Under the pieces are notes generated by a model. The model saw nothing but the letters and a program-made list of their open reading frames with translations. It was not told the DNA's origin and ran no database searches. Of a stretch of 64,000 nt of DNA, positions 1-64,000 are shown piece after piece (the first letter of the stretch is position 1; each line of letters begins with the position of its first letter). Source of the stretch: Pontibacter mangrovi (GTDB lineage: Bacteria; Bacteroidota; Bacteroidia; Cytophagales; Hymenobacteraceae); NCBI RefSeq assembly GCF_006385705.1, contig NZ_VFRQ01000002.1, positions 62,001 through 126,000 of the forward strand, read 5' to 3'. The translations under genes and the position numbers were made by a program.

Positions 1-21
1 TTTTGTGTAAGTAAGCCGGGC

Positions 22-1620
22 TTACTCCTCTTCTTTATCCTGCACGCCATTCATGTCGCTGAAGGCGGAACGCAATTCTATTTCCTCGCCTCTACTGTCC
101 ATCACTTTAAATTCCATGATGCCGAGGGAAGTGTCCTTTATCAGGCTTACCCACTTAAAGTACTTGAAGAACCACTTCACCTGCCGTGAGAATAGCCCCT
201 TGGTGTAGTAGGCGTGCACAAACGGGTGTAAGTATACTTCCAGACTCTTGTGGTTGTGGCTCGTCAGCAGGTCGTCTACCGCTGCGTCAATTTCGTCCGT
301 TACCAGAATACTGGCAGATGTTTTACCGGTGCCGCCGCAGGTAGGGCAAACTTCGCCGGTAACAATGTTTTGCTCGGGCCTCACGCGCTGTCTCGTGATC
401 TGCATCAGGCCGAATTTCGAGATCGGAAGGATGGTAGACTTGGAACGGTCTTTCTTCATTTCCTCCTTCACCACCTCGTATACTTTCTGGCGGTTTTCCG
501 GCGACTTCATATCGATGAAGTCTACTACAATGATACCACCTATATCCCGGAGGCGCAGCTGACGGGCCACTTCTTTGGCGGCCATCATGTTCACGTGCAG
601 TGCGGTTGCCTCCTGATCGGTTTCGGTATTGGATTTATTCCCACTGTTCACGTCGATCACATGCAGCGCCTCGGTGTGCTCTATCACCAGGTATCCGCCC
701 CCTGGTATCGTCACGGTTTTTCCGAAAGCAGCCTTTAGCTGTTTCTCGATGTGGAAGTGTTCAAAGGTCTTGGTTTTGCCGGTATAGTGCTTCAGGATCT
801 TGATCCTTTCAGGCGCTATACTGTGCACGTATGCCTTGATCTCATCATAGAGCTGGGTGTTATCCACTACTATGTTGTCAAAGCTCTCGTTTAGTAAATC
901 CCTCAAGATGGAGGAAGAACGATTGAGCTCGCCAATGATCTTATCGTTTGGCTTTGCTATTCTGAGGGTTTTAAAGCCCTCTTCCCAATTTGCTAGCATG
1001 TTGCGCAGGTCTCTGTCGAGCTCTGCCACATCGCGGCCTTCTGCCACTGTCCGGATAATCACGCCGAAGTTCTCCGGCTTTATACTTGTGATCAGGCGTT
1101 TCAGTCGGGTCCGCTCCTCTTTGCTGACGATCTTTTTGGATACGCTTACCGTGTTTGAGAACGGCACGAGCACCAGGTATCGCCCGGCAAGAGAAAGCTC
1201 GCAGGATAAGCGTGGGCCTTTGGTTGAGATAGGCTCTTTAACGATCTGCACCAACAGCTGCTGCCCTTTCTTGAGCACGTCAGCTATCTTGCCGAGTTTG
1301 TCTATCTCAGGCTCAAACTTTGCCTGGTTTAGCTTGGGTGTTGCGTTCTTCTGTGTTTGCGCCGCCTTTACGTACTTGTTCAGCGTTTTGATGTTGGCGC
1401 CCAGGTCGTGGTAATGCAGGAAAGCATCCTTCTGGTAACCGATATCAATAAAGGCGGCGTTCAGTCCAGGCATTACCTTTTTTACAGTCCCCAGAAAAAT
1501 ATCACCTACAATGTAGTCCGTGTCCTTCGACTCGAAGTGATATTCAACCAGGCGTTTATCCTGTAAAAGCGCAATGCGATCCCCATCCTGAGTAGAATTG
1601 ATGATCAGCTCGTTGCTCAA
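22..1620 (-). CDS. rng: Ribonuclease E/G family protein
   Basis: Single-strand endoribonuclease of the RNase E/G family, which processes rRNA precursors and starts mRNA decay. The 532 residues begin with an S1-like RNA-binding region (about residues 37-135), followed by the catalytic region. The two metal-binding aspartates of the family are visible as D323 in VIDVNSG and D367 in VVDFID, and the zinc-link CPTCGG lies at 425-430. Length fits RNase G rather than full RNase E, because the long C-terminal degradosome scaffold is missing. It is last in a minus-strand group with the COX24-like, TPR and HU genes. A hairpin at 1659-1685 separates it from the gene upstream. The family is certain; G rather than E is inferred from length. 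Confidence 0.95.
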   Translation of the reverse strand: MSNELIINSTQDGDRIALLQDKRLVEYHFESKDTDYIVGDIFLGTVKKVMPGLNAAFIDIGYQKDAFLHYHDLGANIKTLNKYVKAAQTQKNATPKLNQAKFEPEIDKLGKIADVLKKGQQLLVQIVKEPISTKGPRLSCELSLAGRYLVLVPFSNTVSVSKKIVSKEERTRLKRLITSIKPENFGVIIRTVAEGRDVAELDRDLRNMLANWEEGFKTLRIAKPNDKIIGELNRSSSILRDLLNESFDNIVVDNTQLYDEIKAYVHSIAPERIKILKHYTGKTKTFEHFHIEKQLKAAFGKTVTIPGGGYLVIEHTEALHVIDVNSGNKSNTETDQEATALHVNMMAAKEVARQLRLRDIGGIIVVDFIDMKSPENRQKVYEVVKEEMKKDRSKSTILPISKFGLMQITRQRVRPEQNIVTGEVCPTCGGTGKTSASILVTDEIDAAVDDLLTSHNHKSLEVYLHPFVHAYYTKGLFSRQVKWFFKYFKWVSLIKDTSLGIMEFKVMDSRGEEIELRSAFSDMNGVQDKEEE

Positions 1621-1658
1621 TTTCTCTCAAATGGTTATGTTGGATGTATAAGACCAAA

Positions 1659-1685
1659 GCCCACTTTAGCTTATGCAAAGTGGGC
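1659..1685 (-). terminator. Hairpin between COX24-like gene and rng
   Basis: Nine-base perfect stem (gcccacttt/aaagtgggc) with a nine-base loop, followed on the minus strand by TTTGGTC. It may end or attenuate transcription from the small gene before rng. The T-run is short, so this is only a probable terminator. Confidence 0.45.
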
Positions 1686-1704
1686 CCTCGTGAACGCAGA
1701 AGAA

Positions 1705-1794
1705 TTACTTCTTCTTATGTCTGTTTTTTCTAAGGCGCTTCTTTCTTTTGTGTGTAGCGATCTTATGTCTTTTTCTTTTCTTTCCGCAAGGCAT
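1705..1794 (-). CDS. Tiny basic AURKAIP1/COX24-domain protein (bS22/mS38-like)
   Basis: A 29-residue protein starting MPCGKKRKRHK and ending RHKKK, with more than half Lys/Arg/His. Bacteroidota genomes carry an almost invariant protein of this kind, annotated as AURKAIP1/COX24 domain. By homology to mitochondrial mS38 and actinobacterial bS22 it is expected to be a small-subunit ribosomal protein lying in rRNA. ATG at 1794 and TAA at 1705 give a complete reading frame. It lies between the TPR gene and rng on the same strand. The family is recognised from its sequence; ribosomal location is inferred from homologues. It is short enough to be missed by automatic gene callers. Confidence 0.85.
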   Translation of the reverse strand: MPCGKKRKRHKIATHKRKKRLRKNRHKKK

Positions 1795-1836
1795 AATCTT
1801 GTAGTTTTTGTTTTATGGATGATTTCGTTAAATGCT

Positions 1837-2706
1837 TTACTGTAGTTTTGCCAGGTATTCGTCTACCGAGGCATTCAGGGCTGGGTCAGCGCTCATGCCT
1901 TTCACCTTGTTAAACAGCTCCTTGGCTCTTTCGTTCTGCCCCGTCTCTGCCAACGCCACAGCCAGGTAGAAGGTTCCTTCCACGTGCTGCGGGTTTACCG
2001 AAACAAGCTTCTCAAAGCGCTCCACAGCGTTTTCATACTGGTTAGACTGAATGGACAGGATACCAAGGTTAAACAGCGCCTTCTCGTTGTTGGGGTCCGA
2101 CGCCAGCACCTCACGCAGCATCATGATACCCTGCATCGGATTGGAGGTCGCGATATAGGTCATGGCTACGTTAGTTTTGGCATCGTGGTCAGAAGGGTTG
2201 TTCTTCAGCACCTGCTCATACATGCTCCTGGCTTTGCCACCCAGCTCACTGGCGCGTTCCTGCGTGGCAGCAAAAGTAAAGGCCTCATAGTAGGCGTCTC
2301 CGGCTTTTTTATAGCTCTTCTCACCTCCACGGGCCTTAGCGGCAATTTCGTAGTAATATCCAGCGCTGTCATACTTGGCAGCGTTGGCATAGGCCTCGGC
2401 AAGCTCCACGGCCACGCGGCTGCGGCTTTGCTCACCGGTTGCTTTGTTATACTTGGCGCGGGCTGTTGTCAGCGCCATCAGCTGCTCTGGCGTGGCAGTC
2501 CGGTGCGCCTCCACCCCTGCCTCTTCCGCTGATGCCCCATGGTCGTGGCCATCGTCTTCCGAGTGCCCTTCGGGCACGGCGGCAGTGGTTTGGTTTTCGG
2601 CGAGGTTGTCTTTGTCCTCGTTGTTAACAACAACCTTAGGCAAAAAGAACAGAACGGCCACCAATACAATGGCTGCAACAACTATCAATATTTGAGACCG
2701 TTTCAT
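1837..2706 (-). CDS. Membrane-anchored TPR protein
   Basis: A 289-residue protein with one N-terminal hydrophobic segment (residues 6-24) acting as an uncleaved anchor or signal, then a His/Asp/Glu-rich linker (EGHSEDDGHDHG around residue 50) and a C-terminal half of tetratricopeptide repeats, for example NPSDHDAKTNVAMTYIATS and DPNNEKALFNLGILSIQSN. The repeats probably face the periplasm and mediate protein contacts; no enzymatic domain is visible. The gene lies directly downstream of the HU-like gene and has its own TAnnTTTG box at 2752-2759. Orthologues next to HU and rng are common in Bacteroidota. Precise function is unknown. Confidence 0.85.
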   Translation of the reverse strand: MKRSQILIVVAAIVLVAVLFFLPKVVVNNEDKDNLAENQTTAAVPEGHSEDDGHDHGASAEEAGVEAHRTATPEQLMALTTARAKYNKATGEQSRSRVAVELAEAYANAAKYDSAGYYYEIAAKARGGEKSYKKAGDAYYEAFTFAATQERASELGGKARSMYEQVLKNNPSDHDAKTNVAMTYIATSNPMQGIMMLREVLASDPNNEKALFNLGILSIQSNQYENAVERFEKLVSVNPQHVEGTFYLAVALAETGQNERAKELFNKVKGMSADPALNASVDEYLAKLQ

Positions 2707-2751
2707 TCTTCCTGCCTAATTATGCTGCTATAGATTTCTTTTTCAGATCAG

Positions 2752-2759
2752 CAAAGATA
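2752..2759 (-). promoter_or_regulatory. Putative -7 box for the TPR gene
   Basis: TATCTTTG on the minus strand matches the Bacteroidota -7 consensus TAnnTTTG, about 46 bases before the TPR start. No clear -33 TTTG was found. Confidence 0.45.
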
Positions 2760-2766
2760 CAAAAAA

Positions 2767-3072
2767 TTAAGAATGCGTAAGCTCCTGAATCTTTTTGCTG
2801 TTTTTGATCTTCTGAATGAACGTCTTGGATGGCTTGAAGCTTGGGATAAAGTGCTCGTCGATAATGATAGATGTGTTTTTAGAAATGTTACGTGCTACTT
2901 TCTTAGCGCGCTTCTTATTCACAAAGCTACCAAAACCTCTCACGTAGATGTTGTTGCCATCAGCCATGGAGTCTTTCACTACTTTGAAGAAAGCCTCGAT
3001 TGTAGACTGTACATCTGCTTTATCAATCCCTGTCTTATCAGCAATCTCTGATATTACTTCTGCTTTAGTCAC
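2767..3072 (-). CDS. HU/IHF-family DNA-binding protein
   Basis: A 101-residue nucleoid protein that bends and compacts DNA. It begins MTKAEVISEIADKTG and carries the family's helical dimer region (residues 1-45) and the DNA-binding beta-arm (about 50-80), with the signature G-F-G-S-F (VRGFGSFVNKKRAKK). The length is normal for HU, with a short extra lysine-containing tail. Start is the only ATG giving the conserved N-terminus. A good -7 box lies at 3161-3168, giving an untranslated leader of about 85 bases. It heads the minus-strand group that ends with rng. Whether it behaves as HU or IHF cannot be decided from sequence. Confidence 0.95.
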   Translation of the reverse strand: MTKAEVISEIADKTGIDKADVQSTIEAFFKVVKDSMADGNNIYVRGFGSFVNKKRAKKVARNISKNTSIIIDEHFIPSFKPSKTFIQKIKNSKKIQELTHS

Positions 3073-3395
3073 TTTCTTAGATTTTTAGGATATTAATAAT
3101 ATGTTAACTTTCTAATCTTTGGAAATCAGCCTGTTCCATCCGGCGGCGAATTTCGGGGCACAAAGGTAGTTTTACTTTTCGAATAGTAAAAGCTTTAGTG
3201 CTAAATTATTAGGCTTAAAAAGTGCTACGCTTTCCGGCCCTTTCTTCCGCTATGGGCAACAGCCATGCCACGCTCACCACCCTCTAACGGATGCCGGCTG
3301 TTTATATTTCGATGTTTACCCATTACTTTATACTTGCTACGGGCACAAACAAAGCCGTAACTTGCCTGTTCTGCAACCCCTAAACAACACAATTA
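3073..3395. other. Divergent spacer between HU-like gene and mutY
   Basis: This 323-base spacer holds the HU promoter (3161-3168). The rest has no ORF with coding character and no recognised RNA. No mutY promoter could be assigned with confidence. Confidence 0.5.
3161..3168 (-). promoter_or_regulatory. Putative -7 box for the HU-like gene
   Basis: TACCTTTG on the minus strand matches TAnnTTTG exactly. The region upstream is AT-rich but has no perfect TTTG at the -33 position. Confidence 0.55.
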
Positions 3396-4487
3396 ATGCC
3401 AACTCCTGCAAACGCCCATTTTGCGCAAACGCTCATCAGCTGGTATGGCCGCCACAAGCGCAGCCTGCCCTGGCGCGATACCACAAACCCATACTACATA
3501 TGGCTTTCCGAAGTAGTTCTGCAGCAAACGCGGGTGGCGCAGGGCCAGCCATACTATGAACGTTTTGTGGCTGCTTACCCTACCGTGCAGGATTTGGCGG
3601 CGGCCCCACAGGATGAGGTGCTGCGGCTGTGGCAGGGGCTTGGCTACTACTCCAGGGCACGCAACATGCACCATACGGCCCAACTGGTGGCGGAGAAGTA
3701 TCGCGGCCAGTTTCCGGACAAGTATGAGGAGCTGATCAAACTGAAGGGCGTGGGCAGCTACACGGCGGCGGCTATTGCGGCTTTTGCTTTTAAAGAGAAG
3801 GTAGCGGTTTTGGACGGCAACGTGTTCCGGGTGCTGGCGCGCGTGTTTGGCATCTCGGATGATATTGCGGTCCCGGCCTCACGCAAGATCTTCCAGAAAC
3901 TGGCCGATGAGTTGGTGCCTGCCGACGAGCCCGACACCTACAACCAGGCCATTATGGAGTTTGGGGCCATACAGTGCACGCCCCTGATGCCGGATTGCCT
4001 GTTTTGCCCGCTGCAACAAAGCTGTTTTGCCTTTAACCACGGCATGGTGCAGGAGCTGCCGGTAAAATCGAAGGCCAAGGCGGCGCGGCCGCGTTTTTTC
4101 CACTACATCGTGTTTGAGCTGAACGGCTCCTTTTACCTGCGCAAGCGGTTGGAGGGCGATATTTGGCAGGGCCTCTACGACTTTTACCTTTACGAGAGCG
4201 AAAGCAAAGACCTGCCCGAAGCGCAGCTGCTGCAGGAGCTGCAGGAAGCAGGCATCCCGGTGCAGGAGGCGCAGCTGCAGCCCCCGGCCAAGGATTACAA
4301 ACACGTGCTGAGCCACCAGAAAATAACAGCGCGTTTTTACCGTATAAAGCTAAAGTATCCACTAAAAGATGAGGTGCTGACAGAAACAAGATTAGCCCCT
4401 TATAACGTTGAAAAAATAGAGGCTTTACCCAAACCAGTTTTAATTAGCAGCTATTTGAAAGATGCTAAGATTTTAGTATATTTATAA
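3396..4487 (+). CDS. mutY: A/G-specific adenine glycosylase MutY
   Basis: Base-excision repair enzyme that removes adenine mispaired with 8-oxoguanine. The catalytic glutamate is E39 in SEVVLQQTRV; the helix-hairpin-helix LKGVGSYTAAA is at 116-125 followed by the catalytic aspartate D140 in VLDGNVFR. Four cysteines at 194, 201, 204 and 210 form the [4Fe-4S] loop C-x6-C-x2-C-x5-C. The C-terminal third is the NUDIX-like 8-oxoG-reading domain. At 363 residues it is full length. ATG 3396 gives the usual short N-terminus. It is followed by ssb, gldE and gldD on the same strand, an order often found in Bacteroidota. Confidence 0.97.
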   Translation: MPTPANAHFAQTLISWYGRHKRSLPWRDTTNPYYIWLSEVVLQQTRVAQGQPYYERFVAAYPTVQDLAAAPQDEVLRLWQGLGYYSRARNMHHTAQLVAEKYRGQFPDKYEELIKLKGVGSYTAAAIAAFAFKEKVAVLDGNVFRVLARVFGISDDIAVPASRKIFQKLADELVPADEPDTYNQAIMEFGAIQCTPLMPDCLFCPLQQSCFAFNHGMVQELPVKSKAKAARPRFFHYIVFELNGSFYLRKRLEGDIWQGLYDFYLYESESKDLPEAQLLQELQEAGIPVQEAQLQPPAKDYKHVLSHQKITARFYRIKLKYPLKDEVLTETRLAPYNVEKIEALPKPVLISSYLKDAKILVYL

Positions 4488-4601
4488 GCTGAAACTTTTC
4501 TGGAAACAAAAGCATTCTAGTAGTTTAAAATACAGCCATATTTGCCTCCAGCTTGGTTGCTGGAGTAGCCCAATTCAATTTAATACTTAGACAAAAAAGA
4601 C

Positions 4602-5072
4602 ATGGCAAGTGTAAACAAAGTGATCCTGATCGGAAACCTGGGCAAAGACCCTGAAATTCGTCACCTGGAAGGCGGTGTAGCCGTTGCCCGCTTCCCAATC
4701 GCTACTTCTGAGACCTTTAAGGACAAAAGCGGACAGAAGCAGGAACGCACCGAATGGCACAATATCGTTGTGTGGAGAGGCTTGGCCGAAGTAGCCGAGA
4801 AATACCTGCGCAAAGGCAACTCTGTGTTCATCGAGGGCAAGATCCGCAGCAACAACTACACCGATAAAGACGGCATCCAACGCTACAGCACCGAGATCGT
4901 GGCCGATAACATGACCATGCTGGGCGGCCGCAGCGACAACGGCGGCGGCGGCGACTACCAAGGCTCTGCTGCTGCAAGCGGCGGAAACTTTGGCGGCGGC
5001 GCGACGGCCAACAAAGGCGGCAGCCCTGCTGGCGGTTTCCAGAACGACGAGCCAGACGACCTGCCGTTCTAA
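4602..5072 (+). CDS. ssb: Single-stranded DNA-binding protein
   Basis: Binds single-stranded DNA during replication, recombination and repair and recruits partners through its acidic tip. The OB-fold spans about residues 1-110 ([20 protein letters not shown]). It is followed by a glycine-rich linker (residues 112-145) and the canonical tail DDLPF at the C-terminus. The 156 residues are typical. The start follows a 114-base gap after mutY, so it may have its own promoter, though none is obvious. It uses almost entirely preferred codons and contains no copy of the heptamer found widely elsewhere, consistent with high expression. Confidence 0.98.
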
Positions 5073-5098
5073 CCTATGTTTCACTAAACTAAACAGTT

Positions 5099-6469
5099 TT
5101 GGAAAGTACAGACCCCGGAGACCCCCTAAGTTTTAGCTTACTTCAACTTTTACAGAGTTCGGTAACAGAACTTAGACTGGAATACCTGATCGCCATTGCC
5201 GGCGGTTTTATACTATTGCTGCTCTCGGCCCTGACCTCAGGTGCCGAGGCAGCTTTTTTCTCTCTTTCGGAGCAGGAGCTGGAGCGCTGCAAATCTAGCA
5301 AGCGCCACGCTGAACAACGCGTTTATGAACTGCTGCAGAATCCGCGTCAGCTGCTCACCACCATCCTTATCCTCAACAACGGCATCAATGTAGCCATCAT
5401 CACGCTGTTTGCCTATGTGGCATGGCAGCTGTTTGGCACTGCCACCCTACCTGCTGGCGCTATGGCGCTCTGTATGCTGCTAGGCACTTTCTTCATCGTC
5501 TTCTTCGGGGAAGTGTTGCCCAAAGTATACGTGCAGAAGCAGCGCCTGCCACTTGCCTGCCGCATGACGGGCGTGCTGGACAAGTTGAAGCTACTGGTAA
5601 GGCCGCTTTCCTGGCTCCTGATATTTATAAACGAGCACATCGAGCGCAAATACATCATCCGGGGCTACAACCATACTATAGAGGAGCTGCACCACAGCCT
5701 GGACGTAGCCTTGATCAATGCCGACACGTCGCCGGAAGAGCGTAAGATCTTGCGCGGCGTGGTGAACTTCGGCGCCATTTCCGTTAAGCAGATCATGCGC
5801 CCCCGCATGGATATTATTGCCTTTAACACTGCCATGACGCTGCCGGAACTGATGCCGGAAATCGTGAAGTGGGGCTACTCGCGGGTGCCGGTGTACTCCG
5901 AGAGCACCGATCAGATAGAAGGTATACTTTACGTGAAAGACCTGCTGCCGCACCTGAGCAAAGGCGCGGACTTTAAGTGGCAACAGCTGGTGCGCCCGCC
6001 TTTCTTCGTGCCGGAAAATAAGCGCATCGCTGACCTGTTCCAGGACTTTAAAGACAAGCACGTGCACATGGCCATTGTGGTGAACGAGTACGGCAGCACC
6101 ATTGGCCTGCTTACCCTGGAAGACATTGTGGAGGAGATTGTAGGTGAGATAAATGATGAGTTTGACGACGACGATGACATTATTTACTCTCAACTCGACG
6201 AAAATACCTTTATCTTTGATGGCAAGACCTCGCTGCACGACTTCTGCAAGATAACAGAGGTGCCGTTTGATATTTTTGATGAGGTAAAGGGCGAGAATGA
6301 AACGGTGGCCGGCCTGATGCTGGTGCTCTTCTCCAAAATACCGCGCGTGGGCGACACTACCCAACATGGCCGCTTTCATTTCACGATTGAGTCGGCTGAC
6401 ACAAAGCGCGTAAAACGAGTTAAGATCAATGTCGCAAGCAAAAAAGAACAGTACCATAAAGTGGGTTAG
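5099..6469 (+). CDS. gldE: Gliding-motility-associated protein GldE (CBS/CorC-type membrane protein)
   Basis: A 456-residue membrane protein of the CNNM/HlyC-CorC type. The N-terminal half (about residues 28-180) has several transmembrane helices of the DUF21 domain. Two CBS domains follow (about 210-335, with [12 protein letters not shown]-like sequence, residues 225-240), and a CorC/HlyC C-terminal domain ends the protein. In Flavobacterium, GldE was linked to gliding as a partner of the GldD lipoprotein, and the type IX secretion/gliding machinery needs GldD. The first codon is TTG at 5099, shortly after ssb; no ATG lies near. It overlaps gldD by 41 bases, so the two are translationally linked. 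The subfamily is assigned from gene order and domain architecture. Confidence 0.9.
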
Positions 6470-7049
6470 CCTGAAGGCGTTTATGTGGATAGGCCTGGCA
6501 GCCGGTGTGGCGGCCTGCGGGTCGGAGGAGTATACGCCCAAGCCCAAGGGCTATAACCGCATCGACCTGCCCTCTCAGACGTACCAGCAGCTGCAGGAGC
6601 AGCACCCATATACTTTCGAATACTCAACGCATGCCAAGATCCGCCCTGACTCTTCCGGTATTGCGCAGCCGCACTGGATCAATATCATCTACCCGAGCCT
6701 GGGTGCCAACGTGCAGCTTACGTATAAAGACCTGAACAACAACCCAACTGCCTTAAACAACCTGATAGAAGACGCCCGCAAGCTTACCGCTAAGCACCAG
6801 ATCAAGGCTTATGCCATCGAGGAGGCAGAGATCAAGATACCGACAGGCGATGTAGCCGCCGTGTTTGAGCTGGAGGGCGAGGTGCCCAGCCAGTTCCAGT
6901 TCTACGTAACCGACTCCACAGAGCACTTCCTGCGCGGCGCTTTATACTTCAGAACCGCCACCCAAAACGATTCCCTGGCCCCGGTCATCGAGTTTGTGAA
7001 GAAGGACATCGTGCACCTGCTGAACACGCTGGAGTGGAAGGAGGATTGA
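6429..7049 (+). CDS. gldD: Gliding motility lipoprotein GldD
   Basis: A 206-residue lipoprotein. The N-terminus has a basic region, a hydrophobic core (residues 18-29) and a lipobox ending in cysteine (GVAACGSEE, Cys30), so the mature protein is lipid-anchored in the periplasm or outer membrane. The following [14 protein letters not shown] and the pattern after it are characteristic of GldD. In Flavobacterium johnsoniae GldD is needed for gliding and for type IX secretion. The start at 6429 lies inside gldE; the next ATG at 6483 would leave too short a signal peptide. No other gliding or secretion genes lie in the window. Confidence 0.93.
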
Positions 7050-7075
7050 TTGTTGGTTGTTGATTGTTGATTGTC

Positions 7076-7117
7076 TAAAGACCTCGCGGTGCCCGGAGGT
7101 CCCGCGAGCGTCTGGAG
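7076..7117. repeat. CTCGCGG-type dispersed hairpin, copy 1
   Basis: The segment starts aaagacctcgcggtg and closes with cccgcgagcgtctgg, giving a stem CTCGCGG/CCGCGAG. A diverged copy is at 32979-33022 (aaagacctcgcagtg ... ctgcgagtgactgtctgg). The shared ends outside the stem argue for a common origin. Confidence 0.55.
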
Positions 7118-7250
7118 GTAGTACCGGGTCCCCCCTGCCCCTCTCCCGAAACAAGTCTGGGATCTGCAACTTAGCTAAGGAGGGAAACCCCGTAACTGCT
7201 TTGGCTAAAGTATGAGTTTCATGGCAACTGGGGTAGCATGAGCAGAAGTA

Positions 7251-7285
7251 TAAACCCACCCCTGCCCCCTCAGAGGAAGGGAATT
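7251..7285. repeat. CCCACCCCTGGCCCC repeat, diverged copy
   Basis: Reads taaacccacccctgcccc, then ctcagaggaagggaatt. It matches one arm of the inverted repeat at 63685-63761 with several changes in the inner stem. Another fragment lies at 7127-7150. Confidence 0.55.
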
Positions 7286-7585
7286 GTCTGGCAGATGCAG
7301 TCACCCCTGTAGTCCCCTCAAATGGACAGTCGCAAAAGCAATGGCTATCAAACCTGTTCCCAGTTTTTCTGTGAGGCGCCTATGCGAGTTTTTCCGGTGA
7401 CGAGCGATAGCGAGGCAGCCCGAGGCACGAGGGCAGGAAAAGCTCCCAGCGCCGAGCGGGAAAACGAGGCCTCCCGGCCTAGGAGGGCACCAGAGTAGGA
7501 GGTGCAACAGTAGGGTTATAAGACTGAGGATGAACGGCAGCTAAAAAGGATAGCTTGCCTCCAGTTGCAGAAAGCAGTGGCTATA

Positions 7586-7612
7586 GCGAGGCACAAGCGG
7601 ACGCTTGCGCCA
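7586..7612. repeat. GCACAAGCGGACGC repeat, single arm
   Basis: The 27 bases gcgaggcacaagcggacg plus cttgcgcca match 33100-33126 with one difference. At 33061-33123 two arms form an inverted repeat; here only one arm is seen. Confidence 0.65.
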
Positions 7613-7678
7613 TAAATAACCATATTTAGAAATCCGTTTATCCAAAAAATCCTGATTCAGACTGACAACACCAAGTAT

Positions 7679-7713
7679 AAAGCCCCGCCAGCACTAACAC
7701 CTGTCGGGGCTTT
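7679..7713 (+). terminator. Hairpin with T-rich tail upstream of recG
   Basis: Nine-base stem aaagccccg/cggggcttt with a 17-base loop followed by TTGTGTATTTTTG. It could end transcripts arriving from the repeat-rich spacer. The recG -7 box follows immediately. Confidence 0.5.
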
Positions 7714-7717
7714 TGTG

Positions 7718-7725
7718 TATTTTTG
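7718..7725 (+). promoter_or_regulatory. Putative -7 box for recG
   Basis: TATTTTTG matches TAnnTTTG, 48 bases before the proposed GTG start. No perfect -33 TTTG was seen. Confidence 0.4.
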
Positions 7726-7772
7726 TACTTTATACTACTTGCCATACTTTCACCCGAAGCAAGCCAGAGACC

Positions 7773-9872
7773 GTGAGTAACTTCTTCAACACCAAAATAG
7801 AATTCCTGAAGGGCGTGGGGCCGATGCGGGCGGAGCTGTTGCAGAAAGAACTCAGCATCTTCACCTACGGCGACCTTATTCAGCACTACCCTTTCCGCTA
7901 TCTCGACCGCACGCAGTTTTACAAAGTGGCCGAGTTGGACGAGAGCATGCCCTACGTGCAGGTGCGCGGCCGCATCCGGGGCAAAGAAGTGATTGGCGAG
8001 GGCCGGAAACAGCGTCTGGCGGCTACGCTGGCGGACGAAAACGGCGATCAGTTGGAACTGGTTTGGTTTAAAGGCGTGAAATGGATGCAAAAAACGCTGA
8101 AGAACCATACTGACTACATCGTATTCGGCAAACCTACGGAGTTCAACGGCAGGTTCAGCATGGCCCACCCGGAGCTGGAGGAACTTGCCGAGGAGAAGCA
8201 GACTACTTCCTTTCTGCAGCCAGTCTACAACACCACCGAAAAGCTCAAGGCCCACCGCATCGACAGCAAAGTGATCAGCAAGATGATGGAGCACTTGCTG
8301 AAGGTGGCGCTGCCGCAGGTGCAGGAGTCGCTGTCGCCGGAGCTGATTGAGACCTATAAGCTGATGGACAAGCGCAGCGCCTATGCCAACATCCATTTTC
8401 CGGAAACGGCAGACAAGTATAACAAGGCGAAGTTCCGGCTCAAGTTCGAGGAGCTTTTTTACATACAGTTGCGCCTGTTCCGCCAGAAGGTGGTGCGCAA
8501 GGCTGACCTGAAGGGACAGATCTTTAGCCATGTGCCTACCCTCAACGAGTTCTACAAAAACCACATGACCTTCGACCTGACAGGCGCGCAGAAGCGGGTG
8601 GTGAAGGAAATTTATGGCGATCTGACGGCAGGAAAACAGATGAACCGCCTCCTGCAGGGCGATGTGGGCTCGGGCAAAACCATCGTGGCTTTTATCACCA
8701 TGCTGATCGCGGCAGATAACGGGGCGCAGTCGGTGCTGATGGCGCCAACCGAGATTCTGGCCGACCAGCATTACGTGGGCCTGAAAGCTTTTGCCGACCG
8801 CTTAGGTATAAATTTGGGCAAACTCACTGGCTCCACCAAAGCCAAAGACCGTAAGGTGCTGCACGAGCAACTACGCTCCGGCGAGATGAAGATGATTGTC
8901 GGCACGCACGCCTTGCTGGAGGACGTGGTGCAGTTCCAGAACCTGGGCTTGTGCATTGTGGATGAGCAGCACCGCTTTGGGGTGGAGCAGCGCTCGAAGC
9001 TGTGGCGCAAGAACCCGCGCATCATCCCGCACGTGCTCGTAATGACGGCCACGCCTATCCCCCGCACCCTGGCCATGACCCTATACGGCGACCTGGATGT
9101 GTCGGTGATTGACGAGCTACCGGCCGGCCGTAAGGAGATCGTGACCGTGCACCGCTTCGACTCGCATCGCCTGCGCGTGTTCCAGTTTGTGCGCGACCAA
9201 ATCAAGCTGGGCCGGCAAGTATACATCGTGTACCCGCTAATTGAGGAGTCGGAGCAGATGGAGAACTACAAGGACCTTATGGACGGCTTTGAGAGTGTGC
9301 AGCGGGCCTTTCCGGAGTATAAGGTAAGTATGGTGCACGGCAAAATGAAGCCGCAGGACAAGGACTACGAAATGCAGCGCTTCGTAAACCACGAGACGCA
9401 GATCATGGTGGCCACGACGGTGATTGAGGTAGGCGTAAACGTGCCGAATGCTTCGGTGATGATTATCGAGAGTGCTGAGCGCTTCGGCTTGTCGCAGTTG
9501 CACCAGCTGCGTGGGCGCGTGGGCCGTGGTGCTGAGCAGAGTTACTGCATCCTGATGACGGGCTACAAACTGAGCAAAGACAGTAAAACCAGATTGGAGA
9601 CGATGGTGCGCACGAACAACGGATTCGAAATCGCCGACATCGATCTGAAACTGCGCGGCCCCGGTGACCTGATGGGCACACAGCAAAGCGGCGTGCTGGA
9701 CCTGCTCATCGCCGACCTGTCCAAAGACGCGCCCATACTTCAGGAGGCCCGAGCCGCCGCCCAACGCGTGCTGCACCAGGACCCGCAGCTGGAGCAGCCG
9801 GAGCACACCAACATCCGCCGTCATATCCAATCGCTGAGCGCCAACACGGTAAACTGGAGCAGGATCAGTTAA
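7773..9872 (+). CDS. recG: ATP-dependent DNA helicase RecG
   Basis: Helicase that reverses stalled replication forks and moves branched DNA junctions. The N-terminal wedge/OB domain is followed by superfamily 2 motifs: Walker A GDVGSGKT, motif Ia MAPTEILADQH, Walker B DEQHRFGV, motif III TATPIPRTLA and the late QLRGRVGRG with the TRG-type C-terminal region. An in-frame ATG lies at 7713, but the 20 extra residues are unlike RecG and overlap the terminator-like hairpin and promoter. GTG at 7773 gives SNFFNTKIEFLKGVGP, the normal RecG start, and 699 residues, the usual length. Family assignment is secure; the start is a choice. Confidence 0.96.
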   Translation: MSNFFNTKIEFLKGVGPMRAELLQKELSIFTYGDLIQHYPFRYLDRTQFYKVAELDESMPYVQVRGRIRGKEVIGEGRKQRLAATLADENGDQLELVWFKGVKWMQKTLKNHTDYIVFGKPTEFNGRFSMAHPELEELAEEKQTTSFLQPVYNTTEKLKAHRIDSKVISKMMEHLLKVALPQVQESLSPELIETYKLMDKRSAYANIHFPETADKYNKAKFRLKFEELFYIQLRLFRQKVVRKADLKGQIFSHVPTLNEFYKNHMTFDLTGAQKRVVKEIYGDLTAGKQMNRLLQGDVGSGKTIVAFITMLIAADNGAQSVLMAPTEILADQHYVGLKAFADRLGINLGKLTGSTKAKDRKVLHEQLRSGEMKMIVGTHALLEDVVQFQNLGLCIVDEQHRFGVEQRSKLWRKNPRIIPHVLVMTATPIPRTLAMTLYGDLDVSVIDELPAGRKEIVTVHRFDSHRLRVFQFVRDQIKLGRQVYIVYPLIEESEQMENYKDLMDGFESVQRAFPEYKVSMVHGKMKPQDKDYEMQRFVNHETQIMVATTVIEVGVNVPNASVMIIESAERFGLSQLHQLRGRVGRGAEQSYCILMTGYKLSKDSKTRLETMVRTNNGFEIADIDLKLRGPGDLMGTQQSGVLDLLIADLSKDAPILQEARAAAQRVLHQDPQLEQPEHTNIRRHIQSLSANTVNWSRIS

Positions 9873-10060
9873 GGTAGAAAGTAAAAAGTTGGGGCAGTTT
9901 ATACTTTGGTTCCACGCGAAACAATAGCTGCGGGTGAATATTGTGGCTGGTTATACTTTGAGTGGTAAAATTTATTATATTAATAGCACAGTTGCGTTTA
10001 TCATCCTACCGTTGATTGGCTAAATGCGATACACTAACGAGCTCTTATTCCAAAAAATGA

Positions 10061-10962
10061 ATGAAACTAGAAGAACTAAAAGACAAACTTGCCACTAATG
10101 GGCTTGCTAGGTACTTTGACAAATTAAATCCTCTTTTACGGAATACAATCAGGCTCTACCAAACTGCAACTGACGAAAATCTAATAGAAATCGGACAGAC
10201 TAAAATAGGTGGGCGGCCAGACTTACCTCCGAACATCAGTTGGGCAACAGAAACTAACAAGGTTGTAACAACTGAAAAAAGTTTCTAATCTTTCGCAGTA
10301 AAAAAGAGGAAACGGTTACTAAGCCATTATCATTTATTGCTCAGATAAATCTTTCACAGGTAACTCAATTTGATACTGAAAACCTACTTCCAAATAAAGG
10401 AATCTTATACTTCTTTTATTCTGCAGAACAGGAAGCTTGGGGTTTCGACTTTCATGACCGAAACAAGTTTCAAGTTCTTTACTTTGACGGAAACACGAAT
10501 GATCTAATAAGAGCTGACTATCCCAAGAATATGCCTGAAGGCTCTAAGTTTAAGGCTTGTTCAGTGTCAATTCAACAGGAGATAAGTTTGCCTTCATATG
10601 AACATGAAGTGTATAATGATTTTACAGAGGAAGAAAGCGATAAGTTCTGGGAAGAAATATATAATGACGAAAACATCAATAAACTTTTAGGTTATGCGGA
10701 CACTATTCAAAACGATATGGAATTAGAGTGCGAGCTTGTAACCAATGGGCTTTATTGCGGCGACCCTTCAGGTTATAATGATCCCAGAGCAAAAGCACTT
10801 GCACCGAACGCAGCGAATTGGCGACTGCTCTTGCAGATTGATAGTAATGAAGCAAACGAAATGATGTGGGGCGATTGTGGTAGACTTTATTTTTGGATTA
10901 AGAAGAATGACTTAGCTAATAAGCAGTTTAATAATTCTTGGTTCATTTTACAATACAGCTAA
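10061..10962 (+). pseudogene. DUF1963 (YwqG-like) gene with one frameshift
   Basis: Two reading frames together encode one DUF1963 protein of about 300 residues. Frame 1 (10061-10288) carries the N-terminus with GQTKIGGRPDLPPNISW. Frame 2, open from 10276 to 10962, continues with KPLSFIAQINLSQV, GILYFFY and the C-terminal GDCGRLYFWIKKNDL, the family's order of motifs. The shift falls in the six-A run at about 10275-10280; one extra A would join the frames. The gene is visibly more AT-rich than its neighbours, suggesting acquisition. It could be a true pseudogene, a sequencing error in the homopolymer, or slippage. DUF1963 function is not known. Confidence 0.8.
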
Positions 10963-11099
10963 TATTTCTGAGAAGATCAACGACTCGCAAAGTTTAAGTT
11001 AAGCCTTTGTTGTACTTCACGCCCCTGCTACACAAGCACCCTATACTACAACAAACACCCAAAGCCTCCGTTTTACCTCTACCAAAACCCATATCACCC

Positions 11100-12551
11100 G
11101 TGAAAAAGCTTTCCATACTTTTTATACTTCTGTGCCTGCTTTGCCAGCCGCAGGCTATACTTGCCCAGTCCAAAACAAGGGCAGCTGTGGACTTTAACTA
11201 CCAGCCCAACCCGGAGGCAGACCACTACAACCAGCGTTTGCCGCACAAGTCCATACCGGTGGGGCAGAACGAGTTTATACTTCTACAGCGCCAGGCCAAT
11301 GGCAAGTATGCTGTAGAGAAGTATAACGCAGACCTGCAGAAGCAATGGGCGGCGGAGATACTGATGGCTGCAGGCGAGGAAGTGGACAACTTTACAGCCA
11401 GCCAGGAGGCGGCGCTGGTGGTAACGCACCGCAAAGAGGGCCAGAACCAGCTGCTGCAGGGGCACCGCATCAACCTGAAAAACGGACAGCTGGAGAAGCC
11501 GGTGCAGCTGCTGCAGGCTCCGGCCAAAGGTCGCAGGGCAGGTGTGGCTGTGTCTGCCGACGGATCGCAGGTGCTGGCCTACCGCTTCCATACCGATAAC
11601 AGCTTTAACATCCTCCAGATCAGCGGCACGCTGTACAACGATGCTCTGCAGAAACAGCAGGAAGTGAAGTATAACCTGAGCGATTTGCGCGGCATCCTGA
11701 CGGCTGATATTAAGATTGGCAACGGCGGCGAGCAGTACGTGAACCTGATCTCGGACCAGATGAACCGCCTGAGCGTGCGCCAGTACAAGCCGGGCAGCAA
11801 AGAAGTAAAGGTGATGTCGGTGCTGGTGGGCGGCGTGTTTGGCGGCAAGAAAGTATACATCCGCGACACACGTTTCGAGCTGATGCCGGACGGGCAAATG
11901 TATGGCGCCGTGCTGACGGCCGACGAGAAGAGCGGCGGCTACTACAGCCTGAAAGCCGTGAAGTATGATTTTGAGCAGGAGGACATGCGCTTCGCAGAAG
12001 AGTATAAATTTACGCCGGACTATGTGCAGCAGGTAAACGCGCTGGATAAGGCCAACAAAAGCAATAAGCTGCAGGACATCTACCTGACCGACCTGATCCT
12101 GACGCCGGAGAAGCAGCTGCTTATACTTGCCGAGAAAAAGTATACCGAGGGCGGCGAGGGTGCGCCATACTTTGCCAAAGAGCTACACCTGTTCGCCTAC
12201 GACGAGTATATGATCTTCGACTGGAATTCGGTGCTGATGAAACAGCAGCAGGCGCCGGCCTCCGAGGGTTTTAGCGGCATTTCCTACAGCTCCTACCTCA
12301 GCGGCAATACCCTGAACCTGCTCACGCTGGAAGAGCTCAACGGAAAGTATGATTTATACCTGCGCCAGATAAACACTAACAGCGGCAGCGCCTCCGCCCC
12401 ACAGGGCCTGCGCCTCAACATCCCGAAAGACGGAAAGCCTGCTTACGTGAAGGATTATACCACCTGGCTGGCTGATAAAGACATAGTAACCGTACTGCGC
12501 AGCGGCAAGAAAGCCGACAAATTGCAGCTGAGCCGCATCGAGGTAAGATAG
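11100..12551 (+). CDS. Secreted protein of unknown function
   Basis: A 483-residue protein that I do not recognise. GTG at 11100 gives a clean signal peptide (VKKLSILFILLCLLCQPQAILAQ), cut after residue 22 or so; the in-frame ATG at 11007 would put 31 unlikely residues before it. The mature part is rich in beta-like segments with alternating hydrophobics and repeated phrases such as LTADEKSGGYYSLKAVKYDF and LILTPEKQLLILAEKKY, which could form a propeller, but no motif proves this. No catalytic residues or transmembrane segment are seen. It converges on the glycosyltransferase gene with no base between the two stop codons. Confidence 0.7.
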   Translation: MKKLSILFILLCLLCQPQAILAQSKTRAAVDFNYQPNPEADHYNQRLPHKSIPVGQNEFILLQRQANGKYAVEKYNADLQKQWAAEILMAAGEEVDNFTASQEAALVVTHRKEGQNQLLQGHRINLKNGQLEKPVQLLQAPAKGRRAGVAVSADGSQVLAYRFHTDNSFNILQISGTLYNDALQKQQEVKYNLSDLRGILTADIKIGNGGEQYVNLISDQMNRLSVRQYKPGSKEVKVMSVLVGGVFGGKKVYIRDTRFELMPDGQMYGAVLTADEKSGGYYSLKAVKYDFEQEDMRFAEEYKFTPDYVQQVNALDKANKSNKLQDIYLTDLILTPEKQLLILAEKKYTEGGEGAPYFAKELHLFAYDEYMIFDWNSVLMKQQQAPASEGFSGISYSSYLSGNTLNLLTLEELNGKYDLYLRQINTNSGSASAPQGLRLNIPKDGKPAYVKDYTTWLADKDIVTVLRSGKKADKLQLSRIEVR

Positions 12552-13280
12552 TTACAGCTTTAACTGCTGCAGAAAGCGAGGCCGCCGTGCTTCGCTTTTT
12601 TGCTTTACGCGCATACTTCGGGTAAAAGAGGTAAGCTGCAGCAGCATGTGCGAAAAGCCTACATAATTCACAATATCCACGTACATTTTAAACTCTTTGC
12701 GGGAGCCATCCAGCACGCCCAGCTTATCCACTTTGTAGGTGTTCATGGCCGACCACGGCATCCAGCGCACCACTTTTTTGTGGCGCAGCATGTAGCGGTT
12801 GATGGCCACCTCCAGCTGGTAGCACTTCAGCTTTTGGTTCAGCACCTGCCGCAGGTCCTCGGTTTTCAGGATACGCTCTCCGGATAAAAGCACATCGCTG
12901 CGATACCACTTCACAAACCACGGCGAATTGATGCGGCGCATGATGATCATATCCACAGAAGTATAGATTTGATACGCTTGCAGGGCGGCCTCCAACTCAT
13001 ACTTCCGCAGGTCCTGCAGGTCAGCGTCCATCATCAGCAGCACCTCGTGCCGCACAAACTGCAGGCCAAACTTTATAGCGGCCGTTTTACCCACGTTCTG
13101 CGCCAGCCGCACGACCTCTACCGCGGGCCAGTGCTGCTGTATAAAATCTGCCGTTCCGTCTGCAGAGCCATCATCCACACAAATAACCTGCGAGATATGG
13201 GCTGCGCCAGCAACTATATGCAGCACCCCGTCAATGCGCTCGCGCTCATTAAAACACGGTATAAGGCAGGTCACTCCCAT
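12552..13280 (-). CDS. Family 2 glycosyltransferase
   Basis: A 242-residue GT-A fold glycosyltransferase. The N-terminus MGVTCLIPCFNERER, the nucleotide-sugar-binding DDGS (36-39) and the metal-binding DADLQD (85-90) are diagnostic of GT2 enzymes of the polyprenol-phosphate glycosyltransferase type. There is no C-terminal membrane helix, so it is probably soluble or peripheral. Donor and acceptor cannot be predicted. It stands alone on the minus strand, converging without a gap on the secreted-protein gene. Confidence 0.88.
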   Translation of the reverse strand: MGVTCLIPCFNERERIDGVLHIVAGAAHISQVICVDDGSADGTADFIQQHWPAVEVVRLAQNVGKTAAIKFGLQFVRHEVLLMMDADLQDLRKYELEAALQAYQIYTSVDMIIMRRINSPWFVKWYRSDVLLSGERILKTEDLRQVLNQKLKCYQLEVAINRYMLRHKKVVRWMPWSAMNTYKVDKLGVLDGSRKEFKMYVDIVNYVGFSHMLLQLTSFTRSMRVKQKSEARRPRFLQQLKL

Positions 13281-13427
13281 AGCATAACAAACTATTACAA
13301 AGCCAATTACCTATTACGCAAAATCGGCAGGTGCTTTTGCCGCTGATGCCAAAAATTACGTGAGTGGAGTTATACTAGGATCCCTTGAATAATGCGATGG
13401 GTTGCTTCCACAGTTTGCTAACAGCCT

Positions 13428-13461
13428 AAAAACCACCTCTAGCCCCTCCAAGGAGGGGAAT
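13428..13461. repeat. CCCACCCCTGGCCCC repeat, copy
   Basis: Reads aaaaaccacctctagcccct then ccaaggaggggaatg. The core CCCCTCCAAGGAGGGG is a 16-base near-perfect palindrome identical to that in both arms at 63685-63761. Confidence 0.7.
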
Positions 13462-13547
13462 GCGCCTGTAGATTTTAAAAGATACTGCGCACGAACTAAC
13501 TGATAGTGGTATTTTACTTTCATACTTGATAGGGGCATAAAAGCAAG

Positions 13548-13576
13548 AAAGGCTGCTACCTGGGGTAACAGCCTTT
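13548..13576 (-). terminator. Terminator of the fadE transcript
   Basis: Thirteen-base stem aaaggctgctacc/ggtaacagccttt with one mismatch, 24 bases after the fadE stop. On the minus strand it is followed by a T-rich stretch (TTCTTGCTTTT). Confidence 0.75.
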
Positions 13577-13599
13577 TCCTAACTATAAATGGTCAGAAA

Positions 13600-15396
13600 T
13601 TAGTATACGTACTCATTTGCCTCTATCAGGGCGGCAGCTATGCGGCGGCGCGCCTCTTTGGTGTTGTAGAGGTCTTTCTTGGTGAAGCGCTTCAGGCCCA
13701 TGAACAGCAGGCGCTGCTCATCACCCTCCGCCATAGCGGCGATAGCCTCTTTACCGGCTTTAAAGGCAGTGTCCACGGCATCATTCACGGTCACGCGCAC
13801 AATGTCGATCTGGTTGGCAACGGCCTCCTCGCCTTTCTGGCCCACCAGCTTCTCCACGCGCAGCAGCGTAGATTCCGCCACGTAGGTTTTGATAGCCATG
13901 TCAGCGATGTTCATCAGGATCTCCTGCTCTTTCGCCAGCGAGTTCATGTACTTCTGCACCGCTGTGCCCGCTGTCATCAGAATCGCTTTCTTCAGGTTTT
14001 TGATTGCCTTGTGCTCCGCAGAGAACAGCGTCTCCTCCTCTGTGTTGAAATCCGGAATGGCCATCAGCTCCTGCTGCACCGCCTGTGCCGGGCCCATCAA
14101 ATCCAGCTCGCCTTTCAGGGCTTTCTTCAGGATCATGTCCACGGTCAGCATGCGGTTGATCTCGTTCGTACCCTCAAAGATGCGGTTGATGCGGGAGTCG
14201 CGGTAGGCGCGGTCCATTGGGTAGTCAGCGGAGAAGCCGTAGCCACCGTAGATCTGCACGCCCTCGTCCACCACGTAATCCAGCACCTCGGAGCCTTCTA
14301 CTTTCAGCATAGCGGCCTCCACGGCAAACTCGCGGGCGGCGCCCAGCAGCGCCTCGTTTTCGTGGGCACCGTTGGCCATCAGTTCCTGCTCCTTGCGGTA
14401 AATATCCATACCGCAGCGGTACAACGCCGACTCAATACCATAAATGCGAATAGCTTGCTCCGCCAGTTTATACCTGATAGCGCCGAACTTAGAGATTGGC
14501 AGCTTGAACTGGTGACGCTCGTTGGCATACTTTACCGACAGGTCTGCTACTTTTTTAGCAGCGCCCAAGGTAGCAGCACCCAGTTTAATACGGCCGATGT
14601 TCAGGATGTTGAAGGCGATGAGGTGGCCTTTGCCGATCTCACCCAGCACGTTCTCCTTGGGCACCTGGCAATCTTCGAAGAACACCTGGCGGGTAGAAGA
14701 GCCCTTGATACCCATCTTGTGCTCCTCGTTGCCCAGGCTCAGGCCCGGATAATCTTTCTCCACGATAAAGCCCGTGAACTTGTCGCCGTCTACCTGCGCG
14801 AACACCACAAATACATCGGCAAAACCGGCGTTTGTGATCCACATCTTCTGGCCGTTCAGGATATAATGTGTGCCTGCCTCGTTCAGCTCGGCCTTCGTTT
14901 TAGCCGCCAAGGCATCCGATCCAGATCCCGGTTCCGTCAAACAGTAAGCCGACATCCACTCCCCGTTTACCAGCTTCGGGATATACTTGTTCTTCTGCTC
15001 CTCGGTGCCAAAGTATAAAATAGGCAGCGTACCGATACCCGTGTGCGCCGCAAAGGCAACCGGGAACGAGTGGCCACCGCCTACCGACTCGGTTACCAGC
15101 AGCGAGGTGTTGAAGTCCATGTTCAGGCCACCATATTGCTCCGGAATAGACACCGCGAACAAGCCCAGCTCGCCGGCTTTTTTCATCAGGCCCTCCATCA
15201 GGCCTTCTTCGTGGTTGTCGAGGCGGTCCAGCAGCGGGTACACCTCCTCGCGCACAAAATCGCGACAGGTCTGCGCCATCATGCGCTGCTCCTCGTTAAA
15301 CTCGGCAGGTATAAACACATCCTGCGGATTGGTTTCTTTTATCAGGAACTCCCCGCCCTGGATCGTGGCGGCTTGTTTATCGGTTACATTTTCCAT
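13600..15396 (-). CDS. fadE: Acyl-CoA dehydrogenase
   Basis: FAD-dependent enzyme that makes the first double bond in fatty acyl-CoA beta-oxidation. It has the usual N-terminal helical domain, the middle beta domain (AYCLTEPGSGSDALA, about 150-165; MWITNAGFADVFVVF) and the C-terminal helical domain with YGGYGFSADYPMDRAYRD and the catalytic glutamate in RIFEGTNEIN. At 598 residues it is about 200 longer than a simple medium-chain enzyme, with an extra C-terminal helical domain as in Bacillus FadE. It is last in the minus-strand order marR-fadN-fadA-(four-helix gene)-fadE. The family is certain; chain-length preference is unknown. Confidence 0.95.
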   Translation of the reverse strand: MENVTDKQAATIQGGEFLIKETNPQDVFIPAEFNEEQRMMAQTCRDFVREEVYPLLDRLDNHEEGLMEGLMKKAGELGLFAVSIPEQYGGLNMDFNTSLLVTESVGGGHSFPVAFAAHTGIGTLPILYFGTEEQKNKYIPKLVNGEWMSAYCLTEPGSGSDALAAKTKAELNEAGTHYILNGQKMWITNAGFADVFVVFAQVDGDKFTGFIVEKDYPGLSLGNEEHKMGIKGSSTRQVFFEDCQVPKENVLGEIGKGHLIAFNILNIGRIKLGAATLGAAKKVADLSVKYANERHQFKLPISKFGAIRYKLAEQAIRIYGIESALYRCGMDIYRKEQELMANGAHENEALLGAAREFAVEAAMLKVEGSEVLDYVVDEGVQIYGGYGFSADYPMDRAYRDSRINRIFEGTNEINRMLTVDMILKKALKGELDLMGPAQAVQQELMAIPDFNTEEETLFSAEHKAIKNLKKAILMTAGTAVQKYMNSLAKEQEILMNIADMAIKTYVAESTLLRVEKLVGQKGEEAVANQIDIVRVTVNDAVDTAFKAGKEAIAAMAEGDEQRLLFMGLKRFTKKDLYNTKEARRRIAAALIEANEYVY

Positions 15397-15403
15397 ATCG
15401 GTA

Positions 15404-15806
15404 AGATTTTAGATACTAGACATTAGATTTTTTACTCACTGTTTTTTTAAAACTATTTATCATTTTTTGAATCTGCTCTAGTTGACTCAAAAGCTGTTTA
15501 AGTTGCGCCTCTTTTACTAGTCCGAAAGAGTTAGCGAGGATTAGTTGTGTTTCTAACTCAAATGCAGAACCTAAAGCAATGCTTAAAAACTGGCTGAATT
15601 CTTTTGATGAACTTCTGCCAGCACCTTCAGCTATATTTGATGGTATTGAAACAGCTGCACGATTGATTTGAGATGTAAGTCCATACTTTTCGTTTCCCGG
15701 AAATGCAGCTGTCGTTTCATAGACAACTTTTGCTAGTTCCATAGAGCGCTGCCAAATCTTTAAATCCTTAAAGTTGTGCATGAAGTATGTCTAACATCTA
15801 AAATCT
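15404..15806. mobile_element. Four-helix-bundle gene unit bounded by 20-bp inverted repeats
   Basis: Left end 15404-15423 (agattttagatactagacat) and right end 15787-15806, read on the minus strand (agattttagatgttagacat), match at 18 of 20 bases. The 403-base unit contains only the four-helix-bundle gene and sits 7 bases before the fadE start codon and 12 bases after the fadA stop. The inner gene is AT-richer than its neighbours. This looks like a mobile or passively mobilised unit, but no transposase or target duplication is visible. Confidence 0.55.
15416..15781 (-). CDS. Four-helix-bundle protein (23S rRNA intervening-sequence family)
   Basis: A 121-residue helical protein beginning MHNFKDLKIWQRSMELA, the highly conserved opening of the S23/four-helix-bundle family, with NIAEGAGRSSSKEFSQFL (about 53-70), the family's most recognisable motif. 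Members are encoded in intervening sequences of 23S rRNA and also as stand-alone genes; related Avd proteins assist diversity-generating retroelements. The function of stand-alone copies is unknown. No reverse transcriptase or variable repeat lies nearby. The gene is AT-rich compared with its neighbours and its stop codon lies within the left inverted repeat, supporting acquisition. Confidence 0.9.
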   Translation of the reverse strand: MHNFKDLKIWQRSMELAKVVYETTAAFPGNEKYGLTSQINRAAVSIPSNIAEGAGRSSSKEFSQFLSIALGSAFELETQLILANSFGLVKEAQLKQLLSQLEQIQKMINSFKKTVSKKSNV

Positions 15807-15818
15807 ACTATCTAGCAT

Positions 15819-16997
15819 CTATTTGAGCAGTTCAAACACGCCGGCTACACCCTGGCCACCGCCCACGCAGGCGGTAACGAGGCCGTGCTTGCCGCCGGTG
15901 CGGCGCAGGTCGCTGAAAAGCTGTACCGATAGCTTGGTGCCTGTGCAACCCAGCGGGTGACCGAGTGCAATGGCGCCGCCATTGATGTTCAGCTTGTCCG
16001 GGTCAAAATCGAGGTGGCGCATCACGGCGATGGACTGTGCCGCAAAAGCCTCGTTCATCTCGATCAGGTCGATGTCGTTCAGCGTCATACCAGCCTGCTT
16101 CAGCGCCTTCGGCACTGCCGCGATCGGGCCCATACCCATGATGCGCGGGTCTACGCCGCCGGTGCCATAGCTGATCAGGCGCGCAATCGGCTCTAGGTTC
16201 AGCTCTTTCACCATGCGCTCGCTCATCACAATCACAAAGGCTGCGCCATCGGAGGTTTGGGAAGAGTTACCGGCCGTCACTGAGCCGCCTGCCGCAAACA
16301 CCGGCTTCAGGCGCGCCAGCGCCTCCATCGAGGTGTCGGCGCGTGGGCCTTCGTCAGTGTCTACCACATAGCTGCGGGTCTTCTTTTTGCCGTTCTCGTC
16401 CAGGTACGTTTCCTCCACGGTTACCGGCACAATCTGGTCTTTAAAATAGCCGTTTTGGATAGCATTGATTGCCTTTTGATGCGATTTCAGCGCAAACTCA
16501 TCCTGGTCTTCACGTGAAACATTGTAATCGTTGGCCACCGCCTCTGCCGTCAGGCCCATGCTCAGGTACCAGTCCGGGTTTTCCCGCGCTATTTTATAGT
16601 TCGGTGCTGTCTTCCAGCCGGCCGTCGGTACCATTGACATCGATTCGGTGCCCCCGGCCACGATGCAGTCGGCCATACCTGCCGAAATACGGTTAGCGGC
16701 AATGGCAATGGTCTCCAGGCCGGAGCCGCAGTAGCGGTTCACCGTCATGCCACTTACCGACATCGGCAAAGCCAAAAGCGAGATCATGCGCCCGATCTGC
16801 AGGCCCTGCTCCGCCTCCGGCACGGCGTTACCCACAATCAGGTCGTCCACGCGCTCCGGGTCCAGGGCAGGCACAGAGGCCATTAAGTGTTTGATGACGT
16901 CAGCGGCCAGGTCATCGGGTCTGGTGAACCGGAACCCGCCACGGCCCGCTTTCCCCACGGCGCTACGAAATCCGGCTACGATATATGCATTGTTCAT
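15819..16997 (-). CDS. fadA: Acetyl-CoA C-acyltransferase (3-ketoacyl-CoA thiolase)
   Basis: Catalyses the last step of beta-oxidation, cleaving 3-ketoacyl-CoA with CoA. The 392 residues are full length. The nucleophile is the cysteine in NRYCGSGLETIA (about residue 93), the histidine lies in NGGAIALGHPLGCTG and the second catalytic cysteine in VTACVGGGQG near the C-terminus. It lies between the bifunctional fadN-type gene and fadE. A 362-base palindrome-rich spacer separates it from fadN, so it may be transcribed partly apart from it. Family is certain; degradative rather than biosynthetic use follows from context. Confidence 0.96.
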   Translation of the reverse strand: MNNAYIVAGFRSAVGKAGRGGFRFTRPDDLAADVIKHLMASVPALDPERVDDLIVGNAVPEAEQGLQIGRMISLLALPMSVSGMTVNRYCGSGLETIAIAANRISAGMADCIVAGGTESMSMVPTAGWKTAPNYKIARENPDWYLSMGLTAEAVANDYNVSREDQDEFALKSHQKAINAIQNGYFKDQIVPVTVEETYLDENGKKKTRSYVVDTDEGPRADTSMEALARLKPVFAAGGSVTAGNSSQTSDGAAFVIVMSERMVKELNLEPIARLISYGTGGVDPRIMGMGPIAAVPKALKQAGMTLNDIDLIEMNEAFAAQSIAVMRHLDFDPDKLNINGGAIALGHPLGCTGTKLSVQLFSDLRRTGGKHGLVTACVGGGQGVAGVFELLK

Positions 16998-17359
16998 ATC
17001 TATGAATTGCTAAATTGTTAAATGGTTGATTGTTGTTCGCTGGTGCGAGCTTGCAGCGCAAGACTTACAGCTCTTTAGAACAACAGTAAGCACATATTTA
17101 TACTTTCCCTTCTTTGTCATCTTGAAAGAATCTGGGTTATAGGGCTGTTCCGGATTTGTAATCCGGAATTCAGATAACTGCGGATTTGTAATCCATCTGC
17201 TTGCCATTAGCTACTGCCTTTGCTAGTGCGGATTACAAACCCGCGGCTATTATACTTTCGGATTGCAAATCCGAAAGAGCTTACTGGCTTAACCTCCCTT
17301 CAACCAAGATCCTTTCAGGATGACAAAGAACGTAGGGCTACTTTCTAGCCCATCAAGCC
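16998..17359. other. Palindrome-rich spacer between fadN and fadA
   Basis: The 362 bases begin with a low-complexity tract (AATTGCTAAATTGTTAAATG, 17005-17030) and then hold a 219-base element bounded by inverted repeats (17111-17329). No gene is supported. The spacer splits an otherwise compact operon. Confidence 0.6.
17111..17329. repeat. Composite palindromic element with terminal inverted repeats
   Basis: Left end tctttgtcatcttgaaag.. (17111-17136) and right end ..ctttcaggatgacaaaga (17304-17329) are inverted copies, matching at about 23 of 26 bases. Inside are four short palindromes built on GGATTTGTAATCC or GGATTGCAAATCC: 17151-17165, 17180-17194, 17228-17244 and 17256-17276; the last is a perfect 9-base stem with a 3-base loop. 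No coding capacity. It resembles a non-autonomous (MITE-like) element or a nest of dispersed repeats. Confidence 0.65.
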
Positions 17360-19762
17360 TTAATTTCTCAGCGGCTTGCCTGTCGTCAGGATGCTCTGGA
17401 TGCGCTCCAGCGTCTTGCGCTCGCCTGTCAGGGACAGGAAAGCCTCCCGCTCCAGGTCCAGCAGGTACTGTTCGCTTACCTCGGTTGGGGCCGACAAGTC
17501 GCCGCCGCACATCACGTAGGCCAGTTTCTCTGATATCTTCTTATCATGCTCTGAGATGTAGCGGCCAGAGTACATGGCGTTGGCACCTGTCAGGAACATA
17601 CCCAACGCACCTTTGCCCTGCACCTTCACGTTGGTGCGCTGCACCGGCTTGGTGTATCCCTCCTCGGCCAGAAGTATAGCCTGCGCCTTGGCATCGGCTA
17701 TCAAACGGTTGCTGTTGATGGTGATGGCGTCGGAGTTACGTAGATAGCCCAGATCAATCGCCTCTTTAGCTGATGTAGATACTTTGGCCATACCAATCGT
17801 CAGGAACACGTTCTTCAGGTCGTTGTACTCAATGTCGCCATCGGCATACATATCGGCAGCGCGAAGTGTCATCTCTTTGGTACCGCCACCGCCTGGTATC
17901 AGGCCAACTCCGAACTCCACCAAGCCCATGTAGGTCTCAGCGGCCGCCTGCACGTGGTCGCAGTGCAGGTTCAGCTCGCAGCCACCGCCCAGCGTCAGGC
18001 CGTGCGGCGCGCCCACTACAGGTATGGCCGAATAGCGCATGCGCATCATGGCATCCTGGAACTGCTTGATCATGAAGTTGATCTCGTCGTACTCCTGCTC
18101 CAGCGCATACATGTACACCAGCCCCAGGTTAGCACCCGCCGAGAAGTTCGCGCCCTGGTTACCCACTACCATGCCTCTGAAATCTTTCTCCGCCAGTTCC
18201 ACGCCTTTCATCAGGCCCTGGATCACGTCGCCGCCCAGCGTATTCATCTTCGAGTGGAATTCCACGTTCAGGATGCCGTCGCCAAGGTCGATCACCGAAG
18301 CACCGCTGTTTTTCCAGATCAGCTTGCTGCCGCGCAGGTTATCCAGTATGATGAAGTTCTCGGCGCCCGGTATGGCTTTGTATTCCTTGCTGTTGATGTC
18401 ATAGTAGCGGCGCTGGCCGTTCTCCACGATGTAGAAGGATTCCTTACCGTGCTCCAGCATCTCCTCTACCCAGGCTGCAGGCTGGTAACCGGCTTCGGTC
18501 ATGCGCTGCACCCCTTCGCGGGCTCCAATGGCATCCCAGTACTCAAACGGACCAAGCTCCCAGCCAAAGCCGGCTCGCATGGCATCGTCTATTCTGTATA
18601 GCTCGTCAGATATCTCCGGAATACGGTTGCTCACATACTGGAACAGCCCAAACAGCGACTCATTGAAGAATTGCGCTGCTTTATCATTCTGCTTAGAGAA
18701 AGCTTTGACGCGTTTCTTCAGGTCCTCGATCGGCTTCAGCACTTCCAGGCTCTGGAACTTCGGACGCTGCTTAGGCCCATACTCCATCGTGTTCAGGTCC
18801 AGCGTCAGGATCTCTGTTTTGCCTTTCGCGTCTTTGGTCTTCTTATAGAAACCCTGGCCGGTCTTATCGCCCAGCCACTTGTTCTCCACCATCTTCTGCA
18901 GGTAATCCGGCAGCTTAAACAGCTCTCTCGACTCGTCCTTCTCGCCGGTCTGGTACAGGCCGTTGGCCACGTTTGCCAAAGTATCCAGGCCAACCACGTC
19001 CAGCGTGCGGAAAGTAGCCGACTTCGGACGACCGATGATCGGGCCGGAGATGCGGTCTACCTCGTCCACGTTCAGGCCGAGCTTGTTCATCACCTGCAGG
19101 CCCTGCATGATGGCGTAAATGCCCACACGGTTCGCAATAAAGGCAGGCGTGTCCTTGGCCAGTACGGTAGTTTTGCCCAAGTATAAATCACCGTAGTGCA
19201 TCAGGAAATCCACCACCTCTTTGTCCGTTTCCGGTGTCGGGATGATCTCGAGAAGCTTGAGGTAGCGCGGCGGGTTAAAGAAGTGCGTGCCGCAGAAGTG
19301 CTTCTTAAAATCATCGGAGCGGCCGTCCAGCATCATGTGGATCGGGATGCCCGAGGTGTTGGACGAGATGAGCGTGCCCGGCTTGCGGAACTGCTCCACC
19401 TGGTCGTACACAATTTTCTTTATCTTCAGGTTCTCCACCACCACTTCTATCGTCCAGTCGGCGGTGGCGATGTCCTTCATGTTATCCTCAAAGTTGCCCG
19501 TTTGGATCAGGCGTGCATCGGCCTTGCGGTACAGCGGAGCCGGGTTAGAGTTGATGGCTGCTTTCAGCGAGCTGTCCACGATGCGGTTGCGCACAGCTTT
19601 GCTTTCCAGCGACAGGCCTTTTTTCTCTTCCTCCGGCGTCAGTTCCTTCGGTACAATGTCGAGCAGCAGCACCTGCACCCCGATGTTGGCGAAGTGGCAG
19701 GCAATGCGGGAGCCCATCACCCCGGAGCCAAGCACGGCTACTTTCTTAATTATTCTTTTCAT
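17360..19762 (-). CDS. fadN: Bifunctional 3-hydroxyacyl-CoA dehydrogenase / enoyl-CoA hydratase (FadN type)
   Basis: Carries out hydration and NAD-dependent oxidation in beta-oxidation. The N-terminal Rossmann domain (KVAVLGSGVMGSRIACHF, residues 8-25) and 3HCDH C-terminal domain come first, then the crotonase domain (about 470-700) with the two catalytic glutamates in LGGGCELNLHCD and EFGVGLIPGGGG. This order is the reverse of Escherichia coli FadB and equals Bacillus FadN. The 800-residue length also fits FadN (about 790). With fadA and fadE downstream the operon has the Bacillus fadN-fadA-fadE order. A MarR-type regulator gene lies directly upstream, 24 bases away. Confidence 0.93.
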   Translation of the reverse strand: MKRIIKKVAVLGSGVMGSRIACHFANIGVQVLLLDIVPKELTPEEEKKGLSLESKAVRNRIVDSSLKAAINSNPAPLYRKADARLIQTGNFEDNMKDIATADWTIEVVVENLKIKKIVYDQVEQFRKPGTLISSNTSGIPIHMMLDGRSDDFKKHFCGTHFFNPPRYLKLLEIIPTPETDKEVVDFLMHYGDLYLGKTTVLAKDTPAFIANRVGIYAIMQGLQVMNKLGLNVDEVDRISGPIIGRPKSATFRTLDVVGLDTLANVANGLYQTGEKDESRELFKLPDYLQKMVENKWLGDKTGQGFYKKTKDAKGKTEILTLDLNTMEYGPKQRPKFQSLEVLKPIEDLKKRVKAFSKQNDKAAQFFNESLFGLFQYVSNRIPEISDELYRIDDAMRAGFGWELGPFEYWDAIGAREGVQRMTEAGYQPAAWVEEMLEHGKESFYIVENGQRRYYDINSKEYKAIPGAENFIILDNLRGSKLIWKNSGASVIDLGDGILNVEFHSKMNTLGGDVIQGLMKGVELAEKDFRGMVVGNQGANFSAGANLGLVYMYALEQEYDEINFMIKQFQDAMMRMRYSAIPVVGAPHGLTLGGGCELNLHCDHVQAAAETYMGLVEFGVGLIPGGGGTKEMTLRAADMYADGDIEYNDLKNVFLTIGMAKVSTSAKEAIDLGYLRNSDAITINSNRLIADAKAQAILLAEEGYTKPVQRTNVKVQGKGALGMFLTGANAMYSGRYISEHDKKISEKLAYVMCGGDLSAPTEVSEQYLLDLEREAFLSLTGERKTLERIQSILTTGKPLRN

Positions 19763-19786
19763 AGAATGGCGATAGTTGTCTATGGG

Positions 19787-20224
19787 TTAAAAGATTTCTT
19801 TATTCTCGATCATGCCAAGTATGCGGCCGCACACGTTAAAGAAAACATCCAGGTCCTCCTGCGGTATCTGCTCGCGCACCTTGTTATTAAACTGCTTCAC
19901 CGTTTTACGCGACACTTCCTTCTTCTCCAGCCCTTTCTCTGTCAGGAAGATGCGCACCAGGCGCTTGTCGTTCGGGTCGGACACTTTATAGATAAGCTGC
20001 TTCTCCTCCATACTTTTGAGGATGCGGGTGAGGCTGCGCGCCTCCAGCCCAAGCAAGGGAGCGATTTTGGTGGCGGGGGTGCCTTGTTCCTGATCTATGT
20101 TGAGCAGCACAAAGCCAATGGAGGTGGTAATATCGTTCTGCACCGCCTCGGCATTGTACATGCGCGAGATGGCGTGCCAACATACTTTAAAGTTATAGTC
20201 TACAGTTTCTTCCGGCTTCATCAT
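19787..20224 (-). CDS. MarR-family transcriptional regulator
   Basis: A 145-residue winged-helix regulator. The N-terminal dimerisation helix is followed by the DNA-binding region with ATKIAPLLGLEARSLTRILKSMEEKQLIYK and the wing DPNDKRLVRIFLTEKG, the classical MarR signature (D-x-R). It is first in the minus-strand beta-oxidation group and probably controls it in response to acyl-CoA or a related ligand, as several MarR/FadR-type factors do; ligand and direction of control are inferred. A -7 box (20241-20248) and an inverted repeat (20260-20271) lie just upstream and suggest autoregulation. Confidence 0.92.
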   Translation of the reverse strand: MMKPEETVDYNFKVCWHAISRMYNAEAVQNDITTSIGFVLLNIDQEQGTPATKIAPLLGLEARSLTRILKSMEEKQLIYKVSDPNDKRLVRIFLTEKGLEKKEVSRKTVKQFNNKVREQIPQEDLDVFFNVCGRILGMIENKEIF

Positions 20225-20240
20225 TTATAATGGTGTATAC

Positions 20241-20248
20241 CAAATATA
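20241..20248 (-). promoter_or_regulatory. Putative -7 box of the beta-oxidation operon
   Basis: TATATTTG on the minus strand matches TAnnTTTG, 17 bases before the marR start codon. The -33 region overlaps the inverted repeat at 20260-20271. Confidence 0.5.
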
Positions 20249-20259
20249 AGTAAATATGT

Positions 20260-20271
20260 TATGCTTGCATA
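20260..20271. promoter_or_regulatory. Candidate MarR operator
   Basis: TATGC-TT-GCATA is a five-base inverted repeat with a two-base spacer, about 12 bases upstream of the -7 box, over the expected -33 element. Location and symmetry fit an autoregulatory MarR site; binding is inferred only. Confidence 0.35.
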
Positions 20272-20408
20272 CCTTTTTTAGAAAAAATTTCTTTGTGCTT
20301 CCGGTGCAGCAGCTGGAGGTAATATTATAAAGGTTGCCGGTATAGTTATACTATAAACTAACAGATGGGATTTGCTTTAGTTTGAGAAAGTATGGATGGG
20401 GCAAGAAA

Positions 20409-20436
20409 AAAGCCCTTCCGGGGTGGGAAGGGCTTT
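20409..20436 (-). terminator. Terminator of the paired lipoprotein genes
   Basis: Eleven-base perfect stem aaagcccttcc/ggaagggcttt with a six-base loop, 4 bases beyond the stop at 20441, followed on the minus strand by TTCTTGC. Confidence 0.8.
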
Positions 20437-20440
20437 GGTA

Positions 20441-21019
20441 TTATAAGCTATCGAGTTCAGCTTCGGTGTACACAACTCCGGGTGGAGGAAGCAAAACATC
20501 TTTAGCAGTACTAAACTTATGATTACTGCTTTTCTTCATGTTCTGATTCTCTATAAGCTTTAGCAAGGTTCGTACACATTTTTCAATATCATCATTAAGT
20601 GTAGTTTTCATTTGCACCTCTCCGTTATACATAGTGATTCTTAGGGAGTAGAAAGCCATATCAAAGCCGTCATACCTAACCTGTTTAAGGTGGTTTAAGT
20701 CAATGGAGCTGTATAAATTATAAACCTCATTTAAATCCAGTGAGTCTAGCTCTCCAGTATAGTTAGCCTTAATGCTTACTTCATGCACTTCCCGCAGCCG
20801 ATAAAAAAATTTACCATCTGCCGTTATTTCTACATCTTTAGATATGTTTTCTTCACCTAACGCTGGAAAGATTGAAAAGGTAATCGTTTCAAATTGAGCC
20901 TCACTTCTCTCTTCCGCTTTCACCGGTTCTGGATTATCAGCAACGGCAGGTGCTTTTTCCTGCTGCCCTCCACAGGACACAAGTATAACAACAGCAGCTA
21001 ATAGTAAAATTTGCTTCAT
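20441..21019 (-). CDS. DUF6438-like lipoprotein, copy 1
   Basis: A 192-residue lipoprotein starting at the ATG of 21019 (MKQILLLAAVVILVSCGGQ), with a lipobox ending at Cys16; an upstream in-frame ATG would add seven residues. The rest resembles DUF6438: ETITFSIFPALG, a short dG-x-F/Y-Y-R strand (TADGKFFYRLRE), YTGELDSLDLNEVYNLYSSI, and a late MKTTLND turn. The next gene upstream encodes a clear paralogue with the same order of segments, and the two are separated by one base. Function unknown. The pair is isolated between the MarR and acyl-CoA ligase genes, in the same direction. Confidence 0.75.
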   Translation of the reverse strand: MKQILLLAAVVILVSCGGQQEKAPAVADNPEPVKAEERSEAQFETITFSIFPALGEENISKDVEITADGKFFYRLREVHEVSIKANYTGELDSLDLNEVYNLYSSIDLNHLKQVRYDGFDMAFYSLRITMYNGEVQMKTTLNDDIEKCVRTLLKLIENQNMKKSSNHKFSTAKDVLLPPPGVVYTEAELDSL

Positions 21020-21020
21020 A

Positions 21021-21629
21021 CTAAGGATGCAAAGTATCAACCTGCATATTAAATTTATCAGACACTCGAACAGGAGGAGCAGTCCTTACCTCATTTTCTG
21101 TACTAAAACTGCGGTTATCGCTAACTTCCATTTTATAATTGTCTAGAAAGCGGAGAAACATATGAACAGCTAAAGCACCTTTATCGTCCAGATCTCCTCT
21201 CATTTGCACCAGACCATCCGGCAATTCAACATGTATAGAATGGTCTGCAGCATCTTCCGCTTCAGGGAAGCCGGACTTAAGGCTGTTAAAGTCAAGTGAT
21301 TTAAGCAAAGTATACACTTGTGTCATCGCAACAGAACCCAGTTGCCCTTTATAGTTCTTGCCAACTGTTTCATAATTTCTTAATCTATAATAGATTGTGC
21401 CATCCTTATGAACCTCCACATCTTTGGTATTCCATCCGGGGCAAGCGCATACTACCGTAATTGTAATTTTGTCAAACTCAATCTTCTCCGTCTCCTGATT
21501 TTCTTCTGCCTTTACTTCTGTAGCTATAGCTTCAGTCTGTTTGGTGCTTTGACAAGTAAGGCAAAACACCACCATGAACAAAAGTATAAATCGACCAATC
21601 AGCATATAAATAGGACGCATAGTATACAA
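21021..21629 (-). CDS. DUF6438-like lipoprotein, copy 2
   Basis: A 202-residue paralogue of the protein encoded downstream. The hydrophobic N-terminus (IGRFILLFMVVFCLTCQST) ends in a plausible but weak lipobox. The domain shows ITITVVCACPGWNTKDVEV, then DGTIYYRLRNYE, YKGQLGSVAMTQVYTLLKSL and LPDGLVQMRGDLDD, aligning segment by segment with copy 1. CACPGW fits the cysteine-proline motif of DUF6438, which copy 1 lacks. Several in-frame ATG codons occur in the first nine residues, so the start is uncertain. Function unknown; tandem duplication followed by divergence is the simplest history. Confidence 0.72.
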   Translation of the reverse strand: MYTMRPIYMLIGRFILLFMVVFCLTCQSTKQTEAIATEVKAEENQETEKIEFDKITITVVCACPGWNTKDVEVHKDGTIYYRLRNYETVGKNYKGQLGSVAMTQVYTLLKSLDFNSLKSGFPEAEDAADHSIHVELPDGLVQMRGDLDDKGALAVHMFLRFLDNYKMEVSDNRSFSTENEVRTAPPVRVSDKFNMQVDTLHP

Positions 21630-21699
21630 AAAATCATCCTGAAAAAACCTTAGCCGAGGCTTATACTCCTCCGACCAGGATCCTTTCAGGATGACAAAT
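21628..21699. repeat. TTTGTCATCCTGAAAGGATC repeat pair
   Basis: A right copy (21675-21699, ccaggatcctttcaggatga and following caaat) and a diverged inverted left copy (21628-21650) share TCATCCTGAAA. The same word bounds the element at 17111-17329. Confidence 0.5.
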
Positions 21700-21755
21700 C
21701 AGGTTGATGAAGTATGGCTGAAGCTAAATTGGCAGCCACAGCCATACTTTATACT

Positions 21756-23513
21756 TTAATACAAGCTCTCGATCACATCCTTATAGTTGGCGGTGATGAT
21801 CTTGCGCTTCACTTTCAAGGTTGGCGTCAGCTCACCGCTTTCTACGGTCCACATGTTCGGGATGAGGGCAAACTTCTTGATGGTTTCGTACTGCGCCAGC
21901 CCCTCGTTGGCTTTGTCTATTTCGCGCTTGAACTTGGCGATAACGTCCGGATGCTTGACCATCTCCTCATCGGTAGTATAAGCTAAGCCTTTGTGGGCAG
22001 CCCAGTCCTGCAGACCCAGGAAAGACGGCACGATGAGCGCTGAGGCATACTTGCGGCCATCGCCCACAATCATCACCTGCTCTATCACCACCGACTCCTT
22101 CAGCTTGTTCTCGATTGGCTGCGGCGCCACATACTTACCGCCCGAGGTCTTGAACATCTCTTTCTTGCGGTCGGTTATTTTCAGGTACTTGCCCTGTATC
22201 ATCTCGCCTATGTCGCCGGTATGGAACCAGTTATCCTTATCGATCACCTCGGCGGTCAGCTCCGGCTTTTTGTAGTAGCCTTTCATCACGTGCGGGCCGC
22301 GGGTTAGGATCTCTCCGTCTTCGGCGATCTTTATTTCCACGCCATCAATGGCCATACCTACGGTGCCGATCATGTTGTTTTCCGGCTCATAGCGGTTCAC
22401 GGAGATCACCGGCGAGGTTTCCGTCAGGCCGTATCCTTCCATCACGCGGATATTAGCCGACCAGAACACGCGGGCCAGTCGCGGCTGCAGCGCGGCGCCA
22501 CCCGACACGATCACTTTTACGTTACCGCCCAGCGCCTCGCGCCACTTGCTAAAGATAATTTTGTTGGCCAGTTCCAGCTGCTTGTTATACCACCAGCCCT
22601 GGTCTTTCTGCGTGTCATACTTCAGGCCAAGCTCCAGCGCCCAGAAAAACAGCTTGCGCTTTACGCCGGTCAGCTCCATGCCCGTGGCCACAATCTTATC
22701 GTATACTTTCTCCAGCAGGCGCGGCACCGTGGTAAACAGGTGCGGCTTCACTTCCTTCAGGTTGTCGGCTACTTTTTCTATGCTCTCGGCGTAGTAAATA
22801 GACACCCCAATGCGGAAGTACAGGTACAGCAGCATGCGCTCAAACACGTGGCAGAGCGGCAAAAAGCTCAGGGCGCGGTGGTTGTGGTCTACCGGCACGT
22901 AGGGCACGGTGCCACGCACGTTGCTCATCAGGTTATCGTGCGTCAGCATGACGCCTTTGGGGTTGCCGGTGGTGCCCGAAGTATAAATAATGGTCAGGAT
23001 ATCATCTGCAGTAACGGCGGCTTTCAGCGGTTCCAGCTGCTCCACGTCCTGCTTCTCGCCCAGGGCCAGCACCTCTTTCCAGTTCTTGGCGCCGTGTATC
23101 TCGTCAAACGTATAGATCTCCTTAATGCCCTCCATGCCCTCGGTAGCGGCCACCACCTTGTTGTATAAGTTGGAGTCGGCCACAAATATGGCCTTCACCT
23201 CGGCATCGTTAAAAATGTAGCGGTAATCCTCCTCGGTAATGGTAGGGTACATGGGCACGCTGATGGCCCCAATCTGCTGAATACCGAAGTCTACCAGCAC
23301 CCACTCCGGGCGGTTAAACGAGATGATGGCTACCTTATCTCCTTTCCCAAGGCCCAGCTGCAGCAGGCCCAGGCTCACCTGGTTGGCGTAATCCTGCACA
23401 TCGCGGGTAGTATACTTCTGCCAGTCGCCGTTTACCTTAGCCGCCAGGCAGTCAGGCTTCGGGAAGGCCTGCAACTGGTGCGGCAAAAGATCGAAGGTGC
23501 GGGTTATGTTCAT
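21756..23513 (-). CDS. Long-chain fatty-acid--CoA ligase (AMP-forming)
   Basis: Activates fatty acids to acyl-CoA using ATP, feeding beta-oxidation. The 585-residue protein has the ATP-binding loop TIIYTSGTTGNPKGVMLTH (about 172-190), the core motif GYGLTETSPVIS and the hinge region TGDIGEMIQGKYLKITDRKKE with a conserved D-R-K-K. Length and order match bacterial FAA1/FadD15-type synthetases. It lies on the same strand as the fadN-fadA-fadE group, though separated by the lipoprotein pair, and probably supplies it. No transporter gene for fatty acids is nearby. Family certain; exact substrate range unknown. Confidence 0.95.
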   Translation of the reverse strand: MNITRTFDLLPHQLQAFPKPDCLAAKVNGDWQKYTTRDVQDYANQVSLGLLQLGLGKGDKVAIISFNRPEWVLVDFGIQQIGAISVPMYPTITEEDYRYIFNDAEVKAIFVADSNLYNKVVAATEGMEGIKEIYTFDEIHGAKNWKEVLALGEKQDVEQLEPLKAAVTADDILTIIYTSGTTGNPKGVMLTHDNLMSNVRGTVPYVPVDHNHRALSFLPLCHVFERMLLYLYFRIGVSIYYAESIEKVADNLKEVKPHLFTTVPRLLEKVYDKIVATGMELTGVKRKLFFWALELGLKYDTQKDQGWWYNKQLELANKIIFSKWREALGGNVKVIVSGGAALQPRLARVFWSANIRVMEGYGLTETSPVISVNRYEPENNMIGTVGMAIDGVEIKIAEDGEILTRGPHVMKGYYKKPELTAEVIDKDNWFHTGDIGEMIQGKYLKITDRKKEMFKTSGGKYVAPQPIENKLKESVVIEQVMIVGDGRKYASALIVPSFLGLQDWAAHKGLAYTTDEEMVKHPDVIAKFKREIDKANEGLAQYETIKKFALIPNMWTVESGELTPTLKVKRKIITANYKDVIESLY

Positions 23514-23756
23514 AGTGAATGTCTTATACTACAGTGTTTTGATCAGTTAGCTTGTAAACAGGTCAAAGTTTCTGAAAACAGCCTGTTATTGATGCATTTT
23601 AATTATTTTTTTTGAATTCTGCCACGGCCGCTCTTATAAATATTTCCCATGTGTTATATTTATACTTTTAGAATAACGGCCATACTTATGGCGCAGGCAT
23701 GGCCTGTATGCTATACGTCTACGCCGTTTTTAAGAGACAAGCCCAACAACGCCCCT

Positions 23757-24929
23757 ATGAACCTGTCGATATTTTTTGAGCCGCTGAGCGAGGAAGTGTT
23801 TGCCACCCTAAATAAGCCCCGCACGCTGGGTTCCTACATCAGCCGCTTCGTAAGCAAGTTTCCGGACTGGCGCACGGCCGACATAGCTATACTTGGCATA
23901 AACGAAACCCGCGGCCGCTACACCGACGAGGACAATGAGGCTGACCACATTCACCACCAGTCCGCCGCACGCCTGGTGCGCAAAAAGCTGTATAGCCTGA
24001 ACAAAGGCGCCGGCCGCTGCCAACTGGTGGACCTGGGCAACCTGCGCCCCGGCATTACGCTGGAAGACACGCACCTGCGCCTGAAGGAGATCGTGGAGGT
24101 ACTCATCTCGCACAACACCATTCCGGTAATCATCGGGGGCTCGCATGACCTGGAGTATGGCCAATACATGGGCTATGAGCACCTGGAGCGCGTGGTGAAC
24201 ATGGTAACCGTAGACAGCAGCGTGGACATGACCGAAGACACCGAGGCCGCACCCAACAGAAAGCAGCTGCGCCAGATCCTCATGCACGAACCTAACTACC
24301 TGTTCAGCCTGAGCCAGATCGGGTATCAGTCATACTTTGTGGAGCCGGAGGTGATGGCCACGTTCGAGAAAATGCACTTCGAGTCTTTCCGGGTGGGCGA
24401 GGTGCACCGCAGCGTGCAGGAAATGGAGCCGGTAGTGCGCGTGGCCGACCTGCTGACTTTTGATATTTCGGCCATTCGCCACCAGGACGCGCCGGGCTAT
24501 GAACCGGCCAACCCCTTTGGGCTGACCGGCGAAGAGGCTTGCCAACTGTGCTGGTACGCCGGCCTGAACGACAACCTCACCTCACTGGGCATCTATGAGT
24601 ATAACCCTGCGCTGGACGAGCGTAAGCTGACCGCCATGACCGTGGCCACCATGATCTGGTATTTTATAGAAGGCTTTTACCACCGAAAAAATGAAACGGA
24701 CTTCAGTGGCCGCCACTTTACCAAGTATGCCGTGGCCTTTGCCGACGACAACCCCGACCGCATGATCTTCTACAAAAGCCGCAGCAGCGAGAAATGGTGG
24801 CTGGAGGTAGAGCCCCTGAGCCCTGAGAAAGGCAGCCGCGTTGTGCCCTGCAGCTACGAAGACTACCTGCAAGCCACCAAAGGCGAGGTACCCAACCGCT
24901 GGATACTGACGCAGGCGAGGATTGGGTAA
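23757..24929 (+). CDS. Ureohydrolase (arginase/formimidoylglutamase) superfamily protein with altered metal site
   Basis: A 390-residue protein. ATG 23757 (MNLSIFFEPLSEEVF) is preferred over the far upstream ATG at 23649, which adds 36 unlikely residues. The fold is shown by ADIAILGINETRGR (41-54), PVIIGGSHDLEYGQY (123-137), VTVDSSVD (150-157) and LTFDISAIRHQDAPG (233-247), at the positions of the arginase motifs GGDHS, DAHxD and SxDxDxxDP. Only some metal ligands are kept: the histidine of the first motif remains, the histidine of the second is lost and the third is reduced. Relatives in Bacteroidota are annotated formimidoylglutamase; with these changes hydrolase activity is doubtful. Confidence 0.75.
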   Translation: MNLSIFFEPLSEEVFATLNKPRTLGSYISRFVSKFPDWRTADIAILGINETRGRYTDEDNEADHIHHQSAARLVRKKLYSLNKGAGRCQLVDLGNLRPGITLEDTHLRLKEIVEVLISHNTIPVIIGGSHDLEYGQYMGYEHLERVVNMVTVDSSVDMTEDTEAAPNRKQLRQILMHEPNYLFSLSQIGYQSYFVEPEVMATFEKMHFESFRVGEVHRSVQEMEPVVRVADLLTFDISAIRHQDAPGYEPANPFGLTGEEACQLCWYAGLNDNLTSLGIYEYNPALDERKLTAMTVATMIWYFIEGFYHRKNETDFSGRHFTKYAVAFADDNPDRMIFYKSRSSEKWWLEVEPLSPEKGSRVVPCSYEDYLQATKGEVPNRWILTQARIG

Positions 24930-25082
24930 AATTTATCAGCTTGGAGATTTGAAAATTTGGAGATTTGCAGATGTTCCAAATTTTTAGGCGTTAACGTTGA
25001 AAGATGTTTGGCCTGAACTAAAGTATAAATCACTAATTGGCGCATCATTTTCAAATCCTCAAATCTCCTCATCTCCAAAACT
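24930..25082. repeat. Spacer with inverted GGAGATTTG-type tracts
   Basis: The left tract at 24941-24973 (ttggagatttgaaaatttgg and agatttgcagatg) and the right tract at 25051-25078 (caaatcctcaaatctcctca) are imperfect inverted copies of one short word. They could pair in RNA. No gene is seen here. Confidence 0.5.
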
Positions 25083-25343
25083 ATGAACCTACCAGAATAC
25101 ACGCTGCAGCAGCTGGCGCTGCGAAACGGGCAGGACCGCGAGGAAGTATGGGTGGCGTACCAGGGCGTGATCTACAACGTAAAAAAATCGAGGCTGTGGC
25201 GCAACGGCAGGCACTACGAGCACTGGGCAGGCCAGGATCTGACAGAAGAACTGGCCGACGCGCCGCATAATGCAAATGTTTTTGATAAATTTGAAGCGGT
25301 GGGGCGTGTAAAAAACTCCCGCTACCAGCCTAAGCCGGATTAA
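25083..25343 (+). CDS. Cytochrome b5-like heme/steroid-binding domain protein
   Basis: An 86-residue soluble protein made of a single cytochrome b5-like domain: YTLQQLALRNGQDREEVWVAYQGVIYNV at the start, then HYEHWAGQDLTEELADAPH (about 50-68). This is the short prokaryotic form seen in Firmicutes and Bacteroidota. The histidines at HYEH and APH are candidates for heme ligation, though many such small proteins bind steroids or other ligands instead. No signal peptide. It stands alone ahead of the sugar kinase gene, on the same strand. Role unknown. Confidence 0.85.
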   Translation: MNLPEYTLQQLALRNGQDREEVWVAYQGVIYNVKKSRLWRNGRHYEHWAGQDLTEELADAPHNANVFDKFEAVGRVKNSRYQPKPD

Positions 25344-25414
25344 CAGACCCCAAAATAAAATCGTATATTGGGGTTTTACGAGAAGTAACTATACATAAAT
25401 CAAATTTATACCAG

Positions 25415-26284
25415 ATGATATTAATTGCTGACAGCGGCTCAACAAAAACAGACTGGCGCTTGGTTACCAGTGATGCCGTGCTGGGCCAGGCACAGACTGC
25501 CGGATTTAACCCGATGTACCAGGATGCAGATGAGATATACCAGGAAGTGCATGACGTGCTGTTGCCACAGCTAAACGACCAGGTTCCTACGGCCATCTAC
25601 TTTTACGGCGCCGGCTGCAGCTCCCCCGACCGCAACAAGCGCGTAGAGGATGCGCTGCGCCGCATTTTTCCGGAGGCCGAACTGCACGTAGACCACGACC
25701 TGCTGGGCGCCGCGCGCGCGCTTTGCGGCCGCAAGCCAGGCATCGCCTGTATTCTGGGCACTGGCTCCAACACCTGCCTGTACGATGGTGCCGATATCAT
25801 AGACAATGTGCCGTCGCTGGGCTTTTTGCTGGGCGATGAGGGCAGCGGCGCCTACATGGGCAAGCTGCTGATTAAGGCATACTTGTACCGCGAGCTGCCG
25901 GAAGACCTGGCTACATCGCTTACAAACACCTATAACCTGACAAAAGACGGTATCTTGGATACGCTCTACAGCTCCTCGATGCCAAGCCGCTACATGGCTA
26001 CGTTTGCCCGCTTCGTGCACGAAAAGCAGAAGCACCCGGTTATCCATGGTATGATCTATGAGAACTTCTCGGAGTTTTTTGAGCGCCATGTGGTAAAGTA
26101 TAAGGGCCACGAAACGCTGCCTGTAAACTTTGTAGGCTCTATTGCCTACCACTTTGGCGACACGCTGAAGCAGGTAGCCCAAAAGTATGGCCTGCACGTG
26201 GAGACGATCATCAAAAGCCCAAGCGAAGGGCTGATCCTGTACCACCAGGAGCTGTTGCAGACTTTTGGCACCCCGAACGCCTAA
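25415..26284 (+). CDS. BadF/BadG-family sugar kinase, probably N-acetylglucosamine/MurNAc kinase
   Basis: A 289-residue ASKHA-fold kinase. The phosphate loop IADSGSTKTDWRLV (3-16), the second nucleotide motif CILGTGSNTCLYDG (about 112-125) and FLLGDEGSGAYMGK are typical of N-acetylglucosamine kinases of the BadF/BadG/BcrA/BcrD family. The next gene is murQ, and in other bacteria a kinase of this family (MurK) phosphorylates both N-acetylmuramic acid and N-acetylglucosamine before MurQ cleaves the ether. A role in peptidoglycan sugar recycling is therefore inferred from context. A hairpin follows the stop, so coexpression with murQ may be limited. Confidence 0.9.
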   Translation: MILIADSGSTKTDWRLVTSDAVLGQAQTAGFNPMYQDADEIYQEVHDVLLPQLNDQVPTAIYFYGAGCSSPDRNKRVEDALRRIFPEAELHVDHDLLGAARALCGRKPGIACILGTGSNTCLYDGADIIDNVPSLGFLLGDEGSGAYMGKLLIKAYLYRELPEDLATSLTNTYNLTKDGILDTLYSSSMPSRYMATFARFVHEKQKHPVIHGMIYENFSEFFERHVVKYKGHETLPVNFVGSIAYHFGDTLKQVAQKYGLHVETIIKSPSEGLILYHQELLQTFGTPNA

Positions 26285-26295
26285 CGAATACTTCA

Positions 26296-26322
26296 AAGCC
26301 CGTGGTGCCTGCCACGGGCCTT
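26296..26322 (+). terminator. Hairpin after the sugar kinase gene
   Basis: Ten-base stem aagcccgtgg/ccacgggcct with a six-base loop, followed by TTCATTT. It lies between the kinase gene and murQ and may end or reduce readthrough. Confidence 0.65.
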
Positions 26323-26359
26323 CATTTAATTACCTTGTCAATCCCTAATCCCTAAAACT

Positions 26360-27184
26360 GTGTCTACTACCGAAACAGCGTCTAACTACGACGGGCTGGA
26401 GCACATGAGTGTGCACGAGCTGCTTGTAAATATTAACCGCGAAGACAAAACCGTTCCCCTGGCTGTAGAAAAGGCCATTCCGCAGATAGAAAAACTGGTG
26501 AACGCCACTGTAGAGTGCCTGCAGCAGGGCGGCCGGCTGTTCTACATCGGGGCTGGCACCAGCGGCCGCCTGGGTGTTGTAGATGCCTCTGAGTGCCCTC
26601 CTACCTATGGCGTGCCGCACGGCATGGTGGTTGGCATTATGGCAGGCGGCGATTCTGCCATTCGCAAGGCGGTAGAGTTTGCCGAGGATGACGCCGAGCA
26701 AGCCTGGAAAGACCTGCAGGAGCACAACATCAACGAAAAAGACATTGTGGTGGGAATTGCCGCCTCGGGCCGCACCCCATACGTAATCGGTGGACTGAAA
26801 GCCTGCCGTGAGCGCGGCATTGCCACCGGATGCGTGGTTTGCAACGCCGACAGTGCCGTAGCCGCCGCCGCGGAGTTTCCTGTGGAGGTTGTAACCGGCC
26901 CAGAGTTTGTAACCGGCAGCACCCGCATGAAAGCCGGCACCGGCCAAAAGCTGGCCCTGAACATGCTCACCACCTCTACCATGATTAAGCTGGGGCGCGT
27001 AAAAGGCAACAAGATGGTGGATATGCAACTATCTAACCTGAAGCTGGTTGACCGCGGCACCCGCATGGTGATGGAGGAGCTGAACATTGAAAGAGACGAG
27101 GCCAGCGACCTGCTGAAGAAGTATGGCAGCGTTCGGGCCGCTGTGGAGGCTTACCGCAACGGAAACCAACACCAGGTTTTATAA
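26360..27184 (+). CDS. murQ: N-acetylmuramic acid 6-phosphate etherase MurQ
   Basis: Cleaves the lactyl ether of MurNAc-6-phosphate to GlcNAc-6-phosphate and lactate during cell-wall recycling. The 274-residue SIS-domain protein has FYIGAGTSGRLGVVDASECP (about 62-81), IMAGGDSAIRKAVE, and TGSTRMKAGTGQKLALNM, all diagnostic of MurQ. The glutamate in DASECPPTY is the expected catalytic acid. Start is GTG at 26360 (STTETASNYDGLEHMS). Slightly shorter than E. coli MurQ but complete. Its kinase partner is likely the preceding gene. Confidence 0.95.
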   Translation: MSTTETASNYDGLEHMSVHELLVNINREDKTVPLAVEKAIPQIEKLVNATVECLQQGGRLFYIGAGTSGRLGVVDASECPPTYGVPHGMVVGIMAGGDSAIRKAVEFAEDDAEQAWKDLQEHNINEKDIVVGIAASGRTPYVIGGLKACRERGIATGCVVCNADSAVAAAAEFPVEVVTGPEFVTGSTRMKAGTGQKLALNMLTTSTMIKLGRVKGNKMVDMQLSNLKLVDRGTRMVMEELNIERDEASDLLKKYGSVRAAVEAYRNGNQHQVL

Positions 27185-27195
27185 CCAGAAAAAGC

Positions 27196-27230
27196 AGCGA
27201 GCGCCGGAGCAGATAACTCCGGCGCTCGCT
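27196..27230. terminator. Strong terminator between convergent genes
   Basis: Perfect 14-base GC-rich stem agcgagcgccggag/ctccggcgctcgct with a seven-base loop followed by TTTTTATAC on the plus strand. It separates murQ from the convergent gene at 27252. Confidence 0.92.
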
Positions 27231-27251
27231 TTTTATACTTTAAATCCGGTC

Positions 27252-28307
27252 CTAGTTCAGCGTCAGCCCCTCTAGCAGCACCTTCGCCGCCTCCTTGCTC
27301 GGCACCACGTAATTGGTCACCGACCAGGTATAGTTCAGCTTAAACCTATCATCGGTAGTGCTGTGCAGCACTTTGCGTTTGTAGTCCTCCAGCGGCTCCA
27401 GCCCCAGTTCTTTCCGCCGCTTGTCTATAAGCTGCTGCTCCTCTTCGCTTACTTTCATCACCAGGTAGTCATCCAGCTGCCCCAGTTCTTCATCGTCGGA
27501 GCAGCTACGGCAGTGAATTTTCACGAAGGCGCGTGAGCCATACTTGTTGCGCCCCGCCTGCTGGTCTAGCAGGTAAGCGGCGGGCTGCGGCGCCATCCGC
27601 CCCTGCTGCACTGCCTCCAGAAGCACTTCCGTAAAATCATGGCCTTTGCGCATCTTGGTTTGCCGCTCTATCACAATGCTGAAGCGCGGCAGCTGCTCCA
27701 GCGTGTCCGCCACCCCGATCAAATCCTCGCCCGGGTAACCGAACTCCTTTACCCAGCCCAGCAAAAGTTTGGTGTTGGCCTCCTCTATTTTGCGGATAGT
27801 GTCGCCGTGCACACGCATGCCTCCCTCGGCCTGCCTGAAGTACTGGTCGCGGGCGTACAGCTCATCCAGGTCGGCGCGCAGCTCCTGGTTATACGTGTGC
27901 TCATACTTGGTGCGGCGCTTAGGGTATTTCTTGGCAAACTTGCGCCAGCGCCTGCTGCCCTCCAGCGAGTCCAGCACCGGCTGCCCATGCAGGTACTCCA
28001 GGCTTACGCCTTTCTGCACGAGCTCCTCCAGGTAGTTAAACGCTTTCCGTTCTTTATCCTGCAGCAGGGCACAAATGGCGGCGTTGTAGTAGTCGCGGGC
28101 GAAGGGCGAGGGCACAGCGTCAAAAGCCTGCTCATAGGCTTCCAGCGCTTCTTCATACTGCCCCTCCACCACCAGCAGCTCTGCCTTGTTTATTTTGGGG
28201 TGATATACTTCGGTATAGTTGGGCCCATCGCCGGCACGCAGCGCAAAAGGCATAAGCGCCAGGCAAAAGAGCAAAAGCATCAAAGGTGTTTTTCTGAACA
28301 TAAGCAA
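27252..28307 (-). CDS. Secreted protein of unknown function with TPR-like start
   Basis: A 351-residue protein with a cleavable signal peptide (LMFRKTPLMLLLFCLALMPFALRA), starting at the first or third residue. The mature N-terminus has a repeat like a tetratricopeptide (AELLVVEGQYEEALEAYEQAFDAVPSPF), after which no known domain is evident. The C-terminal half has charged segments and a CRSC pair (about residue 270). No transmembrane helix. I do not recognise the family. It stands alone, facing murQ across a strong terminator. Confidence 0.7.
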   Translation of the reverse strand: MLMFRKTPLMLLLFCLALMPFALRAGDGPNYTEVYHPKINKAELLVVEGQYEEALEAYEQAFDAVPSPFARDYYNAAICALLQDKERKAFNYLEELVQKGVSLEYLHGQPVLDSLEGSRRWRKFAKKYPKRRTKYEHTYNQELRADLDELYARDQYFRQAEGGMRVHGDTIRKIEEANTKLLLGWVKEFGYPGEDLIGVADTLEQLPRFSIVIERQTKMRKGHDFTEVLLEAVQQGRMAPQPAAYLLDQQAGRNKYGSRAFVKIHCRSCSDDEELGQLDDYLVMKVSEEEQQLIDKRRKELGLEPLEDYKRKVLHSTTDDRFKLNYTWSVTNYVVPSKEAAKVLLEGLTLN

Positions 28308-28420
28308 AGGAAGCGGCGGGCATGGCTGCCATGCCCTTAATCTTTTAAAGGATGAATTTAGGTTTAGTTACGGCCTTTTCGGGAAAAACGCATAAAGCGG
28401 CATTTCATTGCCAGCACCTG

Positions 28421-28807
28421 TTAAACAGTGCCGGTTGCTGCCGGCTGCCGCAGCCAGGCCAGCGCCTGTTCTTTCTCGGCCATGTCAAAAGTATGCACCT
28501 CAACACTCGGGTTCAGAAAGCTTGCCAGCCGCCACTGCCCCTTCACCCAGTCTTTGTCTGTTACAATGGCATACCTGTCTATCTTCTCCTCCAGCCCTTT
28601 GAACTTTAGCTTCAGCATATCAAAAAACGACTGCACGCAGTCCCAGCCGCCGAAGCAGGAGAACTCAAAGTATACCTGTAGTTTGTCGTGATGGGCAGCC
28701 TTCTCCTCCAGTTGTTGCACCACAGCCCGCAGGCCAGCCTCATCCAAGTAGTGCTGCACAAGAAAGCCCGCCAGGCCTTCCTCTGGAAAGTCGATTATTG
28801 AAACCAT
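28421..28807 (-). CDS. STAS/SpoIIAA-like protein
   Basis: A 128-residue protein starting at ATG 28807 (MVSIIDFPEEGLAGFLVQ). The pattern with a strand-helix arrangement, an expected loop around FEFSCFGGWDC and IDRYAIVTDKDWVKG suggests the SpoIIAA-like (STAS/SEC14) family, common small proteins of unknown role in Bacteroidota and Proteobacteria. A longer in-frame start 40 residues upstream gives a basic, low-quality extension and is rejected. No neighbouring partner indicates its role. Confidence 0.75.
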   Translation of the reverse strand: MVSIIDFPEEGLAGFLVQHYLDEAGLRAVVQQLEEKAAHHDKLQVYFEFSCFGGWDCVQSFFDMLKLKFKGLEEKIDRYAIVTDKDWVKGQWRLASFLNPSVEVHTFDMAEKEQALAWLRQPAATGTV

Positions 28808-29076
28808 AGCATGGCAGAAATTTAGATTTGATGTTGAGCGCCTGATCGCCAGCCTGTTGCTGGGGCGGCCTATACTTTTCATACCGAGGTTACGGCTTTT
28901 CGGTTTCTTAACCCGAAGCCAAAACAATTATTACGGGCTATGGCAGCCACTTTTTGTCTACTATTTTTGTTAAACTATGGCTCCTGAGGCGTAAAATTCT
29001 ACCCGGCGCGCTCAACTTTGCGGTTGCGCCGGCAGTACATCTTTGCCAGCGGGAGCCGCAGCTATACTTTATACTT

Positions 29077-29646
29077 ATGCACACCATAGAACCATACTAT
29101 AACTGGATAGAAAAATACTCTGCCGCAGAGGATCCACGCTCCCCACTGTACGGGGCCGAAAACAGCCTCTCGCAGTACACCCATACTATTTACGGGTACT
29201 ATATACACCCGCAGTGGGACGATATAGACTCCGAAACGCTCTTTCTGAAGATCTTATACGCTGATTATGAGCTTGGCTTTGCCGTGATAGAGTTTATCGG
29301 CGAGTGGAACGACGCGCTCAACAACGACATCATGCAGCTAAAGCGCAACATCATAGACCCCATGGTGGAGGAAGGCATCAAGCACTTTATACTTATCGGG
29401 GAGAACGTGTTTAACTTCCACGGCTCCGACGACTCTTACTACGAGGAGTGGTTTGAGGATGTGGAGGACGGCTGGGTGGTGGCGCTCGGTTTCCAGGACT
29501 TTGTGCTGAGCGAGATGAAGAACTACAACCTGGATTACTACATCAACTACGGCGGCAACCTAGAGGAGATCCACTGGCGCACCTTTACCCCCAAACGCCT
29601 TTTTGCCCTTATCAACAGCCTGATCCAGAAGAGGCTGGGGCCATAG
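29077..29646 (+). CDS. Conserved hypothetical protein
   Basis: A 189-residue soluble protein starting MHTIEPYYNWIEKYSAAED at ATG 29077; a start at 28954 would include basic, non-typical sequence. It is rich in aromatic and acidic residues, with FAVIEFIGEWNDALNNDI and ILIGENVFNFHGSDDSYYEEW as recognisable blocks. No signal peptide, membrane segment or known domain is seen. I cannot assign a function. It is followed by a hairpin shared with the convergent small lipoprotein gene. Confidence 0.75.
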   Translation: MHTIEPYYNWIEKYSAAEDPRSPLYGAENSLSQYTHTIYGYYIHPQWDDIDSETLFLKILYADYELGFAVIEFIGEWNDALNNDIMQLKRNIIDPMVEEGIKHFILIGENVFNFHGSDDSYYEEWFEDVEDGWVVALGFQDFVLSEMKNYNLDYYINYGGNLEEIHWRTFTPKRLFALINSLIQKRLGP

Positions 29647-29664
29647 CATAACGTATAAAAAGCG

Positions 29665-29699
29665 AACAGGGAGCGCCCGCTGGTGCAGGCCTCCCTGTT
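29665..29699. terminator. Hairpin between convergent genes
   Basis: Nine-base stem aacagggag/ctccctgtt with a 17-base loop. It lies between the hypothetical gene (plus) and the first small lipoprotein gene (minus) and may serve both. Confidence 0.6.
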
Positions 29700-29721
29700 T
29701 GGTATAGTGGTGTATTAAATG

Positions 29722-29928
29722 CTATTCTACAGCATCCTCTACTTCGTCAGCGCCTTCTTCCAGCTCATCACCGGCCTCATCGGCACCTTCTTCTATATCG
29801 TTGCCCATTTCTTCTGCGCTTTCCTCAACGCGGTCAGCATCGTTTTCAGCGGCATTTTCTGTGTTAGAGTCGCATGAGGCAAAGGAAAACAGGCCCAGTG
29901 CCAACAGCATAAATAATGGCTTTTTCAT
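29722..29928 (-). CDS. Tiny acidic lipoprotein 1
   Basis: A 68-residue lipoprotein: signal peptide MKKPLFMLLALGLFSFASC with Cys19 as lipid anchor, then about 50 residues of which almost half are Asp or Glu and only one is basic, in a quasi-repeat DEAGDELEEGADEVEDAVE. It is probably unstructured and exposed on a membrane. Two similar small acidic lipoproteins are encoded upstream on the same strand. A -7 box lies at 29958-29965. Function unknown. Confidence 0.8.
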   Translation of the reverse strand: MKKPLFMLLALGLFSFASCDSNTENAAENDADRVEESAEEMGNDIEEGADEAGDELEEGADEVEDAVE

Positions 29929-29957
29929 ATTTTCAGTTTTTAAATTTTATCAGTTAA

Positions 29958-29965
29958 CAAAAGTA
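29958..29965 (-). promoter_or_regulatory. Putative -7 box for lipoprotein 1
   Basis: TACTTTTG on the minus strand matches TAnnTTTG, 30 bases before the start codon. Confidence 0.45.
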
Positions 29966-29986
29966 CGCCCCAATACAGGCATTGCG

Positions 29987-30175
29987 TTATTCTATTACGG
30001 CGCTTGTATCGGCGTCTTCGGTCATGTCCTCCATTTCGTCGGCACTCTCTTCAGCCGCGTCTTCCATCTCCTCCTGCACTTCTTCCTGCTCCTCGGCTCT
30101 TTCCTCTGCAGGCGAGTCGCATGATGAAAAACTTACCAGGCTGGTCAGGGCCATAACATACAGTGCTTTTTTCAT
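29987..30175 (-). CDS. Tiny acidic lipoprotein 2
   Basis: A 62-residue lipoprotein with signal peptide MKKALYVMALTSLVSFSSC (Cys19) and a mature part rich in Glu and Asp (EERAEEQEEVQEEMEDAAEE). It follows the same plan as its two neighbours, with the cysteine at the same position and D-S next to it as in copy 1. No domain is recognisable. It may coat the outer membrane or bind cations; this is speculation. Confidence 0.78.
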   Translation of the reverse strand: MKKALYVMALTSLVSFSSCDSPAEERAEEQEEVQEEMEDAAEESADEMEDMTEDADTSAVIE

Positions 30176-30298
30176 GGTTTTGTGTGTTTAGTTATAAGGG
30201 ATACCCCATTCGCTCTGCCACAGCGCACACGGCTGACGCAGAAACATGCCAAACAATACGGAGCGCCTTAAATATGGTTATGAAAATATATGAAAAAG

Positions 30299-30329
30299 CC
30301 GAAAGGCACCCTTTTGAGGTGCCTTTCGG
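30299..30329 (-). terminator. Terminator of lipoprotein 3
   Basis: Perfect 12-base stem ccgaaaggcacc/ggtgcctttcgg with a seven-base loop; on the minus strand it is followed by TTTTTCATAT. A strong intrinsic terminator. Confidence 0.88.
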
Positions 30330-30369
30330 TTGTCCCGGCCATGCGCCGGGTGGTTTTTCTGGTTGCTGA

Positions 30370-30564
30370 TTACTCTACAGAAGCAGAGTCAACTGAAGTA
30401 GCAGCTGTGTCAGCCTCAACAGCAGTAGAATCTTCTACAACCGGAGCCTCTTCAACAGTAGTTTCTTCTACAGTTTCAACCTCAGCGGCTGTTTCTTCAG
30501 TGTTGTTGCAAGATGCAAAAGCGAACAGGCCAGCAACGAAAAGTAAACCAAATACTTTTTTCAT
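30370..30564 (-). CDS. Tiny acidic lipoprotein 3
   Basis: A 64-residue lipoprotein with signal peptide MKKVFGLLFVAGLFAFASC (Cys19) and a Glu/Val/Thr/Ala-rich tail (EETAAEVETVEETTVEEAPV) with no basic residue. The composition differs from copies 1 and 2 in being richer in Val and Thr. It has its own promoter (30593-30600) and terminator, so it is a separate transcription unit. Function unknown. Confidence 0.8.
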   Translation of the reverse strand: MKKVFGLLFVAGLFAFASCNNTEETAAEVETVEETTVEEAPVVEDSTAVEADTAATSVDSASVE

Positions 30565-30592
30565 GGTGTTTGATGTTTTTATAAATGAGGCG

Positions 30593-30600
30593 CAAATATA
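30593..30600 (-). promoter_or_regulatory. Putative -7 box for lipoprotein 3
   Basis: TATATTTG on the minus strand matches TAnnTTTG, 29 bases before the start codon. Confidence 0.5.
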
Positions 30601-30637
30601 CTACTATATACGAACCTCCAAATACACACCCGAAAAA

Positions 30638-31960
30638 TTATTTTTTCTTGAATAACAGCCTGATCGGCACACCTGTAAAGTCGAAGTGCTCGCGCATCCG
30701 GTTCTCCAGGTAGCGTGTGTACGACTCCTTCACGTACTGCGGCAGGTTACAGAAAAATGCAAACGTAGGGTTGTGCGTCGGTAGCTGCGTAATGTACTTG
30801 ATCTTGATGAACTTACCCTTTACGGCCGGTGGCGGGTAGCGCTCAATGTCCGGCAGCAGCAGGTCGTTCAGTTTGGAAGTCGGGATCTTACGCGTCTTGT
30901 TATCATATACCTCCATAGCCACCTCAATGGCTTTATGGATACGCTGCTTCGTCACCACCGAGGTAAAGATAATCGGCACATAAGCGATTGGCGCGATGCG
31001 GCTGTAGATCTCCTCCTCAAATTGCTTGGTGGTATGGGTGTCCTTCTCGATCAGGTCCCACTTATTCACCAGTATCACGATGCCTTTGCGGTTCTTCTCG
31101 GCCAGGGCAATGATGTTCACGTCCTGCGCCTCAATGCCGCGCGTGGCATCCAGGATCACAATACACACATCGGCATCCTCCAGGGCACGCACCGAACGCA
31201 GCACCGAGTAGAACTCAATGTCCTCGTTCACCTTGCTCTTACGGCGCAGACCGGCGGTATCCACAATGATAAACTCCTTGCCAAAAGCATTGTAGCGGGC
31301 ATGGATGGCGTCGCGGGTAGTGCCGGCAATATCGGTTACAATGTTGCGCTCATGGCCCAAAAGCAGGTTTACAAAGGATGACTTCCCAACGTTCGGACGG
31401 CCCAGCACGGCAATTTTCGGGATGCCGGCATCCGGGTCTTCCACGCCTTCATCCTTAAAGTGCTTCACCACCTCGTCCAGCAGCTCGCCGGTGCCGGAAC
31501 CGCTCTGCGAGGAGATCGGGTAAATATCGATGCCTACACCCAAAGAATAAAACTCGCCCATCTGGTGCATGCGCGCGTTGGTATCGGCTTTGTTGGCCAC
31601 CACGTACACCGGCTTGTCGGTGCGGCGCAGCACGTTGGCAAACTCCTCGTCCAGGCCCGTAAGGCCTGCGTCCACGTCCACCATAAAAAGGATCACGTCG
31701 GCCTCGTTCATGGCCAGTTCTACCTGTCGGTTGATCTCGGCCTCAAAAATATCGTCGGAGCCGTGCACGTAGCCACCCGTGTCTATCACGGTGAAATACT
31801 TGCCGCACCAGTCGCCGTGGCCGTAGCTGCGGTCGCGGGTTACGCCGCTCACGTTGTCCATGATGGCCTTGCGCTGGCCAATCAGGCGGTTAAAAAGCGT
31901 AGACTTGCCCACGTTGGGGCGGCCTACAATAGCAATGATGTTGGTTGACATCGAACTCAA
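30638..31960 (-). CDS. der: GTPase Der (EngA), 50S ribosome assembly
   Basis: Tandem-GTPase protein needed for maturation of the large ribosomal subunit. Two complete G domains are visible: GRPNVGKSTLFN with NKAD, and GRPNVGKSSFVN with NKWD, followed by a KH-like C-terminal domain (KGKFIKIKYITQLPTHNPTF). The 440 residues are the usual length. It lies 54 bases downstream of era on the same strand; the pair probably forms one transcription unit and both serve ribosome assembly. Confidence 0.98.
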   Translation of the reverse strand: MSSMSTNIIAIVGRPNVGKSTLFNRLIGQRKAIMDNVSGVTRDRSYGHGDWCGKYFTVIDTGGYVHGSDDIFEAEINRQVELAMNEADVILFMVDVDAGLTGLDEEFANVLRRTDKPVYVVANKADTNARMHQMGEFYSLGVGIDIYPISSQSGSGTGELLDEVVKHFKDEGVEDPDAGIPKIAVLGRPNVGKSSFVNLLLGHERNIVTDIAGTTRDAIHARYNAFGKEFIIVDTAGLRRKSKVNEDIEFYSVLRSVRALEDADVCIVILDATRGIEAQDVNIIALAEKNRKGIVILVNKWDLIEKDTHTTKQFEEEIYSRIAPIAYVPIIFTSVVTKQRIHKAIEVAMEVYDNKTRKIPTSKLNDLLLPDIERYPPPAVKGKFIKIKYITQLPTHNPTFAFFCNLPQYVKESYTRYLENRMREHFDFTGVPIRLLFKKK

Positions 31961-32013
31961 ATAAAAGTGTTAAAGTGCCCCCGGAGCACCGTGCCCCGAA
32001 GCTTTATGGTGCG

Positions 32014-32904
32014 CTACTCTTCGCGGTAGCCGAAGCGCCGAAGCAGCTTCTGGTCTGCCCGCCAGTTCTCGTTCACGCGCACGTATAAATCAAGAAATAT
32101 CTTTTTCTGGAAGAAGTCCTCCATATCGAGGCGGGCCTGCGTGCCTACCTTTTTCAGCGCCTCGCCTTTGTTGCCGATCACGATGCCTTTCTGGCTTCTG
32201 CGCTCCACAATAATCTCGGCCCGGATGCGGATGATGTCCTCCTCCTCCTTAAATTCCTCTATCACCACCTCGGTGCTGTAAGGGATTTCCTTTTTATAGT
32301 TGAGGAAGATCTTCTCGCGGATGATCTCGGACACAAAGAAACGCTCGGGCTTGTCGGTCAGTTCATCTTTCGGATAAAACGGCGGGTGCTGCGGCAGGTA
32401 GTGCAGCAAACGCCCGAACAGGTGCTCCAGCCCGAACTTATGCAAGGCGGAGATAGGCAGAATCTCGGTCGGGTTCATGTGCTCCTTCCAGTAAGCCACC
32501 TTCTCGTTCACCTCCTCCTCAGTGGCCTGGTCTATCTTGTTGATCAACAGAAGTATGGGCACCTTGGCGTGCTGAAGGCGCTTGATCACATCGTCTTCGT
32601 CGTGCTTCTCGTAAATGTCCGTCACGAAAAGGATGATGTCGGCGTCCTCCAGCGAGGTGCGCACAAAACCCATCATCGACTCGTGCAGCGCATACTGCGG
32701 CTTGATGATGCCGGGCGTGTCGGAGTAAACGATCTGGAAATCATCTCCGTTCAAAATGCCCATGATGCGGTGCCGCGTGGTCTGTGCCTTGGACGTGATG
32801 ATGGAGAGTTTCTCGCCCACCAGCGCGTTCATCAGCGTGGATTTACCCACATTCGGTTTGCCCACTATACTTACAAAACCGGCTTTGTGCGGTGTTTCGG
32901 CCAT
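32014..32904 (-). CDS. era: GTPase Era, 30S ribosome assembly
   Basis: GTPase that binds the 3' end of 16S rRNA during small-subunit maturation. Walker A GKPNVGKST (15-23), switch and DTPG motifs, NKID, and a C-terminal KH domain with GIVIGNKGEALKKVG give a textbook Era of 296 residues. It starts at ATG 32904 after a -7 box at 32934-32941, and is followed by der. Confidence 0.98.
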   Translation of the reverse strand: MAETPHKAGFVSIVGKPNVGKSTLMNALVGEKLSIITSKAQTTRHRIMGILNGDDFQIVYSDTPGIIKPQYALHESMMGFVRTSLEDADIILFVTDIYEKHDEDDVIKRLQHAKVPILLLINKIDQATEEEVNEKVAYWKEHMNPTEILPISALHKFGLEHLFGRLLHYLPQHPPFYPKDELTDKPERFFVSEIIREKIFLNYKKEIPYSTEVVIEEFKEEEDIIRIRAEIIVERRSQKGIVIGNKGEALKKVGTQARLDMEDFFQKKIFLDLYVRVNENWRADQKLLRRFGYREE

Positions 32905-32933
32905 ACTTCTAAATTTGAGGTTGCAAAATTACT

Positions 32934-32941
32934 CCTTTTTT
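32934..32941 (-). promoter_or_regulatory. Putative -7 box for era
   Basis: TAATTTTG on the minus strand matches TAnnTTTG, 30 bases before the era start codon. Confidence 0.5.
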
Positions 32942-32978
32942 ACGAAACCCCGTGAAAATGTGCAGATTTAGGTTTTAT

Positions 32979-33022
32979 AAAGACCTCGCAGTGTGCGCAG
33001 CTCCTGCGAGTGACTGTCTGGG
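32979..33022. repeat. CTCGCGG-type dispersed hairpin, copy 2
   Basis: Reads aaagacctcgcagtgtgcgc, then agctcctgcgagtgactgtc. It shares outer ends and stem position with 7076-7117, with compensating and non-compensating changes in the stem. Confidence 0.5.
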
Positions 33023-33060
33023 TGGATGGGCTGTTGCTCCGTAGCGTCAGACTCTCCTAA

Positions 33061-33123
33061 CGTAAGCGTCCGCTTGTGCTTCTTGTTACAAGTTCCATAG
33101 CAAGGCACAAGCGGACGCTTGCG
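33061..33123. repeat. GCACAAGCGGACGC inverted repeat
   Basis: Arms 33061-33079 (cgtaagcgtccgcttgtgc) and 33105-33123 (gcacaagcggacgcttgcg) are inverted copies with one mismatch in 19, around a 25-base loop. One arm recurs at 7586-7612 with flanking bases. Confidence 0.75.
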
Positions 33124-33263
33124 CCAGGACTTTCAACTTTCTAACTTTTTAACCTTCTAACTTTCTAACTCCAGAACAATCTGCCATACTTATCGCTTTA
33201 CGCTTCGTTGAACCTCTTGTGATAGACTGACAATTATCATGAAACAGAAAGAATTATACTTAG

Positions 33264-33271
33264 TATCTTTG
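33264..33271 (+). promoter_or_regulatory. Putative -7 box for hemH
   Basis: TATCTTTG matches TAnnTTTG, 25 bases before the hemH ATG. Confidence 0.5.
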
Positions 33272-33296
33272 CAACAGATAAGCACTTATACATTAC

Positions 33297-34325
33297 ATGA
33301 GCAAAAAGAACACTGGTAAAATCGGTGTGCTGCTGGTAAACCTTGGCACGCCTGATACACCTGAAACGCCTGATGTTAGAAAGTACCTGCGCGAGTTCTT
33401 GTTAGACAAGCGCGTGATTGACATAAACCCAGTTGGTCGCTTTTTCCTTATAAATGGAGTCATCGCGCCTTTCCGTGCACCAAAGTCTGCGGTGGTGTAC
33501 AAGCAGCTTTGGACTGAGCGCGGCTCTCCCCTGCTTTACCATGGTATAGATCTGAAGGAGAAGCTGCAGGCAAGCCTCGGCAGTGACTACTTCGTTTCTT
33601 TTGGCATGCGTTACCAGAAGCCAAGTATAAAAAGCGCCTTGGAAGAGCTACGAGAGCAAAGTGTAGATCGTATCATTGTGTTCCCACTGTTCCCGCAATA
33701 CGCCTCTGCCAGCACCGGCTCCGCCCATGATAAGATCATGGAGATCATTAAGGACTGGTGGATCATACCGAGCATCAACTTTATCTCTAACTTCTGCAAC
33801 GACCCTGGCTTTATTGAATCATTCGCGGAGCTGGGCAGAAAGTATCTGGCCGAGGATAACTACGACCACGTGATGTTCAGCTACCACGGTTTGCCGGAGC
33901 GCCATATCCTGAAAGGTAGCGACCACGGCTACTGTAAACTCGGCTCCTGCTGCAACAGCTACAACAAGCGCAACCAGTACTGCTACCGCGCCTCCTGCTT
34001 CGAGACATCGCGCCAGTTGGCTGCGGCGCTAGGCCTGCGCGAGGACCAGTATTCCGTGGCGTTCCAGTCGCGGTTGGGCAAAGACCCTTGGCTGAAACCG
34101 TATAGTGATGAGGTGCTGAAAACCTATCCGGAGAAAGGCATTAAAAAGGTGCTGGCCTTCAGCCCTGCCTTCGTAGCCGACTGCCTGGAAACGACCATTG
34201 AGGTCGGCGAAGAGTTTAAGGAGATGTTTGAGCACGCCGGCGGCGAGAAGTGGCAGCTGGTAGAGAGCCTGAACTCCAACGATACTTGGGTGGAGGCCGT
34301 AAAGCAGATTATTCTGAAGAACTAG
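33297..34325 (+). CDS. hemH: Ferrochelatase with cysteine-rich insertion
   Basis: Inserts iron into protoporphyrin (or coproporphyrin) in the last steps of heme synthesis. The 342 residues include VLLVNLGTPDTPETPDV (11-27), the catalytic histidine H197 in FSYHGLPERH and the family's glutamate region near ETTIEVGEEF. Between residues 213 and 234 there are five cysteines (213, 218, 219, 229, 234) in a short insertion just after the active-site histidine. Some bacterial ferrochelatases bind a [2Fe-2S] cluster through such internal cysteines, so iron-sulfur binding is plausible here. The gene has its own promoter and terminator and stands apart from other heme genes. Confidence 0.95.
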   Translation: MSKKNTGKIGVLLVNLGTPDTPETPDVRKYLREFLLDKRVIDINPVGRFFLINGVIAPFRAPKSAVVYKQLWTERGSPLLYHGIDLKEKLQASLGSDYFVSFGMRYQKPSIKSALEELREQSVDRIIVFPLFPQYASASTGSAHDKIMEIIKDWWIIPSINFISNFCNDPGFIESFAELGRKYLAEDNYDHVMFSYHGLPERHILKGSDHGYCKLGSCCNSYNKRNQYCYRASCFETSRQLAAALGLREDQYSVAFQSRLGKDPWLKPYSDEVLKTYPEKGIKKVLAFSPAFVADCLETTIEVGEEFKEMFEHAGGEKWQLVESLNSNDTWVEAVKQIILKN

Positions 34326-34345
34326 CCTTAACAGCACATAGACAG

Positions 34346-34383
34346 AAAGAGGCCGCTAATGGAACTGCATCAGCGGCCTCTTT
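34346..34383. terminator. Bidirectional terminator after hemH
   Basis: Perfect 12-base stem aaagaggccgct/agcggcctcttt with a 14-base loop, followed by TTTTATAC. It separates hemH from the convergent gene at 34397. Confidence 0.9.
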
Positions 34384-34396
34384 TTATACTTTCGGG

Positions 34397-34900
34397 CTAA
34401 TCCCAGTCCCAGTCCCAATCGTCTTCTTCCCCATCTTCCTCATCAAGGCCATAAGATAAAGGAGCCTTTACGTAAATGCCGAGCGCTTTCTGCGTTCCTT
34501 CCCCGCTGTACCTTACCCTGTAGTTGAGGCCGGCAAAGTAATTTACCCAGTAATCGGTCTGCAGCCCCAGCACGGCACTCTCTTCTTTCCTCAGCTCTAA
34601 GTATGGACCTGCGGATAACCCCGCTATGCCGATGCCTGTTTGAGCCTGCATATATAAAACAGTGCTGCCCTTCCTGCGGTCGAAGCCCAGGTTGCCGCTC
34701 ACCGGAAACCGATCCTCGAACCACCACAGCGAAGCCTCCACGCCCCAGCTTACCTTCGGCTTTTTGTCCCCGAAATTAAAGTGTAGGGCCGGACCAACCG
34801 AGAAAATATCCTGCGCCTGCGCTGAAGAGAATACCAGCAGCATTAGCAGCAAAAGCAGTTTATACTTTACAACTGCTTTTATACTTTGAGATGGCATCAT
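34397..34900 (-). CDS. Probable small outer-membrane beta-barrel protein
   Basis: A 167-residue secreted protein. ATG 34900 or 34897 gives a signal peptide (KYKLLLLLMLLVFSSAQAQ) and lies 14 bases after the LOG gene stop; a longer frame would overlap that gene. The mature sequence consists of alternating hydrophobic/polar strands with glycine and aromatic residues (SVGPALHFNFG, VSWGVEASLWWF, GLNYRVRYSG), typical of small outer-membrane barrels. It ends in an odd acidic/tryptophan run, EEDDWDWDWD. No family is recognised. It is probably cotranscribed with the LOG gene. Confidence 0.65.
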   Translation of the reverse strand: MMPSQSIKAVVKYKLLLLLMLLVFSSAQAQDIFSVGPALHFNFGDKKPKVSWGVEASLWWFEDRFPVSGNLGFDRRKGSTVLYMQAQTGIGIAGLSAGPYLELRKEESAVLGLQTDYWVNYFAGLNYRVRYSGEGTQKALGIYVKAPLSYGLDEEDGEEDDWDWDWD

Positions 34901-34914
34901 GTATGTGCCTGTTG

Positions 34915-35496
34915 CTAAATCCGCTCCGAATCCACCCAATCCTCCGACACGGCAGCGGCATACTTGGTCAGCTTCTGCAACAGCACCTCCGCGTCGCTCT
35001 CCACGATCAGGCTATTCTTGTACTCCGGCTTAATCAGCCCCTCCTGCACACAGTCCGAGAGAAAGGACATGAACTTATCATAGTAGCCGTTCACGTTGTA
35101 GAAGGCCACCGGCTTTTTAATGATGCCCAGTTGGTTCCAGGTGATGATCTCGTTTACCTCATCCAAGGTGCCGAAGCCGCCGGGCATGGCGATAAACGCA
35201 TCCGACTTAGCTGCCATCAGGGCTTTCCGCTCGTGCATGGTCTTTACCACGTGCTGCTCTGTCAGGCCGGTGTGCGCCACCTCGCGGTCTATCAGGCTCT
35301 GCGGAATCACGCCCACAGCTTCCCCGCCTTTGGCAAGTATGGCATCGGCAATCGTGCCCATCAGCCCTACCTTACCACCGCCAAACACCAGTCTCATACT
35401 TTGTGCGGCCATCAGCTGGCCCAGCTTGGTGGCTGCCTCGGCATACATAGGATTGTTGCCGGCATTGGCGCCACAGAAAACGGCTATACTTTTCAT
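34915..35496 (-). CDS. LOG-family nucleoside monophosphate phosphoribohydrolase
   Basis: A 193-residue Rossmann-like protein of the LOG (lysine decarboxylase-like, TIGR00730) family, which removes the base from nucleoside 5'-monophosphates, including cytokinin ribosides. The signature PGGFGTLDEVNEIITWNQLG (about 81-100) contains the catalytic glutamate and the conserved arginine region lies earlier. The start MKSIAVFCGANAGNNP is the normal family start. Physiological role in bacteria is not settled. Confidence 0.93.
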   Translation of the reverse strand: MKSIAVFCGANAGNNPMYAEAATKLGQLMAAQSMRLVFGGGKVGLMGTIADAILAKGGEAVGVIPQSLIDREVAHTGLTEQHVVKTMHERKALMAAKSDAFIAMPGGFGTLDEVNEIITWNQLGIIKKPVAFYNVNGYYDKFMSFLSDCVQEGLIKPEYKNSLIVESDAEVLLQKLTKYAAAVSEDWVDSERI

Positions 35497-35521
35497 ACTT
35501 TATACATTGTAGTTTTTAACG

Positions 35522-35553
35522 AAGAAGGCCCCAGCTGTTTGCCAGGGCCCTTT
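35522..35553 (-). terminator. Weak hairpin after the cysteine desulfurase gene
   Basis: Stem AAGGCCC/GGGCCCTT with one bulged base, 20-50 bases after the stop at 35576. The pairing is modest, so this is a possible terminator only. Confidence 0.45.
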
Positions 35554-35575
35554 TATACTTTACGCTGCTGTATAC

Positions 35576-36718
35576 TTAAGCCAGCTGCTTGTTATACATT
35601 TTAGCCACTGTCTCAGCCACGTAATCAATCTCCTCCGGCGTGTTATACTTGCTGAACGAGAAACGCACCGAGCCGCGGCTTGGGTCCACATCCAGCGCAC
35701 GCAGCACATGCGAGCCGGCGTTGGCGCCGCTGCTGCAGGCACTACCGCCCGAAGCCGAAATTTTGGCGATATCCAGGCTAAAGAGAAGCATTTCGTTAAT
35801 GTCCGAGGCAGGCAAGCTCACGTTCAGCACCGTGTACAGGCTCTTGTCGCCAAACTCCGACATACCGTTGAAGCTCACGTCCTCCATCTGCTCGCGCAGC
35901 TGGTGGATCATGCGGTCTTTCAGGCCTTGGATATAGCGGGTGTGCTCTTCCATGTCGCGGTAAGCGATCTCCAGCGCCTTGGCTAGGCCGATGATGCCGT
36001 ACACGTTTTCGGTGCCGCCGCGCATGTTGCGCTCCTGCGCCCCACCCTGAATCAGCGGCTGAATCTTGGTCTCTGCATCGCAGTACAAAAAACCCACACC
36101 TTTCGGACCATGAAACTTGTGCGCCGACCCAACAATAAAGTTAGCCTTCAGCTGCTGCAGGTCGTGCTTGTAGTGGCCCATGGTCTGCACCGTGTCCGAG
36201 TGAAACACTGCGTTATACTTCCTGCAGATCTCCCCAATCGCCTCAATATTATTTAATGTACCGATCTCGTTGTTGGCGTGCATGATGGATACCAGCGTCT
36301 GCGGCTGGTTGGCCAGCAGCTCCTCCAGGTGCTCCAGGTCCAGGTTACCGCGCTCGTCGTGGCGCAGGTAGCTCAGTTGCACCTCATGCTGCTTCTCCAG
36401 AAGCTCCATAGTATGCAGCACGGCGTGGTGCTCCAGTTTGGTAGTGATAGCATGCTTGATGCCCAGCGAGCGACAGGTGCAGATAATGGCTGCGTTATCG
36501 GCCTCGGTACCGCCCGAGGTAAAGAAAACCTCGGCAGGCGACGTGTTCAGCAGGCCTGCCACGGTTTTACGCGACCGCTCAATAGCCGCCCGCACCTCGC
36601 GCCCATGCGAGTGGATAGAGGATGGGTTACCGAAGTGCTCCAGCATAAAAGGGACCATGGCGTCAAAAACCTCTTTATCGAGAGGGGTGGTGGCAGCATT
36701 ATCTAAATAAACACGCAT
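35576..36718 (-). CDS. Cysteine desulfurase (NifS/IscS type)
   Basis: PLP enzyme that takes sulfur from cysteine for iron-sulfur clusters and tRNA thiolation. The 380 residues start VYLDNAATTPLD; the PLP lysine is in GSAHKFHGPKG and the catalytic cysteine loop in ASGGSACSSG. The spacing and the longer active-site loop fit the group I NifS/IscS enzymes. It stands alone, with no iscU or suf genes beside it. Whether it is IscS or a specialised NifS paralogue cannot be decided. Confidence 0.95.
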   Translation of the reverse strand: MRVYLDNAATTPLDKEVFDAMVPFMLEHFGNPSSIHSHGREVRAAIERSRKTVAGLLNTSPAEVFFTSGGTEADNAAIICTCRSLGIKHAITTKLEHHAVLHTMELLEKQHEVQLSYLRHDERGNLDLEHLEELLANQPQTLVSIMHANNEIGTLNNIEAIGEICRKYNAVFHSDTVQTMGHYKHDLQQLKANFIVGSAHKFHGPKGVGFLYCDAETKIQPLIQGGAQERNMRGGTENVYGIIGLAKALEIAYRDMEEHTRYIQGLKDRMIHQLREQMEDVSFNGMSEFGDKSLYTVLNVSLPASDINEMLLFSLDIAKISASGGSACSSGANAGSHVLRALDVDPSRGSVRFSFSKYNTPEEIDYVAETVAKMYNKQLA

Positions 36719-36769
36719 ACTTGTAAGGTATATTTTTCTTGTTCTGTTCTTTACTCAACCACTAAAGTA

Positions 36770-36820
36770 TAAAAAAAAGTTGCGCCAACGGCAGGAACAA
36801 TCCCATACCAGTGGCGCAAC
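36770..36820 (-). terminator. Terminator of glmM
   Basis: Nine-base stem gttgcgcca/tggcgcaac, 24-base loop, followed on the minus strand by TTTTTTTTATAC (complement of 36767-36778). A classic intrinsic terminator. Confidence 0.85.
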
Positions 36821-36874
36821 ACGGCTTGTTACCCTCGCTTTTTATGACAGCAGCAACAACACATACTTTAGTTT

Positions 36875-38260
36875 TTATTTAGAGATGATCTCTTTGATAT
36901 CGGCAATAATTTTATTCGCCAGGTGCTCGGCCGTGGCGTTGCTGTCGCTCTCGGCGTAGATGCGGATGATGGGCTCGGTGTTGGATTTGCGCAGGTGCAC
37001 CCACTCCTTGTCGAACTCAATCTTCACCCCGTCAATCGTGTTGATCGGCTGCTTGGCGTAGCGCTCCTGCATCTGGCGCAGCACCTCGTCCACGTCCACC
37101 TCCGGCGTCAGCTCTATCTTGTTTTTGGAGATGTAGTAGTTCGGATAACTGGCGCGCAGGCGCGTCATGCTCATGCCGGACTTGGCCAGGTGCGTCAGGA
37201 ACAGGGCAATGCCCACCAGCGCGTCGCGGCCGTAGTGCAGCTCCGGGTAAATGATACCGCCGTTGCCCTCGCCGCCGATGATGGCGTTCTGCTCCTTCAT
37301 CATGTTCACCACGTTCACCTCGCCCACAGCGGCAGCGTAATATTCGCCACCGGCTTTCTCCGTCACGTCGCGCAGCGCACGGGTAGAGGAAAGGTTAGAA
37401 ACGGTGTTGCCTACCTGGTTCTTTAATATATAATCGGCTACGGCTACCAAGGTATACTCCTCGCCGAACATGCTGCCGTCCTCGTTGATCAGTGCCAGGC
37501 GGTCTACATCCGGGTCTACCACGATGCCCAGGTCAAACTTGCCTTTCTCGATCACACGCGAGATCTCGCGCAGGTTCTCTGGCAGCGGCTCCGGGTTGTG
37601 CGGAAAGTTGCCATCCGGCTCGCAGTACAGTTTCTCAATTTTGTTGACGCCCAGCGCCTCCAGCAGCATCGGCACGGCAAAACCGCCGCACGAGTTCACG
37701 GCATCCACCGCTACGCTAAAGTTCTTGGCTTTAATCGCCTCCACGTCTACCAGCGGCAGGTCAAGTATGGCCTTGATGTGCTTTCCTAGCACTTCATTGT
37801 CTTGGGTATACTTGCCTAGCTCTGTTACCTGCGCAAACTCAAAAGCCTCTTTCTCGGCGATGTTCAGCACCAGCTTGCCCTCCGTATCAGAGATAAACTC
37901 GCCTTTGTGGTTCAAAAGCTTCAGGGCGTTCCACTGTTTCGGGTTATGGCTGGCAGTAAGTATAATACCGCCGCCGGCCTGCATGTCCGGCACGGCCATC
38001 TCCACGGTTGGGGTAGTAGAAAGGCCTACATCAACCACATCGATGCCCAAGCCCTGCAGCGTGGCGCACACCAGCTTGTTCACCATGTCGCCGGAAAGGC
38101 GCGCGTCGCGGCCTACTACAATTGTCTTCTTATCGGTGTTCTGCAACACCCAGCTTCCGAAAGCAGCGGAAAACTTAACCACATCCACAGGGGTAAGTCC
38201 TTCTCCAGCCTGTCCGCCTATCGTGCCACGTATTCCTGAAATTGATTTTATTAAAGCCAC
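36875..38260 (-). CDS. glmM: Phosphoglucosamine mutase
   Basis: Interconverts glucosamine-6-phosphate and glucosamine-1-phosphate for peptidoglycan and lipopolysaccharide precursors. The 461-residue alpha-D-phosphohexomutase has the phosphoserine loop TASHNPKQWNALKLL (S104 phosphorylated), the metal-binding DPDVDRLAL and the sugar-binding GGEGNGGIIYPE. The C-terminal phosphate-binding RKSNTEPIIRIYAES is complete. The N-terminus MALIKSISGIRGTIGG supports GlmM over PgcA or ManB, though a wider substrate range is possible. Confidence 0.92.
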   Translation of the reverse strand: MALIKSISGIRGTIGGQAGEGLTPVDVVKFSAAFGSWVLQNTDKKTIVVGRDARLSGDMVNKLVCATLQGLGIDVVDVGLSTTPTVEMAVPDMQAGGGIILTASHNPKQWNALKLLNHKGEFISDTEGKLVLNIAEKEAFEFAQVTELGKYTQDNEVLGKHIKAILDLPLVDVEAIKAKNFSVAVDAVNSCGGFAVPMLLEALGVNKIEKLYCEPDGNFPHNPEPLPENLREISRVIEKGKFDLGIVVDPDVDRLALINEDGSMFGEEYTLVAVADYILKNQVGNTVSNLSSTRALRDVTEKAGGEYYAAAVGEVNVVNMMKEQNAIIGGEGNGGIIYPELHYGRDALVGIALFLTHLAKSGMSMTRLRASYPNYYISKNKIELTPEVDVDEVLRQMQERYAKQPINTIDGVKIEFDKEWVHLRKSNTEPIIRIYAESDSNATAEHLANKIIADIKEIISK

Positions 38261-38283
38261 TGATCCGTATATTAGTTGCCCGG

Positions 38284-38291
38284 CAAAAGTA
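38284..38291 (-). promoter_or_regulatory. Putative -7 box for glmM
   Basis: TACTTTTG on the minus strand matches TAnnTTTG, 24 bases before the glmM start. Confidence 0.45.
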
Positions 38292-38414
38292 ATAATTTTA
38301 CTTATACTTCCAGCGGTTTATGTTCTATTCTGGCAACAGAAAACCAGCCCAAGTGCCTGCGGCACACTGTACCGCATATGCGCCTGCTGCCTTCTGGTAT
38401 ACCGGCACGTGGCT

Positions 38415-38684
38415 TTATACTTTGTTCTCCGTGATCAGCTCCTTCACCCGCAGCCGCCCCACCTCCAGGTCTTTGATCTTGAGGCGGCCTACTGCACCCG
38501 TCTGTAGCGCCAGCCTTTTAATGGCCAGACTGCCGATGGCAAGCGCCCCGACAGCCATGGCCCCGACGCTCACCACCGCCAGCGCAGTGGCGATGCGGGC
38601 AAACGCTACCTGCGACTGCACGGCTGCTGGCACAGCGGCAATTTTCTGGATATTCTTTTTCTTCTTCATCTTATAGTATGACAT
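38415..38684 (-). CDS. Small hydrophobic protein with periodic repeats
   Basis: An 89-residue protein: a lysine-rich N-terminus (MKKKKNIQKI, or five residues longer), a hydrophobic Ala/Gly/Val segment (residues 28-52) and a repetitive C-terminus with a five- to six-residue period (LAIGSLAIKRLALQTGAVGRL then LKIKDLEVGRLRVKELI). The period resembles pentapeptide or beta-helical proteins. The first repeats may be membrane-associated. No family is recognised. The frame is in good codon usage and lies alone ahead of glmM on the same strand. Confidence 0.55.
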   Translation of the reverse strand: MSYYKMKKKKNIQKIAAVPAAVQSQVAFARIATALAVVSVGAMAVGALAIGSLAIKRLALQTGAVGRLKIKDLEVGRLRVKELITENKV

Positions 38685-38821
38685 AGTAGATAATAATGTG
38701 GCCTGGCCCTTTAACCAGTTTATATACTTACTTACGCAGGAAACACAGCCATACCTCCGCCTGAAATGTTATTACAGTGTTAAGCCCTCTGCGGCCTAGG
38801 CTACAAACGCTAAATATTTAG

Positions 38822-38829
38822 TATATTTG
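38822..38829 (+). promoter_or_regulatory. Putative -7 box for mazG
   Basis: TATATTTG matches TAnnTTTG, only five bases before the mazG ATG at 38835, which would give a nearly leaderless transcript. Confidence 0.45.
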
Positions 38830-38834
38830 CCTTT

Positions 38835-39644
38835 ATGACTACCTCTAAAACCGACACCAGCGCCCGCCAACGCCAGCTTGAGGCTTTTAGCCGCCTGTTG
38901 GACGTGATGGACGACCTCCGCGAAAAATGTCCCTGGGACCGCAAGCAAACCATGGAGAGCCTGCGCCACCTTACTATAGAAGAAACCTATGAGCTTTCCG
39001 ACGCCATCCTGAAAGGAGAACTGCAGGAGGTGAAGAAGGAGATCGGCGACATTATGCTGCACCTGGTTTTCTACGCCAAGATAGCCTCAGAGAAAGGCGC
39101 CTTCGACATAGCCGATGTGCTGAACGCCCAGTGCGAGAAGCTTATTTTCCGGCACCCGCACATTTACGGCGACGCCACTGCCAGCAGCGAGGAGGAGGTA
39201 AAGCAGAACTGGGAGAAGCTAAAACTGAAGGAAGGCAACAAATCTGTGCTGGGAGGAGTACCACAGTCATTGCCTGCTTTGGTAAAGGCCATGCGCATAC
39301 AGGAAAAAGCCCGCGGCGCCGGCTTCGACTGGGACGACAAATCGCAGGTATGGGCAAAGGTGCAGGAGGAGTTGGGAGAGTTCGCCAGCGAGTTTAATGT
39401 GCCCGACACGGCATCTATCGACCAGGAGAAGGCTTCCGCTGAGTTCGGCGACCTGCTTTTCTCGCTAATAAACTTTGCGCGCTTTGCCGGCATAAACCCC
39501 GAAGAGGCATTAGAACGTACAAACCTGAAATTCATATCGCGCTTCCAGTATATAGAAGAGGCTGCGGCCAAAGACGGAAAATCGTTGCAGGACATGACCT
39601 TGCAAGAAATGGATTATTACTGGAACCAGGCAAAAAAACTGTAA
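38835..39644 (+). CDS. mazG: Nucleoside triphosphate pyrophosphohydrolase MazG
   Basis: House-cleaning enzyme that hydrolyses (deoxy)nucleoside triphosphates to monophosphates and pyrophosphate. The 269-residue protein has two MazG helical domains; the N-terminal one begins CPWDRKQTMESLRHLTIEE with the acidic metal cluster EETYELSDAI and EIGDIMLHLVF. The second (EFGDLLFSLINFARFAGINPE) is also intact. Length and arrangement are like E. coli MazG. No partner toxin-antitoxin genes are nearby. Confidence 0.95.
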   Translation: MTTSKTDTSARQRQLEAFSRLLDVMDDLREKCPWDRKQTMESLRHLTIEETYELSDAILKGELQEVKKEIGDIMLHLVFYAKIASEKGAFDIADVLNAQCEKLIFRHPHIYGDATASSEEEVKQNWEKLKLKEGNKSVLGGVPQSLPALVKAMRIQEKARGAGFDWDDKSQVWAKVQEELGEFASEFNVPDTASIDQEKASAEFGDLLFSLINFARFAGINPEEALERTNLKFISRFQYIEEAAAKDGKSLQDMTLQEMDYYWNQAKKL

Positions 39645-40067
39645 GCCTGCATACATTTAAAGCGATAATTTACCTATATTTATTGCGCTTTTCTTAACTA
39701 TACAGAAAGAAGCGCCACTGCAAAGGTTTTATCTGATGGCAGAGGCACGGCAGTGCTGCATGTCAGCCATAGATGGCACCCAAAGCGCCTCGTTGTTTAT
39801 ACTTTGAAATAAAAGCAATTATTTATAATTTGCGATATTGCAGCTTCCTTAATTTGGAATTATGGAAGACAAAGGCTTAAATTTAGGCAGCTGAAGCATT
39901 GGCTGTAGCCTTTAAACAAATATTTTTCGGGCCGGCAGGGTTTGAAAATTAGAGAAAAGTATGAAATTGCAAATTCAATAAAGAACTAAAAGCGAAACAA
40001 TTACATTTTATAATTACACAAACTATTTATTACAACACAAACAGCTAAACTTTAAACTTTAATTAAA
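39645..40067 (+). promoter_or_regulatory. Long AT-rich leader upstream of exbB
   Basis: The 423-base spacer has no gene. A promoter-like pair lies at 39803-39806 (TTTG) and 39824-39832 (TATAATTTG, near but not exactly TAnnTTTG), which would leave an untranslated leader of about 230 bases before exbB. The last 100 bases are very A-rich and unstructured. A leader of this length may carry regulation, but no known riboswitch is recognised. Confidence 0.4.
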
Positions 40068-40934
40068 ATGGAAAAAAAGACTGCAGTAGTGAGCAAGAAT
40101 GCTAATGTAGAGAATAAGCCGAACGCGGTAGGCTCTCTATTTGCGAGCATCGTAATTCCGGTTGCCATTATAGCATGTGTGCTTATCTATATGTTCGTTC
40201 TTGGCAACCCTGCCAACTTCGAAGGCAATGATCCGAACAACCACCCACTTCCGGGCAACTACCTTGGTATCGTATACAAAGGTGGCTGGGTAGTACCAGT
40301 GCTGATGTCTCTGAACCTGATGGTATTCATCTTCTCTATCGAGCGTGCTCTGACAATCGGTAAAGCAAAAGGTACTAAGAGCGTGGCAGAATTCGTACGC
40401 GTTATCTCTGCTAAACTGAACCAGCGCGACATCAACGGCGCTATCGCATCTTGCGACACGCAGAAAGGCTCTGTAGCAAACGTAGTAAAAGCCGGCCTGC
40501 TGAAGTACAAAGAAATGCAGAACGAGCCAGAGCTGCTGAAAGCAGAGAAAGTTGCCGCTATCCAGAAAGAGATCGAAGAGTCTACTTCACTGGAGCTGCC
40601 AATGCTGGAGAAAAACCTGGTGGTTATCTCAACTATCGCCTCTATCTCTACACTGGTAGGTCTGATCGGTACGGTACTTGGTATGATCAAGGCCTTCTCG
40701 GCTCTTGCAACTTCAGGTGCTCCTGACTCTGTAGCCCTTGCAAACGGTATCTCTGAGGCCCTTATCAACACAGCCCTTGGTATCACAGGCTCTACTATCG
40801 CGATCATCGCTTACAACTACTTTACAAGCAAGATCGACGTGCTTACTTACAGCATCGACGAAGCTGGCTTCAGCATGGTATCTACGTTCGCTGCTCAGCA
40901 CGACACGCCAGCTGCAAGACCACAAACTGTTTAA
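40068..40934 (+). CDS. exbB: ExbB / MotA-TolQ-family proton channel
   Basis: Inner-membrane subunit that uses the proton gradient to energise TonB. The 288 residues have one N-terminal transmembrane helix (28-48), a large cytoplasmic loop and two C-terminal helices (about 180-240) with the family motif LVGLIGTVLGMIKAF and ALINTALGITGSTIAIIAYN. It is first of exbB-exbD-exbD-tonB. It contains no copy of the AAGTATR heptamer and uses preferred codons, consistent with strong expression. Confidence 0.95.
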   Translation: MEKKTAVVSKNANVENKPNAVGSLFASIVIPVAIIACVLIYMFVLGNPANFEGNDPNNHPLPGNYLGIVYKGGWVVPVLMSLNLMVFIFSIERALTIGKAKGTKSVAEFVRVISAKLNQRDINGAIASCDTQKGSVANVVKAGLLKYKEMQNEPELLKAEKVAAIQKEIEESTSLELPMLEKNLVVISTIASISTLVGLIGTVLGMIKAFSALATSGAPDSVALANGISEALINTALGITGSTIAIIAYNYFTSKIDVLTYSIDEAGFSMVSTFAAQHDTPAARPQTV

Positions 40935-40958
40935 TTTTAACCGTATTAACCAGATAAG

Positions 40959-41564
40959 ATGCCTAAAGTAAAAGTAAAAAGGAAAAACCCCTCGTTGGAC
41001 ATGACGCCAATGGTGGACTTATTCTTCTTGCTGGTTACTTTCTTTATGCTGACTGCAACGGCCCGTCCTGACGAAGCTATTGTAGTAGACACACCATCAT
41101 CGGTGTCTGAAATAAAAATCCCGGATACAAACGTAATTACCATTACGGTAGGCAAAGACAGCAGAGTGTTCTTTGGCGTAGACGGGCAGCAAACTAAGGA
41201 AGCACTACTTGACAAAATCGGAGGCAAGTATGGCGTAGGATTTACTCCGGAAGAGAAGCGAACGTTTTCGCTTCTAAGCAACTTTGGAGTTCCTATCAAC
41301 CAGCTTAAGTCTTTCCTTTCGATGGAATCAAGTGCACGCAAGGAGGTAAACCAACCGGGTATACCAATCGACTCCGTACACAATGAGCTTGGCGACTGGG
41401 TACTGCAAACACGTTTAACAAACCCTAAGGTGGTGATCGCCATCAAAGGCGACAACGATGCAGACTACCCAACTGTTAAGCGTGTCATTGATGTCCTACA
41501 AGAAAAGAACGTAGACAGGTTCAACCTGATCACCGACATGGAAACCATGCCGAGGAACCTATAA
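40959..41564 (+). CDS. exbD: ExbD-family energy-transducing protein 1
   Basis: A 201-residue protein with one N-terminal membrane helix preceded by the family motif SLDMTPMVDLFFLLVTFFML (12-31), where the aspartate in MVDL is the proton-carrying residue. The periplasmic part is larger than in E. coli ExbD. With ExbB it forms the motor of the TonB complex. Separated from exbB by 24 bases and from the second exbD by 19. Confidence 0.95.
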   Translation: MPKVKVKRKNPSLDMTPMVDLFFLLVTFFMLTATARPDEAIVVDTPSSVSEIKIPDTNVITITVGKDSRVFFGVDGQQTKEALLDKIGGKYGVGFTPEEKRTFSLLSNFGVPINQLKSFLSMESSARKEVNQPGIPIDSVHNELGDWVLQTRLTNPKVVIAIKGDNDADYPTVKRVIDVLQEKNVDRFNLITDMETMPRNL

Positions 41565-41583
41565 TTAGAAAGGAGATTAGATA

Positions 41584-42105
41584 ATGGCAGAAATACAGGA
41601 AAAAGCCGACTCCGGTAAAGGTGGTAAGAAACGCGCCAAACGCTCGTCGACCAAAATCGACATGACGCCGCTGGTAGACCTTGCCGCCCTTCTGATCACA
41701 TTCTTCATGCTTACCACGACTTTCAACAAGCCGCAAACCATGGAGATTAACATGCCTAAGAAGGTTAAGGATGAATCAGAGCAGATGCCGTTGAAAGCAA
41801 GTAACGCCATGACTATTATTCTTGGCGATAATGACGAGCTTTACTATTACTTCGGCCTTGTAGAAGATGAGCCGGAAGTGGTTGAATCTAGCTACGCAGC
41901 AGACGGCATCCGTAAAGTGCTGACTTCACAACGTGTGAAGTCTAACGAAAAGATGACGGTGTTGATAAAGCCGATGGAAGAGTCCCGCTATAAGAACATG
42001 GTGGACATTCTGGACGAATTAAAAATCACGGATACCAAAAAGTTTGCCATGGTAGAAATTGCTGACGCAGACAAAGATTTGGTACAAAAACAACTAGGTA
42101 ATTAA
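41584..42105 (+). CDS. exbD: ExbD-family energy-transducing protein 2
   Basis: A 173-residue second ExbD with a basic, lysine-rich N-terminus (residues 8-24), the motif KIDMTPLVDLAALLITFFML and one membrane helix. The paired exbD genes are usual in Bacteroidota. It may form heteromers with ExbD 1. Three bases separate it from tonB. Confidence 0.94.
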   Translation: MAEIQEKADSGKGGKKRAKRSSTKIDMTPLVDLAALLITFFMLTTTFNKPQTMEINMPKKVKDESEQMPLKASNAMTIILGDNDELYYYFGLVEDEPEVVESSYAADGIRKVLTSQRVKSNEKMTVLIKPMEESRYKNMVDILDELKITDTKKFAMVEIADADKDLVQKQLGN

Positions 42106-42108
42106 GAT

Positions 42109-42939
42109 ATGGACGCAAGTAAGTTAGCAAAAGCATCGCTTGACGATATCGTCTTCGAAGGACGAAACCGAGCGTATGGCGCCTACCTACTTCGCAGATT
42201 GTACAACAAGCATATCACTGTTGCCGCCATAGCCGCCACTTTGTTGTTTCTTCTTTTTCTTAGCTTACCGCTAATTACAAAGATGATCAAAGGAGACGAA
42301 GAGGAGGTAATGACAACAGAGCGAGTTGTAACAGAAGTAGACCTGGCTCCACCACCACCACTGGATGAGGCAACGCCGCCACCGCCGCCGCCGCCGCCAC
42401 CAGATCTTCCACCACCACCACCACCCGTGCGTGCTACTGTAAAGTATACGCCGCCGGTAGTGAAGCGTGACGAAGAGGTACAGAAAGAGGAAGAAATTCC
42501 GGACGTAGAAGTGCTTGAGGAAATTGATGCGGGCATTGAAACCGTAGAAGGTGACCCAGACGCACCGCTTGACTTAGGCGATATTGACGGCACAAGCGAT
42601 ATAGTAGCCGAAGTTGTAGAGGATAAGCCTTATACTTACGTTGAACAGATGCCAACCTTCCCGGGTGGTGAGATGGAGATGATGAAGTATCTTGGCAAGA
42701 ACATCCGCTACCCAGCTGCTGCACAGCGTGCCGGAGTAGAAGGCCTGGTAGTGCTTTCGTTCGTAGTAAGCAAAACAGGAGAGATCTCCGACATCCAGGT
42801 TGTGAAAAACCTTGGTGCTGGTACCGATGAAGAAGCCGTACGCGTTGTGAAAACAATGCCAAAGTGGACTCCTGGTAAGCAGAACGGCAGAGCAGTACCT
42901 GTTCGCTACACACTTCCAGTACGATTCACGATTAAATAA
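42109..42939 (+). CDS. tonB: TonB energy transducer 1
   Basis: Links the ExbB/ExbD motor to outer-membrane receptors. The 276 residues have the Bacteroidota-type N-terminal motif FEGRNRAYGAYLLRRLY (17-33), one membrane helix (41-62), a proline-rich spacer (about 79-107, runs of P) and the C-terminal TonB domain (about 175-276) with YPAAAQRAGVEGLVVLSFVV and LPVRFTIK at the end. Last gene of the exbB operon, closed by a strong terminator. Confidence 0.96.
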   Translation: MDASKLAKASLDDIVFEGRNRAYGAYLLRRLYNKHITVAAIAATLLFLLFLSLPLITKMIKGDEEEVMTTERVVTEVDLAPPPPLDEATPPPPPPPPPDLPPPPPPVRATVKYTPPVVKRDEEVQKEEEIPDVEVLEEIDAGIETVEGDPDAPLDLGDIDGTSDIVAEVVEDKPYTYVEQMPTFPGGEMEMMKYLGKNIRYPAAAQRAGVEGLVVLSFVVSKTGEISDIQVVKNLGAGTDEEAVRVVKTMPKWTPGKQNGRAVPVRYTLPVRFTIK

Positions 42940-42955
42940 GCACGCATAGCTGCTA

Positions 42956-42983
42956 AAAGCCCAGCCCTAAAAGGCTGGGCTTT
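42956..42983 (+). terminator. Terminator of exbB-exbD-exbD-tonB
   Basis: Perfect 11-base stem aaagcccagcc/ggctgggcttt with a six-base loop followed by TTTT. A textbook intrinsic terminator. Confidence 0.93.
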
Positions 42984-43119
42984 TTTTATGCACAAAATAT
43001 ACTCAGCATGCATACTATTTAAGGATAATTCCGTACCTTAAAAAAGAATCAATAGAAAAACCCTAAGCAGACTCAACGAGAACTATGTAAACCATTTTTA
43101 ACCATAAACCCCAAAGCCC

Positions 43120-43956
43120 ATGGAAAAGAGCTATTTCTTAAGCATGACCTTCAACAACATTGTGTTTAGAGGGCGAAACAAGGATTACGGCGCTTACAAA
43201 CTCCGGAAATCCTATAGTAAGAACGTGCTACTGGCAGCCACACTTGCCACAGCCATTTTTTCAGGGGCGCTGGTCGGTCCATTGGTTAAAGCCATGTTCT
43301 TTGCCAAACCCGTAAAGTATGTGAAGCCTGTTTATGAAGTCATGAAGCCGATAGACGTCATACTGCCTCCGCCGCCTAAAAAGCCAGTAGAGAAAGCGGT
43401 AGCGCCCCCTCCTGCCCCACCTGAGAAGACCAAAGTGGCGCAAGAGCGCTTCGTTGAACCTAGGGTGGTAGACGATGCCACCAAGGTAACCGAAACGATG
43501 CCGGACCAGCAGGCTTTGGCCAAGGCGGATATAGGGCTGAAAAAAGTAGAGGGCGCCATACCTGATGTTCCAAACGTATCGCTGACAGAGGCTCCCCCTA
43601 CAGGTTTAGAAGGCACCGGTACAGAACCTAGTACCAGCAATGAGCCATTCTATAATGTGGAGCAGATGCCTCAGTTTAAGAACGGAACAAAGGCGCTGAT
43701 GGAATACCTGAGCCGCAAGATGAGGTACCCGAGAGAGGCTGAGCGAAACGGGGTAGAGGGCACCGTGGTGGTAACCTTTGTGGTTGGTGTAAACGGCGAG
43801 ATAAGCGATGTGCAGGTGATAAAGGGACTGGGCTACGGCACAGAGGAAGAAGCCAAGCGCGTGGTAGAGCAAATGCCGCGTTGGGAACCCGGCAGGCAGA
43901 ACGGACGTAACGTACCTGTGCGATTTACCCTCCCAATCCGCTTTAGTATCAGATAA
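43120..43956 (+). CDS. TonB energy transducer 2
   Basis: A second TonB of 278 residues with FRGRNKDYGAYKLRKSY (12-28), a membrane helix (34-54), a shorter proline/lysine spacer (about 76-106) and a C-terminal TonB domain ending LPIRFSIR. It resembles TonB 1 throughout the C-terminal domain (YPREAERNGVEGTVVVTFVV) but has a different spacer. It is transcribed apart from TonB 1, after a terminator. It may serve a different set of receptors, or be a partner of the PstS-like protein downstream. Confidence 0.95.
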   Translation: MEKSYFLSMTFNNIVFRGRNKDYGAYKLRKSYSKNVLLAATLATAIFSGALVGPLVKAMFFAKPVKYVKPVYEVMKPIDVILPPPPKKPVEKAVAPPPAPPEKTKVAQERFVEPRVVDDATKVTETMPDQQALAKADIGLKKVEGAIPDVPNVSLTEAPPTGLEGTGTEPSTSNEPFYNVEQMPQFKNGTKALMEYLSRKMRYPREAERNGVEGTVVVTFVVGVNGEISDVQVIKGLGYGTEEEAKRVVEQMPRWEPGRQNGRNVPVRFTLPIRFSIR

Positions 43957-43973
43957 ACAAGTATAAATGATGG

Positions 43974-44019
43974 AAGAAAGCAGAGGCACAAATGTAGTTT
44001 TGTAGGCTTCTGCTTTCTT
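43974..44019 (+). terminator. Terminator after tonB 2
   Basis: Eleven-base perfect stem aagaaagcaga/tctgctttctt with a 24-base loop followed by TTTTAT. It precedes the small membrane protein gene on the same strand. Confidence 0.75.
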
Positions 44020-44078
44020 TTTATAGGCAATAAGTATATTTTTAAGGGTTAAAAAGAAATCAGGCAAGGAAAACACAT

Positions 44079-44336
44079 ATGCTGAGACCAAAAAACGAAG
44101 ATGAAAAGCCGAAGCAAAGCATGTTTGCGCAGTTTGCCCGCATCTTCGGCATCTCCATGACGATGCTATACATAGCTATGGGCATCTTTATCATGTTTGC
44201 CAGCGAAAAACTGAGCCTGGACATACCGAACAGCATGCGCTACGGGCTAGGGGGAATCCTCATCTTGTATGGAATTGTTAGATTTGTGAGAGTATACAAC
44301 AGCACACGCTCCAACCGAAACAGATATGAAGATTAA
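44079..44336 (+). CDS. Small two-helix membrane protein
   Basis: An 85-residue protein with a charged N-terminus (MLRPKNEDEKPKQ), two membrane helices (about 22-42 and 53-71) and a basic tail. The frame overlaps the PstS-like gene by 11 bases, so the two are translationally coupled. Small proteins at this position are common in related Bacteroidota. No family function is known; it may anchor or assist the PstS-like protein. Confidence 0.75.
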   Translation: MLRPKNEDEKPKQSMFAQFARIFGISMTMLYIAMGIFIMFASEKLSLDIPNSMRYGLGGILILYGIVRFVRVYNSTRSNRNRYED

Positions 44337-45267
44337 AGCGCTAGGCATTGCAGCCTTTGCAGCTGTGGCAGCTCTTAGCAGCTGCGGCAACAACTCAGGC
44401 GAGAAGCTGGACACGCCAACCTCCGGAAACATCAACATCAGCGTAGATGAGTCCTTTAAGCCAGTTATTGAATCTGAAATAAGCACTTTTGAGGGCATCT
44501 ATAAATATGCCAATGTAGAGGCGGCCTATAAAGCTGAAGGGGAGGTAGTGAAAGACCTGCTCAATGACAGCACCAGAATCGCAGTTATCTCCCGGGAGCT
44601 TACGCCTGAGGAGAAAGCTGTGTTCGACAAGCAGAACCGTATTCCGCGTGTTACTAAAATCGCGATTGATGCGGTGGCGCTCATCACAAACAAGCAGAAC
44701 CCGGACACACTCATTACGCTGGACGAACTGAAGAAAGTGTTTAGGGGAGACATCAAGAACTGGAAAGACCTAAGCGAGGGGTCAGACTTGGGCGATATCA
44801 CGATTGTGTTCGACAACAACAACTCCAGCACAGCCAGATTCGTAAAGGATTCAGTTTTAGCTAGCAATAAACTTCCGGAAAACACGTTTGCTTCTAACTC
44901 GCACAAAGCATTGATAGACTATGTAGAAGAAAACAAGAATGCCTTGGGCGTGATCGGCGTTAACTGGATCAGTGATTTTGATGATTCTACAGCGGTCGGC
45001 TTCCTGAAGCGGATAAACGTCTTGGGCATTAGCACAGAGGCCGCACCACAGTCTACAGAAAGTTATTATCAGCCATACCAGGCCTATATCGCACAGCAGG
45101 CTTACCCACTGCGCCGCTACCTCTACATCATTAGCACAGAGGGCCGCGCAGGTCTTGGCACAGGTTTTGCATCTTATGTTGCGAGCGATAAAGGACAACG
45201 CCTTATACTTAAGTCCGGTCTCGTGCCGGCTACCATGCCCGTAAGGGTAATCAGCCTAGGAGATTAG
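44326..45267 (+). CDS. PstS-like phosphate-binding lipoprotein
   Basis: A 313-residue lipoprotein of the periplasmic binding protein type (PstS-like, PBP-like 2). The lipobox ends at Cys20 (ALSSCGNNSG). The domain includes AVISRELTPEEKAVF, LITLDELKKVFRGDIKNWKDL and the ligand-loop NNNSSTARFVKDS. No pst transporter genes are beside it; in Bacteroidota such a gene is often linked with tonB, exb and a TPR gene, so a role in energy-dependent uptake or sensing rather than classic Pst transport is inferred. Confidence 0.85.
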   Translation: MKIKALGIAAFAAVAALSSCGNNSGEKLDTPTSGNINISVDESFKPVIESEISTFEGIYKYANVEAAYKAEGEVVKDLLNDSTRIAVISRELTPEEKAVFDKQNRIPRVTKIAIDAVALITNKQNPDTLITLDELKKVFRGDIKNWKDLSEGSDLGDITIVFDNNNSSTARFVKDSVLASNKLPENTFASNSHKALIDYVEENKNALGVIGVNWISDFDDSTAVGFLKRINVLGISTEAAPQSTESYYQPYQAYIAQQAYPLRRYLYIISTEGRAGLGTGFASYVASDKGQRLILKSGLVPATMPVRVISLGD

Positions 45268-45314
45268 GTAGCTTGGACCAATAAAAAGAACAACAACAAC
45301 TAAACTTTTAAACA

Positions 45315-46958
45315 ATGACACATAACTGGAAGTACATCGCTTTAATGGCGGCTGCCTTCCCTGCAACTGCAGCATTTGCGCAAACAGGTGACGCAGGCAG
45401 AAAAGCCGTTGACCTAGAGCGCTACGAAGAAGCTAAGTCTATCTATAAGTCTCAGCTAAATGGCAAGAATGCTGACAACGCTTATTTCGCCCTTGGTGAT
45501 ATCTACCTGCGCACAGAGAAACCAGACTCTGCAGCATACTTCTTTAACCAAGGTATTGCCAATAACAAGAAGTCCTATATCAACCATGTAGGTCTTGGCA
45601 AGATGGCGCTAGAGGAAGGTAACCAGGCTCAGGCAGAGCAGCATTTCTCTGAGGCCCTGAAAGGCAGAGGCAAAAAAGATTCTTATGTACTAGCCATGAT
45701 TGGCGAAGCATACGTGAACGTGCCAAATGCCACGGAAGCACAGATCAACAAAGGTATAGACTACCTGAAGCAGTCGCTGGAGCGCGACAGCAACAACGCA
45801 CTGGCTAACGTAATTTTAGGTGATGCCTACCTTGCGCTGAAGCAGGGTGGCCAGGCCATGACGCACTACGACAGAGCTATCCAGTTAGACGACCAGTATG
45901 CTACGGCTTACCTGAAGAGAGGCCAGCTGTACACCAGCTCCCGTAACTACAATGAGGCAGAGCAGGCATTCCAGAAGGCTATAGAGCTGGACCCTAACTT
46001 TGCCCCTGCTTACCGCGACCTGGGCGAGCTGTACTACTTTGCAGGCCAGTATGACAAGGCCCTATCTACGTTCCAGAAGTATGTGGACATGGCTGAAGAC
46101 ACGCCGGACACTAAAGCTAAGTATGCGTCATTCCTGTTCCTGACAAAGAATTACGACCAGGCTCTGCAAACGGCAGAGCAGGTACTGCAGGCCCAGCCAG
46201 ACAACATGGTTATGAACCGCCTGAGAGCATACTCTTATTTGGAGCTAGGACAGCCAGAGAAGGCGCTGGAGGCAATTGAAATGCACATGCAGAAAGCTGA
46301 CTCGAACAAGCTGATTGCAGAGGATTACGAGTACTATGGCCGTATCCTGGCGAAGAACAACCAGCCAGCCAAAGCGGTAGAGAACCTGGAGAAAGCGCTT
46401 CAGATGAACAACCAGAACATTGAGCTTTATTCTGAGCTGGCCAACGCTTATGCGAAGAACAACCAGTACGACAAAGCCATTGAGGTGTATGAGCGCAAGC
46501 GCGAGAATGCAGAGCCAAGCAATGCTGACTACTACTACATGGGTAACATCTACATGATGGCCGGTGAAGAGAGCGCAGCAAACGGTGAGGTAGCCAAAGC
46601 GAATGAGTTCTTCAAGAAAGCTGATGAGACGTACGCCAATGTAATTGAAGCGAACGCAGATTATGCCTATGGTTACCTGTGGAGAGCCCGTGCTAACGCC
46701 AGCCAGGACCCTGAAACAGAGCAAGGCCTTGCCAAGCCATACTATGAGCAGTTCATTGAAAAAGCCGGAGGCGATAAAGAGAAGTATAAGCGTGACCTGA
46801 TTGAGGCCAACTCATACTTGGGTTACTACTACTACCTGAAAGGCGAACGCGACAATGCCGTGAAATACTGGACTGAGGTTAGAACCCTTGACCCAAGCAA
46901 CCCACAGGCAGAAGCCGCTCTAAAAGAGATTTCTAAAACACCGAGAAAAAAGAAATAA
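45315..46958 (+). CDS. Secreted tetratricopeptide-repeat protein
   Basis: A 547-residue protein with a cleavable signal peptide (NWKYIALMAAAFPATAAFAQ) and about ten to twelve TPR units over most of its length (for example AYLKRGQLYTSSRNYNEAE, AYRDLGELYYFAGQYDKAL). It ends in a basic tail (KTPRKKK). It probably acts as a periplasmic scaffold. It follows the PstS-like gene by 47 bases and is closed by a strong terminator. Its location at the end of the TonB group is conserved in Bacteroidota; its partner is unknown. Confidence 0.9.
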   Translation: MTHNWKYIALMAAAFPATAAFAQTGDAGRKAVDLERYEEAKSIYKSQLNGKNADNAYFALGDIYLRTEKPDSAAYFFNQGIANNKKSYINHVGLGKMALEEGNQAQAEQHFSEALKGRGKKDSYVLAMIGEAYVNVPNATEAQINKGIDYLKQSLERDSNNALANVILGDAYLALKQGGQAMTHYDRAIQLDDQYATAYLKRGQLYTSSRNYNEAEQAFQKAIELDPNFAPAYRDLGELYYFAGQYDKALSTFQKYVDMAEDTPDTKAKYASFLFLTKNYDQALQTAEQVLQAQPDNMVMNRLRAYSYLELGQPEKALEAIEMHMQKADSNKLIAEDYEYYGRILAKNNQPAKAVENLEKALQMNNQNIELYSELANAYAKNNQYDKAIEVYERKRENAEPSNADYYYMGNIYMMAGEESAANGEVAKANEFFKKADETYANVIEANADYAYGYLWRARANASQDPETEQGLAKPYYEQFIEKAGGDKEKYKRDLIEANSYLGYYYYLKGERDNAVKYWTEVRTLDPSNPQAEAALKEISKTPRKKK

Positions 46959-46974
46959 CCAAAACTTATTTCAT

Positions 46975-47018
46975 AAAAAGAGAAAGCCCGCTACAGCTGT
47001 AGCGGGCTTTCTCTTTTT
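46975..47018. terminator. 44-base perfect palindrome terminator
   Basis: The 22-base halves (aaaaagagaaagcccgctac plus ag, and the exact inverse) form a perfect palindrome with no loop base. T-runs are present on both strands, so it can stop transcription from either side. Confidence 0.93.
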
Positions 47019-47091
47019 AGCAACTATCTGAAATTATACCGCTATCGATCGCGAGCGTCTGCGCTCATATCCAGCTATTTCCTAACCCTCC

Positions 47092-47162
47092 GGGCCGTTG
47101 AGTCAGAGACTCACGTCACGAATCTGAAGATTAGCGCCAGAAAGTGGAGAACTGAACGGCCC
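47092..47162. repeat. Inverted-repeat segment between the TPR gene and rluD-like gene
   Basis: Outer arms gggccgtt (47092-47099) and aacggccc (47155-47162) enclose a hairpin TGAGTC-aga-GACTCA (47099-47113). A diverged piece of the CCCACCCCT repeat follows at 47171-47193 (read on the minus strand). No gene is seen. Confidence 0.45.
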
Positions 47163-47228
47163 TGCTACCTGAGAGGGGTAAGGGGTGGGTTTTGGCGGCT
47201 GTTAAACTATAAAAAGTTTCAAAAGCAT

Positions 47229-48266
47229 TTATACTAGTGGCTCTTCATACAGCTCCCACTTCTCCAGCACATTGCTGAAGTCTTCGGGCAAGTCAGAGTT
47301 AAACTGCATGAACTCTTTTGTAGAAGGGTGCAGAAAGCCCAGCGACTTAGCGTGCAGCGCCTGCCGCGGCATCAGCTTAAAGGCATTCTCCACAAAGGAT
47401 TTATAGCTGCCGGTGGGGCTGCCATATAAAACCCTGTCGCCGCCATACGTTGCGTCAGAGAAAAGCGGATGCCCGATGTGTTTCATGTGCGCCCGTATCT
47501 GGTGTGTTCGGCCTGTCTCGAGGTTACACTGCACCAACGACACATACCTGAAGCTGCGCAGCACCTTGTAGTGTGTAACGGCGTGCTTGCCGTAATCTCC
47601 GGCAGGGTATACGGCCATCACCTTTCTGTCTTTGGCGCTGCGCCCTACATGGCCTGTAATTGTTCCCTGGCGCTCTTTTGGCACTCCCCACACCAGTGCA
47701 TAGTACGTACGTTCAATGCTGTGGTCGAAGAACTGCTTGGCCAGGTAGGCCATACTATAATCGGTTTTAGCAATAACCAGCAGGCCGGAAGTATCTTTAT
47801 CGATGCGGTGCACCAAGCCAGGCCTTCCCTCGCCATTATGGTGTGTTGGCAGGTTTTGCAGGTGGTAGGTTAGTGCGTTTACCAAAGTACCGCTCCAGTT
47901 GTTGTAGGCCGGGTGCACCACCATGCCCGCAGCTTTATTTACCAGCAGCAGTTCCTCATCCTCATACAGGATGTCCAGCGGGATATTTTCCGGCACTATG
48001 TCTGTTTCACGCGGAGGCTCAGCCAGCGTTACGGTGATGACATCCTGTGGCTTAACTTTGTAGCTAACCTTTACCGGCTTCTGGTTTACCTGCACCGACT
48101 CAGACCGAATGGCACTCTGCAGCTTATTCCGGGTTACGTTGGGCAGCCTGTCCATCAAAAACTTATCGACGCGCAGTAAGGCCTGCCCCTTATCCACTAC
48201 AATGCGGTGGTGCTCATACAGCTCGTCTGAGTCTTCGGAGTTTTCTGTTTCAGTGTAATCTACCAC
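47229..48266 (-). CDS. rluD: RluD-family pseudouridine synthase
   Basis: Modifies uridines in 23S rRNA (or tRNA) to pseudouridine. The 345-residue protein has an N-terminal S4 RNA-binding domain (VDKFLMDRLPNVTRNKLQSAI, about 32-52) and the catalytic domain with the aspartate in GLVHRIDKDTSGLLVIAK and the motif HQIRAHMKHIGHPL. Domain order and length are like RluC/RluD enzymes. It follows the OmpH genes on the minus strand after a terminator, so it may be transcribed separately. Confidence 0.93.
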   Translation of the reverse strand: MVDYTETENSEDSDELYEHHRIVVDKGQALLRVDKFLMDRLPNVTRNKLQSAIRSESVQVNQKPVKVSYKVKPQDVITVTLAEPPRETDIVPENIPLDILYEDEELLLVNKAAGMVVHPAYNNWSGTLVNALTYHLQNLPTHHNGEGRPGLVHRIDKDTSGLLVIAKTDYSMAYLAKQFFDHSIERTYYALVWGVPKERQGTITGHVGRSAKDRKVMAVYPAGDYGKHAVTHYKVLRSFRYVSLVQCNLETGRTHQIRAHMKHIGHPLFSDATYGGDRVLYGSPTGSYKSFVENAFKLMPRQALHAKSLGFLHPSTKEFMQFNSDLPEDFSNVLEKWELYEEPLV

Positions 48267-48283
48267 GGTTATACTTTATGGTA

Positions 48284-48320
48284 TAAAAAAAAGAAAGCCG
48301 AAGTATACACAACGGCTTTC
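48284..48320 (-). terminator. Terminator after the downstream OmpH gene
   Basis: Eight-base stem gaaagccg/cggctttc, 12-base loop, followed on the minus strand by TTTTTTTTAT. Confidence 0.83.
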
Positions 48321-48342
48321 CCATACTATCGCAAGAACTTAC

Positions 48343-48948
48343 TTAGTTTTTCTTCTTGTTGTTTTTAGCAGGAGTAGCTGGTTTTGATGCTGGCTTAGCG
48401 GCGGCTGGCTCAGGAGTCTGCTGCGCTTTGGCTGGGTCTACACCAAGCTTCTTCAGCACAAGCGGAGAAATGTCTCCGTCTTCCGGACCGGCTAAAAGCG
48501 CCTGGTTGCTGATAACGTAAGTATAGCCGTTCTCTTTAGCCACATCTTTGATAGCTTTGTCGATCTTGGCGATCACCGGGTCTACCAGCGACTTCTCTTT
48601 CTGCTGCAGCGACTGCTGTGCGCTACGCTGGAACTCCTGGATAGAATTGTTCAGGCCCATCAGCTCTTTCTCTTTGTCTTCACGGATAGTAGCGTCCATG
48701 GTGGCTGCACCTTTCTCGTAAGCCTGCAGCTTAGCCTCATATTCAGCATACTTGCCTTTGAGCTGGTTCTCCAGTTGGGTACTATGGTCTTTTAAGTTAG
48801 ACTCTATTTGCTTGCTTTCCGGCAATTGCAGCAGTATGTATTCCACGTTTGTATAACCAATCTTAAGCGGCTGGTCGTTGCTCTGTGCGAAAGACGCAAA
48901 GCTGATCAGAAAGAACGCTGCTACTAAAAGTTTAATCTTGTTCATCAT
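48343..48948 (-). CDS. OmpH/Skp-family periplasmic chaperone 1
   Basis: A 201-residue chaperone that holds outer-membrane proteins soluble in the periplasm. Signal peptide MNKIKLLVAAFFLISFASFAQ is followed by KIGYTNVEYILLQLPE, a long coiled-coil (about 45-130) and SPLVLKKLGVDPAK near the C-terminus. The tail is rich in Ala, Pro and Lys (PATPAKNNKKKN). It is a paralogue of the next gene, and both lie directly downstream of bamA on the minus strand, as in most Bacteroidota. Confidence 0.92.
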   Translation of the reverse strand: MMNKIKLLVAAFFLISFASFAQSNDQPLKIGYTNVEYILLQLPESKQIESNLKDHSTQLENQLKGKYAEYEAKLQAYEKGAATMDATIREDKEKELMGLNNSIQEFQRSAQQSLQQKEKSLVDPVIAKIDKAIKDVAKENGYTYVISNQALLAGPEDGDISPLVLKKLGVDPAKAQQTPEPAAAKPASKPATPAKNNKKKN

Positions 48949-48978
48949 TGGTTGGTTGGTTAATAAGTATTTAGTTGT

Positions 48979-49641
48979 TTAGTTGTTAGACTTCTTCTTA
49001 TTTGGTTTGCGGGCAGGTTGCTCTACTTCTTGCTGTTGCTCCTGCTGCTCCTCTCCTACCTCCGGCAGGTTCTGTGGGTCATCCACAATGGCATCTGCAG
49101 GGCGTTGGCCCGGGGTGTTGCTCCTGTCAGAAGCCAGCCCCAGTTCCTCCAGCACATACTCGGTGTAATCATGCACCGGGTTAGTATAGATCATCACCAG
49201 GTCTCCGGACTTATCAAACATAATCTGGACGCCCTTCGATTTGGAAACCTTCTCAACGGCCTCAAACACTTCATCCTGAATGGGGCGCATCAGCTCCTGC
49301 CGGCGCTTAAACATCATGCCTTCGTAACCGAAAACCTTTTGCTGGTACTCGCGCAGCTCCTTTTCCTTTTTAGCGATTTCGGCCTGCCGCTTTTGCTTCA
49401 TCTGGTCTGTTAGCAGCACCTCTTCGGCTTTATACTCCTGCTGCAGCTTATCAACCTGCTGTTGTTGCTGCTCTATTTCCCGCTGCCAGTTTTCAGCGTA
49501 TTTGTCCATCTCCTGCTGCACCTGGTTAAAGGCTGGCATCTTGCTCAAAATGAAGTTTGAGTCAATATAGCCAATCTTCTGAGCTTGCGAAACAGTGCTT
49601 AGCAGAATGCCCGCTAAAAAGATGAACAAAAACTTTTGCAT
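48979..49641 (-). CDS. OmpH/Skp-family periplasmic chaperone 2
   Basis: A 220-residue Skp-like protein: signal peptide (FLFIFLAGILLSTVSQAQ), KIGYIDSNFILSKMP, a glutamine-rich coiled coil (NWQREIEQQQQQVDKLQQEY, about 51-70) and a low-complexity acidic/glutamine tail. It lies 18 bases downstream of bamA. Chaperoning of BamA substrates is inferred from family and context. Confidence 0.92.
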   Translation of the reverse strand: MQKFLFIFLAGILLSTVSQAQKIGYIDSNFILSKMPAFNQVQQEMDKYAENWQREIEQQQQQVDKLQQEYKAEEVLLTDQMKQKRQAEIAKKEKELREYQQKVFGYEGMMFKRRQELMRPIQDEVFEAVEKVSKSKGVQIMFDKSGDLVMIYTNPVHDYTEYVLEELGLASDRSNTPGQRPADAIVDDPQNLPEVGEEQQEQQQEVEQPARKPNKKKSNN

Positions 49642-49659
49642 ACTAATTCAAATCAGGTT

Positions 49660-52188
49660 TTAGCGTATCTGCTGGCCGATGATGAAGTGGAACATGCCTC
49701 GCTTCTCATCCATACCTCCAGGCAAATCATCCAGCCTCCAGCCGTAGTCGAAGCCTAGCAGGCCAAAGGCCGCCATATAGATACGGGCACCTACACCTGC
49801 CGAGCGGTACAGCTTAAACGGACTATAGTTCTTATAGCTACCGAAGTTGTTACCTGCCTCCAAAAACGCCAGGCCGTAAATAGTCGCGGCAGGGTTCGGG
49901 GAAATCAGCTGGCGTGCCTCAAACACAAACTTGTTATAGGCAATACCGCCCGAGTAAGTCAAGTCTGGATCGGAGATAGAGTTTACAACGCTTTCATCAT
50001 CATAGCCACGCAAGCCAATGTATTCGGTACCAACAAACACGTTGCCACCACCAAGGCCTGCACCGCCTACTTTAAAGCGCTCAAACGGCCCGATCTTGCC
50101 AGAACCATACGTACCCAGGAAGCCAAAGTGCGCTCTTGTATTGAACACCAAATTTCCTGCCACATTTATAAAGTATGAGGCATCAAACATCCATTTATTA
50201 AATTCGATGAACTCGTAGTCGCCTTCTTTTTGATCCTTAAACAATGAGTACGGTGGTGTCATGTTCAGGCTCAGCGTAAACTGAGAACCGCGTCTTGGGA
50301 ACGTTGGGTTGTCTATGCTGGAGCGGCCGATGGTGTTCACAATAGAAATACTGTTCGAAATACCGTTATTAAAGCCTGGAGCCAGTGCATAGTTCGTCAG
50401 GTTGTAACGGTTGTAAGACAGCGAGTGGCTCATGTAGAAGTAGTTGTCCGGCCAGTTCAGTTGGCGCCCTAAGCTAACTGCGGCTCCGTTCACGTTAAGC
50501 CGGCGCACTTCGCTCTCATCCACATTTTCATTCAAGTACCCGTAGTAACCCAGGTTGTTCTGCCTGTAAATTGTTTTAAAGAGGCTAACTGTAAGTGAAT
50601 TTCGCTTACGACCGCCCAGCCACGGCTCAGTAAACGAGAACGAGTACGACTGGTAGTACTTACCGTTTGCCTGCACGTTCAACGACAGGCGCTGACCGTC
50701 TCCGGTCGGTATTGGCTTCCACTCCGAAAAGTCGAAAAGCTTACGTGTGGAGAAGTTGTTAAGCGACAGGCCGACGGTACCAACGGCACCAATCGGTCCG
50801 CCCCAACCACCCGAAAGGCTGATCTGGTCGTTCGGGCGCTCCGTTACGCTGTAGGCGATATCCACAGTACCGTCAGCAGGGTTCGGTATCGGGTTCAGGC
50901 CAATTGTTTCAGGGTCAAAATAGCCTAGTCCGGCCAGTTCGTTTCTGGTTCTGATCAAGTCTTCGCGGCTATACTTCTGGCCTGGCAGCGTACGTATCTC
51001 GCGCAAAATCACATGGTCGCTGGTCTTGTCGTTTCCGGAGATCAGGATCTTGTTGATAGTGGCCTGCGGTCCCTCCGTCACACGCATCTCCAGGTCAATG
51101 GAGTCACCTTCCACGCGTACTTCTACCGGTGTAATGCTCGAGAACAGGTAGCCATCGTTCTGGTACAGCGCTGATACGTCTACGCCTACCGGGTTATACG
51201 TCAGGCGTTTCTCCAGCTCTACCTGGTCATACACATCGCCTTTGCTTATGCCTAGCACACGGGCCAGGTAGTCATCATCATACAGGTAGTTGCCCGTCCA
51301 GGAGATATTGCGGTAGAAATACTGCTGGCCCTCGTCCACGGTGATCTGTATGCCCAGGCGGTCTTCGCTGATGCTATACACTGAGTCCGACACGATGGTA
51401 GCGTCGCGGTAGCCCTGGCTGTTGTAGAAGCTGATCAGGGCCTCTTTGTCTTCCTCAAACTTAGCGCGGTTAAACTTAGAGGAGGTGAAGATCTTATAGA
51501 AGCGCTTCTCTTTGGTGTTCTTCAGCTGGCGTTGCAGCTTCTTGTCTTTAAAGGCCTCGTTGCCAACAAACTCAATGTCGCCAACTTTTACTTTGTCGCC
51601 TTTGTCTACATGTATGTTCAGGTTCACGCTGTTTGGCAGCACAGAGTCAGGGCGCTGCGTAATGTTCACCTTCACGTTCAGGTAGCTTTTGTCTATGTAA
51701 TACTCCTGCACCACATTTCGGGTGGTGTTGAGCACGGCATCTGTAACAATACGCCCTTTCTGCAGCGTCACTTTATCGCGTAGGGCCTCGGCCTGCGACT
51801 TGTTTATGCCCGAGAAACGGAAGTTGGAAAGGCGCGGACGCTCCGTCAGGTGGAAGGTAAGGTATACCACCTCGCCTTCTGTGCGTGCCGACACATCCAC
51901 ATCGCCCAGTATACCCTGGTCCCACAGGTTTTGGATGGCGCGGCTAATGTCCTCTCCCGGCACAGTGATCATGTCCCCTTCCTTCAGGCCGGTAAGGGAG
52001 GCAAGCGCAATAGGATCCAGAATCTTGTTGCCACTGATCTCGATCCCCCCAATGCGGTACTGGCGCGGCTGCTGGTAATCTATCGTAGACGACTGGGTAG
52101 GTCTGTTTAGTACTTGTGAAGAGGCCGTGCCTGCCGTTAGCAGAAACACAAGCACCCAGATGCATCTTGTCATTCGTGTCTGTATCAC
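49660..52188 (-). CDS. bamA: Outer-membrane assembly factor BamA
   Basis: Omp85 insertase that folds barrel proteins into the outer membrane. The 842-residue precursor has a signal peptide (CIWVLVFLLTAGTASSQ), five POTRA domains (about 45-420, for example YRIGGIEISGNKILDPIAL) and a 16-stranded barrel with the late GRSSIDNPTFPRRGSQFTL region. It ends in RGMFHFIIGQQIR with the terminal aromatic signal weaker than usual. Its start overlaps the uppS stop by four bases, coupling the two genes. Confidence 0.96.
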   Translation of the reverse strand: MIQTRMTRCIWVLVFLLTAGTASSQVLNRPTQSSTIDYQQPRQYRIGGIEISGNKILDPIALASLTGLKEGDMITVPGEDISRAIQNLWDQGILGDVDVSARTEGEVVYLTFHLTERPRLSNFRFSGINKSQAEALRDKVTLQKGRIVTDAVLNTTRNVVQEYYIDKSYLNVKVNITQRPDSVLPNSVNLNIHVDKGDKVKVGDIEFVGNEAFKDKKLQRQLKNTKEKRFYKIFTSSKFNRAKFEEDKEALISFYNSQGYRDATIVSDSVYSISEDRLGIQITVDEGQQYFYRNISWTGNYLYDDDYLARVLGISKGDVYDQVELEKRLTYNPVGVDVSALYQNDGYLFSSITPVEVRVEGDSIDLEMRVTEGPQATINKILISGNDKTSDHVILREIRTLPGQKYSREDLIRTRNELAGLGYFDPETIGLNPIPNPADGTVDIAYSVTERPNDQISLSGGWGGPIGAVGTVGLSLNNFSTRKLFDFSEWKPIPTGDGQRLSLNVQANGKYYQSYSFSFTEPWLGGRKRNSLTVSLFKTIYRQNNLGYYGYLNENVDESEVRRLNVNGAAVSLGRQLNWPDNYFYMSHSLSYNRYNLTNYALAPGFNNGISNSISIVNTIGRSSIDNPTFPRRGSQFTLSLNMTPPYSLFKDQKEGDYEFIEFNKWMFDASYFINVAGNLVFNTRAHFGFLGTYGSGKIGPFERFKVGGAGLGGGNVFVGTEYIGLRGYDDESVVNSISDPDLTYSGGIAYNKFVFEARQLISPNPAATIYGLAFLEAGNNFGSYKNYSPFKLYRSAGVGARIYMAAFGLLGFDYGWRLDDLPGGMDEKRGMFHFIIGQQIR

Positions 52189-52928
52189 TTGGTTATTTGT
52201 TCACTTGTCTTCCCGAAGCGGCGCTCCCGGCGCTGGTAAGCCATTATTGCCTCGTAGAGATGTTCTTTTCTGAAATCGGGCCAGAGCAGCTCTGTGATGT
52301 ATAGTTCTGTATAAGCCAGCTGCCAAAGCAGGAAATTGCTGATGCGCTGCTCGCCGCTGGTTCTTATCAGCAGCTCCGGGTCTGGTATGCCTGCCGTGGA
52401 AAGGTGGGCGGCAATGGCCTCCTCAGTTATTTCCTCTGCCCTTATACTTCCATGACCCACCTCGTCGGCTAGGCGTTGCACTGCCTGCGTTATATCCCAG
52501 CGGCCACTGTAGCTCAGGGCCAGCACCAGCGTCATGCGGGTATTGTGCTTGGTTAGCTCCATCGCCTCCATCAACTCACGCTGGCAAGCCTTTGGTAAGC
52601 TTCCCGTATTTCCGATTGTTTGCAGGCGAATGTTGTTCTTGTTGAGTGTGGCGGTTTCCTTCCGAATAGTTGACACCAGCAGCGTCATCAGCGCCGACAC
52701 CTCCTCCGCTGGCCTGGACCAGTTTTCGGTGGAAAAGGCATATAAGGTCAGGTACTCCACACCCAACTCGGCAGAAGCCTCTACCGTATCACGTACTGCT
52801 TTGATAGCATTCTGGTGGCCAAAGATTCGTAATCCGCCTCGCTTCTTTGCCCAACGCCCATTACCGTCCATAATAACGGCGATGTGTCTGGGTAAATTGC
52901 CTAAGTCTACTTTGTCCTTCAAATTCAT
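52185..52928 (-). CDS. uppS: Undecaprenyl diphosphate synthase (isoprenyl transferase)
   Basis: Makes the C55 lipid carrier for cell-wall precursors by cis-prenyl elongation. The catalytic aspartate lies in HIAVIMDGNGRWAKKRG, with SFSTENW-like AFSTENWSRP (about 80) and the C-terminal RTSGEQRISNFLLWQLAYTE. I chose ATG 52928 (MNLKDKVDLGNLPRHIAV), giving 247 residues; a start seven codons upstream is possible. It overlaps bamA. Together they link lipid carrier and outer-membrane assembly, an order common in Bacteroidota. Confidence 0.96.
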   Translation of the reverse strand: MNLKDKVDLGNLPRHIAVIMDGNGRWAKKRGGLRIFGHQNAIKAVRDTVEASAELGVEYLTLYAFSTENWSRPAEEVSALMTLLVSTIRKETATLNKNNIRLQTIGNTGSLPKACQRELMEAMELTKHNTRMTLVLALSYSGRWDITQAVQRLADEVGHGSIRAEEITEEAIAAHLSTAGIPDPELLIRTSGEQRISNFLLWQLAYTELYITELLWPDFRKEHLYEAIMAYQRRERRFGKTSEQITK

Positions 52929-52987
52929 TAAACCACAATTTCCTTGCAAGTTACAAAAAGCAAGAGAAAATCATGAATGATTGCAGT

Positions 52988-53758
52988 TTAATCTAACAGG
53001 CCAGGCTTCTTCTTATAGACTGGCGGGCAGTTATAGCGGTAAAAAGTGTAGGAGATGCTGATACCATTGTAGAAATACCAGTCATTGTCGTGAGGGCTCA
53101 GCATGTTTTCCGGTTGCCCCGGTGTGCTCAGGTGGTCTAGCTTATCGGTAAACGTTTTTCTGGCGCCAAACTCCAGCCCCAGGTTCCAGTGGGTGCTCAG
53201 GCCATACTTTATGCCCACTCCAAAAGGTATGGTCACGGTCATGTCGGTATCAAACACCCTGTTAAGCTCATCGTGCACGGAGGTAAGCTTTTTGTTGTAT
53301 AGCAAACCGGCTATGCCTGCAAACACATAAGGCGAGAACCGTGGGTGCTGCTTGGGGTCATAATAGTCCAGGAAGTTATACTCTACCACGCCCGACAGCT
53401 CTAGCAGGCTCAGGCGCAGCTCTGCCTGCCGGTACGCATGGAACGGGCGATCATCAAACGCCTCGTCGCTGAACGTGTTGTTATCAGCGATGCGGTGGCT
53501 ACCCATTAGCCCGGCGCGCAGCGTTATGGCGTTAGACATATCGCGGCGATAAAAGATGGTAAGGGCTGGCTGGTTGTTTAGAAAGCGATAATTAGGGGAT
53601 ATTTCGCCTTTGTAGTTTCCGCCGCCAATGCCTATGCCTATTTCGGAAGTATTTACGGGCATGTTAGACTGGGCACTGGCGTTGCTACACAAAAAAACAC
53701 TCCCTACTTGCAGAAAGAGACAAATAAGGAGTGCCTGTTTAAAGATATCTAACGTCAT
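52988..53758 (-). CDS. DUF6089-family outer-membrane beta-barrel protein 1
   Basis: A 256-residue protein: signal peptide to about residue 29, then IGIGIGGGNYKGEISPNYRFL and further beta strands rich in Gly, Tyr and Phe, closing with YNGISISYTFYRY. This matches DUF6089 barrel proteins found in this gene group in Bacteroidota. Function is unknown. The next gene upstream on the same strand encodes a larger paralogue with similar opening and closing segments. Confidence 0.82.
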   Translation of the reverse strand: MTLDIFKQALLICLFLQVGSVFLCSNASAQSNMPVNTSEIGIGIGGGNYKGEISPNYRFLNNQPALTIFYRRDMSNAITLRAGLMGSHRIADNNTFSDEAFDDRPFHAYRQAELRLSLLELSGVVEYNFLDYYDPKQHPRFSPYVFAGIAGLLYNKKLTSVHDELNRVFDTDMTVTIPFGVGIKYGLSTHWNLGLEFGARKTFTDKLDHLSTPGQPENMLSPHDNDWYFYNGISISYTFYRYNCPPVYKKKPGLLD

Positions 53759-53806
53759 GTATTCTGGTCAAAGTTTAGTTGAACAACGCAGTCGTTGCCC
53801 GTTCTA

Positions 53807-54823
53807 TTATCTAAACTTCGGACTTCGGACGCGTGGTGATAAAATATAACTTAATGTTAGGCCTGTGGTGATGTACCAGTCATCGTCTGACAACTCGCCG
53901 CGCTGCTGCCCATCAGTGCCATAGCCTCTTAAGTACTTGTAAGTCACACTCGGATCTGGATCGCTCCGCAGGTAATACTTACTGCTCGGGTTGTCCGTAG
54001 CCAGGTCGGAGCCGGCACTTCTATCCGAAAGTATGGCTGCAGCTGCAGGGTTAGCGCCGCCCCCGTCTAAGATAGCTCTCTTAGAGGCATAGCTACCGCT
54101 TACGTCATCCAGGTAATCTGTAAAGGTCTTTCTCCAGCCCACTTCCAGGCTCAGGTCCCAGTAGCGGTCTATCTTATAGCGCACACCAAGGCCAAACGGG
54201 ATGGCAATCTGCACACGCTTGTATGGATCGGGATAGTCACCTCCAGCAGCATACTGTCCTTCGGTACCTAAAGGTTGCAATTCATACCAACCTGTTGGCA
54301 ATTCACCGTCACTTACATCAGGGCGGGAGCCGCTTTCATAGTAAGCCTTAGGGTTATGGTGCAGTACAGCTACGCCTAAAAAAGCATACGGCACAAAATC
54401 CGGGCGACGCTGATAGGTGCTGCGGTTCTCGAAAAGGTCCACCACCGCCACGGCGCTCAGTTCTTTAATATCATTCCGGAAAGAAAGATTTCTGGCATAA
54501 CGGCCAGCGTTCTCACCCTCACTCTGTGACGCGCTCAGGGCATCGTCGCCGGTGATGCGGCCCCAGTTAAACCCTACGCGGTAAGAGAAGCGCGGGGCAA
54601 AACGGTAGGTATAGCTGATCCCTACGTTTGGCCGGGTGGACTTAAACCGGAAGCTCGTAAAGTCCGGCTGAGGCACAATGTCCCCGAAATAGTTCATGGC
54701 GCCAAAGGTTACGCCAACAGAACCGTACTGCTTACGATTGGTCCAGCGCTGCGCTTCGGCACCCGGCGCCAGCAGGATAGAGGTAAAAGTAAGCAACAAA
54801 ACAAGGGTACAAAGTTTCTTCAT
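53807..54823 (-). CDS. DUF6089-family outer-membrane beta-barrel protein 2
   Basis: A 338-residue paralogue with signal peptide (KKLCTLVLLLTFTSILLAPGAEAQ), then GSVGVTFGAMNYFGDIVPQ and successive strands (VGISYTYRFAPRFSYRVGF). It ends YITTGLTLSYILSPRVRSPKFR. It has several long polar insertions compared with copy 1 (about 170-200 and 255-300). A -7 box lies at 54887-54894. Function unknown. Confidence 0.82.
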   Translation of the reverse strand: MKKLCTLVLLLTFTSILLAPGAEAQRWTNRKQYGSVGVTFGAMNYFGDIVPQPDFTSFRFKSTRPNVGISYTYRFAPRFSYRVGFNWGRITGDDALSASQSEGENAGRYARNLSFRNDIKELSAVAVVDLFENRSTYQRRPDFVPYAFLGVAVLHHNPKAYYESGSRPDVSDGELPTGWYELQPLGTEGQYAAGGDYPDPYKRVQIAIPFGLGVRYKIDRYWDLSLEVGWRKTFTDYLDDVSGSYASKRAILDGGGANPAAAAILSDRSAGSDLATDNPSSKYYLRSDPDPSVTYKYLRGYGTDGQQRGELSDDDWYITTGLTLSYILSPRVRSPKFR

Positions 54824-54886
54824 AATAGAAAAAGTATAAGTTGTGGCGTATCAAATGGCTAGCATTCACCCCAAATTAATAGAAGA

Positions 54887-54894
54887 CAAAAATA
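54887..54894 (-). promoter_or_regulatory. Putative -7 box for DUF6089 gene 2
   Basis: TATTTTTG on the minus strand matches TAnnTTTG, 64 bases before the start. It could begin a transcript covering both DUF6089 genes, uppS, bamA and the OmpH genes. An AT-only 11-base stem (54912-54922 with 54939-54949) lies just upstream. Confidence 0.45.
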
Positions 54895-54940
54895 AACAGA
54901 TTTACGAGTTAATAAAATAATATAACAGGTATATTTAATA

Positions 54941-55828
54941 TTATTTTATCTGCGTGTTTCTCTTATCCAGCCCCCAGTTCAGCTTGTTTCTCAGGGTCGA
55001 AAGGAAATTTACATGGTGAAGCTTTATCAGCCTGGCCACAAAGCTCTCCCTCCGCACCGCCAACTGCACGTTCATGTCTACCGGGGTAGACCTGGAGTCC
55101 AAAGCCGCCAGGTAACTGCTGCTGCGGCCCTCTACTTCAAAAGAAATCACGCTGCGATCAGACACAATCATGGGCCGCACATTGAGGTTATGCGGGCATA
55201 CGGGTGAAATGACAAAATTGTTGGTCTGCGGCAGCACTAGTGGCCCCCCGCAGCTAAGCGAGTACCCCGTAGACCCGGTAGGCGTTGCCACCACCAGGCC
55301 ATCCCCCCAGTATGAGTTCAGATATTCACCATCTATATACGTATTCACCACTATCATGGACGACGTATCGCGCTTTAGTATGCTAAACTCATTCAGGCCA
55401 AAGTTAATGCCGTTAAATACCTCCTGATCGGAGTCTACATGGATCAACGCACGGTCGTCTAACGTATAATGCCCTTTGTAAAGCGCATCCAGGGCCAGGT
55501 TGATGCTGTCGTAGGGGATGGTGGCCAGAAAGCCGAGCCGGCCGGTGTTGATGCCCAGTATAGGAATCTGCTGCGCCCCCACATACGTCACCGTATCCAG
55601 CAGGGTGCCGTCGCCGCCTATGCTCAGCACCACATCCACGCCCTGCAGCACATCACCCCGCCGGAAGGTCTCTATGCCTGTGGGCAGGTTGATGGTGTTC
55701 TTCAGGTACAGCTCGAAATGCTCTACCAGGCACAGGGCCGCCTTGCGCCGCTGCAGTTCATCAAAAAGCGTCTGAATAAAGGGCTGTATGTTGTCGGTGA
55801 AAGGTTTTCCAAGTATCGCTATTTTCAT
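54941..55828 (-). CDS. nadK: NAD kinase
   Basis: Phosphorylates NAD to NADP. The 295 residues carry the catalytic GGDGTLLDT (about 72-80), GINTGRLGFLA, the substrate loop with NEFSILKRDTSSM and GDGLVVATPTGSTGYSLSCGG. The normal family start MKIAILGKPFTDNIQ is used. It follows the POTRA/barrel gene by 11 bases and belongs to the long minus-strand envelope group. Confidence 0.97.
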   Translation of the reverse strand: MKIAILGKPFTDNIQPFIQTLFDELQRRKAALCLVEHFELYLKNTINLPTGIETFRRGDVLQGVDVVLSIGGDGTLLDTVTYVGAQQIPILGINTGRLGFLATIPYDSINLALDALYKGHYTLDDRALIHVDSDQEVFNGINFGLNEFSILKRDTSSMIVVNTYIDGEYLNSYWGDGLVVATPTGSTGYSLSCGGPLVLPQTNNFVISPVCPHNLNVRPMIVSDRSVISFEVEGRSSSYLAALDSRSTPVDMNVQLAVRRESFVARLIKLHHVNFLSTLRNKLNWGLDKRNTQIK

Positions 55829-55839
55829 ATTCTGTCAGG

Positions 55840-57228
55840 TTAAAACGGAAAGCGCGCGCTAAAGTATAAGCCACGGTCGCCCTCCCGGTTTAAAGTATAC
55901 TCCAGCCGCAGCACAATATCGTAAAAGGTTACCGCGTGCAGCCCCAGTCCACTGCCCAGCAACAGCCGGTTTGTCAGCGGGTTACCCTTCTCAAAGGCAT
56001 GGTCTGCCACATAGCCAGCGTCTGTAAAGCCGTTCAGGTACAGCGACAAAGGTATACTGTTAAACTTGGGGTTATCTATAAATTTAAGCTTTATACTTTT
56101 AATATCCAGCAGCTGGCGGGTTAAACCCTGCTTAAAGAGCGCGTAATGCTGCCCCCCCACCACGTATAGCTCGTAGCCGCGCACCAGGGAGCGGTAGCCC
56201 AGGGCGATGTTGTCGGCAAAGGCATACTTGCCCGCCAGGCGCAGCTGCCCCTCGCCGCCAGCCATGTAGGTATACTTTTGGGATAGGGGCACATACTTTA
56301 CATACTTCGCGCGCAGCGTTGTGAAAGGACTACCGGAACGGTGCAGGAAAAAAGTTTGCGCCACGCCCGCCTCCAGGTAGCTGCCAGCCGTGGGGTAAGC
56401 AAAGTTATTGCGCCGGTTAATGGCCTTGTACAGCTCCAGGCGCATGTACTGCCGCTCCTGCAGGGCCCGCTGGTAATACTCCGGGTTCAGCAAAGTTACC
56501 GAGTCTGATATATCCTCATCGTGGAAAGACAGCCGCAGCCCCGCCTGCCGCTGCACATCCTGCCGGTGCACCAGCGCCGCCGCCACAGAGGTCCGTTTAA
56601 TGGGCATGCCCTCCTCCTGCTCATAAAAGCGCTGCCTGTTGTTCACGTTGGTGTAGCTGATGGTGCGGCTGCGGTAATCGGCCACCAGAAAATCAGCGCC
56701 TAAGTTATACTTGCGCCACACATACGGAATGCGGTAGCCCAGCTCCAGCCGCTTGTTAAAGCCGCGCTGCACCCGCACGCGCACCTCCTCGTTGCGCCCC
56801 CTGAAGTTACGGCGAATCAGGTTCAGGCCATAGTCTATGCGGCTCCAGTCCTTCTTCTCCAGCCAGGCATTAAAGTTACGGTCAGCAAAGTCAAAGATGG
56901 GAATGGGATAGAGATAGTAGCGCTCCTGCACCGCAAACTGCACCCGCACCTGCCCCTTGGCACAAGTATAGGTATAGTTCACAAAGTGAAACAGGCGGAG
57001 GTTGAGCAGGCGTTTCTGGTTTTCCTGCAGCAGCGGCTCCAGCGCCTCGGCAGGTATGCTGTCGCCGGGGGCAAAGGTGAGCTCGCGCAGCATTACCTGG
57101 CTTCGGGTGCTCTCGTTGCCGGTCAGGCTGATGCTGTCGATCACGACGGCAGGCACCTCGCAGGGCTTCGCCAGCGATTCAATGCCTGTTACAAGTATAA
57201 GTATAAAAAGGAAAGCTCGCAGCGGCAT
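55840..57228 (-). CDS. POTRA-domain outer-membrane barrel protein (Omp85-like)
   Basis: A 462-residue protein with signal peptide (LRAFLFILILVTGIESLA), one POTRA-like domain (VVIDSISLTGNESTRSQVML, about 27-110) and then a beta-barrel of Omp85 type ending YTLNREGDRGLYFSARFPF with a terminal phenylalanine. It is shorter than BamA and TamA, with a single POTRA, and may belong to the patatin-fused or two-partner type without the partner. Substrate unknown. It lies between nadK and a CBS-domain gene, 11 bases from each. Confidence 0.8.
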   Translation of the reverse strand: MPLRAFLFILILVTGIESLAKPCEVPAVVIDSISLTGNESTRSQVMLRELTFAPGDSIPAEALEPLLQENQKRLLNLRLFHFVNYTYTCAKGQVRVQFAVQERYYLYPIPIFDFADRNFNAWLEKKDWSRIDYGLNLIRRNFRGRNEEVRVRVQRGFNKRLELGYRIPYVWRKYNLGADFLVADYRSRTISYTNVNNRQRFYEQEEGMPIKRTSVAAALVHRQDVQRQAGLRLSFHDEDISDSVTLLNPEYYQRALQERQYMRLELYKAINRRNNFAYPTAGSYLEAGVAQTFFLHRSGSPFTTLRAKYVKYVPLSQKYTYMAGGEGQLRLAGKYAFADNIALGYRSLVRGYELYVVGGQHYALFKQGLTRQLLDIKSIKLKFIDNPKFNSIPLSLYLNGFTDAGYVADHAFEKGNPLTNRLLLGSGLGLHAVTFYDIVLRLEYTLNREGDRGLYFSARFPF

Positions 57229-57239
57229 TGGCGCAAGCG

Positions 57240-57905
57240 TTAGATATCGAGGTACTTAAATAGCATATCGAGGCGGTCTTTGCCCACGTCGTACTCGGTG
57301 TTATCGTTAAATTGTGCGGTGATGCGGTACTCGAAGCGCTCTAAAGTAGCGATGATGCGGCTGAGGTCGGTGGTGTTGAGCTTCAGCGTCAGCTTTATCT
57401 TGTAGGGGTCCAGCTCGTCGGGCGACACGTAGGCGCTCAGGATCTTGGTGTTCTCCTCCTCTATCAGGCGGCTGATCTGGGCCAGCGAGTAATCGCGCTC
57501 GGGCATGGAGAGCACCAGTATACTTCCCGAGCCCTGCAAGGCCGACATCTGCCCGAAAGCCGCCAGCGTGTCGTTTATCGTGATCACGCCCATGTAGTCC
57601 TGCTCCTCGTCGAGCACGGCCACCACTTGTATCTTGTTCTTGATGGCGGCCTCCATCACATCGTAGAAATGCTGCTGCCCCTGCACGTGCACCTCCTTGT
57701 ACTCCAGCTCCAGCTCCTTCAGCTGGCGGGTGCGGTCGGGCAGCTCGATCAGGCTCAGCTCGGTGGCCAGGCCCATGTACTTGCGGTTGCTTACCACCGG
57801 CAACTCGTTTACGCGGAACTCATCCATCCAACGCAAAGCTTTGTCTACGGTGTCGTAGAGCTTCAGCGGCGGAATCATTTGGTTGATGAGCTCTTCTGCG
57901 ATCAT
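57240..57905 (-). CDS. CBS-domain protein
   Basis: A 221-residue protein with paired CBS modules (about 5-65 and 80-140; LPVVSNRKYMGLATELSL and VVAVLDEEQDYMGVITIND) followed by an ACT-like C-terminal region (VLSMPERDYSLAQISRLIEEENTKIL). CBS domains bind adenine nucleotides and regulate attached or partner proteins. No enzymatic domain is present. It overlaps the upstream alpha/beta hydrolase gene by four bases. In Bacteroidota this gene is usually beside nadK, suggesting a link to NAD or adenylate sensing, by inference. Confidence 0.87.
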   Translation of the reverse strand: MIAEELINQMIPPLKLYDTVDKALRWMDEFRVNELPVVSNRKYMGLATELSLIELPDRTRQLKELELEYKEVHVQGQQHFYDVMEAAIKNKIQVVAVLDEEQDYMGVITINDTLAAFGQMSALQGSGSILVLSMPERDYSLAQISRLIEEENTKILSAYVSPDELDPYKIKLTLKLNTTDLSRIIATLERFEYRITAQFNDNTEYDVGKDRLDMLFKYLDI

Positions 57906-58678
57906 ACGGATGAGGCGGTTATCGGTGTCTTTTCTAAATATTTCTCTAAGATACTGTTAAACTTCTGCGGATGTTCCATCATTGGGGCGTGCCCGCACTT
58001 ATCTATAAAGTATAGGTCTGAGTTCTCCATGAGCCTGTTAAACTCATAGGCCACGAGCGGCGGCGTGATGGTATCGTTCAGTCCCCAGATTAACAACGTC
58101 GGCACCTTAATGTTTGTGATATCCTTGGCCATATTATGCCGCTGCGCCGACTTGGCAATGGCGATAATGCGCAGGCACTTGGCGTTGCTGTTGGTGATGG
58201 AGAACACCTCGTCTACCAGCTCTTTGGTGGCCGTTTTCGGGTCGTAGAACGTATAGCCCACGCGCTCCTCCACGTACTCGTAGTTGCCGCGCTTCGGAAA
58301 AGAGCCGCCCATGGAGTCCTCAAACAGTCCGGAGCTGCCGGTAAGCACCAGCCGCTTCACCATGCCCGGGTTATTCAACGTATACACCAGCCCCACGTGG
58401 CCGCCCAGCGAGTTGCCCAGCAACGTCAGGTCTTTTAGTTGCTTAAACTTCACGAAGCCTTCCACAAAGTTTGACAACCCCGGCACGCCGGCCTTGTGCA
58501 GCGCCATTTCGTAGATCGGCATCAGCGGGATAACCACACGGTAGTTTTTCGAGAAATGGTCTACAACGCCGTTCCAGTTGCTGAGCGCGCCAAAAAGCCC
58601 GTGCAGCAGCAACAGTACTTCTCCTTCACCTTCATCAATATACTGATATTCTCCTTCGTGTCTGACTTGTAAATCCAT
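57902..58678 (-). CDS. Alpha/beta hydrolase
   Basis: A 258-residue hydrolase. The oxyanion loop is LLLLHGLFGALSNW (about 23-36), the nucleophile elbow GNSLGGHVGLVY (serine about 93), the acid probably in WGLNDTITP and the histidine in CGHAPMMEHP near the C-terminus. Substrate unknown. It starts the minus-strand group that continues with the CBS and POTRA genes. A second hydrolase of the same general type starts at 63827. Confidence 0.92.
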   Translation of the reverse strand: MDLQVRHEGEYQYIDEGEGEVLLLLHGLFGALSNWNGVVDHFSKNYRVVIPLMPIYEMALHKAGVPGLSNFVEGFVKFKQLKDLTLLGNSLGGHVGLVYTLNNPGMVKRLVLTGSSGLFEDSMGGSFPKRGNYEYVEERVGYTFYDPKTATKELVDEVFSITNSNAKCLRIIAIAKSAQRHNMAKDITNIKVPTLLIWGLNDTITPPLVAYEFNRLMENSDLYFIDKCGHAPMMEHPQKFNSILEKYLEKTPITASSV

Positions 58679-58813
58679 GAATCGAAAAAAATGTAATAAC
58701 GTGTTTGCGCCTTTGCTTATACTTTATCCAGGTGCAGCCGGTTACCGGTTCCTGTCTTCAGAAAACAAAAGCGTGGCTTGTATGTTCAAGCGCCTGCCAC
58801 TGCGCGGCGGGCG

Positions 58814-59395
58814 CTACCAGGCCGCTGCCTGTGCAATATTAGCAATTGTAAGCCAATTTTGAAGCATTTGCAGGCCATAAGTGGTGAGCGCCGCCTCCGG
58901 GTGAAACTGCAGGGCGTACAGCGGCAGCGTTTTATGCCGGAACGCCATGAGTTCGCCCTCCTGCGTGTGTGCCAGCGGCTTTATACTTTCGGGCGTGTGC
59001 CGCAGCACCAGCGAGTGGTAGCGCACCACAGCCATACTTGTTGGCAGGCCTTTAAACAGCGGATCCTCCTCACAATTGATCTCGGAGATCTTGCCGTGCA
59101 TCGGCCGCAGCCCCTTCTCCAGCTTAGCCCCGAAAAACTCGCCCAGCGCCTGGTGCCCCAGGCAAATGCCCAGCATCGGCACGCGGCTGTGATAGTGGCT
59201 GATCACCTCCATCATACTTCCGGCCTCCTGCGGCGTGCCCGGCCCCGGCGAAAGCACCACCGCCTCTACCGGCAGCTTTTGCAGCTCCCGCAGCGGCACA
59301 TCGTTACGCACCACCTGCGCCTCCACCCCCAGCCTACCAAAGTAGTCTACCAGGTTATAGGTAAACGAGTCGAAGTTATCGAGCAGGAGAAGCAT
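58814..59395 (-). CDS. pabA: Glutamine amidotransferase, anthranilate/aminodeoxychorismate synthase component II
   Basis: Provides ammonia from glutamine to the chorismate-using partner in folate or tryptophan synthesis. The 193 residues have the nucleophile C78 in MLGICLGHQALGE and the His/Glu pair in LQFHPEAALT; the start MLLLLDNFDSFTYNLVDYFG is typical of class I amidotransferases. No trpE or pabB gene is nearby, so the choice between PabA and TrpG (or a shared subunit) is open. Confidence 0.93.
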   Translation of the reverse strand: MLLLLDNFDSFTYNLVDYFGRLGVEAQVVRNDVPLRELQKLPVEAVVLSPGPGTPQEAGSMMEVISHYHSRVPMLGICLGHQALGEFFGAKLEKGLRPMHGKISEINCEEDPLFKGLPTSMAVVRYHSLVLRHTPESIKPLAHTQEGELMAFRHKTLPLYALQFHPEAALTTYGLQMLQNWLTIANIAQAAAW

Positions 59396-59555
59396 GGGAG
59401 TTGGGGAGTTATAGAGTTTGGGAGTTTAGGAGTGATACCTTTTAGAAGAGTTTATACTTAACTGGTCGCTCTGCCGAACTTCGCTATCTGATCAAATCCA
59501 CTTTTACTTAACTAACTCCTAAACTCTCAAACTCCCCCACTCCTAAACTCCTAAA
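59396..59555. repeat. Inverted AGTTTGGGAGTTTAGG-type tracts
   Basis: The left tract 59396-59433 (built from GGAGTT and GTTTAGGAG words) and the right tract 59512-59555 (ACTCCTAAACTC words) are imperfect inverted copies flanking the spacer between pabA and the cvpA-like gene. They may pair. The right tract runs to the end of the cvpA-like gene. Confidence 0.5.
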
Positions 59556-60069
59556 AGTGTTGCCGCAGCGAGGTGATGAGCGCTTTGATGAACGGGAGCA
59601 CGTAGCTCAGGATGTCGAGGGCGTAGGGCGTTGTCTTGACTACTACCGGGTAGACCATCGAGGCATCGGCTGTATCTTTCGAGACACTGATGCCGGCCAT
59701 ATCGGACACATAGAGCAGCAGGCTCAGGGCCAGGCACCACTTCAGGGCGCCCAGTATACTTCCCAGCACATTATCGAACAGGCCGAAAGGTGTGAAATCG
59801 ATGACCTTCTTGAGCAAGAGGCCGCCCAAATGGATGATCAGGATAATGCCCACGAACACCACCAGGAAGGTAACGTAGGGCAGCAGCCCGTGCGCGTCGC
59901 CAATAAAACCGGCCATCAGGGGCAGGGCCGTGTCCAGCAGTTTCAGGCCGCCAAGTATGGCCAGCACCAGCGCCACCAACGACACCAGTTCCAGCAGCAG
60001 CCCCTTCCGAAAGCCCATGAAAGCTCCGTAGGCAATCGGGATAGCCAGAAAAATATCAAACGTACTCAT
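59551..60069 (-). CDS. CvpA-family membrane protein
   Basis: A 172-residue inner-membrane protein with about four hydrophobic helices (about 4-22, 26-46, 64-86, 103-124) and the pattern DIFLAIPIAYGAFMGFRKGL at the start, characteristic of CvpA. CvpA was first named for colicin V production and affects envelope integrity and purine-related phenotypes in enterobacteria; its function is not settled. A -7 box lies at 60183-60190. Confidence 0.9.
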   Translation of the reverse strand: MSTFDIFLAIPIAYGAFMGFRKGLLLELVSLVALVLAILGGLKLLDTALPLMAGFIGDAHGLLPYVTFLVVFVGIILIIHLGGLLLKKVIDFTPFGLFDNVLGSILGALKWCLALSLLLYVSDMAGISVSKDTADASMVYPVVVKTTPYALDILSYVLPFIKALITSLRQHF

Positions 60070-60182
60070 AATCTATAAAAAGGTGGAAGTTGCTACACTT
60101 CGTACCACGCCAGCACAGCCAGGCCATACTTGTGCGTGAAGGTACAGCCGCCGCCGCTTTGGAAGAGCAGCGGCGGCAGCTG

Positions 60183-60190
60183 CAAAGATA
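60183..60190 (-). promoter_or_regulatory. Putative -7 box for the cvpA-like gene
   Basis: TATCTTTG on the minus strand matches TAnnTTTG, about 115 bases before the start and 4 bases after the yqeY stop. Confidence 0.42.
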
Positions 60191-60193
60191 ACT

Positions 60194-60655
60194 TTAAAAA
60201 TCCGTATTGCTCAGCAAGTCGCCTACGGCCTGCGAGATAGCGCGCCCGTCGGCCTGCCCGGCCAGCTCTTTGGAAGCCACGCCCATCACCTTGCCCATAT
60301 CCGAAGGGCCGGTGGCGCCCACACGCTGGATGATCTCCAGCAGACGGGTGCGCAAATCGCCTTCGTCCAGCTGCTTGGGCAGGTACTCCTCCACCACTGC
60401 CAGCTCCGCCAGCTCTACCTGCTCCAGGTCGGCGCGGCCCTGCTTGGCATACAGCTCCGCCGACTCGCGGCGCTGCTTGGCAGCCTTGGTCAGGAGCTTC
60501 AGTTCGGTGTCCTGGGTGATGCCCTCTGTGCCGCCCTTCTCCGTCTCGGCCAGCATGATCAGCGATTTTATACTTCTGAGCGCCTGCAAACGGGCTTTAT
60601 CTTTGGCCAACATCGCTTGTTTAATGTCGGCATCAATGCGTTGTTTTAATGTCAT
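60194..60655 (-). CDS. yqeY: GatB/YqeY-domain protein
   Basis: A 153-residue all-helical protein of the YqeY family: MTLKQRIDADIKQAMLAKDKARLQALRS, EYLPKQLDEGDLRTRL and a C-terminal segment with MGKVMGVASKELAGQADGR. It resembles the tail domain of the GatB amidotransferase subunit that binds tRNA, so tRNA interaction is proposed for the family. It is not fused to GatB here. It lies divergent to pdxJ. Confidence 0.94.
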   Translation of the reverse strand: MTLKQRIDADIKQAMLAKDKARLQALRSIKSLIMLAETEKGGTEGITQDTELKLLTKAAKQRRESAELYAKQGRADLEQVELAELAVVEEYLPKQLDEGDLRTRLLEIIQRVGATGPSDMGKVMGVASKELAGQADGRAISQAVGDLLSNTDF

Positions 60656-60818
60656 AGTTTTTCTGGTTTATACTTTTATTTGGTTGAGGTGCTATTGCTT
60701 ACGCATCCGCAGGCTTTTGCGGCCACCGCAAGAGACTGTCATCTTAAACAAAATTCCACTAATTTAGTCATTCTATTACGTAAGACGATGACAGGGCTGC
60801 AGCCCGCAAAACAGAGCC

Positions 60819-61532
60819 ATGACGAAACTGAGTGTAAATATAAACAAAATAGCCACGCTGCGGAACGCCCGCGGCGGCGACAGGCCAAATGTGGTGCAGG
60901 CGGCCAAAGATTGCGAGCGCTTCGGCGCGCAGGGCATTACCGTGCACCCGCGCCCCGACGAGCGCCACATCCGCTACCGCGATGTGTACGATCTGAAGGA
61001 GGTGGTAACGACAGAATTCAACATCGAAGGAAATCCCACACCCGACTTTCTGAAACTTGTAAAAGAGGTGCGCCCGGAGCAGGCCACGCTGGTGCCCGAC
61101 GCGCCCGATGCCATCACCTCCAACGCCGGCTGGGACACCATCCGCCACAAAGACTTTCTGACGGATGTGATTCTGGAGCTGAAGGAGCTGGGCATCCGCA
61201 CCTCCATTTTTGTGGACCCGGACGAAGGGATGATTGAAGGCGCTGCGCTGGTAGAAACCGACCGCGTGGAGCTGTACACCGAAGCCTATGCCAGCAATTA
61301 CCATACAGACCGCGAGAAGGCCATCGCGCCATACTTGAAAGCCGCTTTAAAAGCACAGGAGTATGGCTTGGGCCTAAACGCCGGCCACGACCTGGACCTG
61401 GATAACCTCAAGTACCTGCACGACACGCTGCCTAACCTGAAGGAGGTAAGCATCGGGCACGCCCTTATCTGCGATGCCTTGTACCTTGGCCTGGAGAATA
61501 CGATTCAGCTTTACCTGCGCCAGCTCAAGTAA
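60819..61532 (+). CDS. pdxJ: Pyridoxine 5'-phosphate synthase
   Basis: Joins 1-deoxyxylulose 5-phosphate and 3-amino-2-oxopropyl phosphate in vitamin B6 synthesis. The 237-residue barrel begins [20 protein letters not shown], with the catalytic histidine/arginine/glutamate region in [18 protein letters not shown] and the late [15 protein letters not shown]. Full length. Its stop codon TAA shares its last base with the ATG of mnmH (61532), so the two are coupled. Confidence 0.97.
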
Positions 61533-62560
61533 TGGTAAACAGCATAAGTATAAACGAGTTTCTGCAGAAGGCGGAAAAGCTGCCAGTGCTGGATGTGCGC
61601 GCCCCCAAAGAGTATGCGGAAGGCCACATGCCCACGGCGCTGTCGTTCCCGATTTTTGACGATGCGCAGCGCGCCAGGGTGGGCACCGCCTATAAGCAGC
61701 AGGGCCACGACCCGGCGGTTCTGATCGGGCTGGACCTGTTTGGGCCGCGCATGGCGGGCTTTGTGCAGGAGGCGGGCAAGCTTTCCAAAAACAAGGAGCT
61801 GCTGGTGCACTGTTGGCGCGGCGGCATGCGTAGCGGGGCCATGGCCTGGCTGCTGGATTTTGCAGGCTTTAAAGTGCATCTGCTGCAGGGAGGTTACAAG
61901 GCTTACCGGAACCGCATGCACGAGGAGTTTGAAAAGCCGCGCAAGCTCATCATACTAGGCGGCCTGACGGGCAGCGGCAAAACCGACCTGCTGCCGCACC
62001 TGCAACAGCTCCGGCAACAAACGATAGACCTGGAAGGACTTGCCAACCACAAAGGCTCCGCCTTCGGCAGCATTGGCATGGACCCGCAACCCAGCACCGA
62101 GCACTTTGAGAACCTGCTGGGCATGCAGTTGTTACACTTAGATGAAAAGCTGCCGCTGTGGCTGGAGGACGAAAGTATAAATATAGGCCGCGTGCACATG
62201 CCCAAGCCCCTCTTCGACCAGATGCAGCAGGCGCCAACAGTTGTGCTGCAGGTGCCGCACAGGCTGCGGGTGCAAAAGCTGGCCCAGGAATACTGCCACA
62301 CCAGCGAGGCCATACTTGCCACCGCTATCCTCAAAATAAAGAAGCGCCTGGGCGGCCTGGCTACCAAAGAGGCACTGTCGGCCATCTCGGATGGCGATAT
62401 GGAGAAAATGGTAGAAATTGCCCTGACCTATTACGACAAAGCTTACGCATACGAACTGGCCAGGAAGCAGCGGGTGCTCCCGCTGGAACTGCCCGGCCTG
62501 AACCCGGAAGAAAACGCTGCCCTGGTGGTGGCTTTTGCTAAACAACATAACCTGCTTTAA
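61532..62560 (+). CDS. mnmH: tRNA 2-selenouridine synthase
   Basis: Replaces sulfur with selenium at the wobble uridine of certain tRNAs, using selenophosphate and a geranylated intermediate. The 342-residue protein has a rhodanese-like domain with the catalytic cysteine in CWRGG (C94), and a P-loop domain with GLTGSGKTD (143-151). Length and order are normal for MnmH (SelU). The next gene, selD, supplies its selenium donor. Start overlaps the pdxJ stop by one base. It contains heptamer-driven AGT ATA codons at Ser-Ile pairs. Confidence 0.95.
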
Positions 62561-62562
62561 CC

Positions 62563-63615
62563 ATGGAAGAGACATCCACCGAAAGTATAAAACTTACGCA
62601 ATACAGCCACGGCGCCGGCTGCGGCTGTAAAATATCCCCCAAAGTGCTCGATGCCATCCTGCACTCCGACATCAGCTACCCCGAGGAGAAGAACCTGCTG
62701 GTGGGCAACAGCTCCCGCGACGACGCTGCCGTGTACGACATCGGCCAGGGCCGCGCCGTTATCAGCACCACCGACTTCTTTATGCCGATTGTGGACGATG
62801 CCTACGACTTCGGCAGAATTGCCTCGGCCAACGCCATTTCGGATGTGTATGCCATGGGCGGCACCCCCATGATGGCCATTGCCGTGCTGGGCTGGCCTAT
62901 CGATAAACTCGCTCCGGAAGTAGCCAAGCGCGTGATTGAGGGCAGCCGCAGCATTTGCCACGAGGCAGGCATACCTTTAGCAGGCGGCCACAGCATCGAC
63001 AGCCCTGAGCCAATTTTTGGTTTGGCCGTAACGGGCATGGTAAACATCCAAAACCTGAAGCAGAACGACACTGCCACCGCCGGCTGCGAGCTATACTTAA
63101 CCAAGCCGCTGGGCGTGGGCATACTTTCTACGGCACAGAAAAAAGCCATCCTAAAACCGGAGCACGTACAACTGGCGCCGCAGCAGATGATGCAGCTCAA
63201 CAAGATAGGCGCCGAACTAGGCCAGCTGCCGCAGGTAAAGGCCATGACCGACGTAACCGGTTTCGGCTTGATGGGGCACCTCTCGGAAATGTGCGAAGGC
63301 AGCAACCTGAGCGCCGAAGTATACTTTGACAAAGTGCCGGTGATACCAGAGGCATTGGAGTACCTGGCGCAAAAAGCCATACCAGGCGGCACCCACCGCA
63401 ACTTCGACAGCTACGGCCACAAACTCGCCGACCTTGCGCCGGACCAGAAGCACCTGCTCTGCGACCCGCAAACCAGCGGCGGCCTGCTGGTAGCCGTTGA
63501 CCCGGCTGGCAGGGATGAGGTGCTGGCGGTTTTTGAGAAGTATAACCTGCAACTGCAGCCGCTGGGTGTGCTGAAGAAGCGGGAAAATGGAGAGAAGTTG
63601 ATAAGGGTGGTATAA
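62563..63615 (+). CDS. selD: Selenide, water dikinase
   Basis: Makes selenophosphate from selenide and ATP. The 350-residue protein has the catalytic pair C20/K23 in [12 protein letters not shown], the metal-binding [10 protein letters not shown] and [19 protein letters not shown]. The catalytic residue is cysteine rather than selenocysteine, so no SECIS element is needed. Two bases separate it from mnmH; the pair makes selenouridine. No selA or selB is in the window, so selenoprotein synthesis is not indicated here. Confidence 0.97.
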
Positions 63616-63684
63616 CAATATCTCCCTGCCTCCTGCTTCCGTACTTCCTAGAATTATGCCCTGGGGTTTGGCATTTAAGATAAA

Positions 63685-63761
63685 ACCCACTCCTGGCCCC
63701 TCCAAGGAGGGGAATTACATCATGAGGAAAATTCCCCTCCTTGGAGGGGCCAGGGGTGGGT
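63685..63761. repeat. Long inverted repeat of the CCCACCCCTGGCCCC family
   Basis: Arms 63685-63716 and 63730-63761 are inverted copies, 31 of 32 bases matching, around a 13-base loop. Each arm contains the inner palindrome CCCCTCCAAGGAGGGG, so the RNA can form either one long or two short hairpins. Related single arms lie at 13428-13461, 7251-7285 and 47171-47193. It lies between selD and the next gene and could also act as a terminator. Confidence 0.85.
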
Positions 63762-63826
63762 AAAGAATTATACCCTACTCTAAACCCTGTGGCTTAAATT
63801 ATTAAAGTTAAATAGCACCTGAACAA

Positions 63827-64000
63827 ATGAAACTACACTATAAAGAAATGGGCCATGGCCAACCGCTGCTGATATTGCATGGTTTGTTTGGCACGTTGGA
63901 TAACTGGGCAACGCTGGCCAAACGGCTGGCAGAGCATTACAATGTTTTTCTGGTGGACCTGCGCAACCACGGCCGCTCCCCGCACAGCGAAGATCATAAC
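63827..64000 (+). CDS. Alpha/beta hydrolase, truncated by the window end
   Basis: Only the first 58 residues are present: MKLHYKEMGHGQPLLILHG then LFGTLDNWATLAK and VFLVDLRNHGRSPHSE. The HGLFGTLDNW loop and DLRNHGRS are typical of YbfF-like alpha/beta esterases. The nucleophile serine lies beyond the window. It begins after the long inverted repeat and is on the same strand as selD. Confidence 0.88.
   Translation, partial: MKLHYKEMGHGQPLLILHGLFGTLDNWATLAKRLAEHYNVFLVDLRNHGRSPHSEDHN

Follow-up and report, generated by a model that had tools for sequence, protein, structure and literature searches.

The window analyzed here, a stretch of 64,000 nucleotides from Pontibacter mangrovi, raises the question of why one heptamer, YATACTT, and its complement AAGTATR recur so often in it. 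There are 171 copies spread throughout positions 1..64000, 102 on the plus strand and 69 on the minus strand. TATACTT occurs 61 times, AAGTATA 42 times, CATACTT 41 times, and AAGTATG 27 times. All four forms exceed the order-3 Markov expectation (14.4, 8.4, 10.9, and 4.7, respectively), a comparison proposed in the original prediction, whose hand counts (about 60 TATACTT, about 40 AAGTATA, and about 65 relaxed forms) are close to those computed. Under an order-1 model, TATACTT was expected 5.2 times on both window strands and was counted 103 times. The prediction had also named codon usage as the explanation that could overturn it. When synonymous codons were shuffled in the predicted window genes (55 kb, with coordinates from a simple gene predictor of our own), 22.0 ± 4.0 copies of YATACTT were obtained, with a maximum of 35 in 200 shuffles, compared to 127 in the real genes, and so codon usage does not overturn the prediction there. 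The heptamer excess is real and genome-wide, with 10,809 copies of YATACTT (5,575 + 5,234) in the 4.88-Mb genome versus 1,085 (559 + 526) of the reversed word. Nearly all the information lies in a 7-bp core, at whose first position T and C alone are enriched. Beyond the core there is only slight information, chiefly a mild preference for a flanking T, and nothing within 25 bp behaves as a spaced partner.

Copies in the window lie in spacers and in all three phases of genes on either strand, a distribution that had been predicted and that the phase count confirmed. At each of the six examples that the prediction gave by coordinate the heptamer is present; one of these is the double copy AAGTATAAGTATA (57193..57205, minus strand), in which the two copies are offset by 6 bp. 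The word is absent from ssb (4602-5072) and from the exbB/tolQ-like gene (40068-40934), again as claimed. Several other copies are close neighbors on the plus strand: three share one orientation at 11114..11162 and again at 56271..56307, two do so at 23661..23687, 34861..34886, and 35485..35500, and two stand head to tail as TATACTTTATACTT at 29063..29076. An inverted pair, AAGTATACTT, overlaps at 230..239, with TATA common to both copies.

The word is a feature of most Pontibacter genomes sampled. In a sample of the phylum, TATACTT was enriched 22-fold here and did not exceed about 1.7-fold in the 394 other genomes, which included no Pontibacter; YATACTT reached about 2.0-fold genome-wide in one genome of another genus. 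A comparison with relatives, also proposed at the outset, gave no TATA-type word in 20 genomes sampled from other genera, 17 of them with 20 kb and the rest with 8.6 kb (G041), 6.1 kb (G187), and 2.5 kb (G030, where the letters read N). Fifty Pontibacter genomes hold between them the dialects YATACTT, TATACCT, TATAGTT, and TATATA. Assigned by eye, these follow a recG tree that is based on one gene, midpoint rooted, and weak at some nodes. The recG open frame (7713..9872, plus strand; query, the residues from 7803) lies outside the motif system and also anchors the aligned 20-kb regions compared between genomes. Seven genomes (G058, G049, G091, G052, G077, G008, and G085) were surveyed for dialect from 5 kb only, and their genome-wide YATACTT counts agree with the assignments. 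The heptamer dialects are asymmetric, whereas TATATA, the word of G002, is a palindrome. Three genomes (G018, G033, and G055) carry two words, TATACTT and TATAGTT, which are one transversion apart, and 8 of the 50, in about four lineages, are wordless.

Each clade conserves its own word, although this is less clear-cut in clade C. Own-word retention in three clades was 0.67 (3,050/4,524), 0.70 (2,689/3,825), and 0.58 (957/1,646), computed over all ordered pairs of related genomes at one locus, so that each site is counted many times. The medians for AT-rich 7-mers were 0.29, 0.35, and 0.35; own words lay beyond the 90th percentile in each clade, ranking 84 of 2,800, 76 of 3,152, and 129 of 1,998, and were first in none. 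Nor were the controls uniformly low: a scrambled one was retained at 0.59 (110/185) in clade B and the reversed one at 0.57 (78/136) in clade C. The wordless set comprised nine genomes, including G131, with an identity of 76% versus 82-85% in the other sets. An alignment of nine genes contained 37 sites; 14 of them were intact in at least six of eight word-bearing genomes, and just one of these 14 was intact in the wordless P. ummariensis. Evidence that sites swap a letter in place is suggestive but weaker: exchange between TATACTT and TATACCT at shared sites was 15-16%, where controls had medians of about 2%, yet comparable words place it no higher than 64th of 881 and 45th of 843.

Could a functionless mutation or repair bias alone have produced the word? 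Spacers in the YATACTT clade are denser in copies (3.7-8.6/kb) than genes are (2.0/kb), and in TATACCT genomes the neighbor TATATCT is depleted to 0.2 (6 versus 30.5), both of which fit such a bias. In YATACTT genomes, however, the full 7-mer is enriched 24-fold, and its single-letter neighbors, at 0.6-6.7 times expectation, form a low decay halo in which none is depleted below 0.6. Existing sites are also kept beyond the norm, and plasmids of the same cells are far less enriched. Three plasmids typed as mobilizable in PLSDB, one covered whole and two in part, carry 0.47-0.57 copies per kb compared to 1.2-2.4 per kb genome-wide in the same three species, an enrichment of 1.9- to 2.6-fold versus 6.5- to 9.9-fold. 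Mutation or repair bias alone is thus a very unlikely source of the word.

The arrangement of copies is uneven. Gaps between them are clustered, and the even spacing seen for uptake words is absent. In P. kalidii and the window together, pairs in the same versus opposite orientation numbered 136:18 at 4-20 bp, 216:97 at 20-70 bp, and 282:110 at 70-150 bp, while composition-matched permutations gave ratios near 1:1 beyond 20 bp. Copies in the YATACTT clade are co-oriented up to about 150 bp, which to our knowledge is not a property of DNA uptake sequences (DUS). Such pairs suggest oriented, cooperative binding, as by an architectural or self-marking protein (a nucleoid protein, or a defense nuclease sparing marked DNA) whose sites would be kept by selection, and the word-poor plasmids agree with this. 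Against it, co-orientation within 150 bp at orthologous loci is less marked for the TATACCT clade, at 144:86, and is not seen for the TATAGTT clade, at 56:70. The 150 commonest other heptamers likewise show a same-orientation excess at every distance up to 1,200 bp, which we attribute to reading frames. Repeated loss of the word in about four lineages, with no visible replacement, would also be odd for such a protein, which we consider rather unlikely. Relative to genes, spacers of the YATACTT clade follow no orientation rule (160:188, 89:64, and 55:53), and co-directional spacers of the TATACCT clade hold 70 copies in the same and 35 in the opposite orientation, counted over overlapping orthologous regions. 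Inside genes of the YATACTT clade, 471 copies are sense and 628 antisense, with a strong phase preference and only a mild 5-prime excess along the gene.

Orientation relative to replication bears on another proposed role, that of a Chi-like site read by AddAB or by a different recombination nuclease. Chi is enriched on the leading strand in E. coli and others. Here the leading strand has no excess in P. kalidii (402:488 in 17 of 20 regions, a slight lagging excess, p = 0.004), in G087 (110:114 in 7 of 8 regions), or in P. actiniarum (70:78 in all 6 regions); a test of orientation relative to replication had been suggested in the original prediction. Like Chi, the Pontibacter word is short, asymmetric, poor on plasmids, and present in thousands of copies, and an AddB-like protein, identified by inference from a PDDEXK_1 domain and a frame roughly 960 to 1,020 aa long, is found in 50 of 50 genomes. 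This gene does not track the word, since its frame is uninterrupted in the wordless genomes too, and one genome with two words sits badly with a single enzyme. A Chi-like role is accordingly quite improbable.

Another possibility is that the word is a methylation target, made or kept by methylation-directed repair, as proposed for HIP1. According to PMC4390886, cyanobacterial HIP words accompany matching methyltransferases. HIP1 and its alternates resemble the Pontibacter word in being highly iterated, at about one per kb or more, and in being swapped for other words in some relatives. HIPs are palindromic and tied to a methyltransferase, unlike the Pontibacter heptamers, which are asymmetric and which none of four families tested in 50 genomes tracks (PF07669, PF01555, PF02384, and PF00145, compared at family level). 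PF01555 (31/50) and PF00145 (23/50) occur in word-bearing and wordless genomes alike, strong matches to PF02384 and PF07669 are scattered, and the word-rich P. cellulosilyticus (G077) has only 7e-5 for PF02384, 4e-10 for PF07669, and no match to the other two. In YATACTT genomes, no single neighbor word is consumed. The three heptamer dialects do have adenines 2 and 4 in common, and since PF02384 is matched in all 50 genomes and PF07669 in 47 of them, these large families could conceivably include one enzyme that the genomes share. The suggested methylation-target role itself appears improbable.

The Chi and methylase readings fit worse than uptake-sequence dialects, and the best explanation, which we put forward tentatively, is that YATACTT may be the local dialect of a Pontibacter-wide self-DNA signal working like a DNA uptake sequence. 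A putative receptor or processing protein would bind DNA and prefer heptamer-bearing molecules; uptake or recombination would then favor word-bearing alleles, and copies would accumulate wherever sequence tolerates them. A shift in receptor specificity might then pass through a two-word stage (TATACTT with TATAGTT) or an in-place letter change (TATACTT and TATACCT), and loss of the receptor would let the word decay. We infer the receptor, the drive, and the part played by natural transformation. Direct results are that the word is enriched, has dialects, is conserved clade by clade, coexists with a second word in some genomes and is missing from some lineages, that its density on three plasmids is low, and that it shows neither an orientation rule in spacers nor an excess on the leading strand. 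The original prediction is supported in part: its likeness to uptake sequences or iterated motifs is strengthened by the dialects, the clade-specific conservation, the low plasmid density, and the several losses, and its Chi alternative lacks the leading-strand excess. Counting against an uptake-like role are the lack of a receptor among the candidates, the short 7-bp core, the clustered gaps, and the co-orientation.

The closest parallel is offered by the DUS dialects of Neisseriaceae. Uptake words are chromosomal and scarce on mobile DNA, although this is no strict criterion, and the three plasmids agree with it. As described for DUS in PMC3630211, the Pontibacter copies are dispersed in thousands over both strands, far beyond chance, with dialects that follow phylogeny, a conserved core with variable positions, two-dialect genomes one letter apart, and wordless relatives; comEC is also present here. 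The same source describes two dialects for S. muelleri, which carries kingDUS and simDUS. The Pontibacter system differs in its phylum, in the local co-orientation of one clade, in having no full-length type IV pilus ATPase, and in its 7-bp core, compared to about 10 bp or more for DUS (10-mers in the same source), 9 bp in H. influenzae (PMC1626085), and about 9 to 12 bp for uptake words generally. Pasteurellaceae uptake signal sequences prefer one orientation and some reading frames within genes, as PMC2346458 describes, and are likewise iterated with an in-gene orientation bias; they differ in word, length, and phylum, and the bias to both gene ends is missing here.

A ComEC-type inner membrane channel is encoded in 50 of 50 genomes, with the comEC frame broken in G087 and G046 and shorter in G119. 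It is uninterrupted in 8 of 8 wordless genomes, and terminal branches, fitted to a recG tree held constant for 30 of the 50 genomes (5 of the 8 wordless among them), gave no clear signal of faster comEC evolution in wordless lineages; comEC thus gives no sign of lost competence there. The split comEC of G087, which may be an assembly error, was rejected as a cause of its lower word density, since in P. actiniarum, where comEC is intact, the density is similar or lower still. The DUS receptor is a minor pilin of the type IV pilus (ComP, with ComN predicted). No full-length match to the T2SSE pilus ATPase was found in 50 genomes, where partial matches covered at most about 66 of 370 positions and three were just above the cut-off. 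Judged by this ATPase, the known minor-pilin route is therefore unlikely. The comEC neighborhood was rejected as a receptor source: of 30 loci, 28 have phoH beside comEC, and all 30 have a GNAT-like gene, identified by eye. Riemerella, also of the Bacteroidota, transforms with ComEC, DprA, ComF, and RecA, together with four proteins that do not resemble known transformation machinery, as reported in PMC8459023. The Riemerella-derived candidate receptor DUF5689 (PF18942) was likewise rejected, as it occurs in 22 of the 50 genomes and is missing from strong-word ones such as G000 and G107.

More doubtfully, Pontibacter may have evolved its own system, independent of pili, for acquiring DNA or recognizing self by sequence. 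Two-word genomes would then be intermediates between dialects, and the receptor of one clade would read co-oriented copies cooperatively. We know of uptake-sequence systems from Neisseriaceae and Pasteurellaceae only, both pilus-based. In the open-access literature searched, we found no report of transformation or of an iterated word in Pontibacter, nor, in the literature searched, of an uptake-sequence-like system in Bacteroidota, which the Pontibacter system would be if true. A third origin, in a phylum with a poorly understood transformation route, would test why such words evolve, how receptor and sites change together, and what loss brings. Even under another function, the force that keeps ten thousand heptamers per genome demands explanation. 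With several dialects, two words in three of the fifty genomes, and loss of the word in about four lineages, the genus provides an unusually good comparative setting. Outside the genus, G004 has CCTAGG(T).

The heptamer YATACTT occurs 171 times in the window, counting both strands, and 5,575 + 5,234 times in the whole genome (4,877,951 bases, 35 contigs), about once per 450 bases, against 559 + 526 copies of the reversed word. This bears out the original prediction of over-representation on both strands, and the excess goes beyond composition. The four heptamers were observed 61, 42, 41, and 27 times in the window, versus 14.4, 8.4, 10.9, and 4.7 expected from a third-order Markov model. Synonymous codon usage, named beforehand as the explanation that would undo the prediction, leaves the excess unexplained: 200 shuffles of the predicted window genes gave a mean of 22.0 ± 4.0 copies (maximum 35) versus 127 observed, and in 336 kb of P. 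kalidii genes 100.8 ± 9.3 were expected and 596 observed. In the window, the flanks show a mild preference for T on either side with hardly any further information, and no spaced partner was found within 25 bp. In YATACTT genomes, TATACTT lies 24-fold above a motif-masked model and its single-letter neighbours, CATACTT aside, at 0.6- to 6.7-fold, as decay would predict. One neighbour, TATATCT, is depleted to 0.2 in TATACCT genomes (6 versus 30.5 expected), unlike every neighbour in YATACTT genomes.

The source genome belongs to Pontibacter, the name under which the matching recG loci stand in the genome collection. Across 200 genomes of the family, YATACTT outnumbers the reversed word up to about 15 times in Pontibacter and at most about 2.0 times in other genera; among 395 genomes of the phylum, TATACTT is 22-fold enriched in the source genome and never exceeds about 1.7-fold in the remaining 394, none of them from Pontibacter. 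No TATA-type word was found in 20 genomes sampled from five other genera of the family (one being N only). In a genome of another genus of the family (locus L197 of G004), CCTAGG(T) was strongly over-represented in 20 kb (CCTAGG 56 versus 8.5 expected, both strands) and is possibly another iterated word.

The word has dialects. Assigned by eye from a word survey plus genome-wide YATACTT counts, the 50 Pontibacter genomes (one filed as Botryobacter) comprise 20 with YATACTT, 12 with TATACCT, 4 with TATAGTT, 3 with both TATACTT and TATAGTT, 1 with TATATA (G002), 1 of YATACC type (G115), 1 weak mixture (G131), and 8 without a clear word, where YATACTT is still 1.3- to 2.0-fold enriched genome-wide. 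On a recG tree the dialects group as clades, and the wordless genomes make up about four lineages. Genomes with two words are interspersed on this tree with those that have TATAGTT alone, so carrying both may be the ancestral condition of that clade. In the two-word genome G055, TATACTT and TATAGTT top the list of enriched heptamers in 120 kb drawn from six places. In G002, TATATA words stand at the places of the relatives' heptamer (loci L001 and L002; 140 versus 7.2 expected in 40 kb, both strands). The wordless genomes are among the largest of the genus (5.2-6.5 versus 3.8-5.6 Mb; medians 6.0 versus 4.6 Mb, 8 versus 41 genomes, Mann-Whitney p = 1.6e-5 on rounded sizes with kinship ignored).

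TATACTT sites of the YATACTT set read TATACCT in the TATACCT clade in 465/3,027 comparisons, and the reverse held in 465/3,073; within clades this exchange is about 2%, and the same letter change in comparable words has medians of 1.8% and 2.3%. The dialect word ranks only 64/881 and 45/843 among comparable words (9/174 and 10/152 among AT-rich ones), and TATAGTT, not a dialect word there, becomes TATAGCT in 58/477, so the alignments suggest, short of proof, that the letter may have changed in place. Replacement between TATAGTT and TATACTT is rare (13/522 and 13/360). TATACTT is kept among two-word genomes (118/191) and mostly lost in TATAGTT-only genomes (61/360 retained).

Around recG, YATACTT, TATACCT, and TATAGTT are retained within their own clades in 3,050/4,524, 2,689/3,825, and 957/1,646 aligned comparisons, which are ordered pairs of related genomes, the same site being counted many times. 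In the same clades, AT-rich heptamers have retention medians of 0.29, 0.35, and 0.35 (90th percentiles 0.56, 0.61, and 0.54), among which TATACTT ranks 84/2,800, TATACCT 76/3,152, and TATAGTT 129/1,998; the words outranking them rest on far fewer comparisons. Some controls are also retained well: foreign TATAGTT (0.51 and 0.61), a scrambled word in the TATACCT clade (0.59, 110/185), and a reversed word in the TATAGTT clade (0.57, 78/136). In the nine wordless or weak genomes, where identity is lower (76%), every dialect word is retained at 0.25 or less. Nine aligned genes hold 37 sites present in at least one genome. Of these, 14 are intact in at least six of the eight genomes that bear the word, and 4 in every one of the eight; P. 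ummariensis, a species without the word, carries 2 of the 37 sites, one of which belongs to the 14.

In the YATACTT clade, genes carry 2.0 copies per kb and spacers 3.7-8.6, with the peak between convergent genes. Copies within genes number 471 sense and 628 antisense, with phase preferences, and spacers of this clade follow no clear orientation rule (160:188, 89:64, and 55:53). In co-directional spacers of the TATACCT clade, unlike the YATACTT clade, the word shares the direction of the genes in 70 cases and opposes it in 35, counts from orthologous loci that are non-independent. A leading-strand excess was absent in three genomes (402:488, 110:114, and 70:78), the first, P. kalidii, having a slight lagging-strand excess. 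In both genes and spacers of the YATACTT clade, co-oriented clustering reaches about 150 bp, with same- versus opposite-orientation pairs at 956:349 within 150 bp and 756:670 at 150-400 bp; it is weaker for TATACCT (144:86) and absent for TATAGTT (56:70). Permuted words of equal composition lack it beyond 20 bp, and the 150 commonest other heptamers show a same-orientation excess at every distance to 1,200 bp, which we take for a reading-frame effect.

Three plasmids are poor in the word: 0.47/kb in P. kalidii (60 of 73.8 kb), 0.47/kb in P. akesuensis (all 116.1 kb), and 0.57/kb in P. actiniarum (140 of 204 kb). On them it exceeds the reversed word 1.9- to 2.6-fold, compared with 6.5- to 9.9-fold genome-wide. 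One stretch of the P. actiniarum plasmid (L294; NZ_CP021236.1, 20-40 kb) carries 1.4/kb versus about 0.4-0.5/kb in other examined stretches and is perhaps of chromosomal origin.

Uptake-sequence systems match the dialects, the conservation within clades, the genomes with two words, the repeated losses, and the scarcity on plasmids better than Chi, the cyanobacterial HIP, or mutation bias do. An architectural or self-marking protein seems unlikely, a Chi role quite doubtful, and mutation bias highly improbable. Neisseriaceae DUS dialects likewise track phylogeny, and S. muelleri has two, one transversion apart and in nearly equal numbers, according to PMC3630211, in which the densest DUS genome named is K. 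oralis, whose 2.4 Mb contain 5,918 copies. The P. flavimaris genome of about 4.6 Mb contains 14,979 YATACTT. Known DUS and USS systems differ from this one in word length and in pilus machinery, and no full-length pilus ATPase match was found in the 50 genomes. We therefore tentatively favour an uptake or recombination self-signal that may work like a DUS, rather than one that is a DUS.

A methylation target seems improbable. At the level of whole families, none of four methyltransferase families, matched in 47, 31, 50, and 23 of the 50 genomes, tracks the word. The gene comEC is present in 50/50; its frame is broken in two genomes (G046 and G087) and shorter in a third (G119). In G087 (L291) it forms two frames although the genome is a single contig, and an assembly error is possible. 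No clear acceleration of comEC was seen in wordless lineages, with five of eight wordless genomes covered. DUF5689, from a protein required for Riemerella transformation according to PMC8459023, was set aside as a candidate, its distribution across Pontibacter being patchy. An AddB-like protein is encoded in 50/50 genomes.
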